DNA of 64,000 bases from Tetradesmus obliquus (Eukaryota > Chlorophyta > Chlorophyceae > Sphaeropleales > Scenedesmaceae): NCBI GenBank assembly GCA_030272155.1, contig CP126193.1:620001-684000 (forward strand), written 5' to 3'. The notes beneath the pieces were generated by a model. The model had not been told where the DNA came from and ran no database searches. It was given only the letters and a program-made list of their open reading frames with translations. Position numbers and translations under genes: made by a program. Positions 1 through 64,000 of this stretch are shown in pieces (positions within the stretch are counted from its first letter, which is position 1; every line of letters begins with the position of its first letter).

Positions 1-3000
1 AAAACTGCACAAACAACAGAGGATAGCTATACAGCAGGTTTATATTGAATGCGCTTAATGTTTGAACGTACTTCTTTGATGCCTGCCATGCGCATATGCG
101 GGGGTGTGAAGTCAAACCGGTTTTCAAACGACATCTGCCCGTTGACCATGCGATTTTTTGCAGCTTTGCTGAGCAAAACAGCTCCCTCTAGCACACAAGT
201 ACATATGTAGATCCTTGTTGCCGTTAAAACTCTTTCCTGCAAAGGCAGTGTATCATCTTTCAACTTGCAACTTGTGTACAACCTGCCAGTCACTGGCACT
301 GAGTGGTTGCTACCTGTGTTGCCGTCACAACCGATTGCATAGCATAACAGCACGGCCTGGCACAAAGCCTGAGACAAAAAGATAGTGAACTCCAGCAAAC
401 AAGACGCAGACTCTTGAACTCCAAATCTCCCATGTTCAATACCAGATATATCTCTTATTTATCTCACATTTCAACTCACAGCTCACCACCCACACTCATA
501 CATATACCAAATATCTCTTATATATACCATTTCACGGGAGGTGCTAGATTAATAAATCCAATAACAACCGCAGCTAACCAAAGCTATCCACCCGGTTCTG
601 GGTTCCTGCAGGGGTCATTTTGGTGCTCAGCAGCATCAACTCGAGCAGAGTACCCAACACTCAGGCTACGTCATGTCATCACCAGTGCTCTCCATCCTGC
701 ACAAACATGGCTACAAATATTTGCCAGGCGTGTGCCGAATGTACGGCAGCATATGGGAAAGTTTACTGTACCTGTCCATGCACCATGCAAGCCAGAACCT
801 GCTACAGCCTGAATTGCAGCAATGCATCATTGCTGTTGAAAAGAAGGCAGCGCAGCAGACCTGCAGCTGGCAGGTATGTTAACAAGGAGTTTACATACGC
901 CATGTATGTGGCAGCACAATGCAGACTATTTAGCCGTGTAAGTAGTGTCTGCTGCGCAGACAATGGCTCGTTTTGCACAAAGCACCTGTCACCGAACACA
1001 CGGCTTGGCACACAAAAAAATCCAAACCTTGAACAGGTTCAAGACAGGTGCTGCAGCCTACATCAACAGCATCAGCATGCGCGTGAGTCACATGGCTTGC
1101 TGCACAAGGCAATGTTAGACGTAGCTGCACAAAGCATGGTTGGACCTTGACTGGCTACCTGATATGTTTCCTGTTTTTGATTTCACGAAGCTGTGGTTTT
1201 GGTGTGCACAAAGCTCCAAGTTCATCATGTTACCCATCAAGCCATAGCATTGACGCCATCGGCCCCGCCCCAATGGAGCGGTAACAAGCTCCAAGTTTGT
1301 GCTGCTGGTTGGTCACCAACCCATAGTGTGGCATCCTGTCCCACCAATGATTGGTGCAAGCAGACAGATTCAGCTGGATAGCTGAACAGCGATGCACTGT
1401 GTCGCACGTTTGTTACAGGAAGCACATCGCAGCCACACCTTCAGCTTGACCATGCTCTGTTCAAAGGCACTGTTGGTCTGCTTCGCAAAACAATGGCACC
1501 GCGCTGCCTGATCATGATCTCCAAGCACACTATCATAGGTGGAGCTAGCACTCACGCTGTCCGATCAAGCTTACCTTGTTTGTGGTAAAATATGATAGCG
1601 GTGGAACATTCAGTTACAATCGAATTCGTTGGTAACATGCTGGTCACCCCATCCATGCTGGTGCAGTACAGGCGTCGGATAGTGGCAAGTCAAGGCAACA
1701 GCTGCTGCAATGCACAAGCTGTGTCGGCAGGGCGTACCAACCGTGGCTAGAAGTTCTTGTGGTGCGCAGCAGCTTGGTGCAGCCCCGGACGTTGGAAACA
1801 CAGCAACGTTGTGAGTCAGGTCACCTTTGTGGGTGGGCCTGTGGCCCTACTTTGGTAACTGGTCAAGCGCCACCGCTGCCACTGCAGGAGCCGATGCTGA
1901 CCTGTTTGAAACCCTTGCCACACGGTGTGCTTCCTGCAGTGGTGGTGTGCTTATCACTGCACACGATGTTGTTGCGCTGTGAAACAGTGGCCACGTTTCT
2001 CAGTGAGTTTGTTGGAGAGGGGATCTGTATGGTTGGTGCATGACAAGGCGTCTGAATCAGATCGGACACATCGGATATGCAACAGACGCTGTCACGCCAA
2101 AACAACTCAAGCTGTGTGTGTGACACTAAAAGTGAAGTTGCAATTTGTGTCATGACAAAGCATCAGCATATTGTGACCACTGCTGCAACGACTACATGTC
2201 TGGTTATGGCGGTCATGTCGGCGAGGCATGTCATGCATGGGAGCTGGCAGGTGGTGGCGAGCGCCAGCACTATCTACTGGTTGCGATACTGTGTCACTTT
2301 TGCCCCTGCATGCTGCAAGAACGACCCAACACACAAGATAAATGTAATATTACATCAACACCAGGCCTTGCCAGCACGGTTTGCACCTTACCACTAACAC
2401 AGAAAGCACAACAGTGCAGAGCAAGAGCACAGTAAACCTAAACCCAACCCCATATTGCATCCGTTGTGAAGGCACTAATGCACAGTCAGATGATGAGTGC
2501 GCACCAAAAAGGCGAACACGCAGAGCAAGGCACAGCAATTGATAGCACATGCATTACGCAAAACAGGCAGCTGCAAAAACATACCATGTACGAGTCAGAA
2601 TGTGTCTGGCAATACCATCAGGGCCTTCTGCAGTCAGCCGCTGTCAGCACAGGGCGGAGTGTGCTACATCAGACATGAGCAATGCAACAGCATGCTCCTT
2701 GTCCCTGCACGCTAGTCAAGTGCAGCAAAGACCTGCATAAAGAACATGATGGGAAGCCGCAAAGCTGCTAGGTATCGCACCATGCTGCGCTGTCAGAAAG
2801 CAACAACTTAACACCAGCTGCTGGGACTGAACACACCAGCGCAACCTGCAATAACAAGCAGGTGTTGAGAACGAGCCAACCATATATGGTTGCAACCAGC
2901 AAGACTGCCTAGTCGGTTGTCAGAGCCTGCAGGCCACAACATGTTTTGACAGTGCTGCTATCAACCACAAACTCATACTATCTACTGCTGTGCAACCCTG

Positions 3001-3819
3001 TGCAGCACCAATGTGCATGTGACATCACCCCATCTACACGTGCAGGTGCCCCTGGTGAGAGGAGCTTGTTCGGAACTCTGCTACAACAAGATACAGAGCA
3101 TGCGGAGGTGCGTGCTTTATGGCCTAAGCAGCTGAAAGCATATACTTTAGCAGTAGCTAGCCTCCCTACTCTGCACTCGGCACCAGCGACAAGGCACCCA
3201 AAAGCCGCCGGCAGGCGGCAGCAGGAAGGCCCGGACAGGGGGTTCAGCAGTGCAGGAATGCTGCACAGCACAAGCACAATAAAGGCCGTGCTACATGCTG
3301 TCGAGTCACAAGGCATGCTGTGTATGTGTGACAAATGATGAATGGAAACGAGCAATTCCTGCTGTGCCACCGCAGCTGCAGCTGGATCACACCAACGCCT
3401 ACCACGACACGTGCCAGGCATTGCCAAACAACCTGTACCTGTCTGCTGCATTTCAGGCCGGCTTCATCTCTCTGTGAGGCATCTATAGGTTTTTGATTGT
3501 TCAGGTGTTTCCTTTGCAAATGCAACCATATACTGCAGATGCGTTCTTCGTTCCAGCCCAGCTATTCAACTGCACACTGGCGGCCTACACTGCACAGTCA
3601 CAAAGGGCCTCAGCAGAACCAGACAGCAGACAGCCATAACAGACTCCTCAAACCTCACTTATTTGTGCTTCAAAGCAAGAACGGGGAACAGCGGATGAAG
3701 CATCTGTTGTGTTGGCGTGCTGACACGGGCCATGCTGACCTGCCAGCCAACGCACATGCTACAGCTTGCATGAGTGCGATACATCGCGCTGTCACCGGCG
3801 GGCAAGGCAGGTGTGCCCG
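1..3819. other. No convincing gene (downstream of the giant Cys-module gene)
   Basis: I see no open frame here with convincing domain content or splice structure. The longest candidates (minus strand 27-398, 123 codons; minus strand 2978-3451, 157 codons) match nothing I recognise and have the Cys/His/Ala-rich look of translated non-coding DNA in this genome. The stretch probably holds the 3' flank of the gene ending at 3962 or 3820. A short phrase (aagctccaagtt) recurs at about 1210 and 1285, but there is no extended repeat. Confidence 0.5.
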
Positions 3820-3898
3820 TTATTCATCAAACAGAAACTCGGGATGCGGGCATCTCCCCTGTTCCTCCACCATCCAGGAAGTATCGTCTTCTGCACAC
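3820..3898 (-). CDS. Possible alternative last exon of the Cys-module gene
   Basis: The acceptor GTTGGACAG at 3899-3907 opens a 79-nt frame in the same phase needed after exon 4242-4287. It encodes a short acidic tail (CAEDDTSWMVEEQG...FLFDE) and a stop at 3820-3822. It competes with the exon 3962-3983, which supplies the expected CC and then ends. Both fit the phase. The exon at 3962 is preferred because it completes the module; this one would give a tail with a single Cys. Confidence 0.35.
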
Positions 3899-3961
3899 CT
3901 GTCCAAAGTTGCTGCCCCACTGCCAACCGTGGGGCAGTGCTGGAAGCTGCAAATGCACATC

Positions 3962-5684
3962 TCAGGGGTCGGGGAGGCAGCACCTGCAGGCATCAACGCA
4001 GTTGCAGGCATCGATCTCATTCAATCTGCGCCATTGGGGGTTGTGCAGCATGCCTGGCAGCACTGGTGCTGTTTGCTGAGATGGAAGGCAGCAGTTTGCG
4101 CAGCGTGTCATGCCACTGTCGAGGTGGGCACATTAGCCATGCAGCACTGCAGGCCCGTCCCTTTTCCAGCATGCTCTGTTGCTGGTTTGCCAACCCAGCC
4201 TCCCAGCACAGCAATGCTGTGGGCCACAGCCTGCCACTCACACTGCATCTGATGGGTTGAAGAAGGTGCCTGAGTTGGGGTTGGGCCCTGCGTAACGGCG
4301 AACGTGTAGCAGTGTCAACAGGTCAGCAAAACACTCAACGTTAGCGACGACAGCGGCACTACTGGTGGCTAGCTGTGGTGCTGCAGGCAGCTGCCTGTGC
4401 TGCAAGCCCTGCCCATGGAGCAACCATAAGGTTTCCACACCGCAGCAATGCCTGACTCTGAATCATGCGCATTTGCTGCGTGACATGTACACAGTCCCAG
4501 CATTTGACGGTTGTGTGAGCCGTGTCTAGTCTTGATGCATTGGAAGTTCATCACAAGTGCCGCTGGTTGAAACCTTGTGTGCTGGCAGTGGTCACTAGAT
4601 GCCCTGCAACTCACACAGCGCCTTTGCAGGGTCGCAGTAGTATGTTTGAGCCCCAGGAGTGAGGGGGTCCGTGTCTCCACATGTGGGCATGGGCTGCAAG
4701 CGCAACGTGCAAAGCAGGCAGAGTTTAGTTCAAAGCTTGATCAACAAACCATTGCGTGTAACGTGTGCATGATGCAGCTGCAAAAGGCCAGTCGTTGAAT
4801 TTAATGTGCACGCACCTTTGAGTACAGCAACAGTCACAACACGCGGCTGATGTACAGCAGACAATGCATCAGTTCATCCTACCCGGCAGCATATCTTCTG
4901 TGATGGTGGCGAGGCCATGGCCTTGCGCTCGTCAAACTGCTTGCCAAACCCACACGTCACAGTCTGGTTGCCAGGTGTGATAGGGTCCATGTCGGTGCAT
5001 GTGGCAACCTGTGGGGACAGTGCCAATACACGCGTGTTGAGAGCGTGCCCCGATGGCCCTGCACAACTGGAGCAATATTTGCTGCTGCAATGCATCCCTA
5101 TGAGCCTCTCGTTGGCTCCTGACTGGGGTTCCCACTCCTCGTTGAGTGGAGCATGTAATGTAATGTAATGTAATGCATGCTATGGCATGTAAGTCTGCTG
5201 CTATCATATCACCACTGCAGATAGTGGGTACAGACTGTGGTGCACCCAGCATGGTGGTGGGCTGTGGCGTGCTGCTGCTTTTCTGGTGGAAAGTGGCAGG
5301 AGATCAAAGCTACTGCTGGTAGAGCATTCAAGAGGCAACGACGCAACAGATGTCAATGGCGTTCAACTGAGCTGCGCACGCTGCGCAACAGCTGTATCCA
5401 CTCACCAAACAACACCTGCATACGCAACCGCAGAAAGCAGAGGTGGCAGCTGTAAGTACACTCTTCTGAATGGGCAACAGATGAACGTGGGTCACGTCCA
5501 ACGCTGTCCTGCAGCTTGCTGGTGCAGTTGTGCTGACTGCTGCATCTACACAGTGGCAGCATGCTGGACGAATGCAGCTCGTGCCTTGCCACTTATGATT
5601 GCAATGCCGCCCTTTCATGACTGCCATGTTGTGCAGCACTGACAGCCGCATTGAAGCAAGCTGGGTAGTTCAACTACATGACGT

Positions 5685-5719
<35 letters not shown>

Positions 5720-7233
5720 TCATGTGCTGTGCACTCACAGGGTGTCTGATGGGTTCACTTCATCAGCTCCAGGCCTGAAGACAAGACCCTTGGCAGGATC
5801 ACCTGCAGCAGGACGTGATTCTTATTGATTGTGCCTAGTTATTACGCCTTTTACACTTCTTGTGTGTTCTGCTGCAAGTGAACATGAATGATCACTGCTA
5901 CATGGCACAGTGGTTGCAGTTGCTGTGGCGCAGATTATAATGAGCACTGTTCAACGACAGTGCAACAAAGGTCTGCAGTGCAGCTCGACTGTAAGCAAAC
6001 CCCAGGGTGCTTACAGTAGTAGTTCTGGTCCCCTTCCTTCTGTGGGTAGATGTCTTTGCATGTGGGGACCGCCTGCAAGCAGCAACAGCGGCAGCGCAAG
6101 CAGCCTCTATCAAGGATGTCTGGCTGACTGCCGTACAACCTATAGTTGCTTCATGCAGCAGCACCAAGCCCTGTGCGTGCGGCAAGCGGGCACACAGCAG
6201 ACCACGCAGCATAGCCATGCCACGCAGACTACTATGTGCTGGCAAGCCTGCAATGCTGGGTATCTGCATGGACCTCTGCGCCGATCTAACATGTGCTGAG
6301 CACGTTTATGAAGAGGCTGCAACTCACAGAGCAGCACGTAGCTGCTGTTGGCGGGGACACATTGTCAGAGGACATGTTGTAGGTGGTGCCATTGGCGCAG
6401 GTAAAGCGCTCCAGTGTGCCTGATGATGGGTCAACATCACCGCATGTAGCCCTCTGCAAGCGGCACCAGCAGCACGAGCAGTTCACACACAGGATGGACA
6501 CGTTGAGTCAGGCGATAGCTGTGTCTCGCTGACAGCAGGACCAGCGGCTCGCAGCGACAAACTGAGCAGCAGCAGCAGCAGCAGCAGCAGCTTGCTCAAC
6601 AGCCGGCTGGCAGTGCCAAGCCCTGCAGATACTTTGTGTCTCACGCCGGTAGGCAGCACAAACAGCTGCAGCAACCCTGTAGCTAGCACTGCTGTAGGCT
6701 GGCATCACAAACGTGTGTTGAGCAGGAGTGCTTGCACATCAGTGCACAGGCTGCGCCGCTCACCAGGCAGCACGTGGCGTCGCCAGGTGGGCCGGCCATG
6801 CCTGCATCTGGCTTTGGAACCAGCCCCTTTGTGGCGTCGCATACGTACGGCTGTGGACCGTCAAGGCTGCTGTCTGTGTCACCACAGGTTGATGCAGGCT
6901 GTGCATGGAGCAGCAACCAACGGTTTGAGACGTGGCAAAGGGGGGCAGATATTAGGTGGTTGCTCCCCCAAATGAGGTTGTTGCAAATGCGGCATTTAAT
7001 GAGGGCCTAGAGCTGATGATTTTGCACGGTGCACACAAGCACCTGAGCATAAGTTTCAAGACACAGATTGCAGCATCCAATAATGGGAGGGATTGTATCA
7101 TGCTGCATGCATACATTCATGCATGCACTCACGCATGCAAAGTGTTATCAGCGATCTGACAGTGTGGTGTGCCATGCTGTACAGAGCATCAACTCACCAT
7201 GCAGCACCTGGCAGCCAAGGACAGCAGCAGTAG

Positions 7234-7268
<35 letters not shown>

Positions 7269-10200
7269 CATAATATAGCTCAAGTAGCAGACGTATGTAA
7301 CTCAGGAGTGCTGTGGGCCTTGCTGTGGAACTAGGCACACCACAACACTTGCATGTGGCAAGTGCACAGTTTTGAGAGAACAGAAGCAAAATCAAGGAAG
7401 TGACAGAAAGAGGAAGCGTCACACATAGGACGCGCGGCATGGCATGGTTTGGCTGCTGACGTGCTGCAGTGGCGAAGCTCACTTCTCACGGCTGGGAGGC
7501 CCGTAGTTGTCCATCGCGGGGTTGTACACGGTGCCCTTACCACACCATACACGCTGCGCACCCGGCTTATATGGGTCCTGGTCAGCACATGTCCGTTTCT
7601 GCGTTGGGTGTAACCAGGCATAGATGCACAGGATTAGGCGAGGCAGCAGGAGAGGCAACTGCGCTGCTTGGGAAGCAAGACATTAATCACCGGCATACAC
7701 TGTGGAGGGCATGCCGTGCCAATGCTGTTGTGGTGCTGCCTTGGCATGCTGGTACCTGGGGCGATACAGCCACACCCACAACTGTGGCAGCAGCATTGTG
7801 CATGCAGAACACTGTCATGTCTGGTTGTCCCGTGTTCCTGACACTTACGAAGCAGCACACTTCCAGCGATGGGCTGGGCGCAAAGCTGTTGTTCTGATTG
7901 ACCACGTAGCCATCCTCGGGAGGGCAGTAGAATGGCTGGCAGCCTGGTGTCGACGGGTCGACGTCAAAGCAGCTGATTTTGGGCTGCATTTGTCAGCAAA
8001 CACATGCCATTCGGCAACAAAAAATGTCATGTGTCGGTTATCAGTATCAGTACCATTCGTCCTGTTCAGCAAAACACATGCCATTCGTCCTGTGAGGGTG
8101 AGACCCTTGTTGGACGCTAGACAGGCGCATCAGCGCACTCACATCCAGCTACTGCAGCAGCAATGATGGAAGAACATGGTGCTGACTACACCCTCATGAG
8201 CGGAATATTGCTTCGCTGGGCTTGTGCCTGAGGCACGTCCGTCCTGTACTGTGTCATTGGTATTGGTAGCAGACACATACGTGGCTACGAGCACTTGTTG
8301 CACAGCAGGCCACCACTTGCAATTGCTGAAATTAAGGGCGGAGAATTACACATCAGCGCACCATGCAGCAGACTTGCGGCGAGGGAGGGCTGTAGTCGGA
8401 CATGTTGGTGTTGACCACCCAATCGCCAGGCGGGCAGGCCTGCGGCTGGTTGCCTGGCGTTGCGGGGTCAGTGTCGGCGCATGTTTGGTTCTGCACACAG
8501 CAGCACCCGCAGCAGCAGAAGATTCAAACCCAATTGTGATCACGACATTATGACATGTCAGGTTCTGCGTTGGTGGCACCTGTGCTTAAAAACACACAGC
8601 TTAGTATGTGGTGGTTGCTGGAGTGCTGTTTGTTGGCGTTGTCATGCAGCTGCAAGTCCTGCATCTGGAGTAAAACAGACTGCAGCAGCGCAGCATATAC
8701 TATGGCAGCACCTAGCAACAGTTTGTGAGATAAGCTTGTCTGTGTTGTCAGCAGGTGCAGCACGGCATCCCTCAGTCGTACGCCTTGCGATACAACCAGT
8801 ATGCTATGTTCTTTCGAACAGCGTGGCAGCTGTCGAGCTTATTGATGCAGTGCACTATCTGTGAGCTGTTGGAGATTGTGCCTGAGCCGGCAGCCTGCAG
8901 GGGCAGCAGGTGTGCAAAACTGATATCACAGCAACTCACCACGCAGCAAGCGCTCTCGCTGGGGGGGGTGGCCATGCTGCTGCCTGGCTTGGGGCCGGAA
9001 CCGGCAGGGCACACATACGGCTGGTCATTTGCCTGCACTGGGTCAGTGTCTGCGCAGGTGGCAGGCTTGGGCTGCACACGCGCAAGGGTGCCAGTGAAGA
9101 AACAGGGGCAGGCCTCAAATTAGCAATGTACAGGTATACATCTGCTGGAAGGGCATAAGCAGCATGTTGCAGGAAGGGTGCTTGTGTTAGGTTTACAACC
9201 AGTCGGTGAGCACATGCACAGTGTTGCCCATGACACCCTGCTGAGCTTCTGCGTGTCTGTAAGTGGCCCCAGTGCCTACCTCGCAGCAGGTATTTTCGCC
9301 GGGCGGTGTTGCCATGTCACTGTCTGGCTTGCGGTTGTAGCCTGGCGGGCAGGTGTAGGGCGAGACCCCTGGCTCTGTGGGCTTGGTGTCGCCACAGGTG
9401 GGAGGCGTGATCACCTGTGCGTATGCAAGAGATACAACGATGCAGACTTTACGCTTAGGCAAACATATATGATTGGTGGACTATCTGCTGTGATCATGTT
9501 CAAGGTAAAGCAATCATCTGTGGTATTTATGTAGCAGCTCCTTGTGCTTAGCGATGTATTTTACACGGCGCTCCTTGATTCTGAAAAAACAATGTGATGC
9601 ATACATGCGTGCCGTCAAGCAGTTACGCAGTTCAAACAGCAGGCACGAAGATTGGGTCACATATGCCTGCTAACTCACCCTGCAGCACACAGCAGCGCTG
9701 GGGTTGGTCGCCATCGCAGCGCTTGGCAAGAACTCCAGCCCAGCAGTGCACTGGAACGGCCTTGGGGCGACCCTGCCCAGGTCAATGTTGCCACAGGTGG
9801 CCTGCAGCAAAGAAGCAGACAAAGCGCGGAAGGCAGGCGGGCATCAGAGTCAGCAGCAGCAGGCATGTAGGATGATGTAAACACCAAGTTGCAAGCACAC
9901 AGGCAGGCATGTGGGCAGGTGACTAGTGCAAAACAACAACCATCAAACGCATTCTAGCTTGGCGAACACACCAGCCGAAGCAATCTGTTCTTCCATGCAT
10001 GTATTGATACCGGCTCAGAACACAGCGCACCAACAAGCCATGCCAGCTGCGCTTACCAAGCAGCACGTGTCATCGGAGGGTGGGCTGCTGCCCGTGGCTG
10101 TGCTGTCCACTGCACTGCCAGCTGGGCAGACCCATGGCTGGCCGCCAGCCTGGGTGGCGTTGGTGTCACCGCACGTGGCGGGGATGGGCTGCAGGCGACG

Positions 10201-13200
10201 GTCAAACACATATGTGATTCAGATGGGAGGGGAGAACTGCAGCATATGACACACAAGCATCACACGCAAGCGGCCAACAGCACGCAGACAGAAACAAGGT
10301 TGCCAGGCCTGGCCCTGCGTCGTCGGAGTGCCATGATGAATGCACGACTGCAGCCACTGTTCACAAGCCAGTTGCAAGCGCTTACCACGCAGCAGGTGTC
10401 GTTGCCGGGTGGTGTTGCCATGTCACTGTCTGGCTTGCGATTGTAGCCTGGCGGGCAGGTGTAGGGCTGGGCATTCGGCTCGGCGGGCGCTGTGTCGCCA
10501 CAGGTGGGAGGCGACAAGTTGACCTGTGTGTATGCAGGGCATGTCAAAAGCATAACTCGTGACAGAGAAAACATTGACCAGGTGTAACACAGGTTTTGAC
10601 AATGTTTGCAGGGTTATTAATCACCACACACAGCCACAACCGCAGCATACGCGTGATGCAGGATAGAATGATGCCAACAGACGGACAGCTCTCTTCTGAT
10701 GTGACATCTACGGTGCCTTTGAATCAACCCACCACGCAGCAGACACCATTGCTGGGGCTTGTGGCCATGCTGCTGCCTGGCTTGGTGCTTGAACCGGCTG
10801 GGCAAGCATACGGCTGGTCGTTTGGTTGCACTGGATCAGTGTCTCCGCAAGTAGCAGGCTTAGGCTGCATGTGCGCAAATACAGCAGGATCAGACACAGC
10901 AACAGCATAATCAGCACACTCAAGTCGCTGGAATTACGCAGCAAATGCAAGAGCCAGCGGCCTGGCTTGGCAGGCAAGAGAGCAAACCACACAACAGCTC
11001 CGAAACACTACCTCTCAACGCCATGTGCGGCATACCTGCTCGATGACACTGCTGCTGCACAGCTGCACGTGGCAGCCGTTCCTACCTTGCAGCAGGTATC
11101 GCTGCCGGGTGGTGTGGCCATGTCACTGTCTGGCTTGCGGTTGTAGCCTGGCGGGCAGGTGTAGGGCGAGACCCCTGGCTCTGTGGGCTTGGTGTCGCCA
11201 CAGGTGGGAGGCGTGATCACCTGTGCGTATGCAAGAGATACAACGATGCAGACTTTACGCTTAGGCAAACATATATGATTGGTGGACTATCTGCTGTGAT
11301 CATGTTCAAGGTAAAGCAATCATCTGTGGTATTTATGTAGCAGCTCCTTGTGCTTAGCGATGTATGCAGACCTAACCACCACCAGATGTGTCTTGTGAGG
11401 GGCTGTTGCACTGCATTGAACTCAATCTTTTTGGCAATGGCAGCATGCAAGACAACACGTTACGTTGCCTACACAGTAATCAGAACTCACCACGCAGCAA
11501 GCGCTTTCGCTGGGGGGTGTGGCCATGCTGCTGCCTGGCTTGGGGCCGGAACCGGCAGGGCACACATACGGCTGGTCATTTGCCTGCACTGGATCAGTGT
11601 CTGTGCAGGTGGCAGGCTTGGGCTGCACACGCAGTGAGACAGGCAGAGACAGCAGAACAGGTAGTCAGCACAAGTTTGATTCATGGCACCACTCACACGC
11701 CGAAAAATTACAAAGCATATGCAAGGTATCAGGGCCTTCTAGGCGATTGCTGGCAAATGCACCATCGTTCAAGTTCTGAGCACCGAAGAATAGCATGTGT
11801 GGCAGCGGCTGCATGCAAACCAAGTGCGTACCACGCAGCAGGTGTCGTTGCCGGGTGGTGTTGCCATGTCACTGTCTGGCTTGCGGTTGTAGCCTGGCGG
11901 GCAGGTGTAGGGCGAGACCCCTGGCTCTGTGGGCTTGGTGTTGCCGCAGGTAGGAGGTGTGGTCACCTGCGCGTGTGCAGGTCATACAGGAGGCATGTTT
12001 TACCAGGCCAGCTATGCTGGAAGGTGCACATTGCGCTGCGCATTGCTTGTGCCACTAACGTATTCTGACAAAACCCACAAACCGCCAGTTGTGCTGGCAA
12101 AGTAAACGGTAGCGCGTGAATCTCCTCAACTTTTAGTGTTGGCCGTATGTTGAAAGCCTACGCTACTGCCAGAGGGCCCTCACCACGCAGCAGGCGCTTT
12201 CGCTGGGGGGTGTGGCCATGCTGCTGCCTGGCTTGGGGCCGGAACCGGCAGGGCACGCATACGGCTGGTCATTTGCCTGCACTGGGTCAGTGTCTGCGCA
12301 GGTGGCAGGCTTCGGCTGCACACGCAGTGAGACGGGCAGAGACAGAAAGACGGAGGCAATCAGAGCTGAATCAATAGCACAGCATAGCTTACACTGCACA
12401 ACACCACAAACCTGAATTGACCTGTGAAAGGCCTGCACGTGCGAGCACTGCAAGTGCAGCCTCCTTCTACACAATCATAGAGTATCTACGTGCTGATACA
12501 TATCATGCTGCGGCTGTTGCATGTACTTAGCCTTGAAAGCAGTGCCTACCTCGCAGCAGGCGCCGTTGCCGGGTGGTGTGGCCATGTCACTGTCTGGCTT
12601 GCGGTTGTAGCCTGGCGGGCAGGTGTAGGGCGAGACCCCTGGCTCTGTGGGCTTGGTGTCGCCACAGGTGGGCGGCGTGGTCACCTGTATGTATGCAAGA
12701 GACACAAAGATGCAGACTTAGGCAAATATATACGAACGGTGGACTATCTGCTGTAATCATGTTCAGGGTAAAGCAATTATCTGTGGTTTTGATGCAGCAG
12801 CTCCTTGTGCTTAGGGATGTATGCAGACCTGACCACCACCAAATGTGTCGTGTGAGGCGCTGTTGCTCTGTAGTGAACTCAAGCTTCGTGGCAATGGCAG
12901 CATGCAGGATATCACGTTACGTTGCCGACACCCTAAACAAACTCACTACGCAGCAAGCGCTCTCGCTGGGGGGTGTGGCCATGCTGCTGCCTGGCTTGGG
13001 GCCGGAGCCGGCAGGGCACGCATACGGCTGGTCATTTGCCTGCACTGGGTCCGTGTCTGCGCAGGTGGCAGGCTTGGGCTGCACGCGCAGTGAGACGGGC
13101 AGAGACAGCAGAACAGGCTGTCAAAACAAGTTTGATTCATGACACCACTCACACACCACAACACTATAAAGCATATGCAAGGGATCAGGGCCTTCTAAGC

Positions 13201-16200
13201 GATTGCTGGCAAATGCGCCATCGTTCAAGTTCTGAGCACTGAAATACAGCATGTGTGTGTAGCAGCGGCTGCATGCAAACCAAGTGCGTACCACGCAGCA
13301 GGTGCCGTTGCCGGGTGGTGTGGCCATGTCACTGTCTGGCTTGCGGTTGTAGCCTGGCGGGCAGGTGTAGGGCGAGACCCCTGGCTCTGTGGGCTTGGTG
13401 TTGCCGCAGGTGGGTGGCGTGGTCACCTGCGCGTGTGCAGGTCACACAGGAGGCATGAGTTACCAGGCCAGCTATGCTGGAGGGTGAACACTGCAATGCG
13501 CATCGCTTGTGCCACCGTTGTATTCTGACATAACCCACAGACCGCTAGTTGTACTGGCAAAGTAAACGGTAGCGCGTGAATCTCCCCAACTTTTAGTGTT
13601 GGCCGTATGTTGAAAGCCTACGCTACTGCCAGAGGGCCCTCACCACGCAGCAGGCGCTTTCGCTGGGGGGTGTGGCCATGCTGCTGCCTGGCTTGGGGCC
13701 GGAACCGGCAGGGCACGCATACGGCTGGTCGTTTGCCTGCACTGGATCAGTGTCTGCGCAGGTGGCAGGCTTGGGCTGCACACGCAGTGAGACGGGCAGA
13801 GACAGAAAGATGGAGGCAATCAGAGGTTGGAGGCAATCAGAGGTGAATCAACAGCACTGCATAACTTACACTGCACAACACTACAAACCTGAATCAACAT
13901 GTGACAGGCCTGCCCGGGCGAGCACTGGCAAGTGCGGCCTCCTCTCACACATGCACAGCGTAGCTACGTGCTGATACATAGCATGCTGCGTTGCGGCTGT
14001 TGCATGTACTCAAACTTGAAAGCAGTGCCTACCACGCAGCAGGTGTCATTGCCGGGTGGTGTGGCCATGTCACTGTCTGGCTTGCGGTTGTAGCCTGGTG
14101 GGCAAGTGTAGGGCGAGACCCCTGGCTCTGTGGGCTGGGTGTCGCCGCAGGTGGGAGGCGTGGTCACCTGCGCGTATGCATGGCAACCAGACAGCACGCT
14201 ATGGGTGTTGCACACATGACAAATTGCTGATGTAATCCTTTCAGCAGGTGGTCTAGCCTAGTAGTGAGGTAGGGCCACCACCATAGGCGCGCATGCTTGT
14301 GCCAGGGCGTAATGCACGTGCACAGCTATCTGATTTGTGTAAGAGTAGCTGCGGTGCTTGACGAGTGCAGCTGGGCACATTCTTGGCTCCTGCTGAGACC
14401 CAGCATGGAACTATACCTGGCAGCAGGCAGCCTCGGTTGGGTTGATGGCAGTTGCACTGCCTGGCTTGGGCACTGTTCCGGTGGGGCACGGGAAGGGCTT
14501 GGGCCCGGGCCTGCTCAAGTCGGTGTTGCTGCAGGTGGGCTGCACATGCATCCAGAGTGGCAGGCATTTGATCATGGTCAGCTGTTAGCAGCATTGTGGT
14601 GTCCATTAGCCTTTTCTGATTCACTGAATTGCGATAGCGGCAGCACGGGTCCACCAGCTTGCTTGCTTTGCTTTGTCACTGTATCTTTCCACAACCTTTC
14701 AAGCTGTACGGTGTGACAATAAAAATCATATGCTGAGCCATTCAGCAACAGGGTACCACCCTCTTTGTGTCACAGAGCAAGTCGAGCGAAGAGCACCGCC
14801 TGTGCATTTCCGGCAAAAAAGGGCTCCTCTTACCTGAGGCTCCAAACACGCAAAGCAACAGCAAAAGCAAGGTCAAGGCTTCAGTGCAATCCTCACCAGG
14901 CAGCACATGTCATCTGACAAGTCTGTGACAGTCTCGCCGCTTGGGTCCAGCACACTCCCAGTTGGGCAGGAGTAGGGCTGTGCCCCGTTTTCAACACTGT
15001 TGGCATCAGCGCATGTGCCAGGCAATGTCTGCGGAGCATCAACGGAAACAGCAGCCACACGCTGTCAAGACAAAGCAGCTTGAAGAGCAGCCTTTGCTGA
15101 CAAGCCACAGCAACAAGCGCCAGCCATATGAAGTGGAGTGCCACAATGCTGCACCTGCAGGTGCATGCACACAGCCACGCCCACACAATATCTGCAGTTC
15201 TGCTTTCTGTGCATGTGCTGCGATGCTGCAAGGCATGGCTGCCACCAGATGCTGCAGCGTCTGCATGATCACTCACGCCGCAGCACACTTCCTTGCTTGG
15301 CGGGCTGTAGAATTCCTTCGAACCCAGGAAGACATGGCCTGACGGGCATGGGAACAGCTTTGGACCAGGCCTACTCAGGTCCCAGTTGCTGCAGGTGGCC
15401 TGCAAGAAGCAACAACACTCTGTTAGCCTGGCCCCGCGGCTGACACTTACTACTTGATACCTGGACACTAGAGAGCCACTGGTGCAGGCACTGCAAGGCT
15501 GAGCAGGGTTGAGGCCGCAGCATAGCGGCAACAGGGCAGGATACCTACCACGCAGCACTTGGCATCCGACGGTGGTCCAGCTGTGCTGCTGCTGCTGTTC
15601 ATCTTGCTGCCACGCGGGCACGTGTATGGCTGGTCTCCTGACTGGCCGACATCAGCGTCACCACATGTGGGCGTTGCGACAAGCTGCACGTGAGCACAGC
15701 AGACATACAAGGAACATTATTCTGGTGTTATTGCAGACAGTCTGCGTGCGCAGGACTGAACATTGAAGTTTTGGCATGTATGGCATGCAGGCTTTCTGAT
15801 ATCCGCTGCTGTACACTGTTCAGCATTTGCTCATGACCATGAATGTGCTGAGAAGCCCCATGGGCCGCATAGACCAGCTGCACTCAACATGGAGCCAGCA
15901 GGGGCCTGCTCACCACGCAGCAGGTGTTGTCGCCTGGCGGTGTTGCCATGGCACTGCCTGGCTTGGGGCCGTAGCCGCTTGGGCAGCTGTGTGGCTGCTG
16001 GCCATCTGTGCTGAGGTTTGCATCGCTGCAAGTGGCCTGCAGGAGCACCAGTACGTGGCGCAGCAACACAAGCGCAGCACAGCAAGAAAACCTCAAACGT
16101 GACTGATGAGATTGTACAGCTTTCCACGTTCAAACATACGTATCCAGATGCTTTAGTTCATGCTTGGTGAGCCACAAAGCACTTGCTGACCCCCTGCGCT

Positions 16201-19200
16201 GTGCAGTACATGTGTCACTCACCAGGCAGCAAGTAGGAACGGTTGGCGGTGATGCAGCACCACCGCCAGTTTTGGCCACTGTACCAGTGGGGCAGGCAAA
16301 TGGCTGGTCCCCTGGCAGGGTGAGGTCATCGTCCCCGCAGGTGCGGGACTTGGCAGCCTGCGACAGCAGTAAGCGGCGCGTTTTAGGTGCAGCGGCAGCG
16401 CACAGTTGATGCGCTGCGGCCAGCATGCGCCACATGGATAGAGGGAACTAGCATCAGTTGTCAGGCAAATGATCTAAGATCAGCGTCAACTGCCGTGCAG
16501 AGCTACACCGTTTGCCATGTTGTGCATCATGCTGATGGGGCGGCAGGCAAGCACTGCCAGGTCAAGAAGACTGCTAACTCACCCTGCAGCACACGACAGC
16601 GCTGGGGTTGGTCGCCATCGCAGCGCTTGGCAGGAACTCCAGCCCAGCAGCGCACTGGAAGGGCTTGGGGGCGACCCTGCCCAGGTCAATGTTGCTGCAG
16701 GTGGCCTGCAGCAAAGAAGCAGACAAAGCACGGAAAGCAGGGCGCAAACCAATCAACAACCACCAGATGTGCACGTGCATGCTGAATCTAAGACTTTGCA
16801 GGCAGGCATGCATGCATGTATGCGTGCAGGTAGACATATGGTATGCAGCACACCAACGATCAAACTTCGTTCCAGCTGCGCTAACACACCCTTCACAAGC
16901 AGCCTGTTCTGTCATGCATGATACGGAACTGCAGGCCTGAGCGTCAGGTTGTAACGTCAGCTGCACTCACCGAGCAGCACTCGGAGTCGGAGGGTGGGCT
17001 GCTGTCCGCATTGGTGCTGTCCACTGCACTGCCAGCTGGGCAGACCCATGGCTGGTCGCCAGCCTGGGTGGCGTTGGTGTCACCACACGTGGCCGGGATG
17101 GGCTGCAGGCAATGGTTGAAATCACAACAGGGTGGCGCGTCAAACTGAAGGAAACACTGCAGTATGCGAAACCACCAGACAACAGCAAACATTCATTGAT
17201 CTGGTTTAGGTACCATGTTCTATGGGTTTGCATTGGTTGCTGCAGTTACTGATGTTATGCACTCACAATGCAGCAGATATTGTCGCCGGGTGGTGTTGCC
17301 ATGTCACTGTCTGGCTTGCGGTTGTAGCCTGGCGGGCAGGTGTAGGGCTGGGCATTCGGCTCGGTGGGCCTGGTGTCGCCACAGGTGGGAGGAGTGCTGG
17401 CCTGTGATCACATGCAGAAGTAGTAACGTATCTTCAGCACGTCAGGTATACTGATGTTTGAGACAACAAGACATGCAAGGCAGCAGTTGCATGCAGGTAA
17501 GGTGGACGCCAGCACGAGATGGCACAGTTGTGCAGCTAAAGCGCCCTCAGCCACGCCACTACACCGCCACACCTTGCAGCACACGGCAGCGCTGGGGTTG
17601 GTTGCCATTGCAGCACCTGGCAGAGGCTCCTGCCCTGCAGGGCACGGGAAGGGCTTGGGGCCGGGCCTGCTCAGATCACTGTTGCTGCAGGTGGCCTGCA
17701 TATGGCAGGGTAAGCAGGCACAGATAGAAGTGTGGACATATAGAAACGCTGCCGTTGCAGAAGCTGACGTACTGTGATGCTGTGATCAAGAATTGCAAAG
17801 CAAGCAGCAGCCTGCTTCAGTGCACGGTTCGAAAAGGCTAATGAATGCAAGGCATCAACCACAACATTGTTGTGGCTGCTTACCATGCAGCACTCAGAGT
17901 CCGATGGAGGGCTTGAGGCAGCACTGGCGCCATCAGGCGCACTGCCGGCAGGGCAGGCATACAGCTGGTTTCCTGGCTCAGTGGCATTGGCATCGCCACA
18001 CGTGATGGCCAGCGGCTGCGTACAGGATGAAGGGGCAGGCGGGTGCCCATGATACAGGTTAGCATCATAACTGTTTCTTGCAGTGGTGTCAAGCTTGTTG
18101 CCTGGTGGTGCCTCTTGAGCGCTGTATGCCGCGCCACGCACATCATACATGCCATGCCGCTGGGTGACCAGTAGAGAGCTTCCAGACCCTGCTGGCGGCT
18201 GCAGTGCTTGCAGAGCATCGCATTGCGCAGCTGAAAGGCAGCAAGGAGAGAGGAAAGTTACATGTGGGTCCTGGCATCATCGTGTGTGATAGGCAGCAAT
18301 GTCCACCACTCACGTTGCAGCACGCGTCCTGTGAGGGTGGCGACATGCTGGCAGTGCTGGCGTCGGGCTCCGAGCCTGCTGCACATGCAAACGGCTCCGG
18401 GGCAGGCGTGAGGGGGTCAATGTCCCCGCACGTCATTTGCTGCAGCACAGCACAGCATGGCACAGCACGGGAAGCAGCTGCTGGTGAGCATGTTGTAGGC
18501 CGCTGCGTGTCGCGCGCAAGGCGCGCTCGCCAGACAAACCAGCTTGCAAGAATGGGCCTGGTCGACCAAACAGTGTGTAAAACAGATGTATCTACATGTA
18601 CAACAACATCTTTGCAGGTGAACAGGCGCACTCACCAGGCAGCAACCATCCTCGCTAGGATCGTCAGCATCTGCTGTGGGGTCATACACAAGCCCCTTGG
18701 ACGCATCGCACACAAACTTCTGTGCCCCTGCTGTGGCAGGCTCGGTGTCAGCACATGTCGGCGTCTGGGCAGCCTGCATTGCAGGAGAATGACAGTAGCA
18801 CATGACTTGCCTGAACAACTAGTTGCCTTAGATGGATAGCCCACAATCGTGTGATGCAGCTTCATGTGTCTGCAAACCGCCTGTTTCTTTCACCGCTGTG
18901 CAGTCTGCTGGCATGAATGAGCTGCAGAGGCAGAGGAACCCAGTTGGCTGAGACCTGCCATCCCCTGTTGACAAAAACCTCCTCAAGCGTGTTGCAGGGG
19001 AGTCTGAGGTTCCAAGAGGGAAGCGCCAGCTCGGCAACTCACTGTGCAGCAGTTGCCAGCACTGGGATCTGCAGTGGCTGCGGTTGCATTGGGCACAGTG
19101 CCTGCTGGGCACACAAAGGCCTGCCAGCCTCTCTTCGACACGTCGGTGTCAGCACAGGTCGGCAAGCAGCTGCAGGGCGGGCACAAGCACACCAGCCGCA

Positions 19201-22200
19201 TCAACGAGTGCTGTTTTCAGTACAGAATTACCGGATAACAGCAAGCAAGGGCCATACCAGTTTGCTGGTTGTTTGTAGCTGTGGCAAGGTGATGTGCAGA
19301 TCTGGCTTTCTGCTAGCGCTGTACGTGGGACATCCATTTCCAACTTTTGCGGTGCGGTAAATATAATACTCGGTGCACTGCCGCAGACCGGCTGTCAGCC
19401 TGGCACGCGGCTGGCAGCTGGTGATATGTTCAAGATCGACGCTGTGCTTGCTGCTCACCATTGCTCATTGCTGGGCGGGTTGACCAGGGCATTGGCAGGG
19501 TTGGCCTTGCCGCCTCCGGAGCAGACCCAAGGCTGCTTCAGAGGCATCCTCACATTCCTGTCAGAGCAGGTGGGCTGCATCGCGGGCGCAAATGTGACGG
19601 GCCAGAAGGGCACGATGATTGTCAGTGAGCTGTCGTGCATGGCATGCCACTATGGTGCTGCAACTGGCTGCAGCTGCTGCCTGTCACCATGGCTGGAGGG
19701 GATGCTTGTTCTGCAGCACGTGTCATAAGTTTTTATAGCCCAACCGCATGCATCACGTGCCCAATAACCCCTCTTCCCTGTCGCCAGAGAGACACAAACA
19801 GCCATTTTCTTCAGCCTGTGAACCCTCTGTCAGCTACTCACGAGACAGCAAGCTCTGTTGGTCGGTGAAGTTATGGTGGAGCCGCCTGGATTTGGAAGGT
19901 TCCCTTCGGAACACTGGAATGGCTGCTTGTCAGGCACGTCCAGGTTTACGTCTGCGCACGTGGCCTGCATTAGAACACCACAATGTCAATTAGTGCATAC
20001 CAACGCAACTAGCAGCAGCGCAGCAGTCAGGGAACACATAACAACAGCACAACACAGCCTAGATTCAAGTGATCATTGTTGGGGTATGTTGTACTGCTGC
20101 GTGTGCCAGTCCTCTTGCATGTGACGCGGTATCTTGCGTGCTGCTGCCTATGCTCCTGTGGGCGTGCAACTCACCCAGCAGCACCTGGCAGGATGATGTT
20201 GTAACAGAGTCGACGGCAGAGACAGCAGCAGCACAGCAGGAGAAGTGGCGTCAAACCAAGGGCAACAACACCAGCGTTGCGTAGTAAAACAGCTGTTGTA
20301 GGCGATGCAGCACAGCATAGCAGCAAGAAGACGCTACCATGCAGGCTAGCGCGTGGGCGTTGTTGAAGCAGCAATGAACGCTTGCTGTGCTGGACTAGTT
20401 GTGTCCTGTGCTCACTTTTTGACTGATGGCGGGCTGACCATGGCGTTGGCTGTGTTGGCCACCGTGCCGTCTGGGCATGCAAACGGCTGTGCGTTTGGTG
20501 CTGCTGTGTCCACATCTCCGCAAGTGGGCTGGGCCGCAACCTGTTGCAACCAATTCCATTTCATAAGCATTTGCTGAGCCGTGCTTTGCAGCTGATTGGG
20601 CCGGCACAGAGGAGCTGAATGGTGCAGCAACTGCTGCTTATGACTGGTGGCTAGCACCAGACGCAACCGATGCATGCATCATGCAGTAAAATACAGATTT
20701 AGAATAGCATTGCAGAGCGCAGCGGTGCCAAGGATGTGAGCTGACTACATCACGTTAGCATGAAACATGCGCACCATGCAGCAGGTGGTGTCGTTTGGTG
20801 GCGAGGCCATGTCGCTGCCAGGCTTGGCGATGAAGCCCGGCGGGCACGTGTAGGGCTGCTTGTCAGCCATGCTCAAGTTGCTGTCGCTGCATGTCGCCTG
20901 CATATGCAGCACAGGAGCGCATGGCGCCAGGGTAGGCAATGAAGTATGTGTTTTTTTGAAGAGAGGATAGTTACACGTGGACCCTGACACCGTCGTAGCG
21001 CAGGTATGAGCCACAACAGGGTGAACACATGGTCTGAGACCAAAAAATCAGAGAGGGAGCGCCCCAAAACACAATGCACACCCGTTCACTTTTAGAATCG
21101 TGAGCACCATCCTCTGAGACACTTCACAGCATAGGTGCGCCAGCTGCCCCGTTAGACCAGTAAGCAACCTGCACTCCCAGCCCCAAGGCACTCACCATGC
21201 AGCAGGTAGTGACGCTTGGCGGGCCTGCGGTGCCAGCATCTGGGTTGGGGTTGGTGCCATCCGGGCAGTTGAAGGGCTGACTGCCGGCTTCGGTGGTGTT
21301 GGCGTCATTGCACGTTGCCGGCGGGATGATCACCGCAGGCTGGAAGCAGCAGGACATTTACAACATCGCATTTGTGAACACAGGATGTGCGCGGCTCTGA
21401 TGTAAACCTTGCAACACATCAGCATCAACTGCAGCTGCGGCCAACTCTTTGACTATGCAGGGGTAGACAGTCTGTGACAGGTCATGCAAAATTGTGAGTC
21501 ATCATGGGAGCCTGCAGGTCTGCCATCACACCTTGCAGCATTTAAGAGCAGTTGGGTCGGTTGTCATTGCGTTTGGAAGGTATGGCTCCTGACCAGCAGG
21601 GCATGGGAAGGGCTTCGGGCCGGGCCTGCTCAGGTCACTGTTGCTGCAGGTGGCCTGCATGACACAAGCGAACAGCAGGCAGGATCAAAGGAGGCCACGC
21701 ATCACATGTGCACCTGCTATTATCAAGGTGCTTCAAGGTGTGCCAGCGCGCCATTGTCATACAGGCCTGCACCGGCCATGCACAGCTGGTGGCAAGTGCA
21801 GATTCAGCAGCAACTGGAACCGCAGCAGCTGCTTCAGCAAACCACTAATCACGGTTGAATAGTTACCCAGGGTTGGTTTTTAACTCACCAGGCAGCACTC
21901 CTCGTCTGTCAGGGTGTCGCTGCTGGCACTGGTGGGGTCGGCGGCACTGCCGGCTGGGCAAACGTACGGCTGCGCCCCCGGCTGGCTGCTGTTGGTGTCA
22001 CCGCAGGTGCCAGGCACCGGCTGCAGGGGCAGGCAGGCAGCAAAACAGCTGTCGTATGCCATGGTTGCAATGCGAGTGGGCCGCCTTGACCCATAACATG
22101 TGCAGCCGTAGTCCGGCATGCACAGCACACTCAGCTGCGTGGTGTTGCTGTAAGAAATGCTCTACATGTGTGCGCTAGGACCAGTGTGAGACGATGTAGG

Positions 22201-25200
22201 CAAAGCCCAGCTATAACCTGCTCAAAACAGCTTGCTCAGCCTTTGTTTGAGCAACTCACAAAGCAGCAGGCGTCCACGTCGGGGGGGCTGTACATGGCGT
22301 TGGCAGCATCCAGCACCTGCCCAGCAGGGCACGCGAAGGGCTTGGGGCCGGGCCTGCTCAGGTCGATGTTGCTGCAGGTGGCCTGCAGCCAGGCAGGCAA
22401 GCGGCAGGCAGGCGAGCAACAAGTCAGCAAGAAACCATTCAAACTAGGCTTCCCGCGAACATCAGCATGCAGGCAGGCACGCAGGCAGGTTAATTGAGGG
22501 TCATTTTGGCTGATCGCATGCCAGCTGTGCTGACATGCGCACATGGAGCAAGCCGTCTGAGCACATTGGACAACATCACTGCTGCTGCGAAAGCTGTCAC
22601 AAGGACACTTGCACCACTACTATCTGGCAAGAGGTCAGTGTGGTGACAAGCACAGCAGGCGGCACTCACTGAGCAGCACTCGGAGTCGGAGGGTGGGCTG
22701 CTGTCCGCATTGGTGCTGTCCACTGCACTGCCAGCTGGGCAGACCCATGGCTGGTCACCAGCCTGGGTGGCGTTGGTGTCACCGCACGTGGCTGCAATAG
22801 GCTGCAGGCAGTTGTAGGAGATCAATACAGTGGTCTGTTATAGATGTCTTACAAGCACACCGCGGTGATATGTCACATGTGTGGAAAGCATGGCAGCGCA
22901 AGAAGCATCAGCATCACAAGCAGCCAGCAAACGGCAACCCAGCAACAACACATTCCAGGTACAGGCCGCTGTATCTCATACTCTGTAAGCTCATGACAAT
23001 ACGATCACTGCTGTTGCGTATCAGCAGTGTGAACTCACCACACAGCAGGTGTTCTCGCCGGGTGGTGTTGCCATGTCGCTGTCTGGCTTGCGGTTGTAGC
23101 CTGGCGGGCAGGTGTAGGGCGAGACCCCTGGCTCTGTGGGCTTGGTGTCGCCGCAGGTGGGAGGAGTGGCCACCTGAGCGCACAGGCAAAAAAGCATGGA
23201 CTACCGTAATTCATCATGTCTCAACAGCACTAACTGGTGATGTTGCTGCAGGCACTGTTGCTGTCATTGCAATGCACATCTGTTGTTACTGTATGTGACA
23301 TGCTGCCTGAAGAAGTGGTGCTGACTCCCGTCAGCAAGTAGCGCGCTCCAGCAGTGATGAACAGCAATGGCAATGGTTATCGTGAAATGCATCTTGTTCA
23401 CGAGCCTCACACATGCTTACACTATTCTGGTATCGCACCTTGCAGCACACGGCAGCGCTGGGGTTGGTTGCCATTGCAGCACCTGGCAGAGGCTCCTGCC
23501 CAGCAGGGCACGGGAAGGGCTTGGGTCCGGGCCTGCTCAGGTCGATGTTGCTGCAGGTCTCCTGCATGTGCAAGTGGCAGGCACAGAGGCAGCATACACT
23601 CAGCAGATAGCTTGGCCACCGGGCTGCGCAAGCACAGCAACCTCCGTAAACAAGAACAGCTCTCTTACAGCGCATTACTGTTATAACATTGTTGGCAAGT
23701 CTTGGCAGAGCTGCAGTATGCAGCATTCTGCCTGCCACTCACCATGCGGCATTCTGCCTGCCACTCACCATGCAGCATTCGGCATCCGAAACATCGGCAC
23801 TGCTGGCGCTGGTTGGGTCGGCGGCACTGCCGGCTGGGCAAACGTACGGCTGCGCCCCCGGCTGGCTGCTGTTGGTGTCACCGCAGGTGCCAGGCACCGG
23901 CTGCAGGGGCAGGCAGGCAGGCAGGCAGGCAGGTAGGCGGGCAGGGAGAAACTTGTTGCAGCCGGCGGACGGGTGCAGCGGATTGACTACAGATTGGAGA
24001 AGATTAGGAGCTTAGTTTGCTAACACATAAGAAGATTCATGGACTCCTGAACATCAACATCGCTTGCATGGGACACATGTTTGGGCCGATATAATAAACA
24101 GGGAGGCGCGGTGGCGTGCCGTCATGATCAAGTCCAGATTTTCGCCTTAGCCATTTTGTCAACGACCCAAAGTAGCCCAGCGGCTCAGGCGTACCGCTCA
24201 GGTGCATGCAAAGGTTCTTGTTTCAAGCTGTGAATAACTTACAGAGCAGCATGCGTCTACATCGGGGGGGCTGTACATGGCGTTGGCAGCATCAAGCACC
24301 TGCCCAGCAGGGCACGCGAAGGGCTTGGGGCCGGGCCTGCTCAGGTCGCTGTTGCTGCAGGTGGCCTGCAGCAAAGCAACAGGCGCGCAGGCAGGCAGGC
24401 AGGCAAGCAAATGTTTCAGCAGCCGACAAGGGAGCATGAGTCGCGAACATGTTGACGTGGCAGGGCGGTGGGCGGCAGGACCCTCCAGCACCAACAGGGC
24501 CAAAACACGTTGAAGGTATCCAGGCTGCAGCGGCTTGGCAATGCCGCGGCATGCTCATTGCTTACACAAGCACAACAAACGCTGTACATATCAGGTAGGC
24601 AAAACTACACTTGACAGGGAGCATAGTGGGTAAGCCGCCATCTACCTTTGCTCAGTGACCACACAGCAGGCGGCACTCACCGAGCAGCACGTGTCATCGG
24701 AGGGTGGGCTGCTGTCCGCACTGGTGCTGTCCACTGCACTGCCAGCTGGGCAGACCCATGGCTGATCGCCAGCCTGGGTGGCGTTGGTGTCACCGCACGT
24801 GGCTGCGATGGGCTGCAGGCAGTTGTATGGAAACAGCACATTGGATTATACAAGAGAAAGCACTGCACATCATGGAGTAAGCTAGCCAACAGCATGAATC
24901 CACTGACAGGATCCTGTTGGTTTATTAGTCAATGCTCATGTTGGGAATCAATGACGCTTGATCACTTGCTGCAGCCATTCAGGCATGACAGTCGCATGCA
25001 CTCACCACGCAGCAGGTGTTTTCGCCGGGCGGTGTTGCCATGTCACTGTCTGGCTTGCGGTTGTAGCCTGGCGGGCAGGTGTAGGGCGAGACCCCTGGCT
25101 CTGTGGGCTTGGTGTCGCCACAGGTGGGAGGCGTGCTGGCCTGTGATCACATGCAGAGAAGGATTTGCAGCCGTATGCATAGAATGGCTGGACAGCGCAA

Positions 25201-28200
25201 CCAGCAAGCGGTTGCGACAATGTTTAAAAATTGCCTGCAGCGTTTGATGTGATGCTTTGGCAACGCTGGTGGGAAAGTGCTTCAGGCATGCTGGGGCCTG
25301 TTGTACAAACCGATTTTTTCTCGCCGTGGCTGCTACTGGTGCGGCTGCTGTGCTGCTGTGCTAAGGATGCCTTGCTGCATGCATGTGTGCATAAATTTTT
25401 CTCACACTGCACGCCCGCGGCATGTTGCCAGAGCTGAGGCTCGTTGTGTTGGTGGAACATAAAGCGCATATGCCAGCAGCGGTACAGAAGATAGTGGGCT
25501 GCATCAGGACTAGCACAATACAACATCCTCTCAGCACTGTCCGCCCAACAAGAAAGCTGCCGCACCTTGCAGCACACGGCAGCGCTGGGGTTGGTTGCCG
25601 TTGCAGCACCTGGCAGAGGCTCCTGCCCGGCGGGGCATGGGAAGGGCTTGGGTCCGGGCCTGCTCAGGTCACTGTTGCTGCAGGTCTCCTGCATGTGCAG
25701 GTGGCAGGCACAGGAGCAGCATAGACTCAGCATTCAGCTTGACCGCCAGGCTGCGCATGAACAGCAGCCTCTGTAACCAAGAACAGCTCTCTTACAGCGA
25801 AGTACTGTTATGAACAGTCTTGGCCAGTCTTGGCAGAGCCGCGCGATGTAGGTGCGCTGCTTGATGTGGGTTAGTCCGTCTTATCGGTCTTAGTTTTGTG
25901 AGCGATGAATGAAGGAAAGGATTGAAACTATTGGGCTAGCAAAGCTGCAGAGCTGTGTATTCACACAACTGTGATCAACCATGGCAGTCTTGTTTGTAAA
26001 TAGCAACCTGATCATGGCCAATGATTCCGCCCACATGCACAGCAGCATCTATTCCTACCACCAAGTATCACATCACAACCACTGCACAGATCATACAGCT
26101 GCTTCAATTATTCACAGAGCATGCCACAATCTGCCACTCACCATGCAGCATTCGGCATCCGAAACATCGGCACTGCTGGCGCTGGTTGGGTCGTCGGCAC
26201 TGCCGGCTGGGCAGACGTACGGCTGCGGCCCAGGCTGGCTGCTGTTGGTGTCACCGCAGGTGCCAGGCACCGGCTGCAGGAGCAGGCAGGCAGGCAGGTA
26301 GAAAGCACGCATGCTGTGTGAAGCTGAAGCAGGTAGGCATGTTTTCCTTGAGCATTGTTTATCAGTGGGTAAACAGGACTAAATGCTGGCGAGGCAGCAA
26401 CATAACTGTGTTTTAAGCAACTCACGGAGCAGCAGGCGTCCACGTCGGGGGGGCTGTACATGGCATTGGCAGCATCAAGCACCTGCCCAGCAGGGCATGC
26501 GAAGGGCTTGGGGCCGGGCCTGCTCAGGTCACTGTTGCTGCAGGTGGCCTGCAACAAGGGAGAGAAGCAACTTGGCATGCGGGCAAATCATTTAGCAAAG
26601 AGGATTGGTGGCAAGCACGCTGACTTGGCATGGTGATAAGCGGCAAAACATGCAAGGACCTCCAGAAACGAGACATCTCAACAGCATGCTGGCTGCAGCA
26701 GCATGTGCTAGTGCACTGGATCATGCTTGCTGCTTCAAAAAGGCTTTTCAGAGGCATTCTCACATGTATTCTCAGCGCTCAGCACACAAGGCAGGCAGAA
26801 CCCGACACTTCACAGAGTAGAGAGTGCGTGAGCAGCCTAGTCACTTTGACCGGTGAGGATCCACAGCAGGCTTCACGCACCACGCAGCACTCGGAGTCCG
26901 TGGGTGGGCTGCTGTCCGCATTGGTGCTGTCCACTGCACTGCCAGCTGGGCAGACCCATGGCTGGTCCCCAGCCAGTGTGGTGTTCACGTCACCGCATGT
27001 GGCTGGAGGGGGAGGAGGCGGGGCGATGGGCTGCAGTTGAGATAGCAACACACAAAGTGTCTAAGTAGATATGCTGGATCATGTGGGCAGCGACATACAG
27101 GTAAGCACAGCCTTGCCGCGGCTTGCTGCATCAGTTGCGCAATATTACTGTTGACATTCAGCCACAGGGCTCAGGGAGAGATTGAGCGCCACGCCTATTC
27201 ACGCTGCTCTGAATGCTTGCTGAAGCGCTTACATGGTCCACCCTCTGTAGTGCATGTTCTGCTGCAATAGCTGCTGCTGAAGCAGTTACGTGCACTCACA
27301 GCGCAGCAGGTGTCGTTGCCGGGTGGTGTAGCCATGTCACTGTCTGGCTTGCGGTTGTAGCCTGGCGGGCAGGTGTAGGGCGAGACCCCTGGCTCTGTGG
27401 GCTTGGTGTCGCCACAGGTGGAAGGCGACAAAGCCTGTAACAAATATAGCATGTTGCCTTTGAAATGTTTGGGCATTTCCTCTTATGTCGGCACTCGGTG
27501 GGCGTAAATCAGCTGTGCTCACAAGCAGCGCTGCTGCTTTGAAGGCATCAATGTGTTTGCTGCCTCATCACCATCCTGCTTGATACAGCCAGCATGCTGC
27601 TGCTGTAGAGAGTGCACACCGCCAAACTTACCACGCAGCAAGCAGCGTCGCTTGGGGGCGTTGCCATCTCACTGCCTGGCTTAGCGCCAGAACCGGCAGG
27701 GCATATATGGCTCTGGTTGCCAGTTTGGTTGATGTCTGTGTCTGAACATGTAGCGACGTTGAGCTTGCAGCAGCTGCAGGCAAGGCACGGGAAGAGCCAC
27801 ATCAATGTGGGCAACATGGTGCATCGCTGCCCTTCTGTAGGTGTGTGGACAATCGTATGGTGTATGCTGCAGTGCAATGCAGAGACTGGGCAGCTGGCGC
27901 TGATTGCAGAAATAGGCTGCTGTATTATGGCTGCCTTGTGCAAGCAAGTAGTCAAAGCCAAAGCGGTGTGCTGTGTGCACACTCACAGCTCTCTACTTGG
28001 AGGTCCCTCGTTCGCCTTGCTGGCGTCAAATGTAGAGTTGCGTGGGCACCACACTCGTTGCTGGCCAGGCTTAAACGGGTCATAGTCAGCACACGTCTTC
28101 CTCTGCAGTCATGATGCAAGTGCATGTGTTAGTCGGTGGTTGTGCAAGCTTGCAGCATAGGTGCAAGTACCAGCCAGCCTGCAACAGCAATCAGCTGACT

Positions 28201-31200
28201 ATGCACACCCTGAGGCTGCAGTGCGCTGCGTGAATGTGCAGCGCCTGCAACAGCATTCAGCTGACTATGCACACCCTGACGCTGCAGTGCGCTGCGTGAA
28301 TGTTATCGAAAGGCGCAGGAGCCTGGGGAGCTTGCTCACCACGCAACAGACTTCCAGAGACGGGTTTCCTGCAAAGCTATTGTTCTGGTTGACGAGGTAT
28401 CCCAGCTCTGGGGGGCAGATGAAGGGCTGGCAGCCTGGAGTGTTGGGGTCAGTGTCTGCACAGCTCCACTTGGGCTGCAGGCAGCAGGAGCAGGAGCAGC
28501 ATGCCCATCAACTGAATGGATTTCTACACATGCCGTGAGTGCGAGGGTCACTGAAGTAGGTTGCAGCAAGCGGATATGCATGATTTGCAAACCAGCTGGA
28601 CCACACCAACAAGTCCTGCAAGCGCACACAAGCGACGTTGTTTTCTTCTTTTGTGACAATTCACGTAGATAGGTTGGTTAAGCTGACGTTTTCAAGCGTA
28701 TATGACACAACTGGCTGTTGGCGATGTCTCAAGCTATCAAACAGCTCGACATCTGTGAGTGACACAAGCCTTTGGAACTGCATGCAAAACCAGGCTCTCC
28801 ATCACACGCGTAGCATAAGCAACCATAAGTTTGTCAGCATGTGCAAGGCGTGCTCGTGCAGATGTGGTAAGCGGCAGTAGCGGCGCCCACCATGCAGCAG
28901 ATGCGAGGCGAGGGAGGGCTGTAGTCGGACATGTTGGTGTTGACCACCCAGTCGCCAGGCGGGCAGGGCTGTGCCTGGTTGCCTGGCGTCAATGGGTCGA
29001 TGTCGGCGCATGTGGTGTTCTGCGCACAGCAGCAGAAGCAGCACGGCAAAGCAGAGTTGGAGAGGGACAGGGGAGTTGCTGAGAGACAGGCAGCTGTAGC
29101 ACACAGGCTTTCAGCAACTATATAGAACTGCTCCGTTTAGTGCAGTAGCAGTTGCCTTGCTCTGTGTTTTCCCGTTCTCAAGTGCTTTGCTGGGTCGGGC
29201 TACTTGAGTATGCTCTGTTCATGCTGTGGGCACAGGCATAAGAGCATCCTATCACTCACCAGGCAGCAGTTCTTCTGTGATGGTGCCATGGCTGCGCTGC
29301 TTGGATTGAAGACAGAGCCAGTGCAGCACTCGAAGCGCTGCTCCAAATCAGCCATCACATCAATGTCAGCGCAGGTGGCGCTCTTGGCCTGCAACCGCAA
29401 GGCATTCGGCAACCAGGCACCTCACAAGCCAATTGGAGCTACAAAGTGCACTCAAACAGCTGCACTGACCCACTTGCATGCAGCTGAGACCCTGACGTGG
29501 CATGTTTGTGCTGCGGGATTTGTGTGCGGTTTACCTGGGGTTACACAAGCAGGTGAGCAGAATATGCAGCCCGGCAGTGGGGTGCCTTACCACACAGCAC
29601 ACGCTGTCAGTTGGAGGCCCTGCCATCTCGCTGCCAGGCTTGGGCATGTAGCCGGCAGGGCAGGGGAACGACTGGTTGCCTGGTTCGACAGGGGAAGTGT
29701 CCGCACAGGTAGCCGGCGCCTGAGCCGGTGCCGGCTGCAGCGTCACAAGCACCGCACAGCACATGACAGCAGGTCAGCGAAGGCACCGCACCCTCGCTTG
29801 TTCATAAGAATGGCTGCAAATGGGCAGATTTTGCTGTGTCCTTTCAAGCACTGCATTAAGCGGAATGGCTTGCTGCAGGTGTAGCATGCTGCCAGCAAGT
29901 TTGCAATAAGATGTGGTTGAAAGCAGGCCCCAGGCTCACCTTGCAGCAGAGGTTGACAGTCGGGTTGGTTGCCATCGCATTGATTGCCAATGGCTCCTGG
30001 CTTGCAGGACACCTGAACGGGTTGGGGGAGGGCCTGCTCAGGTCAACGTTGCTGCAGGTGGGCTGCAGGGCCGAAAAAGGCAGCAAGCAAAAGGAGATCG
30101 GGTAGTGTGTCAGCAAGCAGCCACCTGACAACAAGACAAACAACGCCTGCTGGACGATGCCTGCTAAATCTTACACAGCGCGCCACCAGCTGGGGCACAA
30201 CCTCAAGCTATGCAGGGGAGGCGGCATAAGACAGCACAGTATGCTGGTAACCAACACAGCACCATCACTGCAGAAGATATGATGGTACGTAAGCTCACCA
30301 AGCAGCACGTGGAATCTGATGGCGGGGTTGCACTGGACATTGTGGGATCTGCCACACTGCCAGGAGGGCAGCCATAAGTCTGGTTGCCTGGCTGGGCTGG
30401 GGTGTTGTCGCCACATGTGGGGGCAATGGGCTGCAACAAGGGCAGCAGCAAGGGAACTAGTTGTTTTGAGACATCCCTGACTTGACCCCAGGCGGCGGGT
30501 GCAAGCTGCGCACTTCTTACAGCCCACGTGTTGTTGACATGCATAGATGCTGCCGGATTATTGACATGGATAAGACCAGGCAACGAATGGCAAGTAATGA
30601 GCCACATTTGAGGCGGCAGACGAGGGCATTGCCTGTGCGCAAGGATGCAATCATCTGCATACAACAACCACAGCACACCGCCCGGTTGCTTGTTTGGACT
30701 AAGCTTCTGCCAGTGCTTACAGTGCAGCAGGTGTCGTCCCCTGGGGGTGTGGCCATGGCCCTGTCTGGCTTGAGGGTAGAGCCAGCAGGGCACGGATACG
30801 GCTGGGCGCCTGAGTCTGCAGGTAATGTGTCTCCGCAAGTGGGGGCAATGGACTGCGAGCAGATGGGACGGCGTTGCGACAGCAGCAGGTGACAGTGCAC
30901 ATGTCAGGGCTAGGGAAGTTGCATTTCGCTTGCAGCTCGTGCAAGCACGTGGTTTCAGCACTGCGGATAGGAGCTTCCGGTTTGTGCAGGTGCGTGCAGC
31001 GTCCTGTCTGCAGCAGCAGACTTTGCTACTGCCGTGAGAGCAGCGATCATCCACGTCTGTGCTCCGCTTTGATGCTTCAATAAAGTCTTTATATGTGCAA
31101 AACATAGCGGTGTTTATTACATGTGGCAGCTTGCTCAAGCACCTACTGTCCATCGACGATCGCGAGCTGCGTTGGTTTGAACGTCAGGACTTACGATAGT

Positions 31201-33412
31201 TTCTGCTGTGCTTACTCAGCTTGCGGGTGAGCGGTATCCGACATTGATCAATGCTATCGGCTTGTGGATATAGAGTAGCGCTTGAGCTCACCGAGACCTT
31301 GCAGCTCAAAAAGACCTGGATAACACAGTCATAGCTCAGCAGTGAAATCACATGGTCAAAACCTGTCGAGTTGATCTTGGCGATTGACCAAGATTCGTTT
31401 ACCAGTCCTTTCTTACCCATGCGATGCAGCCAGCAGTATTGTAGGCACCAAAAACCACTGGCTCCTGGCTGCATATCAGCCTGCTCTGCAAACATGCTTC
31501 CAAGTGGCTGAACTGCACGCGTCTGCTGTGTCCCTCTCACCTTACAGCATGCTTCATTGCTGGGTGGTGATGCTAGCGCGCTAGCATCGTTGAAGGCAGT
31601 TCCAGCAGGGCAGGACCAGCGTTGTGCTTCAGCAGTAACCAAGTCCATGTCGCTGCAAGTGGGCTGGAGGCAAGCAGCAGGGAGGAGACACCATATCAAA
31701 TTCAAAAGTAAAACAGGCATGCCAGTAACAGCCGCCACAAGGTGGCTGCGTGCGTATGTGAGATGCTGTCAAGTATGTGCTGGGGACGACAGCGGCAGCA
31801 GGTCAACGTTGCACTGCTGCATGATCACCATACCAGGCACACAATGCTGACATTGTATAATGCCTGCTGTTGCCAAGAGTGGCATCCCTTCAGCATTTTG
31901 TGCAGCTGCAGCTCCAGCCACTCACCAAGCAGCACTTCTCTGCAGTAAGGGTTGAGGAAACAGACTCGTTGTTGAACAGTGTCCCAGTAGGGCACTTGAA
32001 TGGCACCTGCCCACCACTGGCCAAGTCCGTGTCCTGCAGAGCAATGCCAGGAGGCCGTGAAGCTGCTGCAAACAAGCAGTAGTCTTTGATGCACTTTACT
32101 TGCTGCTGTGTACTTTCTGCAACGCTGCGGTACGGGCATGTCCTTCAACGGCATGACCAGCGCCCACATTTGCACAGCAGCAGTTGCTGGCAAGCAGTGC
32201 CAGCCTGAAGCAGTGACGTACCTGGCATGTTGCTATCTCCTGACCGCCAATCTTGCAGACGTACTTGGGCAGAGAGATGTCACACGTCTGCCCTGTACCC
32301 GGGTATGGGCCACCAAGTGCAGTCTTGTCAGTCCACCAGTATGTTTTTTGGGGATCATTCGGCTGAGGGTTGTAGTAAAAGCTGCGCGGCAGCAGCAACA
32401 GCGATGCGTCCCAAAGCAGCAGGCACGTCAAGCAGGACAGGGTGCAGCAGCAAGGCGCTGTGTCTCATATCATCACCTATCTCACATGAACAAGCCTTGG
32501 ATGAGACAGTTGGCGGCAGCAGTCGTGCTTGCAGCAGTTATTCTACATGTTATCACATGAATTGCTTTGAGTCGCAGCAGTGACATGCGGCCACTTGCTT
32601 CTTGCAGCTGTGCTGGTGCTGGGGACGCACAGTGCACATGCCTGTGGGGACGCACAGGTACAGCAGCAGCAGCTGCTGGTTTCGCTCGCTGCTTTGCACC
32701 TGCCTCTCCTCAATAGAGCGTGTGTGTGCGCCTCACAGCCATTTGCACTCACGTCAGCACTGGCTCTGGCCATCCGGCAGACACGCAGCACGCCCTTGGG
32801 TCTGGCGACTCCTTCACACTGGAGCCCATGGCCAGGTAGTCAAACCCAGTGCCGCTGCAGGGTCCATCGCTGCAGGTGGGCACTGGGAACACGCCAGTCA
32901 TGGCGCTGCCCTGGTACTTGGGCTGGCCCATGGTGCAGCACGCGCCATGCACAGCCTGCAGGCACACAGGGCACTGCTGGTTACAACATTTCCTGGCGCT
33001 AGGCAGGCCGACAGCAAATCCAAGAGATATAGAATCGCGGTGCCGGCTGACTGTGTGAACTGGTAGTGCAGTGCATTGCAGCTGCTGCTGACCACAATCA
33101 GGCAATGTGAATCCACAGCAGAATGTTTGCAGTTGCAGCCGAGCCAAGCCAGCTGTGCCTCTCATTATCCGGCTACAGTTGGTCTGCGCTGCTCAAGCAG
33201 GTGACTTTATTGCAATCATGCATCAGCATTGCATCATGGGCATGCCTCTGGCCTTGAGGCACAGTATCAGCATGAGCACAGCTGGCGCTGCAGCCTGCTG
33301 CCTCATCGACTGCTGCTGCTTGTGCCACTGCTGCTGCAGCAGTCAAGCCCAAGCTCACCGCTGGCAACCCCAACAAGCCTGCCACCAGCAGCAGTGGCAG
33401 CCACTGCTGCAT
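3962..33412 (-). CDS. Giant secreted protein of 68 tandem four-cysteine modules
   Basis: I could follow one reading frame from a signal-peptide exon (ATG at 33410-33412) through 77 exons to a stop at 3962-3964: 9,282 nt, 3,093 residues. After the signal peptide and a head come 68 modules of about 41-50 residues with the pattern T-C-x-D-x-[DN], an aromatic-x-C-P-x-G core about 15 residues later, P-P-S or similar, then C-C plus one residue. Most exons are exactly one module bounded by phase-0 introns (acceptor ...TGCAG; donor GTGAG, GTAAG, GTAGG or GTGCG). Exon lengths fall in classes of 123, 126, 129, 132, 135 and 138 nt, and all phases agree. The signal peptide and the cysteine density (about 4 per 42 residues, so probably two disulfides per module) point to secretion or the cell wall. 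That is inference; I do not recognise the module as a named family. It could instead be several adjacent genes, but I found no second start exon with a signal peptide and no internal stop in the spliced frame. Confidence 0.8.
5096..5175 (+). mobile_element. 3'-terminal fragment of a LINE-like (non-LTR) element, copy 1
   Basis: About 78 bases are identical to the reverse complement of 34866-34943. The fragment contains the last codons of an apparent frame (PYEPLVGS, stop), a short 3' stretch (actcctcgttgagtggagca), and a tail of four TAATG repeats. A simple-repeat tail after a severely 5'-truncated body is typical of non-LTR retrotransposons. It lies in the intron between micro-exon 5406-5415 and exon 4883-5008 of the Cys-module gene. 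The sequence aatgcat appears at both edges and may be the target-site duplication. The clade cannot be named from so little. Confidence 0.55.
5406..5415 (-). CDS. 10-nt micro-exon carrying the CC of module 66
   Basis: On the minus strand GTATGCAG is followed by GTGTTGTTTG and GTGAGTGG. One base completes a Leu codon left by exon 5739-5802 (CT|G), then TGT TGT TTG encode C-C-L. The codons differ from the TGC TGC used in the other micro-exons, so this copy has evolved under coding constraint and is not just a recent duplicate. Confidence 0.68.
7198..7207 (-). CDS. 10-nt micro-exon carrying the CC of module 63
   Basis: On the minus strand GGCTGCCAG is followed by GTGCTGCATG and the donor GTGAGTT. 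The first base closes the split Lys codon of exon 7483-7598 (PPSRE, AA|G). The rest encodes C-C-M in phase 0 before the exon 6764-6898. A CTG triplet tract lies about 35 bases upstream and may act as the pyrimidine-rich tract. Confidence 0.7.
8940..14167 (-). repeat. Cys-modules 46-60: alternating A/B dimer array
   Basis: Exons in coding order: 14033-14167 A, 13644-13775 B, 13292-13426 A, 12947-13078 B, 12550-12684 A, 12184-12315 B, 11832-11966 A, 11491-11622 B, 11086-11220 A, 10733-10864 B, 10386-10523 A, 10057-10188 D, 9679-9801 C'', 9280-9414 A, 8940-9071 B. Type B contains DPVQANDQPYVCPAGSGPKP. Similarity continues through the introns: the stretch around 11,366-12,780 is repeated about 1,455 bases further on (12,821-14,2xx), so a four-exon unit was duplicated. 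Bases 9,280-9,558 and 11,086-11,364 are almost the same, including about 145 bases of intron. Confidence 0.85.
14417..17695 (-). repeat. Cys-modules 36-45 (mixed types)
   Basis: Exons: 17573-17695 (C), 17267-17401 (A), 16971-17102 (D), 16583-16705 (C''), 16223-16357, 15914-16036, 15549-15683, 15277-15399, 14897-15028, 14417-14539. The first four repeat the order C, A, D seen in the higher-order repeat further upstream, with a C'' variant (GRVAPKPFQC) in place of C'. The A-D-C'' triplet recurs at modules 56-58. The remaining modules are single and diverged. Introns are 150-360 nt and carry no recognisable element. Confidence 0.8.
17884..21339 (-). repeat. Cys-modules 27-35 (divergent centre of array, two split modules)
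   Basis: Exons: 21196-21339, 20775-20897, 20416-20540 plus micro-exon 20175-20184, 19842-19964, 19459-19574, 19043-19169, 18636-18773, 18314-18439, 17884-18015. Module 29 ends at PPSVK with two bases of a codon; the missing base and the CC-W triplets lie on a 10-nt exon. Module 31 ends after NPPSNEQ with two bases TG, and the next exon begins C-TGC-TTG, so the CC pair itself is split between exons and runs straight into module 32 (LPTCADTD). All phases fit. These modules are individually distinct, in contrast to the homogenised blocks on either side. Confidence 0.78.
20175..20184 (-). CDS. 10-nt micro-exon carrying the CC of module 29
   Basis: On the minus strand the site reads CCTGCCAG, then GTGCTGCTGG, then GTGAGTT. 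One base completes the Lys codon left open by the previous exon (20416-20540), followed by TGC TGC TGG. Without it the module would lack its CC pair. With it the frame passes cleanly into the exon at 19842-19964. Confidence 0.7.
21532..27434 (-). repeat. Cys-modules 12-26: five-module higher-order repeat, three copies
   Basis: In coding order the fifteen exons are A D C' D' C, three times over. Copy 1: 27300-27434, 26881-27030, 26426-26548, 26142-26273, 25566-25688. Copy 2: 25006-25140, 24681-24812, 24243-24365, 23769-23900, 23439-23561. Copy 3: 23039-23173, 22670-22801, 22260-22382, 21889-22020, 21532-21654. Type A contains GYNRKPDSDMATPPG; D contains QPWVCPAGSAVDST; C' contains VLDAANAMYSPPDVD; D' contains QPYVCPAGSA with E-C-C-[LM]; C contains LSRPGPKPFPCPAGQEP. 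The spacing of A modules is 2,294 and 1,967 bases. Copies of one type are almost identical while neighbouring types differ, so whole five-exon blocks were duplicated recently. The D module at 26881-27030 has a short poly-proline insertion. Confidence 0.85.
27632..32033 (-). repeat. Cys-modules 1-11 (divergent, N-terminal end of array)
   Basis: Exons in coding order: 31926-32033, 31541-31663, 30721-30852, 30299-30430, 29940-30062, 29591-29734, 29260-29388, 28891-29019, 28340-28474, 27987-28102, 27632-27773. These modules differ clearly from one another, which suggests age. Module 7 has an extra cysteine (FECCTG) and module 9 carries PGCQPF. Module 10 stops at PPSRE plus two bases of a split codon. 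Its CC pair is at the start of the next exon, where after a TGCAG acceptor the sequence reads one base, then C-C-K-L-N-V-A-T-C, opening module 11. This exon pair therefore shows that the intron can move to just before the CC. Intergenic-sized introns (about 680 nt) lie on both sides of module 2-3. Confidence 0.8.
32222..33412 (-). other. N-terminal head: signal peptide and two non-modular exons
   Basis: Exon 1 (33359-33412) encodes MQQWLPLLLVAGLLGLPA, a hydrophobic signal core, and joins in phase 0 to exon 2 (32753-32955), which starts AVHGACC; cleavage after VHG is likely. Exon 2 has CC near both ends (ACCTMGQ and PRACCV) and an internal CSDGPC, so it resembles an enlarged, divergent module. 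Exon 3 (32222-32381) is unlike the modules: it is aromatic and proline-rich (FYYNPQPND, TYWWTDK) with a CDISLPKYVC segment, and it ends IATCQ. That end supplies the first cysteine of module 1, whose own exon (31926-32033) starts DTDLASGG. The head may carry the protein's specific function or a processing site, but I recognise no family. Confidence 0.72.
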
Positions 33413-33446
33413 CTTACAAGTAGCGCACTTGGACCTGCGGTAGCAA

Positions 33447-33977
33447 TCAGCATGCAGCCAAGGATATGGTAGCAGCAGATGGAAAATTGCACATCACCTG
33501 CAAGGTCGTCAACAGGCACTCCGGGCATCTGGGGTCGATATGTGTCACTGGGAAGACACAACAAATTGTGCTAATGCGATGCTTTGTCAAGAACGCGCAC
33601 TGCAAGGTCACGTCGCTACTCGCCACTTGAAGCAGTACGGCGGCAGGCACACTGACATCATGCACCTGCACTGGAAACCACTCTTTCCAACGAAAGGCTT
33701 GAGCAAGGGCCAATATCTACCTGTGTGCTTACGACCCTTTTGCCAGTGTACTGGTCCTTGTCAGCCAAGGCAGATCAAGCACCTCTAGGAGCAGCAGCTG
33801 GCAGCTGTGTCTTGAAAACCTTCGTGTCCTGCAAGCGACACCATCCAGATGGTGAGGCATCAAAATCAATGTGAAGCTACCGCTATGCCAATGTGGCAAA
33901 AGATCTGCAGCTCTGTACAGCCTATTGACTGAGACGAGTTTTTTTCCGTCTGACCACTGTGACAGCAGTGACAGCAA
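33447..33977 (-). other. Unassigned coding-like segment upstream of the Cys-module gene
   Basis: Two overlapping minus-strand frames (33729-33977 and 33447-33713) have less Cys/His-biased composition than the background. The second contains FRWKEWFPVQVHDVSVP and ends TLQ at a GTGATG donor-like site. The W-K-E-W spacing is faintly like a phosphoinositide-3-kinase C2 domain, but this is weak. It could be a gene remnant, upstream exons of the Cys-module gene, or chance. Confidence 0.2.
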
Positions 33978-34865
33978 ATTCTACGGACGATTTCAAACAA
34001 CCAAACGATGAATACCTATTGCATTAATTTGCGGCGTGGGAAATGACTGATCATCAGCGAGGTCAGACCCGTAAAGACAGTTGCATGCTGGGTGCTGGCT
34101 GTGCTACGCCGTTCAGCATGCCAAATCTGCGTAAATCTACATCGGATAGTCAAAAATGGCGAGCGTACCGGATTGGCCCTGCCGACAGAGGTGACCCTGC
34201 CACATCGCCGGCGCCAGTCGGCAAGTGCACCAGACGAAAAAGTTGGGGCAGCAGCCCCGAGCCTGCCGACAACAACTCAAATGCTACAGCAACGTATTAT
34301 ATGTTTTATGAGCAAGTACGCTTGTGCCAGAGAGCTAGTAGCAGCAACGCAACCGATTGCTCAAACCAACCCTGCATCCAGCGGGTAGCCGTCAAGCAGC
34401 AACTGGACACGGTGACTTGGGTTAGGCTGATAATACATTGGTGCGTTTTTTTGTTGAGGCTGCATTTTGGGCACATGTGACCTTTGCAGTGTGTGGTCAA
34501 ACGAAGTCAAACTGAGCTGGCGATCAATCCACAGCCAGCACATCGCAGCGTCCTCGGGCCAATGCTCTGGTCAACTGTTGGGTTTTTCATTACAAACTGA
34601 TAGGAATTGTAAGATGATGCGCCGCACGCTCCGCATGGCTGGCCCTTCATGGTGAACATGATGAAAGAGCCTCTCTTCTCTGTCGGACAGCTTGATGATC
34701 ATGAGTCAAGCATACATGAACATTGCCAGGCAGTGAAGGCAGCTCATGTTCTACCGTTGTTGGTCGTTGGTGTAGGAAAGGTGCAGGTCACCAATGAACA
34801 AAGGAAACCATCTGCGTGGTGATAACCGCATGCAACAGTTCGATGCGTTTTACTTGCAAGTAAGG
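33978..34865. other. Intergenic region, nothing recognised
   Basis: No ORF with recognisable content, no tRNA-like boxes and no tandem repeat. It probably includes part of the promoter region of the Cys-module gene (start at 33412), but I cannot identify core elements. Confidence 0.4.
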
Positions 34866-35110
34866 CAATTGCATTACATTACATTACATTACATGCTCCA
34901 CTCAACGAGGAGTGGGAACCCCAGTCAGGAGCCAACGAGAGGCTCATAGGGGGAGGAAACATCGAAGAACAACTCATCATCGTCCAAACCGTCAGACGAA
35001 AACGCAGAAAAAAAACTCATCAGCATCATCAATAGCTTGAGCAATAGCCTGAGAGGACAGAATAGCCTGAGAGGACAGATTGCCTTTGGTCTATCAGCAT
35101 GCGCTGCCAC
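34866..35110 (-). mobile_element. 3'-terminal fragment of a LINE-like element, copy 2
   Basis: This copy is longer: a frame of about 61 codons (34925-35110) rich in Leu, Asp and Glu ends in ELFFDVSSPYEPLVGS and a stop, followed by the same 3' stretch and (TAATG) tail as copy 1, in the opposite orientation on the chromosome. It lies between the Cys-module gene and the UPF0014 gene. The tail adds several TGTAA words on the minus strand; TGTAA is the usual green-algal polyadenylation signal. Confidence 0.5.
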
Positions 35111-35158
35111 AGCAACACACGCGCCTGGACCATTGCTAGATATAATAGCTTAGCAGCG

Positions 35159-35410
35159 TCATCTGCTGCCATGGATATCTGAAGCACGAAGGTCTACGCG
35201 AGGGCCATGTTTGGGACACTGCGGAAGCAGAGGCTCCTTCGCTTCATCCATTGCCCCACTGCCCCTGCTGCTGCCGCCAGCACCTGCTGTTGTCCTGCTT
35301 GGTGCCTGCTGAGCATCTTCTGGGCTGCCATCATCCCTCCTGGAGGCGCAGCAGCAGCAGCAGCACTTGCGCCAACAGGTCCTCAACGTGTGCAGCAGGG
35401 CCAACAGCAA
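35159..35410 (-). CDS. Possible extra C-terminal exon or small ORF below the UPF0014 gene
   Basis: An open frame of 83 codons includes SRRDDGSPEDAQQAPS and AMDEAKEPLLPQCPKHG before a stop. The charged, proline-rich composition with a dileucine-like EPLL resembles a cytosolic tail. It could be spliced to the UPF0014 gene, although that gene already has a stop at 35593-35595 at the family's usual length. Confidence is low. Confidence 0.22.
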   Translation of the reverse strand: MLLALLHTLRTCWRKCCCCCCASRRDDGSPEDAQQAPSRTTAGAGGSSRGSGAMDEAKEPLLPQCPKHGPRVDLRASDIHGSR

Positions 35411-35592
35411 GCCCCACAGCTGCGGCGGGTGGCAGGTGGCACAGCAACAAGTGCAGCGCGCATCAGTATGGGCAGAAGAGAGGCGAGGTGCTGGGGTGTG
35501 TTGAAGAGATCGACACTAGGATGGAGTTCGTGGATAGCAACAATGTTCTTGCAGGCATATCGACGGTGTCCAAGCGGGTGCCTGATCAACCC

Positions 35593-38405
<2,813 letters not shown>

Positions 38406-41400
38406 TCTCCGTGAGTCGCTGCTGGCAAGGGCAGCGCGGACGAACGGAAAGTGAGTAACCTTAAATAGGCTTTACTGTGCAAAGGCTGGACTGCTGTCAC
38501 TGGAACCCCTCTGCATGTTATTGCTGGCAGCTGCCTGCTGTGCATCCAATATAACCAGCAGTACAGCATGGAATGCAATACCTGCCAGCGCCCTTACGAG
38601 CAGCCGGTGGTCCGAGTTTGATAGCGGCACAGCTCGGGTGAAAGTGCGATTGGTGTGATGGTTTGGCAAGCTGGTCACTGCAGAGCCTGCGAAGCGTCAT
38701 CTGAAGTAGAGTATGCCCAGCACACAGCCACGCACGTTATGGATAGTTGCAGGTCAAGGTACTTCACTGAGTCGCTCTTCTGATCAGCTTGGTGGCAAGG
38801 AAGCTATTTATTTCAGAAAGCCGTCACACAAGAAAAACTACGGAAAAGAGCACAGCAGGACGTCTTTGGCCACTGTAACAAAGTGTTACCCGTATGGGCT
38901 TACCATATGGAGCTAAGTCGAGGCGAGACCAGCATGTAAGGAGTATAAAAGAATTGCTGGCACACACATGCGTTCCACATGAATAGAAGTGGTTCCCCCT
39001 TGTGATCACGTGACCATGTCACCAGAAGATCACACCTGCTTACTGTTTCCAAGAGGTCAGGGGATTTCGGGCAGCACAATGAAATGCAGCTGTCCCAGGC
39101 CACATGCTTTTAATGGCGTTACTGTAGTACATGACAGTGCGAATGGCGGGCCGATGCAACAATCAAGCTGTGGTACCGTTGCAAAAAGGCCAGTAGGCAA
39201 CACAGCATTAGGCTCATCGAATCAAATAAACCTGACTGGTGCGGGTGCAAGCATCAAGCAGCGCAATTCATCGTGCAGCGCCTCTCACAAGAACTGTGGC
39301 CGGCACAAGCAGCAACACACACCGTATTCCGTCAGGACACACGCTGCAGTAGCCAGCCATGCTGCAGCAGATTCTTCTGGAGCCACTCGAAAGTGCCCAA
39401 CAGATACATCCCTGCTCAGCAAACACACAGTGCACGAAAAACCAGTGACAAACAATACTGAGATGCCCGTTGGCGTCTGCACCACCCGCAAGTGCATGCG
39501 CATGGCAGCTGGTACACCCCAGGCACAAACTGCAGACCTCCCAATGCCTCATGCCGTTCCAAGAGCTGTGCAGAAAAGCATTTGAGAAAGGATCTTCACA
39601 ATTAATCCTCTTTCGCACAGCCCCACCCGCACCACCCTTGTTGCAACAGGAGGCGCTGCAACTACAACGAAGCGCGGTCGATGACACCATGTCAAACAAA
39701 CCACGCAAATCATACCATTCATCCGTTGATCAGGCACCTGCAAACCCCCCACATACCTGCGCCATGCAGTGATGCAGGCTATGCGTATGCGTCCACCAAA
39801 ATGTCATCTCCCACAAGTAGACGCACGCCGCAAGTGCGCTTCACCTGAACAGAAATCGTTGCACTTCTTGCGCACAGCACCCGCTGTGCTTGGCAACAGG
39901 GGCGCAGCCTGCACGCTCCTGCCCTTGCCCACACATGTGCTTTGAGATTGTTGAATGCTGGTTCGGTGCACAAAGCGACTGCAGCAGACATCCATGCCCT
40001 GCCAGCCACCGAAAGATGCAGGTGGCCTGCAGGTAAGATCAGTACTTCCAGCGTAGTGGCAGCACGTGCAGACAAGAACGACAAATGCAAACCGGCAGTC
40101 CACCGCGTGTTGTGAGCACAACATGCAACACCTCCACACGCTGTGACAGCCGGAATGCATTGTGGAATGCCTGGACGTTGTGCAGTACAAAGTTCACATC
40201 ACCAGTTGCAGGGCTGCTGGCATTGTCAGCGTACGAGGGTGAGCATTGGCAGAGGTGCTACAAAAAAGCAGTTGGAGTGAAGGGTGTAGCATACCAGCAG
40301 CCCCGCCAGCTTCTTTGGAGATACGCAAGCACTTGAACGGCACGCCCAAACAGCTGCCCATGCCACAGCCGGCTGCATCTATGTCGTCCGCCAAGGTCAT
40401 TCAGCAAACTCAGCAAAAAACAAACTCCGGCAGGTGCACCAAGGCTGGCAGGGCGGCGCCAACTACCCACTGCTGTATGCATGCAAAACGCACGCCATTG
40501 TCTTCCAACATCAAACTCTTGACAACACATGCGTTGTGAGTTGCAGCAGCGTCAAGATGAAAACGCTTGCTGCCGCAGAATGTGCTAATGCAGGTAACAG
40601 AGCCGCCAGCCCTATTGACAGCCCCATGCGCGGCTGGTGTCCACACACACCCACAAACATACAAACTGCAAAGCAGCAGGCAGCAGTCAGCCCACATAGC
40701 ATGAATGAACACGAACAGCAGCAGCCGTCGGTGGTTGATGCTCGCCTTGAAACCCAGCTCCCCCAAGCCAGCTGCACTCCATGGTCACATACGCCATGCA
40801 ATGCAGTGCAACATAGTGCAACGCAGCGCAACCCAAGCCCAAATCAGTACCACCGGGCGCTTAGAGGCAACGGCCAAGCTCCATGCGCACCAAAAGCATG
40901 TTGCAGGCTTCCACCGCGTAGCTGTTCCCAGGTGTCCCCACACACTACAGCGGAAGCCTTTGAGCTGTGATCCAGATGCAGGCGCATGCAGTGGCGGCTG
41001 AAAACCTCACACCTAACCTATTTTGCATTTTATGGGGTTGCTGCGGTTGAGCCGTTGCTGCGGTTGAGCAACCCTGAGTGCAGCAAGACACGCCACACAT
41101 GAACACGCAACAGTGAGTCCGTGAAGCCACCACCCGAAGTGTCGGCAGCAGCCCCCAAAGGAGGCTGACTTGTTTGCCTTAGTCACTTTATTCTCGGACG
41201 CCAAATGACACGGCATGTGCTCCCTGGATGCTGCACATGCCAGCAACACATGTGCACTAATCACATGTGCAGTAATCCCGCATCATCGTAGTGCTGCTGT
41301 GTTCCGCAGCATTGCATTCAGCGAGACACGCTAACGCAGTCTCCACCGCCACCATGGATGCTAAAGAGTGAGCACTCCTCTGTGTGCTGGCCATCACATG

Positions 41401-42283
41401 GCGTCCAGCTCCACATTCTGTCAAGCAGCCACGCGCAACTTTGGCTACATGCAGCATGATTAGCAGTCCATCAGTCTTCTAAACAGCATGCTATCAGAGT
41501 TGGCAATGCTGGCAGCTGCTAGCTGGCGTCATCATGATAACAACACCCCAACTAGCGTCTTTATGCAGTCACCACAGGACTCTCTGCTTTCTGCTAACAT
41601 TAAAATGGCGCCCAGAGAGCTGCACTGCCATTGTTTGTCCGTTGGCCTCAACAACCCACATCCCAGCCCAGCGACCCACAGACAAACCGCCAGCACGGCG
41701 TACAAGCTACATGCTGCTGCTGCAGCAGCAGCAGGCAAACAGCAAGTGTTTGTTGTGTCTTTCACAGTTTTGCACTACAATCCAAGCTAAAGGCAGGATG
41801 AAACTGGCAGAAACGTGGCAGACACATAACACAAACTATGTTCAGAACGGCAGCCATGACACAAGAGAACTGTGCATCCCAGACCACATGCATGCCCGCT
41901 TTGGAAGTGTACTAGTGAAAAACAACAAACAAACCTATCAGATACGCCGGACCATGCTAATTGCACATACTGCACACTATGTGCATGATCATCACACAGC
42001 CCCTTGTGAGGCTGGTTCAAGGTAAACTGTTGAAAAGGCACGCACACAACATCACCCAAGCAAATCTTATTCATGGCACTGAAAAGCACGCAAGCCGTTC
42101 TGTAGGTGCTGCATGCTGTGCGCAAGACCATGAAAACACCTTGTACGTTCCACAATCAGACGCGGCAGAGCAACACGCAACTGTCTTATGTGCATCGTGT
42201 TGAGCAGACCTGCATGCGTGCTGCCCCTTCTTCGGCTGGCAGCCGGGCAGCAGCTGCAGCCCGGCAGCCGCCAGCAATCCTGC
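38406..42283. other. Large unassigned region between the UPF0014 and SBP-box genes
   Basis: No complete gene could be built. It contains the coding-like minus-strand stretch listed separately (39785-40990); the rest has no recognisable ORFs, RNA genes or repeats. It includes the upstream region of the UPF0014 gene (start 38405) and the 3' flank of the SBP-box gene (stop at 42284). Confidence 0.4.
39785..40990 (-). other. Coding-like minus-strand stretch, possible unrecognised gene
   Basis: Several short minus-strand segments have protein-like composition: YAVEACNMLLVRMELGRCL near 40900; VVKSLMLEDNGVRFACIQQW and ALPALVHLPE near 40440-40560; ADDIDAAGCGMGSCLGVPFK near 40350; GDVNFVLHNVQAFHNAFRLS near 40160; and a final VKRTCGVRLLVGDDILVDAY before a stop near 39785, after a TTCAG acceptor. 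I could not join them into a phased model or name a family. It could be a real multi-exon gene or a decayed one. Confidence 0.28.
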
Positions 42284-43112
42284 TCACGCGTCCTGCAGCA
42301 GGCGCAGCATCAGCTGCATGTCTCCCATCTGGGCAGCCAGCGCCTGCAGCCGCTCCTCAAGCCTCGCCATCATGCGGGCACGCATCTGGCCACGCGCAGC
42401 AGGGGCAGCAGCTTCAGCCTCAGCTGCTGCTGCTGCTGCTGGGGCAGGGCCCTGCTGCACATGCAGGGCTGCACCTGCCTGGGCCTGGCCGCCTGATGCA
42501 GCTGTGGGCACCCAGCCTGCTGCGCCACCCAGGGCAGGCAAGCCAGGGATGCAGGCACGGCCACAGCTGGCCGCAGCATATGGAGCCGGGCTTGCGCTCA
42601 GCATGGTCGTGCCGGGAGCCATGCCGCTGAGCTGCTGCGGCTGCTGTTGCGGCGGCAGCGGCAGCAGCGCAGATGACTCGACAGTGGATCCGTGCCGCAG
42701 TAGAGGCTGGAATGTGTGCTGGTAGCAGGGCTGCTGCTCCTGTGCCCCTACAGCTGTTGGCACAGCAGTCAGAGCAGTAGCGCTGCTGCTGTCCATGGCC
42801 ATCACGCCTGCTGCTGCCAGCTCTTGCATCATGAACTGCTCCAACTCAGCCACAGCAGGGTCCTTGCTGTCACTGCTGCTGTAGCTGCCGCTGATAGGGC
42901 TGCTGAGGCCTGCTGCTGCAGCTGCAGCGGCAGCAGCAGCGGCAGCAGCGAGGCTCGGCGCGTACGCCAGCTGTGGATCCTGCTGCTGCTGCCACAAGGC
43001 CGGCCATGACATGCCTGCAGCGTTGGCAGCACCGGCGGCTGCGCCTGCTGCTGCAGCGCTGGGACCTGCTGTGGCAGGCGAGCCGCAGGCTGCACCTGTG
43101 CTGCGTGAGGCG

Positions 43113-43163
<51 letters not shown>

Positions 43164-44291
43164 CCTGAGGTTGCTGCTGTGCAGCTGGAGCTGACAGGAC
43201 TGGCTGCTGCTGCTGCTGCTGCTGCGCCGCTGTTGGTCCGTGCTGCTGCTGCTGCTGCTTCCACTGGTGCAGTTTGCGCTGCAGTTGCTGCTGACTCAAG
43301 TGGATCAGTTGTTTCTGCTGCTGGGACCTCCAGCCAGCTGCCGTTCCAGGCTGCTGCATCACATACACCTAATGCTGCCAGTTCAGCGGCGCTTGGCATT
43401 GCAGTGGCACCAGCCATGTAGGCAGCGTCCCAGCCTGCATGCATTGCTGCATCCAGCATCGCTGCAGGGCTGATTGCTGCTTCTGGTACTGCGGCAGAGG
43501 CGGCCCCAGCAGCTATGTAACAGCTCGTGCTGTTGGCGGCGTCGTATGCACAGCTGCTGAAGTTGGCCTGGCGCTTGCGCTTGGTGTGTGAATCTGTTGC
43601 TGCTGGGCGCTTCACGCGCCTGCACAGGCTGTCCCTGCAGCTGCGCTTGATGTCATCAAACAGTGCCAGTGGCTCCAGCACGCCGCACTGCTGGCAGTAG
43701 CGCATCAAGCCGCTGCTGCACGGGATTGCGTCAGCCTACACAACACAATCACAAATCCAAGTATCTCGTTTGGGTCGTTAAAGCACATCTTACACAGCAT
43801 GCAGTGTAGCTCTACCATGGTACGTGCGCATGATGTGCGTGTGTGTCCCTGCAGGGGTGGCAAATCAGCCCGTCCATTTACACCTACAACTGAGACGGGT
43901 GCTGCCACAGTGGCATGTGGCCTGCAACACAGGTGTCACCGGCGCAGTGACACTGCAAGCTCACCTTCATGTGTTCTGGACATATCCGCTTCACGCTGCA
44001 GTAGGGCTTGCCTGTGGTCTCCAGGTCAGCAGTGCAACCTGGCACCTGTGGGCAAGCAGGGAGCACACAGGGAGCACGCAGGTCAGAACGTATCATACTG
44101 TGGCAGAGCGACCCGTCTGGTGTCAGCGGTCGCCACATCAAGATACAGCAAGATACGCACCAGCACACCCTTGGCTGCAAGCTCCAGCAGCTCACCTGAC
44201 ACATGCGCCTAGCTTTCGGCCGTGCTGATGTCGATCGCGGCTGGCTTTCGTTGCCGTCGCTGCAGTTGATTGTGGCTTCGTCAAGCTCCAT
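42284..44291 (-). CDS. SBP-box (SQUAMOSA promoter-binding) transcription factor
   Basis: Three exons (44196-44291, 43965-44045, 42284-43735) give 542 residues in frame. The SBP domain spans the splice sites at residues about 31-100: exon 1 ends RRMCQ, exon 2 reads VPGCTADLETTGKPYC then RICPEH, exon 3 has MRYCQQCGVLEPLALF and DDIKRSCRDSLCRRVKRP. The first zinc site (C-x4-C-x17-C-x2-H) is complete. In the second, the usual His after CQQC is Glu80. A bipartite nuclear signal (RRVKRP, then TKRKRQ) follows. The remaining 400 or so residues are Ala/Gln/Ser-rich with homopolymer runs, as in activation domains, and end in a short amphipathic segment (LQALAAQMGDMQLMLRLL). SBP proteins bind GTAC cores; in green algae one controls copper and hypoxia responses, but nothing here ties this gene to that role. 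Confidence 0.85.
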
Positions 44292-45499
44292 GATTGCAGC
44301 CCACCTTGCCTGCGGACCAAAGACAACCAGGCATGCACGGCATGTAGAACCCCTCTGCTACGCTGTTACCGCTTTCGGTCAACCATTCACAACGTTTGCA
44401 GTGTGATCCAATGCGTTTTGCGGAACAAGTGCACACCCATGGTCCGCCAAAGCCCATGAGACCTTTGCCTGTGCGAACAACATGCTGCCACGCTGCAGAC
44501 ATACCAGAACAGAATATCAGAGAGACAGCTGCTTCTTTCGCCTTGTGCAGTTCCCTCAAGCATCAACTAAACGAACGACAGCCATCTGCAGCATTGCTAC
44601 CCATGTATTCCACCACGACTGCTGGAAACATTACATACCTATTAAATGTGGTAAGTTTCGTGCGACTGTTGATACTACGCCCTTCACAGCTACTTGGGGA
44701 GACACTACAGCTGTGCTGTGTGCACTGTTGTGTGCACGTGCCAACACATTAACAACAACTGAAAATAATGACGTTTAGTGCGTCAGGTGCTTCTGCGCGC
44801 TGTCCTGTCATGCTTACGCCCACTGGCCCTCAAGGTCAGGCTGAGGAGTGACACTCTCGCATATGCGTGCGCCATGCATGCAGGTGCGTTCTGAACTCGT
44901 CAATTAACTAAATATATAGAATATGACGTGTTTAGGCCACTCTGAAGTCAGCGGCGTGAATCACCGCAGACCGATTGATTGTTTAAGACGTGCGCAGATT
45001 GATGGACGCGTCTTGAATAGTGCACAGCATCGCATATCAAAGCTATTTGATAGCACGAACTGCACAGATGTCTTGCTTCCTGTAGGTCATCCTGCCGGTC
45101 TTGACAGCAGCGTTCACAAGCTCAATCCCGAGAGGAAGGATCAGTGCGACCTACGTGGCATTTTACCTGTAGGTATGGTGTTAATGTGTATATGCATGCT
45201 TGCACGACAGAACGCACCCATTCAATGCGTTCGTGAAGTGTTCGCCCTTTCCCTGCCCGTAGACGACTTACGACCTGGGGTGCTGTGTGATGCAACCTGC
45301 TGATGATGTTCAGATAAACGCTCTGAGCGTATGTTCCTGCGTCTGAATACTACCAACGGCACACGTGCTCGCACTTGCACAAACGAGGCAACTAGAGCGC
45401 TGGGACAATGTCAGCATGCAGGTGATGTCATCACCAGTCAAATCCACGAGCCTGTTTACTTCGTCACATACTGCAAACCGGTGGCCTTTCATAAAACCG
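44292..45499. other. Intergenic, 5' of the SBP-box gene and 3' of the enzyme-rhodopsin gene
   Basis: The base composition is more even and less CAG-rich than its surroundings. A TA-rich stretch (ctaaatatatagaatatg) lies near 44910, about 620 bases upstream of the SBP-box start. Open frames at 44482-44778 (plus), 44923-45303 (plus) and 44281-44559 (minus) are unrecognised. No promoter element can be claimed. Confidence 0.4.
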
Positions 45500-46359
45500 T
45501 CAATGGATGCTGCTTCTCCTCTGTGGCATGTGCGGGCTGCCACCAGATGGCAGTGTGTCTTGAACCTGGCTCCCTGTGGCAAGCACTGCGTCGCTACTAC
45601 CAGCCGCCTGCTGCTGCCCCAGCAAACTGGCTGCCAGTTGCAATGCTAGCTGCTGCTGCGACCCAGCACTGCTAGGTGGCTGCGGCTGCGGCTGCAACAG
45701 CCCTGCTAGCAACAGCAGTTGTTGCTGTTGCTGCAGAGACAGAGCACCCGTCTGAGCTGCCTGGGCAATGACCTGCTGCATCTGCAGCAACACAACTGCC
45801 GCCTCGACATCAGCGGTGAGTGCAGCCGCAGACGCGCCAGCAGCTGCGGAACCCGCAACACCATACGCAGCAGCAGCAGCAGCTGCACCACCACTAAGCT
45901 GCGCTGCACCGCACAGCTGAGCTGGGTTGCTGGGTAGCGCACAGCCTGCAGCAGCTACTGCAGGGACTGGTTGCTGCAGCAGCTGCTGCGGCACAGCAGC
46001 TCCAGGGCCCTGCTGTGCCGCCAGCAGCACCTGCTGCAGGACTGCCAGCTGCAATGGGCCGCTCAGCAGCTGCGGCTGCTGCCCGCCTGAGCCCAAGGCG
46101 CTGCTCAGCTGGAATTTCATTGTTGCAAGCGCACGCCAGCAATCTGCTAGGTGTGCACGTACCACTGCGCTGCTGAGCTGCTGCCGCAGCGACTCCACCA
46201 GGCTGCTCTTGCTGGCGGCCTCGTGCTGCGTCTCCTGCAGCTGCTGCCGCAAGCAGCCCAGCTCAGCCACTGCCGCAGCACACTGCTGGCTGGCTGCAAG
46301 CAGCTGCTGCTGCAGCTGGCGCCGCTCGTCGCCCAGCTGCTGCAGCAAGGCTGTGCTCA

Positions 46360-46390
<31 letters not shown>

Positions 46391-46681
46391 CTGCTGGTCC
46401 CAGGCGCCAAACTGCTGCACTGCCAAACGAGCTTCAGCGGCAGCAGACCCTGCTTCCTTGCTGCTGCCTACAGCAGGAGAGGCAGGAGCAAGCAGCCCCA
46501 ACATGCTGCCGCCGCCATGCACGCTGCCATGCACGGAGCCGGAGGCCCCAATGCTGCGCCTGGCTGCAGCGGCAGCGCGTGCTGCCGTACTTGTTGATTG
46601 TGACTTGCTGCTGGTATCCTCGCCAGCTGCAGGCTGTGACGTGTTGCTGCTGTTGGTGCTTGGCGCCTGCTGCGCTGATGC
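45500..46681 (-). other. Last exon: Gln/Ala-rich C-terminal tail with coiled coil
   Basis: This 393-residue exon follows a 200-nt intron and joins in phase 0 to NWLL. It contains a serine-rich start, a poly-Gln run, and a heptad-like stretch (LGDERRQLQQQLLAASQQC, then LRQQLQETQ and VESLRQQLSS) that predicts a coiled coil. Long Leu/Gln-rich segments follow, ending MPQRRSSIH. It may mediate dimerisation. It could instead belong to a separate gene, but the splice phase and the lack of a stop upstream favour one gene. Confidence 0.62.
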
Positions 46682-49600
46682 CTGCAAGCCAGCAAACAGC
46701 GGAAGCTGTGAACAGCACTGCATGTTGAACACATGAGAGACGCACTGTGCGATAGCTGCCCACAGCTAGCCAGATCATAATGCAGGCAAGAGCATGCGTG
46801 CATGGACATGCACAACCTGCAACCTGCAACATTGTCAGCACGTGCACTGAGCTACAGCAGAGCCACAGCAGGGGTGCTCACCAGCAACCAGTTTTGCACA
46901 CTCAGCGACGAACTGCGCTGAGCAATACCCGGTGCCGCTGCTGCCGCTGTTGCTGCAGTTGAAGCACTGCTAGGCCCGACTGCCACCTCGCCATAAGCCA
47001 CCGCCGCGCCTTTGTCTCTGCTGGACCTGCCAGCAGTGCCAATGAAGCCAACAGAGCCGCATGGTGCGGGTGCAGGCAAAGCTGTGCAGACCACCACTGC
47101 CCCCGCCCCTTTGGTGGCAGTCTGTAGCGCAGAGGTACCAGGCGGTACATTTGCCTGCTGCTGCTGCTGCCGCTCTGTAGCCAAGGCGTCTGTGGCTGCT
47201 GCAGTAGCAGTGGCAGCATGAGGGGCATCCGACACGTCAGGTGTCGCTGTGCCTGCTGCTGTGCAGCTGACGCTGTTCTTAGCAGCAGCAGCTGCTGCTG
47301 CGTCTGCAGAGGCGGAAGCTGTGGCTGCTTGACTAGTCAGCGATGGCAGCAGGGCCACCTGCGCTCGGCTGCCGCTGCCAGTGCAGTCAGTGGTGGCAGC
47401 CAGGGCAGGATCTGCGGCTGCGCCTGCAGCATGTGACCCCTGTGCCCCCGCGCCAGCAGCTGCTGCAGCAGCCGCCTGCTGCTGCAGCTGCGCTGCAGCT
47501 GCTGCTGCTGTGGACAGGAATGTGCAGCTGCTGGAGTCCTGCCTGCCCTGCAGGGCCAGCAGGCTGCTGCCCTGCTGCTGCTCTTCCAGGCCAGAACCCC
47601 ACGCAGCTGCAGCCGCAGCACATGCTGCACTCGGCAGCAGGTAGGTGTGCTGCCGCGCGCTGCTGCCGGGGAGTGCCTGCAGCGTCCATGGCATAGCTGC
47701 CGCAGCCAGGCCGCTGCTGCCTCCTAGCGCCTCATACACAGGTGCGCTGATGTGCAGGCCGAGTGGGCAGCCGCTGCTGGCCAGCAGCCTTGCCACCTCT
47801 ACTGTATCACCCATGAGCACAAGCTTCACTGCCTTGCTGCCCACAAGGCCTGCACACACAGCAGCAAATGACTTGTGAGACACGCGATGGGAGCACAGCC
47901 CGACTTGGATCGAATGACGGCAATGGGAGCAGGGAGATGACGCAGTGCCTCAGCAGCCGACAGGCAGGTGTTGCTGCGCCTCAGTAGCAGTGCAGGGTGA
48001 ATGTGCTTTGTACGCAGCATGCACACCAGCCCCGCCGCCTGTGTGCGTTGCCTAGCACGGCATGGGCATGCGTGCAAATGCCATGCCAACCCTGGCAGCT
48101 GCGAGACCCTACCCTGATCACAACTAGCCAACCCTGAGCCTGCGCCGCACCTGTGGTGATCGGCCCCGTGTGCAAGCCCAGCCGCACAGACAGGCTGCAG
48201 CCCTCGTGCTGTGCTGCCATGGCTGCTGCCACTCCCAGCATGGCCTCTGCAGTGGCCAGCATGTGGCCCAGGTGGCCGGGGTTGTCATCATGACCTGACA
48301 CAGCCACAAAGGTGCTGCCGCTGAAGTCTACGCCAAGCACATCCTGCAGCATTTGCAGAAGAAGACGACAGGAACGTGCATGCAGTGTCAGGACAGCATG
48401 CGCCTGGTTAGGTGATTCCGTCTGGAGCATGTTGCACCACAGAAAAAGGAAGAATGCACATGCAGGGTCGGTTCCACGCAGCACAGGCCTGCCCAAGGTG
48501 CTGCCGCTGAAGTCCATGGCCAGCATGCCTTGCAGAGGAGGCAGTAGACAGGCACACAGCCGCAGCTGCAGCAGCAAATGTGCGACACAGGTGTTGCAGG
48601 GTCGTGTGCTGTGACACAGGTGTTGCACAGATGGCTGCAGCTGAAGCCCCGTGCCGTGCCGAGCACGACGCGCAGACACGACAATGTGCATCAGCATGCA
48701 CAAGTGTTCCAATGCAGCACAAGCACATCAAGATGTCAGATGAGCGTCCACCAGGCGACACGCGCCCAACAGGCTGCTCTGGCAGGTTGCGAGCCACTGC
48801 AGCTGCAGGCACGCTTGCAATGAACAGCTTATAACATCTACCAGTACAGCAGCAGCAAAAAACTTCAGCAAGTGTGCATGCAGGCACTCCAAAACGCTGC
48901 AGCTCTCACCCGCTGGCCGCACAGCTCCTCCCACGTGGTGTATAGGCTGTTCAGCGTGACCACAGCCTCAGCTGGGCTCAGCACACGCTCACAGGAAGCC
49001 CGGCCGGCAGCAGCCCTGCCGTCCATGCCGCCATGCTGCTGCTGCTGCTGCTGCAGGCTGCCAGCATGTGTGCCCACAAGCTGCTCTGGCTGCTGTTGCT
49101 GCTGCTGCCCTGGTGGTGTTGCTGAGCTGGCTGCAGCAGGGCTGACGCTGCCTGTGAGGCCGCCGACCACCTCTGCCCACAGCACAGTGGCTTGCGGGTG
49201 GCTCTCGGCAATAACAGTCTCGCCTGCCCGCAGCTTGCGCTGCACGTTGGGCGGCAGCAGGTTGTGCTGCATGAGCCACGCCTGCTCCGCCGCCTGCTGC
49301 TGCGCAAACGCGTCGCGTGCGCGGATGTGTGCGCGGATGCGTGCGGCGAGCTCGGCGCGCTTGAAGGGCTTGGTTATGTAGTCATCGGCACCGCAGCGCA
49401 GGCCCTGCACTATGTCTGCCTCCTCGGTTTTGGCTGAAACCTGGCAAGGCGTTGAGTGGTGGCAACGAGAGACGGTGACAGGGGTAGGGCGGCGGGAAAA
49501 GGTTTGGAGGGAACACGGAACAGGGCGGGGGCAGAGTGTCCCATGCAGCGGCTCATAGAGTGTTGGTGTGCGGGGTCTGATGTACAATTACGTGCACAAG

Positions 49601-52600
49601 CCACTGCAGCACTTAGGGGCGGCTAGGGACAACTTAGGGACGGGTTAGGGATGCCTGCCTCGCCACAGTGAAGTGCAACTGCATACAGCTGCATTCAGAG
49701 GAACGCAGGCAGATGCCCCAAGATACATGCATAACTCTTGCGCGCATGCAAGCACATGGTTTGCAGGTACAGGCATTGAACACGCGCACGCACAGCGCAC
49801 GCACTCAACGTGATGCATTGTTGCGCAGAGAAGTGCTTTGCCCACACGACCCCTGGTACGCTGCAGGCGTAGCGATCAACGGACGCCCCATGAGCGCATG
49901 CACGCTTTCGCAGCAGACCATTGAGCAAGCACACACATAACCACAGACAAACTCATGCATCCACGTGCGCATGTACGCAAGCAATTCGCCCGCACACATC
50001 CCGCCCGCAGACTCCCGATTGAGTTGCCAGAATCTCGCAAAATAAACACGTGCACGAGCGCAGGGTGCACGCATGCAAGGGAAGGAAGACGCACCCGCAT
50101 CCAGGCGTGCATGCACACAAGCACAACGCAACATCAAAAGAGTTCCTGATGAGTTGAAGAGTCTCAGTCAACAAACGCGTATATGGTGTGAGCGCATGTT
50201 TCAGAGCAACCGCTGTACGCGCCAAAGCACACGCGTAAGCACCCAAAACTCAAGCGCATCCACACACGCAGCGCGCATGTACCAAAGCACTTCACCCGTG
50301 GACAAATCAGGAGCTGCCACACCGCAATGTACAGATGTGCGGTGTGCGCACGCGTTTCAAAGCAAACGCTGCGCGCGCAAGAGCATGAGTACACAGTAAC
50401 ACACGTGCTCATCCACGAGCAAGCTACGCGCGCGCAAGCACACAAGCCAAAAGCGCCTTCATCTGCACACAAGCGCGCATGACAGCTGCAACTGCAATCG
50501 CACGGCATTGACACAAGCGCGCGTTTGCATCCGTACGCGTGCGATGACAAATCACGTGCATGTCAGCATGCTCGCGCACTCGCGCACATGGATGAGCATC
50601 GCATGCACGCCTGTGCACGTCAGCATGGCATATTGCGACAACAAGAACTTCGCACGCATACACTGTTTCAATCGCTGACACACAGACAACTGGCATACTC
50701 GCGCTGCGCGCAAGCAATGACAGCAGAACTAAATGCGTGCGCGTACGCAAATCCACGTACACACGTCCACGCGCTCTCACGCGCATGCAAACACTTCACC
50801 TGCACACGCGCACATCAGTTGCTTGCATAGGCATGAGCAGGTGCTCATGTGGGATGCGCGCACGCGTATGACAGCAATTGATACCACGCGCGCGCGCACC
50901 CACACACATGCGCAACCTTTCCATGCACGTGTGTGTGCATGCGACAAGCACCCCATTAGCGCACACCCGCGTCAGTTGTGAATATAGGCAAACACGCTTG
51001 CAATCGGTTCAACACAAACTGTTACGAGTGTACTTTCGAGCGCGCGCGCATAGGGATACAAGCGCGCAAGCAACAATTGTGAGCATAGCCATAACCTGGG
51101 GCGTATGTACGCTGTGCACGTTGTGAACCAGATGTTGCAAACACAAGACAGCATAAGGGTGGGCGCGCACGCACGAGACCGTTACGCGCATGTCTATAGA
51201 TCGGCACGTGCTCTTGCAAGTGCATTGTGCTCGTGAAACATGTGCGTGCAACACGTCCACGCGTGTAGTTAAGCAGGTGTCGACACAAGATGCGCGCAAT
51301 GCCAGTGAAGTGCTTGTGTGCATGCGCGCACACACAGAAAAACAAGAGAGTGTCCATGTGCGCATGCAAGCATGCAAACAAGCACTTCAACCTTGCTAGA
51401 ACACACATCAGTCACCGACTGCGGCGCAGGCATCACCGCAACACGCACGCGTTTGGAAGCATAAAAAAACGCTTGCATGCGCGCACCGTTTTGCTGCAAA
51501 CATTGCACACGCATGAGAACGCACGCGGATGCGGATGCACCAGGAATTCATCTGCACAATCATGCAGTCACGCTCAAGCAAACATGCATAACCATGCAAT
51601 GCATGCAAGCATGTATTGCTCACGCCAGGGAGCCCGCGTGAATACCAACAAGCACTTCACATGCACTGCACGGCACACAAAAGAGTGCATGCATGCATCA
51701 CTTGCAGCTATAGGTATCATGCCCAACGCGCAACGCATGCGCGCACAAATTCCTTAGTCAACATTGCAGATGCCTGAACATGCGCACGGGACCGCATGCA
51801 CAAGGAGTACACGTACACATATACGCACCCACGCGCGCAAGCAAACAAGCAGCTGCACAAACAGGCATCACTGAATAGATGACGCACAAATGCATGTGAG
51901 TGCACACGCGTTGCATGCACCTGCCAAAGCAAACAATGCACACATAAAAGCACGCGACAGCATGCTCGCATGCACATACATTATGCACGCACATGCAAGC
52001 ACCAATGTGCACACGAAACAAGCACGTCACCCGCATACACGTGCATCAACTGCAGCTCTTGAGCATCACATGCGTGCACGCGTTGCACTGCAAAGATAAC
52101 AATCACTACACCACGCGCAAGCATGCGCACATACACAAAAGCCCGCGCACGCACAAACATTTTTGCAGGCACATACACACATTCACGCGCGCGCACTTGC
52201 ACACAACTCTGCGCTTGCACACATGTGCAACAGCTGCAGGCAGAGGCATGCGCGCTGCGCTCACATATTGTCAAACCATCACACACATGAGCACGGACGC
52301 GCATGCAGAAGGAACACACATGTGCATCCACGCGCACGCGCGCGCATGTAAACAGAACAACACTCTTCACCCACGCATGCAGTGCACGCGCACCAGTGGC
52401 ACGCACCAACACGAGCGAGTGCACATCAGGGTGCTGTGGCAGACATCAACAGAACGTGGACACCAACATTCCCAGCATCAGACTCTGGCCATCCTGACAG
52501 GCAGCAGGCATGCAGCAGGCAACAAGCAAACAGATGGAAAGCAACAAACGCCAACACCAGCAGCGCATGCTCACCATCAAGGTGATCGGCGGCAGGGTGG

Positions 52601-55600
52601 ACGAGCAGTTGGTGCGCGGGCACAGCACCAAACCTCCATATAAAATCAGAGCAACCATAAGAACACAAGACAAACACACCTGTGATCTGAAGGCGTGCGC
52701 TCACCGTGATGAAGGACTGCTTGCCCTATGGGGTAGCTGCTGTGGCAGTTGGTGCGCAGGAATCGACACAGCGACACACAACCAACAGCCACAGCAGACG
52801 CAGAGCACAACAACACGAGCGCTCACCATGATGATGCCAGTGTCTGTCACTCACTCGCGCACACACTGATGCAATCAAACAGTTTCACGCGCTTACCATG
52901 ATGATGGGCAACAGGCTGCTGGGGTGGCTGGTGCGCAGGCGCGCCGCCACCTCGCCACAAAGACGCAACACCCACATCCACAGCATAATAAAAACGTTCA
53001 GCGTATCAAGGCACGCGCTCACCATGATGATGGGCAGCAGGCTGCTGGGGTAGCTGGTGCGCAGGCGTGCCGCCACCTCGTAGCCGCTCATGGCGGGCAT
53101 CATCACGTCCAGCAGCACCAGGTCCGGCAACACTGCACAGCTACGCTCCAGATAGGCCAGCGCCTGCAGATTAAACACGTCAGCATGCATCAGGCTGTAG
53201 TGCGTCAGCATCAGTGCAAGCAGTTCAATCACGTCGCTGCACCATAACGCCAGCAACACTGCGCAGCTGTTGCAGCAGGCCGCGCATCAGCGGTGCTGCA
53301 TCACCTCCAGCAGTACCCAGTTCAGCCACGTAGTGCTGCTGGTGGGCTAGCAGCTAGCACGGATGTGGGAGGGAGCGGCATGCATGCCGTTTGCAAAATG
53401 AATTGAACTCTTAAACGCGGCAACCCTGGACCTGAGTAAGTGCAAGCATGCAGGAGTGGGCGCCAGGAGACTGCCACTCTGACTCTGATGTCTGCACATA
53501 GAACCCGCCAGCGGCCGCTGTCTAAGACAGCTTGGAATGCAGTATTGCCATCGGCACACTGCAGCCGTAACTGGTGAATGGCCAAGCACGATCATGCCCT
53601 ACCTCGGCGCCACTCATGCACTTGACAACCTCCCACTTGTGGCTGCGCAGCGCAGTGCTGGCCACTAGCTGGTTGACTGGGTCGTCATCGACAGACAGCA
53701 CCTGCAGCCATACGCAACATGCAGATTACGTGCGCACTTTAATGATACAAGCGTTGGGATACGGCTGCAGACAAACTAGAACCTTTCAGCGGCGGCGCAC
53801 GTTGATGCATTGCGCTGGCTTGCAGGTGGCTAGGCGCCTGCAGCTGAGTGGGCATGCAGTGGCAAGCAGTGGCATGCAGCGACAGGCAGCAACACACAGT
53901 GGCAGTGGTAGCAGCTGCAGCAGCACGCACAGCGCAGCCGGCGTCACATGACAGCTGCTGAGCGGCAGCATCCAGCCGCTGGCTGCTGCTGCTCACACAT
54001 GCCCTGGAGCTGCTGCTGGCTGCTGCTGCTCACACATGCCCTGGAGCTGCTGCTGGCTGCTGCTGCTCACACATGCCCTGGAGCTGCTGCTGGCTGCCGC
54101 TGCTCACACATGCCCTGGAGCTGCTGCTGGCTGCCGCTACTCACACATGCCCTGGAGCTGCTGCTGGCTGCCGCTACTCACACATGCCCTGGAGCTGCTG
54201 CTGGCTCTGGCTCCAAGCCCACCTGGATGACGCCGCCATGCACGCTGCGATGGCAAGGCTTCATTGGCAGCACCCCAGCAGCAGCAGCATCAGGGCTGCC
54301 AGCAGCCTGCTCTTGCGCTGCTGCTGTACCCTCGCTGGCCCTTGCCGTCAGTGCCTGCTGCTGGCTGCACTCCGCCTGTGCTGATGCAGAAGCAGCTGCA
54401 CTAGTGTTGCTTGCTGCTGCTGCTGTCGCCTCTTGCTCCCCGGAGCCGCAGGTGCTGCTTGCTGCAGTGCTGCTGTCTGTTGCTGCTGCCAGCCCTTGGT
54501 GTGCGCTGCTGCTGCTACCCAAAAAGGAGCCCAGGCGCGGCCCGCCTGCTGTTGCTGCTGGCGTGGACAAAAGGTCGCCAGAAGTGTGCTTGGACCCGCC
54601 GAACTGCAGCAAGTGCGGCGCAAGGCACAGCTACAAGTGAGTAAGGTAGCTGGCCTGATGCCACAGATACAGACCACACAAGCGACGTGGCAAAGTAGGA
54701 TGCTGTGAAACATGGGTGGGTGAGACACGAGAGAGTGCCGTCAAACATGTGTGGGTACTGCAGCACACGCGGTGTGAGTGCTGGGGAGAGCTCGTGAACG
54801 CTTGCACCAGTGACTTGTGGCTGACGTGACTGCTCAGCTCCTGTGTTGGTGCTGGCAAGCATTTATCTGGCACGTCATGGCGGCAGCGGGTACGTGGCTG
54901 CACATCCTACCTGCAAAGGATCTGGCGCAAACATGCTGCGTGGCGCTGCTGCCCGCGCTCCTGGGCCCTCAAGGTCAGCCAGCTCCAGGCTGGCGCGTAG
55001 GCTGCAGCAGCAATGAACGTAACACATACGTAACACATATGTAACACAACTCAGCAGCCAATAGGGGTGCGTGAAGCCATTGAACACCATGTGCAGATGC
55101 AGCTGCTGCCCCTGATGACGCGTTCAAGCACGCTGTGGAGCAGCTTGCTGCGCTGCGGGTACAGCTATGATGCGCGGCATTCCTTCCAAGGACCCCAAAC
55201 TGACACACATGCTCAGGTGCACCACTTGTTACAATGGGAGCGCCATAAAGACGTATGCGCTGCATCTCTGGTCGCTGCAAGTGCTGGCCTGCACCTGACC
55301 GACCTGCTGAGCATGCCTGCTGCTGCCGCTGCTGCTGCTGCTACTGCTGCTGCTGCCTCACCTGCCCGCCTCGCTGAACATATCGGTCTCCATCTCGCTC
55401 TCGCTCTCGCACTCGCTGTCGGCCAGCGGCAGCTCGAAGCAGAAGCTGCTGCCGCGGCCCGGCTCGCTGGCCGCAGCAATGCTGCTGCCCATGCTGCTGA
55501 GCGCCTGCTGCACCAGGTACAGTCCCAGCCCGCTGCGGCACACGTCCCACACGTCAGCGCCCTCGCCCGCCTGCGCGCAGGCAGCATACACAGCACGTAC

Positions 55601-57514
55601 GCAGACTCAGCAAGCACAGCGCTCAGCGAGCGTGCGAGATTTGCGCAGGGAGTTCAGCAAGCGCAGTGCTCTGCTCACAGCTGCAAGAGCAAGCCCGCTG
55701 CGGCACACGTCCCACACGTCAGCGCCCTCACCCGCCTGCGCGCAGGCAGCACGTACGCAGACTCAGCAAGCACGGCGCCACATGTCAGCGCCCTCGCCAG
55801 CAGGCAGGCAGTGCAGGCAGGCGGGCGCCCGCGCCAGAAGGCAGGCAGGCAGGCAGGCAGGCAGGCAAGCAGGTCCTGGGCGCATCACCACTGGTGTAAA
55901 CATGATGTGTAGGCTCACCCGAATCAGGCAGGCAGCAAGCTCCAGGCAGGCGCCTTTGGTGGATGCAGCCCCTATCCCAGAGGCTCCCAGGCCGCACTCA
56001 GCATGGGTGCATCCATGTCACCCACCCTGCTGACTTCAGACTCAATGCACGGCGGCCCCACCTGCTGAAAGAGGCCCGCGGGCCGGTACATGCGCCAGCT
56101 GCTCGGGCGGGGCGACACATTCATCAACAGCAGCAGTAGCAGCAAAGCCCTCGCGCACATGAACAGCCAGGTCCATGGCGGCCTCACCTGCTGGAATGGT
56201 TCCAGGGCCTGTGCCAGCTGTTGGTGGATGTGTGATGACTGTTTGAAGACATCAGCAGTGCGCTGGTGCCAGCCCCCACCTGTAATGCGTGATTATGCCC
56301 TGGTCAATCTGCACTTGCAGTTGTGCCCCAAATAACATGGGGAGTTTGTGGCAGCCTCACCTGCTGAAAAGGGTCCAGGGCCTGTGCCAGCTGCTCAGGC
56401 GGGATGCCCTGCCCCGTGTCTGCCACCACCACGCTTGCCGCGCTGTGCGTCTGGCTGGCTGACACGCGCACGTCGCCGGCATGCGTGAACTTGAGGCAGG
56501 TGCACACCAGGTTCAGCAGCACCTGCAAAAGCAACGCACCGCGCAAGACAAAACAGGAGCGCGCAGTCACGGCAAGCAAAGCAGTTTCACATCCCAGCAG
56601 TGCAGCAGCAGCACTGCGGAGATGGCTGTGGGCCGATCCTTTGAACCCTTGCAAACACGCCGCAGCAGCGTGTGCAAATGTCTGGGAGGGATGTATATGC
56701 AAGCGTCATCCAAGCGCGTTGCAAAGCGCAAAACAGCATGCACACGCGCGCGCGGCCTGCGCATTCCACAAGCCGCTGCAGCTGCACACAACAGCATCTG
56801 CATGTGCGCTCGACCTGTGCTGAGCCAGGCTGCTGCAACCGCACCTGCATGAGGCGCGTGCTGTCTCCCTTGACTGGCGGCATGTCCCTGCTGATGCAGT
56901 TGATCAGCCGCACGTTGTCCTTGACCATGGGCCGCGTCAGCCGCAGCACAGACTCGCACACCCGCCACAGGTACACCTGCACACATGCAGCACAGCCGGC
57001 AGCACAGCAGGCAATACAGCAGCCAGCACAGCACATGTATATGAACCCAAACTCCCACGAGCAACTAACCTGCGTCAGCCAACACATTCAAACCAGCACA
57101 AGCAAAGCACGCCTCGCAGCTGGCTGATGCGCTGTGAGCATGTGCCGGCAGCAGCCACCCATGGCAGCAGCTGCTGCATGTGCGGTGCAACTGGCTGACA
57201 GCAAGTGCAAGAGCGGGGCCCTACACGCCCTAGGCGCCTCTGATCGCTGCTTTGCTTAGTCAGCAACATTGTGCGGCGGCTGGCAGCAGGCCACCCACCT
57301 TGTGTGTCCTGCGTGAGTGCTGGCCAGCCGCGCCGCCAGCGCTGCCGCCGTTGTGCGAGAGCGTGGTGTCGATGGTGTTGAGCAGGCACGTGGCGCTGCT
57401 GCGGATCATGTGCAGCATGCGCGTGCGGCTGGCGGCCGACTGCGTCTTGTTGTGCAGCAGCTCCTGCACCAGCGCTGCAGGTGCAGCATCGGTGGTGCAG
57501 CCGGCGTGTGCCGT

Positions 57515-57574
<60 letters not shown>

Positions 57575-60500
57575 CAGAGAAGCAGTGTGTGCTACTTCAT
57601 GGTAATGATGAGTGACATGTGCTGAAGGTGTGTGCCTTGTGAGCAGCGTGGCGCACTCCTGCGCAACACAGCCTGGCCGCAGACCAGGCCTCAGCCCGCG
57701 ACAGCACATCGGCTTCCGGTGATGTGCACGACCACTGCTCATGGGTGAGACGTGCACTGCAGAGCAAGTAGCTTGACACTCCTAGCACGCACAAGGATCA
57801 GCCTGCTGCAAGTGATGTGCATGTGCACACCCGATTAACGAGACAGGTGTGCGCTGCGCCGCACCTAGCATGCCTTTAATGGGTGCGCGCAGCTCGTGGG
57901 TCAGCGCGTACACCAGCCACAACACAACATCCGCCACAGTTGGCATGCACAAGCACCTCTCGCATTGACAGATGTGCCCAGTTGCCTGTGTGCTTGTGAT
58001 GCACTGCTGACATTCAGAAGACACCCCCAGCAGCCACCAAAGCCCGCACACATCTTCAGCGCACCTAGCATGCCGTTGATGGGTGCGCGCAGATCGTGGG
58101 TCAGCGCGCACACCAGCCACAAAGTAACATCCGCCACAGTTGGCATGCACAAGCACCTCTCGCATTGACAGATGTGCCCAGTTGCCTGTGTGCTTATGAT
58201 GCACTGCTGACATTCAGAAGACACCCCCAATGCCACCAGCTGTAGATAGAGGGGTTACACGGTGTGTTCATGCGGCCAACAGCCAAAGCCCATGCAGCGC
58301 ACCTAGCATGCCGTTGATGGGTGCGCGCAGCTCGTGGCTGAGCGCGTACACCAGCCGCTCCTTGCTGGCCACCAGGCCCCGCACACGCTCCAGCAGCAGG
58401 CCCCTGGCGAGACAGCAATGCATGAATGAATGAGCTACGCGTGGTGTGGTAAAACTCGCCACCCGCGTAAGTCAAGGGAGGGGGTGTGTGTGACGATGGG
58501 GATACCCCATGCGCCTTCACACCTCCTACCATCCTCACTGATCCGTGGGGACGGATCCCATAAGGTACCTTGCCCGTGCGGCCTGAGGCAGCACAACACA
58601 GCGTGGTAGCACGACAAAGCGCAGCAACACGCTCAGCAGCACGATCAGAGCACACTCAGCAGCACAGCAGCAAGACAAAAGCAATGGGGTCTGCTGATGG
58701 GCAGCAGCAGACGCTGGGACCACGGATGAGGCAGCTGAAGCCAGCATGCACATGCATGCGGGTGCGGGCTCACTGCCTGTCTGCGCGGCAGAGCCCCTTG
58801 CAGCTGGGGCGTGGCAGATCCAGTTGCAGCGGCAGCTGCAGCAGGCACATCGTACAATGTACGTCGCCACGCACTGCGAGTACCATGCTCACCGCAACGC
58901 CACGACAACCTGCAGCCCGCAGTCCCTTACCCACAGCCCTCAGCCCCCTGCCCACGTATCCAGCATAGCTGAGGGTGTAAGCATAAGAATGCTGGTTACA
59001 TTTCGTGTCAAGCACAGCCATTAGTTACTGCTGCACATGCAACATGCCTGCCTGCAGCCCACTGTACACCGCAGCCACCAGCCACAACCACCCAAGGTGC
59101 CCCTGAAACACACCCGCCCACCTGTCCAGCACGCCCATCAGCTCCTGCTGCACTTGCGGCATCATGTCTGCAGCTGCGCAACACACACTACAGCCGCCAA
59201 ACACATTTAAAGTGCCGCACAGGCACACCCGCCCACCTGTCAAGCACTCCCATCAGCTCCTGCTGCACTTGCAGCATGCACGTCTGCAGCCGTGCAAAAC
59301 ACACTACAGCCGCCAAACACTTATAGAGTGCCGCACAGGCACTGCCGCCCACCTGTCTAACACGCCCATCAGCTCCTGGCGCACTTGCAGCATGCATGTC
59401 TGCAGCCGTGCAACACACTACAGCCGCCACAAACATTTAGAGTGCCGCACAGACACACCCGCCCACCTGTCCAGCACGCCCATCAGCTCCGCAGCAGCCC
59501 CACCAACATCTAGGGCTAGCCTGCATGCACGCACCCAACTGCCATCTACTGTCCATGCACCCCCACCTGTCCAGCACGCCCATCAGCTCCTGCGCCGCCT
59601 CGCGCCGCTGCTGCACCGTGGACAGGTTCTTCTGCCACAGGTGGCTGCTGAACACCACCTTGGCGCCATAGTCGGCAGCGCCCCACAGCACCTGCAGCAG
59701 CCACAGCACATCCAGCATAGCTATGAGCTACTGCTGCACATGCAACATGCCTGCTTTCAGCCCACTGTACACCGCAGCCACAGCGCCCCACAGCACCTGC
59801 AGCAGCCACAGCGCATGACCATCAGCTGTGAGCTCTTGATGGCAAGGCCTAGTCGGCAGCGCCCCACAGCCGCAACAGCCACACACAAAGACAACAAGCA
59901 CAGGCTGACCAGTCCCGCCTGCCCCAGCAGCCACACCAGCACGCCAGCCCTCCAGCCCACCAGCCCACCAGCCGCACCACGCACCTGCTCCACAGTCAGG
60001 CTGACCAGCCCCGCCTGCCCCAGCAGCCACACCAGCGGGAACAGGCTCCACACCACCAGCGTCAGCGCCAGCATGCGCCCCAGCAGCTGCCGCGAGGCTG
60101 CGTCAGCAGACGACTCAGCGATGGCGCCCGCAAACATGTCCATGATGGCGCGCATCACTACAGCAAAGCCGGAGAACGACACCAGCAGCAGCAGCACCTG
60201 CAGCAGCAGCAGCAGCAGCAGCAGTGTCCGTGTTACCATGCAACACCACAGCCCATTGTGCTTGTTTGAATAGCAAATAACACATGCAAGGCCGGTATGC
60301 TGGTGCTCCAGCTCGCACCAGCCTTCTTACCACCTGTGGCGCAGTGTTTCTGTACAGCTGCGTTGGCCTATGCATGCGAAGCTGCTGCGGCGCACCTGCA
60401 GCGGGCCGCTGCTCCGGCATGCGCCCGGCCCAGCCAGCACCTGTGGTGTGTTTGCCTATACACGCCTGTGGGGCGGTTAGTTTGCCTACGCCTGCATAGG

Positions 60501-60798
60501 ATGTGCTGCAGCGGGCCGCTACTCCAGCTGGCACCCTGCCCAGCAGAGTCAGCACCATGCTCATGCGAAAGCGGGTGCGGATGCGGCTGCACTGTGTTAT
60601 GGCTCATCTGCTCATCATCGCACCTGCAGCGGGCCGCTGCTACAGCTTGCGCCCAGCCCTGCCGCCACCATGACCAGGTCACCACCCACAGCAGCCGCAA
60701 CGCGCCACGGCGCCAGGTCACTCATCATCGACATGAGCAGGATCATGGTGGGCGTGGTGTGCGTCCACTGCACGTAGCGCAGCGGCACAAAGCTGCAC

Positions 60799-60840
<42 letters not shown>

Positions 60841-62066
60841 GCAGCGGCAGCGGCAGCAGCAGCAGCAGCAGCAGCAGCGGCGGCAATGTCGGTGGCAGGA
60901 TCAGTGCTGGATGGCTGTACGGTTGCGTGTAACGACAGCAGGTGCAGCATTGGGGTAGAGAGAGAGAGTCTATTTAGCATTGCAAGGCATGCCGGTGTGC
61001 GCTGCCGCGCTGCGCTGCTATGCTGCGCTGCATGCGACAGCCTGCCTGCAGCTGCACCAGTCGTGCCATCCCAATTCACCATTGCCACAACTTTGCAGCT
61101 GCATGTCTGCTGATGCCCAATGGCCCAGCTGCTTTGTGTTCACAGTCTGCCAATGTGGCCCAGCACCCGGCTGCTGCTGCTGCTGCTGCTGCTGTAACAG
61201 CCCTGTGCCACTCACAATCTGCCGTTGTGCCCAAGCACCAGGCTGGTGCTCTGCGCCTCAATGAGCCAGTCTGTGGCAAAGGCCACGCTGTGGATGAGCA
61301 CCAGCAGCACGTTGCAGTTGTACTGCACGGGGTTGGAGCAGAAGACCAGGTTTATGATGTTGAGCAGCAGCACGCCGCCAAACGCGGCCAGCTGCCACTT
61401 GAATACATCCAGCGGCACCTGCATGGCAGCAGCAGCAGCAGCAGCAGAGCGAGATGCAAGAGAATGAAGGCATCAGGCTTTATCACATGCGTTGTGTCAT
61501 TATGTTGCAATATGCTTGTTTGTTTGCGATATGCTTGCTTGTAATGTCTGACCTGCATGCACGCTGTTACTCTGTATGTTGTGTCGCCTGGGATGCTCGC
61601 AGGGCAGCAGGGACCGGGTGAGGCTGGGCTCCCAGCTGCTGCATCCACGCATCCCTCACTCAGATGAACGCTACATGCAAGGGCCTTACATACTTGTACT
61701 ATACATGCCACGCGCTACACTGCCTGAAAGCAACGCTGTCCTGAGCTCATCCAGGTAGCTACAAGAATGATGTGTGCGCTGCACTGCTGCATGCATGCAC
61801 AGCCGCACAGAGCAACTGTATGGCTGACGGCACGAACGGTTTCCCAACCTTACACAGCTACGCTCCTTGCTGCTGCTGCTGCTGCTGCCGCTGCTGCTGC
61901 TGCTGCAGCTGCTGCTGCGCCCCACCTGTTGCAGGAAAGCCTGCCACATGCGCAGGTCCACCGGCGCCATGCTGTGCAGGAGCATCAAGCACACCGCATA
62001 CGAGGCGCACAGCACGCTGCGTTGCAGAAAGGTGGCAGCAGCATCAAACTCAGACATGAACTCCAT
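45500..62066 (-). CDS. Enzyme-rhodopsin: microbial rhodopsin-histidine kinase-receiver-cyclase fusion
   Basis: Nineteen exons (61926-62066, 61216-61418, 60624-60792, 59985-60197, 59567-59691, 58303-58403, 57299-57474, 56845-56976, 56361-56522, 55919-55996, 55362-55570, 54911-55001, 54223-54603, 53603-53701, 53023-53163, 48910-49440, 48151-48343, 46882-47849, 45500-46681) encode 1,764 residues with every phase matching. Order: eight membrane helices with a retinal lysine (1-275), histidine kinase (285-575), linker, receiver (728-840), class III cyclase-like domain (870-1100), long Ala/Gln-rich tail. This is the layout of green-algal two-component cyclase opsins, which are membrane-bound and light-controlled. 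The start ATG lies in the first recognised exon; a further upstream exon is possible because an acceptor-like ATGTACAG precedes it. The exon at 55919-55996 is the least certain. Fusion and order are firm; catalytic state is discussed in the domain entries. Confidence 0.85.
46882..48343 (-). other. Second part of the cyclase-like domain
   Basis: Exon 48151-48343 encodes LGVDFSGSTFVAVSG and SVRLGLHTGPITTG; exon 46882-47849 starts LVGSKAVKLVLMGDTVEVAR. Compared with active class III cyclases, the first metal Asp is Glu897, the second metal Asp is Ser994, the guanine-specifying Glu is Asp990, the transition-state Asn is Glu1066 and its Arg is Leu1070. The fold is clearly preserved (H-T-G-P, V-S-G, G-D-T-V) but the active site is not. 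It probably cannot make cGMP by itself. Confidence 0.8.
48490..48542 (-). repeat. Partial copy of the beginning of a cyclase exon
   Basis: The sequence reads GMLAMDFSGSTLGRPVLRG after a TGCAAG site, matching the start of exon 48151-48343 (DVLGVDFSGSTFVAVSG). Here the acceptor side, not the donor side, is echoed, upstream of the genuine exon. Confidence 0.65.
49441..53022 (-). other. 3.6-kb intron of alternating purine-pyrimidine sequence
   Basis: The intron splits the receiver domain. From about 49,700 to 52,450 the plus strand is T-poor and made largely of CA, CG and GCATGC words with alternating purines and pyrimidines, a composition prone to Z-DNA. The phrase aagcacttca or a close variant recurs near 50285, 50789, 51380 and 51650. 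Decayed copies of the end of exon 53023-53163 occupy 52,580-52,960. No ORF in it is credible. Confidence 0.75.
52580..52960 (-). repeat. Three decayed copies of the receiver exon 3' end
   Basis: The end of exon 53023-53163 (RTSYPSSLLPIIM plus the GTGAGC donor) recurs at about 52,899-52,950 (VAARLRTSHPSSLLPIIM), near 52,710-52,760 (LRTNCHSSYP) and near 52,570-52,620 (RTNCSSTLPPITLM). The nearest copy is almost intact and the others increasingly altered. All lie downstream of the real donor. Confidence 0.75.
53992..54213. repeat. 37-bp minisatellite, six copies
   Basis: The unit ctcacacatgccctggagct plus 17 further bases of CTG-rich sequence starts at 53992, 54029, 54066, 54103, 54140 and 54177. 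It sits in the intron immediately after the donor of exon 54223-54603. Copies differ by single bases (gctgctgctg, gccgctgctg, gccgctactc). Confidence 0.9.
56060..56230 (-). repeat. Two decayed copies of the kinase N/G1-box exon end
   Basis: The end of exon 56361-56522 (plus strand cacctgctgaaaagggtcca...) recurs at about 56,060-56,105 and 56,187-56,230 with the donor retained. The copies are short (about 45 bases) and altered. Both are downstream of the genuine donor. Confidence 0.65.
57516..57574. repeat. CAG/CTG triplet tract
   Basis: About 20 uninterrupted CAG units on the plus strand (CTG on the coding strand), 41 bases upstream of the acceptor of exon 57299-57474 in the enzyme-rhodopsin gene. 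Confidence 0.9.
57863..58302 (-). repeat. Two partial copies of the H-box exon end
   Basis: The end of exon 58303-58403 with its donor recurs at about 58063 and 57863, in units of about 238 and 200 bases. They read ALTHDLRAPINGML and ALTHELRAPIKGML, so both keep the phospho-His context and the GTGCG donor. Upstream they lack a clear acceptor. They may be duplicates on the way to decay, or, less likely, alternative exons. Confidence 0.75.
59110..59490 (-). repeat. Four tandem copies of the helix-G exon end
   Basis: The last codons of exon 59567-59691 (QELMGVLD, donor GTGGG) recur four times with a period of about 112-120 bases, at about 59,120, 59,240, 59,355 and 59,465, with shared intron sequence (acacactacagccgccaaac). 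Fragments of the beginning of the same exon (VLWGA) are also repeated upstream, near 59,780 and 59,860. Confidence 0.75.
60387..60550 (-). repeat. Two decayed copies of the helix-D exon end
   Basis: The end of exon 60624-60792 (plus strand cacctgcagcgggccgctgc...) recurs near 60,387 and 60,506. The copies keep the exon's last codons and donor region but have diverged. A similar echo of the helix-F exon end lies at about 59,905-59,940. Confidence 0.65.
60800..60880. repeat. CAG/CGG triplet tract next to a splice acceptor
   Basis: A CAG tract with CGG interruptions on the plus strand. On the coding strand it is CTG-rich and ends a few bases before the TGCAG acceptor of exon 60624-60792, where it takes the place of a pyrimidine tract. 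Similar short tracts abut the acceptors at 60198 and 61419. Confidence 0.85.
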
Positions 62067-62364
62067 GCAGCGGGGCGCAAGCTGTACATATGTGCTGCAG
62101 CATGTCGCTTGCCAGCACAGCCGTGCAGCAGTGCACTGATGGCTGCCGTTGCTCCTGGCTTTCATGCGGGGCAGCGCAACACACAAACGAGTTTTCTGGT
62201 GTGCATGAACTGCGAAACGTGATGGCGGTATGCTTCTTTCATGCTTATGCTTGTTTCATGCCATGAACAGCTTGTGCTTTTTTCATGCTGGATGTGAGTG
62301 GCTATGCTGCCGCCTGCTGGCTGAGCTGTGCTGCTGTTGCTGTTGCAACTGCTGTTGCTGCTGG

Positions 62365-62396
<32 letters not shown>

Positions 62397-63187
62397 AGGC
62401 GTACCCGACATACGCCCACGCCAGCCTTGAAGAAGTTCCCAGCAGCGATTGATGGTAGCTGACATTCGCATGATCCATCAATCTCGTGTCCTTGTGCTCT
62501 TGCACCATCCTGCTGCGTTGGCAGCAGCTGTGCTGCTGCTCTGCTCAGCTGCTGCAGCACGGCTGTTGCTCAGCGCGCCTGCAGCTGACACTCAGCCGAA
62601 AACCTTTGCAAACGATCCCATCGACAGGAGTGACGCTCATCTACAGCGTAAGCTTGCTGCTTCAGCCTGCTAGAAACAGCTGCTCCCTGGTCCTTTTGGA
62701 GTGGGCCACATCTGGATCTCCTGCCCAACACACAGACCAGCACCCTTTATTTAATATGTGCACTTAGGAAGTTGCGGCGAGATAGAAACAGATAGACCTC
62801 GGGATGCCGGGCGAGGATACGGAGCACAGGACGGGTAGCGATTTGAGCGAGGCGGCATGCGCACTTGTAGTTTAGCAGAAGCTTCACGAAGGCTGCTCGA
62901 GCTTGGTCCGTCCTGCTCCAATGTGTCACTAATCTCTAGCGTGATCTGCCATGGGGGTGACACAGGTGCTGCACTTGCATCTTACCGGCCAAACCAGTAT
63001 TGCCTGCACTTCAATCCATATCTGTGTATGCCCACAAGGCACCGCTACATCAATCAGGCCTAAGTAGCAGCACTTGGCAAGAACAGTGAACGCTACTGAG
63101 CACAGCAAGCCCCTTCCTGCTTCAGCAGCAGAACTGCAGCACTCCCACACGGCTTTGATGCAACAGATACCTGCATCGGCAGCAAAC
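62067..63187. other. Divergent intergenic region between the rhodopsin and LOG genes
   Basis: Both neighbouring genes start outward from here, so it should hold two promoters. A CTG tract lies at about 62,355-62,395. I see no recognisable core promoter element or further gene. A short upstream exon of the rhodopsin gene could be hidden here. Confidence 0.4.
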
Positions 63188-64000
63188 ATGAAGCGCATAT
63201 GTGTTTTCTGTGGCAGCAAGCATGGCTCTAGGCCAGGCTACACAGATTCTGCGCGCCTGCTAGCTCAGACGCTAGTGAAGCACAACATTGGCTTGGTGTA
63301 TGGAGGTGTCCTTGACAGATCAAGGGGCTTGCTGTAGCATCAGCATCATTCTTGCAGGGTGGCTCTGTCGCCTGTCCGGGTCCATATTGCTGCAGCCTTA
63401 CAGCAGCATCTGCAGCCGAAGAATGACATGCAGTGCATAGCAGCTGGTCTGGACACAGCAAAGCCTGTTGCCGTTGACAGCTGGACCACCAGCAGTCACC
63501 TGCTGCATGTATTTGACTTGCATGCCGGCTCTGGCTGCAGGTGGCACTGTGGGCCTGATGGGAGAGATTGCGCGAGGGGTGAGCAGAGCACAGCTGCATG
63601 TTTATGTGTCGCAGCACACCTAGGCAGAGGTGTGGCAGCCTGCACAGAGTCACACAGCAGCACTGATGGGCATGCTCCTGCAAGTGCTTGGCATGTGCAG
63701 GTGCAGCCAGGCAGCAGCAGCGGCAGCCGCCAGGTGGACAGGCCCATGCGGGGCCATAACTCCACACCCAGTGCATGTGCCTAGCAGCAGCACAAGCAGC
63801 AGCAGAACGTGCCCGCCTGCGACGGCTATGCCATGCTGATGCTGAGTGGCTGCTGCGGTGCATCTGTGCAGGTGCAGTCGGGCCTGGGGCCACAGGCAGT
63901 GCTGGGCGTCATCCCAGAGGCGCTGACTCCGCGCGAGATCAGCAGCGAGCTGATTGGCGACACCAAGATCGTCAATGACATGCACGAGCGCAAGGTGGGC
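63188..64000 (+). CDS. LOG-family hydrolase (cytokinin-activating type), 5' part
   Basis: Three exons are visible: 63188-63305, 63541-63578 and 63872-63994, followed by a GTGGGC donor at the window edge. They encode [18 protein letters not shown] and HNIGLVYGG, then [11 protein letters not shown], then [14 protein letters not shown] and IVNDMHERK, with agreeing phases. These are the ordered motifs of the LOG (lysine-decarboxylase-like) family, which releases free cytokinin from cytokinin riboside monophosphate, or cleaves AMP in bacterial relatives. The diagnostic P-G-G-x-G-T-x-x-E motif lies beyond the window. The ATG chosen is the only one in frame that directly precedes the conserved start. 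Confidence 0.85.

Follow-up and report, generated by a model that had tools for sequence, protein, structure and literature searches.

The gene and its splicing

The window is the whole 64,000-nt stretch of DNA that was analysed, positions 620001 to 684000 of contig 3 (C3:620001-684000) in the 104.66-Mb, 17-contig genome of Tetradesmus obliquus. It contains, on the minus strand, a gene model in which 77 exons and 76 introns combine into one open frame (Table 1). Upon rebuilding the product exon by exon, a spliced coding length of 9,270 bases was obtained, which corresponds to 3,089 residues, and not to the 3,093 initially given, with the sole stop codon at the end. AG/GT borders were found at 76 of 76 introns, the size of which ranges from 149 to 688 bases (median, 248.5). 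Phase 0 is used by 67 introns, and 60 of the 75 internal exons are phase 0-0 symmetric. While 29 introns have a length divisible by three, none of the phase-0 introns combines such a length with an open frame. The original prediction had proposed 77 exons in a single frame closed by a stop, and both the exact splicing and the selection described below bear this out. The signal peptide that it placed at the start corresponds to a signal-peptide-like stretch which we recognized by eye in exon 1; a similar start, MGNSQQWLTLLVAAGALLL..., precedes the paralogue at C3:729k. Exons 2 (32955-32753) and 3 (32381-32222) encode a cysteine-rich N-terminal domain, and module 1 begins before the end of exon 3.

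Table 1. Coordinates of the module gene within the window, and of related places in the genome (C, contig).
Feature	Position	Strand	Basis
Whole coding region, 77 exons, 3,089-residue product	3962..33412	-	Single open frame, AG/GT at 76 introns
Exon 1, ATG and signal peptide MQQWLPLLLVAGLLGLPA	33359..33412	-	Signal peptide judged by eye
Exons 2 and 3, N-terminal cysteine-rich domain	32222..32955	-	Domain recurs at ten other genome places
Modules 8-9, A-B pair (first copy)	28340..29019	-	70% identity clusters
Modules 12-26, five-module block CDEFG three times in tandem	21532..27434	-	70% identity clusters
10-base microexon carrying the CC of its module	20175..20184	-	Pattern and splicing rebuild
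Modules 46-56, C and H alternating, recent tandem duplication	10386..14167	-	70% identity clusters
Modules 61-68, C-terminal block	3962..8490	-	Order shared with the contig-15 paralogue, 6 of 8 reciprocal best
10-base microexon, CC	7198..7207	-	Pattern and splicing rebuild
10-base microexon, CC	5406..5415	-	Pattern and splicing rebuild
Exon 77: last CC, LPDP, stop	3962..3983	-	Splicing rebuild
Module places at E <= 1e-4	C3 at 540, 570, 603-613, 730-740 and 872-878 kb; C8, C9, C13, C15		Own-genome search
N-terminal domain upstream of modules	Window; C3 at 615, 729 and 871 kb; C9 at 4957, 4979 and 5000 kb	Same as modules	Own-genome search

The module and the properties of the protein

As had been claimed, 68 modules of one C...C...CC layout were counted in the rebuilt product. 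The layout is C-x14-C-x(about 20)-CC, and the consensus reads C-x-[DN]-x-[DNK]-x8-[YFW]-x-C-P-x-G ... P-[ST]-x3-CC. In all 68 modules the second cysteine lies 15 residues from the first and position 3 is occupied by D or N (54 D, 14 N). The third residue past the second cysteine is G in 60 modules, P is found five residues before the CC pair in 63, and the number of cysteines is four in 65 modules and five in the other three. The claim of one module per phase-0 exon stands for 59 modules; each of the remaining nine is either divided between exons or does not have its exon to itself. For three modules the CC pair is carried by a 10-base exon with the pattern G-TGY-TGY-NNN (3 observed versus 0.02 expected in 200 shuffles), and two more modules are joined to the next one via phase-2 introns (27987/27773 and 19459/19169). 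We scanned the window with a module profile built from 46 module exons. It yielded 67 minus-strand stretches of at least 29 bits versus a single plus-strand stretch of 8.2 bits, a scan that is partly circular, 46 of the 68 modules being its own input.

Successive modules are separated by linkers of 3 to 12 residues (mean, 5.3). The predicted product, of 313 kDa before modification, contains 283 cysteines, 16.0% proline and 37 N-glycosylation sequons, has a pI of 4.16 and ends in CCLPDP. One module was modelled with AlphaFold2 using 46 sequences (mean pLDDT 85.9, pTM 0.52); the model has one short helix and is almost devoid of regular secondary structure. When it was submitted to Foldseek, two matches were obtained, the best of them with an E of 9.3 and neither of them significant.

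Duplication and selection within the gene

Clustering at 70% identity groups the modules into eight repeated types. Three copies of the five-module block CDEFG follow one another in modules 12-26, two types (C/H) alternate along modules 46-56, and the A-B pair of modules 8-9 appears again as modules 61-62. The segment 14180-12538 aligns with 12697-11074 at 90% identity over 1,652 columns, introns included. The gene is a clear example of a giant protein assembled exon by exon, in which modules can end on 10-base microexons and the duplication of blocks is still visible.

Selection was measured on 22 mutually disjoint pairs of module exons, the two exons of a pair being of equal length and closest in sequence; pairs that were identical or had a pN above 0.35 were left out. 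In frame, pN/pS was 0.38 (pS 0.28, pN 0.11, Fisher p 1.4e-25), and in the other two frames of the same DNA it was 1.23 and 1.35. When all 194 usable pairs were considered, pN/pS was below 1 in 95% of them, with a median of 0.57. Purifying selection thus acts on the module exons in the frame of the gene model only, which indicates that they are translated in that frame, or were until recently.

A family of paralogues in the same genome

The own genome was searched twice at the protein level, and the match counts are lower bounds. The first search gave at least 144 matches at E <= 1, the window included (147 of 185 candidates scored), and the second search at least 123 under the same threshold, again with the window (150 of 168 candidates scored). 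At E <= 1e-4 the module is present in the window and in at least nine other places, and weaker matches lie on contigs 5, 1 and 14. The N-terminal domain gave 19 matches with E below 1e-3, which correspond to 11 genome places including the window; in seven of these 11 it is located upstream of, and on the same strand as, module matches. The window gene is therefore a member of a family that is spread over its own genome.

The paralogue on contig 15 is informative with respect to the one-gene model. Ten modules by pattern, and eleven by profile, are found there within one stretch, free of stops and 604 or more residues long, which directly shows that modules are encoded as one chain at that place. 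We compared the order of its modules 10-17 with that of window modules 61-68. Modules 10, 12, 13, 15, 16 and 17 are reciprocal best pairs of window modules 61, 63, 64, 66, 67 and 68, that is, six of eight in the same order. Module 11 favours window module 9 over 62 (155 versus 151), module 9 being the duplicate partner of 62, and the best match of module 14 is window module 34 and not 65. Also on contig 15, at 354-361 kb, a paralogue carries a tandem unit of 952-953 bases with four modules, present in about seven near-identical copies.

In paralogues on contigs 3 and 13, the modules come after Ser-Pro rods that span tens of residues. The paralogue at C3:607095-610266 has a further repeated domain between its Ser-Pro rods, the resemblance of which to a prealbumin-like fold is weak (below the cut-off; SpaA_4, E 0.003). 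Two copies of the N-terminal domain were found at C14:1745973-1746287 and C14:1708878-1709192, with no module detected nearby by the module searches; they are possibly stand-alone secreted proteins.

Taken as a whole, the splicing, the selection, the ten-module single-exon paralogue and the matching order of the C-terminal modules back the model of one gene. The alternative to consider is that the 29 kb are divided among a number of shorter transcription units, or are read from different starts, each giving a shorter module protein. Intron 4 contains, at position 31720, an ATG from which a hydrophobic stretch runs in frame into exon 5; the protein may therefore also exist in a shorter form. 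Moreover, TGTAA is the poly-A signal in related algae; the gene contains 25 copies of it, and the 1.2 kb past the stop contain none. Nevertheless, 76 introns, none over 688 bases, fit one frame, the N-terminal domain and the C-terminal block occur once each and at the gene ends, and a partial check of internal starts showed, besides 31720, none that is in frame into a module exon. We consequently regard the alternative of shorter units as unlikely.

Searches for relatives of the module

The prediction that the module corresponds to no described family agrees with all the domain, structure, viral, phage, plasmid and bacterial libraries that we searched. Pfam gave no match for 744 residues of the window protein, and none for 46 modules taken singly, except a disordered-repeat model for one of them (E 0.039). 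Nothing above cut-off was found in Pfam for the N-terminal part or for the Ser-Pro and C-terminal domains of the paralogues; neither did NCBIfam match the N-terminal 216 residues, nor a PDB sequence search the N-terminal part. A plasmid search gave no match, and a literature search, mostly without full text, found no paper naming such a module.

Some candidates were considered and rejected. Designed C2H2 zinc fingers in the PDB matched the module profile with E values of 7.5e-7 and 3.2e-4 summed over repeats, but the best single stretches reached an i-E of only 5.9 and 2.7; the match was discarded as being due to CP-x-G composition, without the histidines needed for a CxxC and HxxxH zinc site (histidine is 0.1% of the window protein). 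Three mycobacteriophage places (E 0.3 to 0.7) were not significant. One Pseudomonas place (52% over 31 residues) was judged to be a chance match, since its best profile score is 12.5 bits and it also overlaps, in another frame, what by eye resembles a biotin-synthesis gene. In viral contigs, 14 and 28 stretches matched the pattern and none was confirmed. The module family is thus absent from the domain libraries searched, and no convincing relative was found in the Pfam, NCBIfam, PDB, viral, phage, plasmid or bacterial collections. The organism collections among these are viral, phage, plasmid and bacterial, so relatives in other algae are very likely.

The chitin-binding domain model CBM_14 (PF01607) was matched by module 1 only, below threshold (E 0.012; 16.2 bits versus a cut-off of 22.1). 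This match would fit a protein in which each module is a small carbohydrate-binding domain, the whole chain being a multivalent polysaccharide binder, for instance of the glucosamine polymers of the Scenedesmus wall that are mentioned in the accessible part of PMC11839794. Yet no carbohydrate-binding model was matched in the 744-residue stretch or in the 46 modules scanned singly (module 1 is not among them), and the fold search gave no significant match, which makes such a binder distinctly unlikely.

Comparison with known wall and cysteine-rich proteins

GP1 and the pherophorins, hydroxyproline-rich glycoproteins in the wall and matrix of the Volvocales, are likewise secreted and modular, with cysteine domains and Ser-Pro rods, and such rods are found in the paralogues of the window gene. 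In contrast, the window gene consists nearly entirely of cysteine modules with only short proline runs. The pherophorin domain (PF12499, DUF3707) was matched neither in the 744 residues, the N-terminal 216 residues or the 46 modules nor in the paralogue parts. One single pherophorin-domain match was obtained in this genome, hence the pherophorin family is small here; 14 control genomes gave none, which says little because those named are prokaryotes. Judged by long Ser-Pro or polyproline rods, the window protein falls outside the hydroxyproline-rich glycoproteins: PPPPPP occurs in it once, and an (SP)n rod is lacking.

Animal matrix proteins of the EGF-repeat type share with the window gene the arrangement of one small disulfide module per symmetric exon and the long tandem arrays. 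EGF exons are phase 1, whereas the module exons of the window are phase 0; the module has four cysteines in C-x14-C-x20-CC and not six, and no EGF match was found by Pfam in the 744 residues and 46 modules.

The secreted cysteine-rich repeat proteins (SCREPs), a descriptive class and not a homology family, are secreted proteins with tandem cysteine-rich domains, a description that the window protein fits by its signal-like start and 68 modules. According to the accessible part of PMC6262176, the class was built mainly on venom-like domains; the domain types given there do not include the module, and the top repeat numbers named are 8 and 12, versus 68 in the window protein.

In the maternal wall of S. 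obliquus, two cysteine proteins have been listed, KAF6261957.1 (2,214 aa) and KAF6264072.1 (741 aa), both large, secreted and with EGF-like Prosite marks (Table 3 in the accessible part of PMC11839794). The likeness to the window protein is one of description only: large, secreted, wall fraction and probably a related alga. About 0.1% of 156,706 spectra were assigned in that Scenedesmus obliquus wall proteome (same part of PMC11839794). A predicted tryptic digest of the window protein gave only 36 peptides of 7-30 aa, the longest fragment having 193 residues, and with so few usable peptides the protein could escape wall proteomics.

Proposed role

We propose, with a probability of about 0.68, that this nuclear gene of a Scenedesmus-type alga encodes an acidic protein that is secreted and made of 68 disulfide-stabilised beads in a chain, with a structural role in the wall or matrix. 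The one spliced frame, the signal-like start, the 68 modules, the selection, the genome family and the Ser-Pro fusions are seen directly in the DNA; function, expression and one full-length transcript are what we infer. The anatomy of the protein (secreted, acidic, with four-cysteine beads, short linkers, fixed ends, a duplicating middle and Ser-Pro kin) fits a structural strand of this kind. The wall, adhesion or matrix role suggested in the original prediction gains strength from the paralogues in which the module is combined with Ser-Pro rods, and it would still be a proposed role. Counting against our reading are the TGTAA pattern, the ATG at 31720, the mismatch of modules 11 and 14 on contig 15, the pTM of 0.52, the near absence of regular secondary structure in the AlphaFold2 model and the lack of a long Ser-Pro rod in the window gene itself.

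Each module would close two disulfides and form a small protease-resistant bead, and the short linkers would give the chain the stiffness of a filament. Its anchoring ends may be the N-terminal domain and the last eight modules, which are conserved, with the repetitive middle as a spacer whose length would shift by block duplication. The acidic C-x-D-x-D starts may bind calcium, and glycosylation together with interchain disulfides could knit the chain into the wall.

A bolder version, which we hold to be improbable, is that of a length-tunable matrix ruler. As 60 of 75 internal exons are symmetric, bead exons could be skipped or included; skipping would give variable chains between fixed ends and set wall thickness or the spacing of colony cells, with lengthening in evolution by block duplication. 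The family would then be the main matrix family of its lineage, as pherophorins are in the Volvocales.

A precursor cleaved into many free cysteine-rich signalling or defence peptides, comparable to animal multi-domain secreted repeat proteins, would fit the near-identical repeated modules, the secretion signal and the high cysteine content, but is very unlikely given that a dibasic pair occurs in only 2 of 67 linkers (any Lys or Arg in 22 of 67) and that relatives fuse the module to Ser-Pro rods.

Little is known about the wall proteins of Scenedesmus-type algae, even though wall toughness, the shape of colonies and flocculation bear on both ecology and algal harvesting. Cysteine synthase is more abundant in flocs of Scenedesmus subspicatus, and disulfide-rich extracellular proteins have been suggested by the authors for induced flocs, none being named in the accessible part of that study (PMC7220994). 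The window gene and its relatives are concrete candidates for such proteins. In a green-algal matrix review, a term search of the accessible text gave 0 occurrences of "cysteine" and "disulfide" (PMC10762512).

Other features of the window and the genome

Further matches were observed on the minus strand of the window. A stop-free stretch at 59760-60326 matches Bac_rhodopsin (E 3.4e-9), 48868-49587 matches Response_reg (E 6.6e-6, below the cut-off) and 47984-48727 matches Guanylate_cyc (E 3.5e-7). Together, the stretches between 47984 and 60326 probably form a single light-sensing rhodopsin that carries a kinase relay and a cyclase, which we take to be of the type known from Chlamydomonas. An SBP transcription-factor domain lies at 42287-43735 (E 3.5e-9).

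Fragments of mitochondrial cytochrome oxidase were found inside nuclear contigs, at C6:76024-76742 and C13:2010572-2010844. The code of such fragments points to a Scenedesmus-type green alga as the likely host. In-frame TAG is present in cytochrome-oxidase fragments of this genome at six, two and three places, and one fragment also has TGA. When TAG is read as Leu, the longest stretch has 213 residues, with six TAG, no TCA and seven other TCN serine codons; this is the Scenedesmus mitochondrial code.
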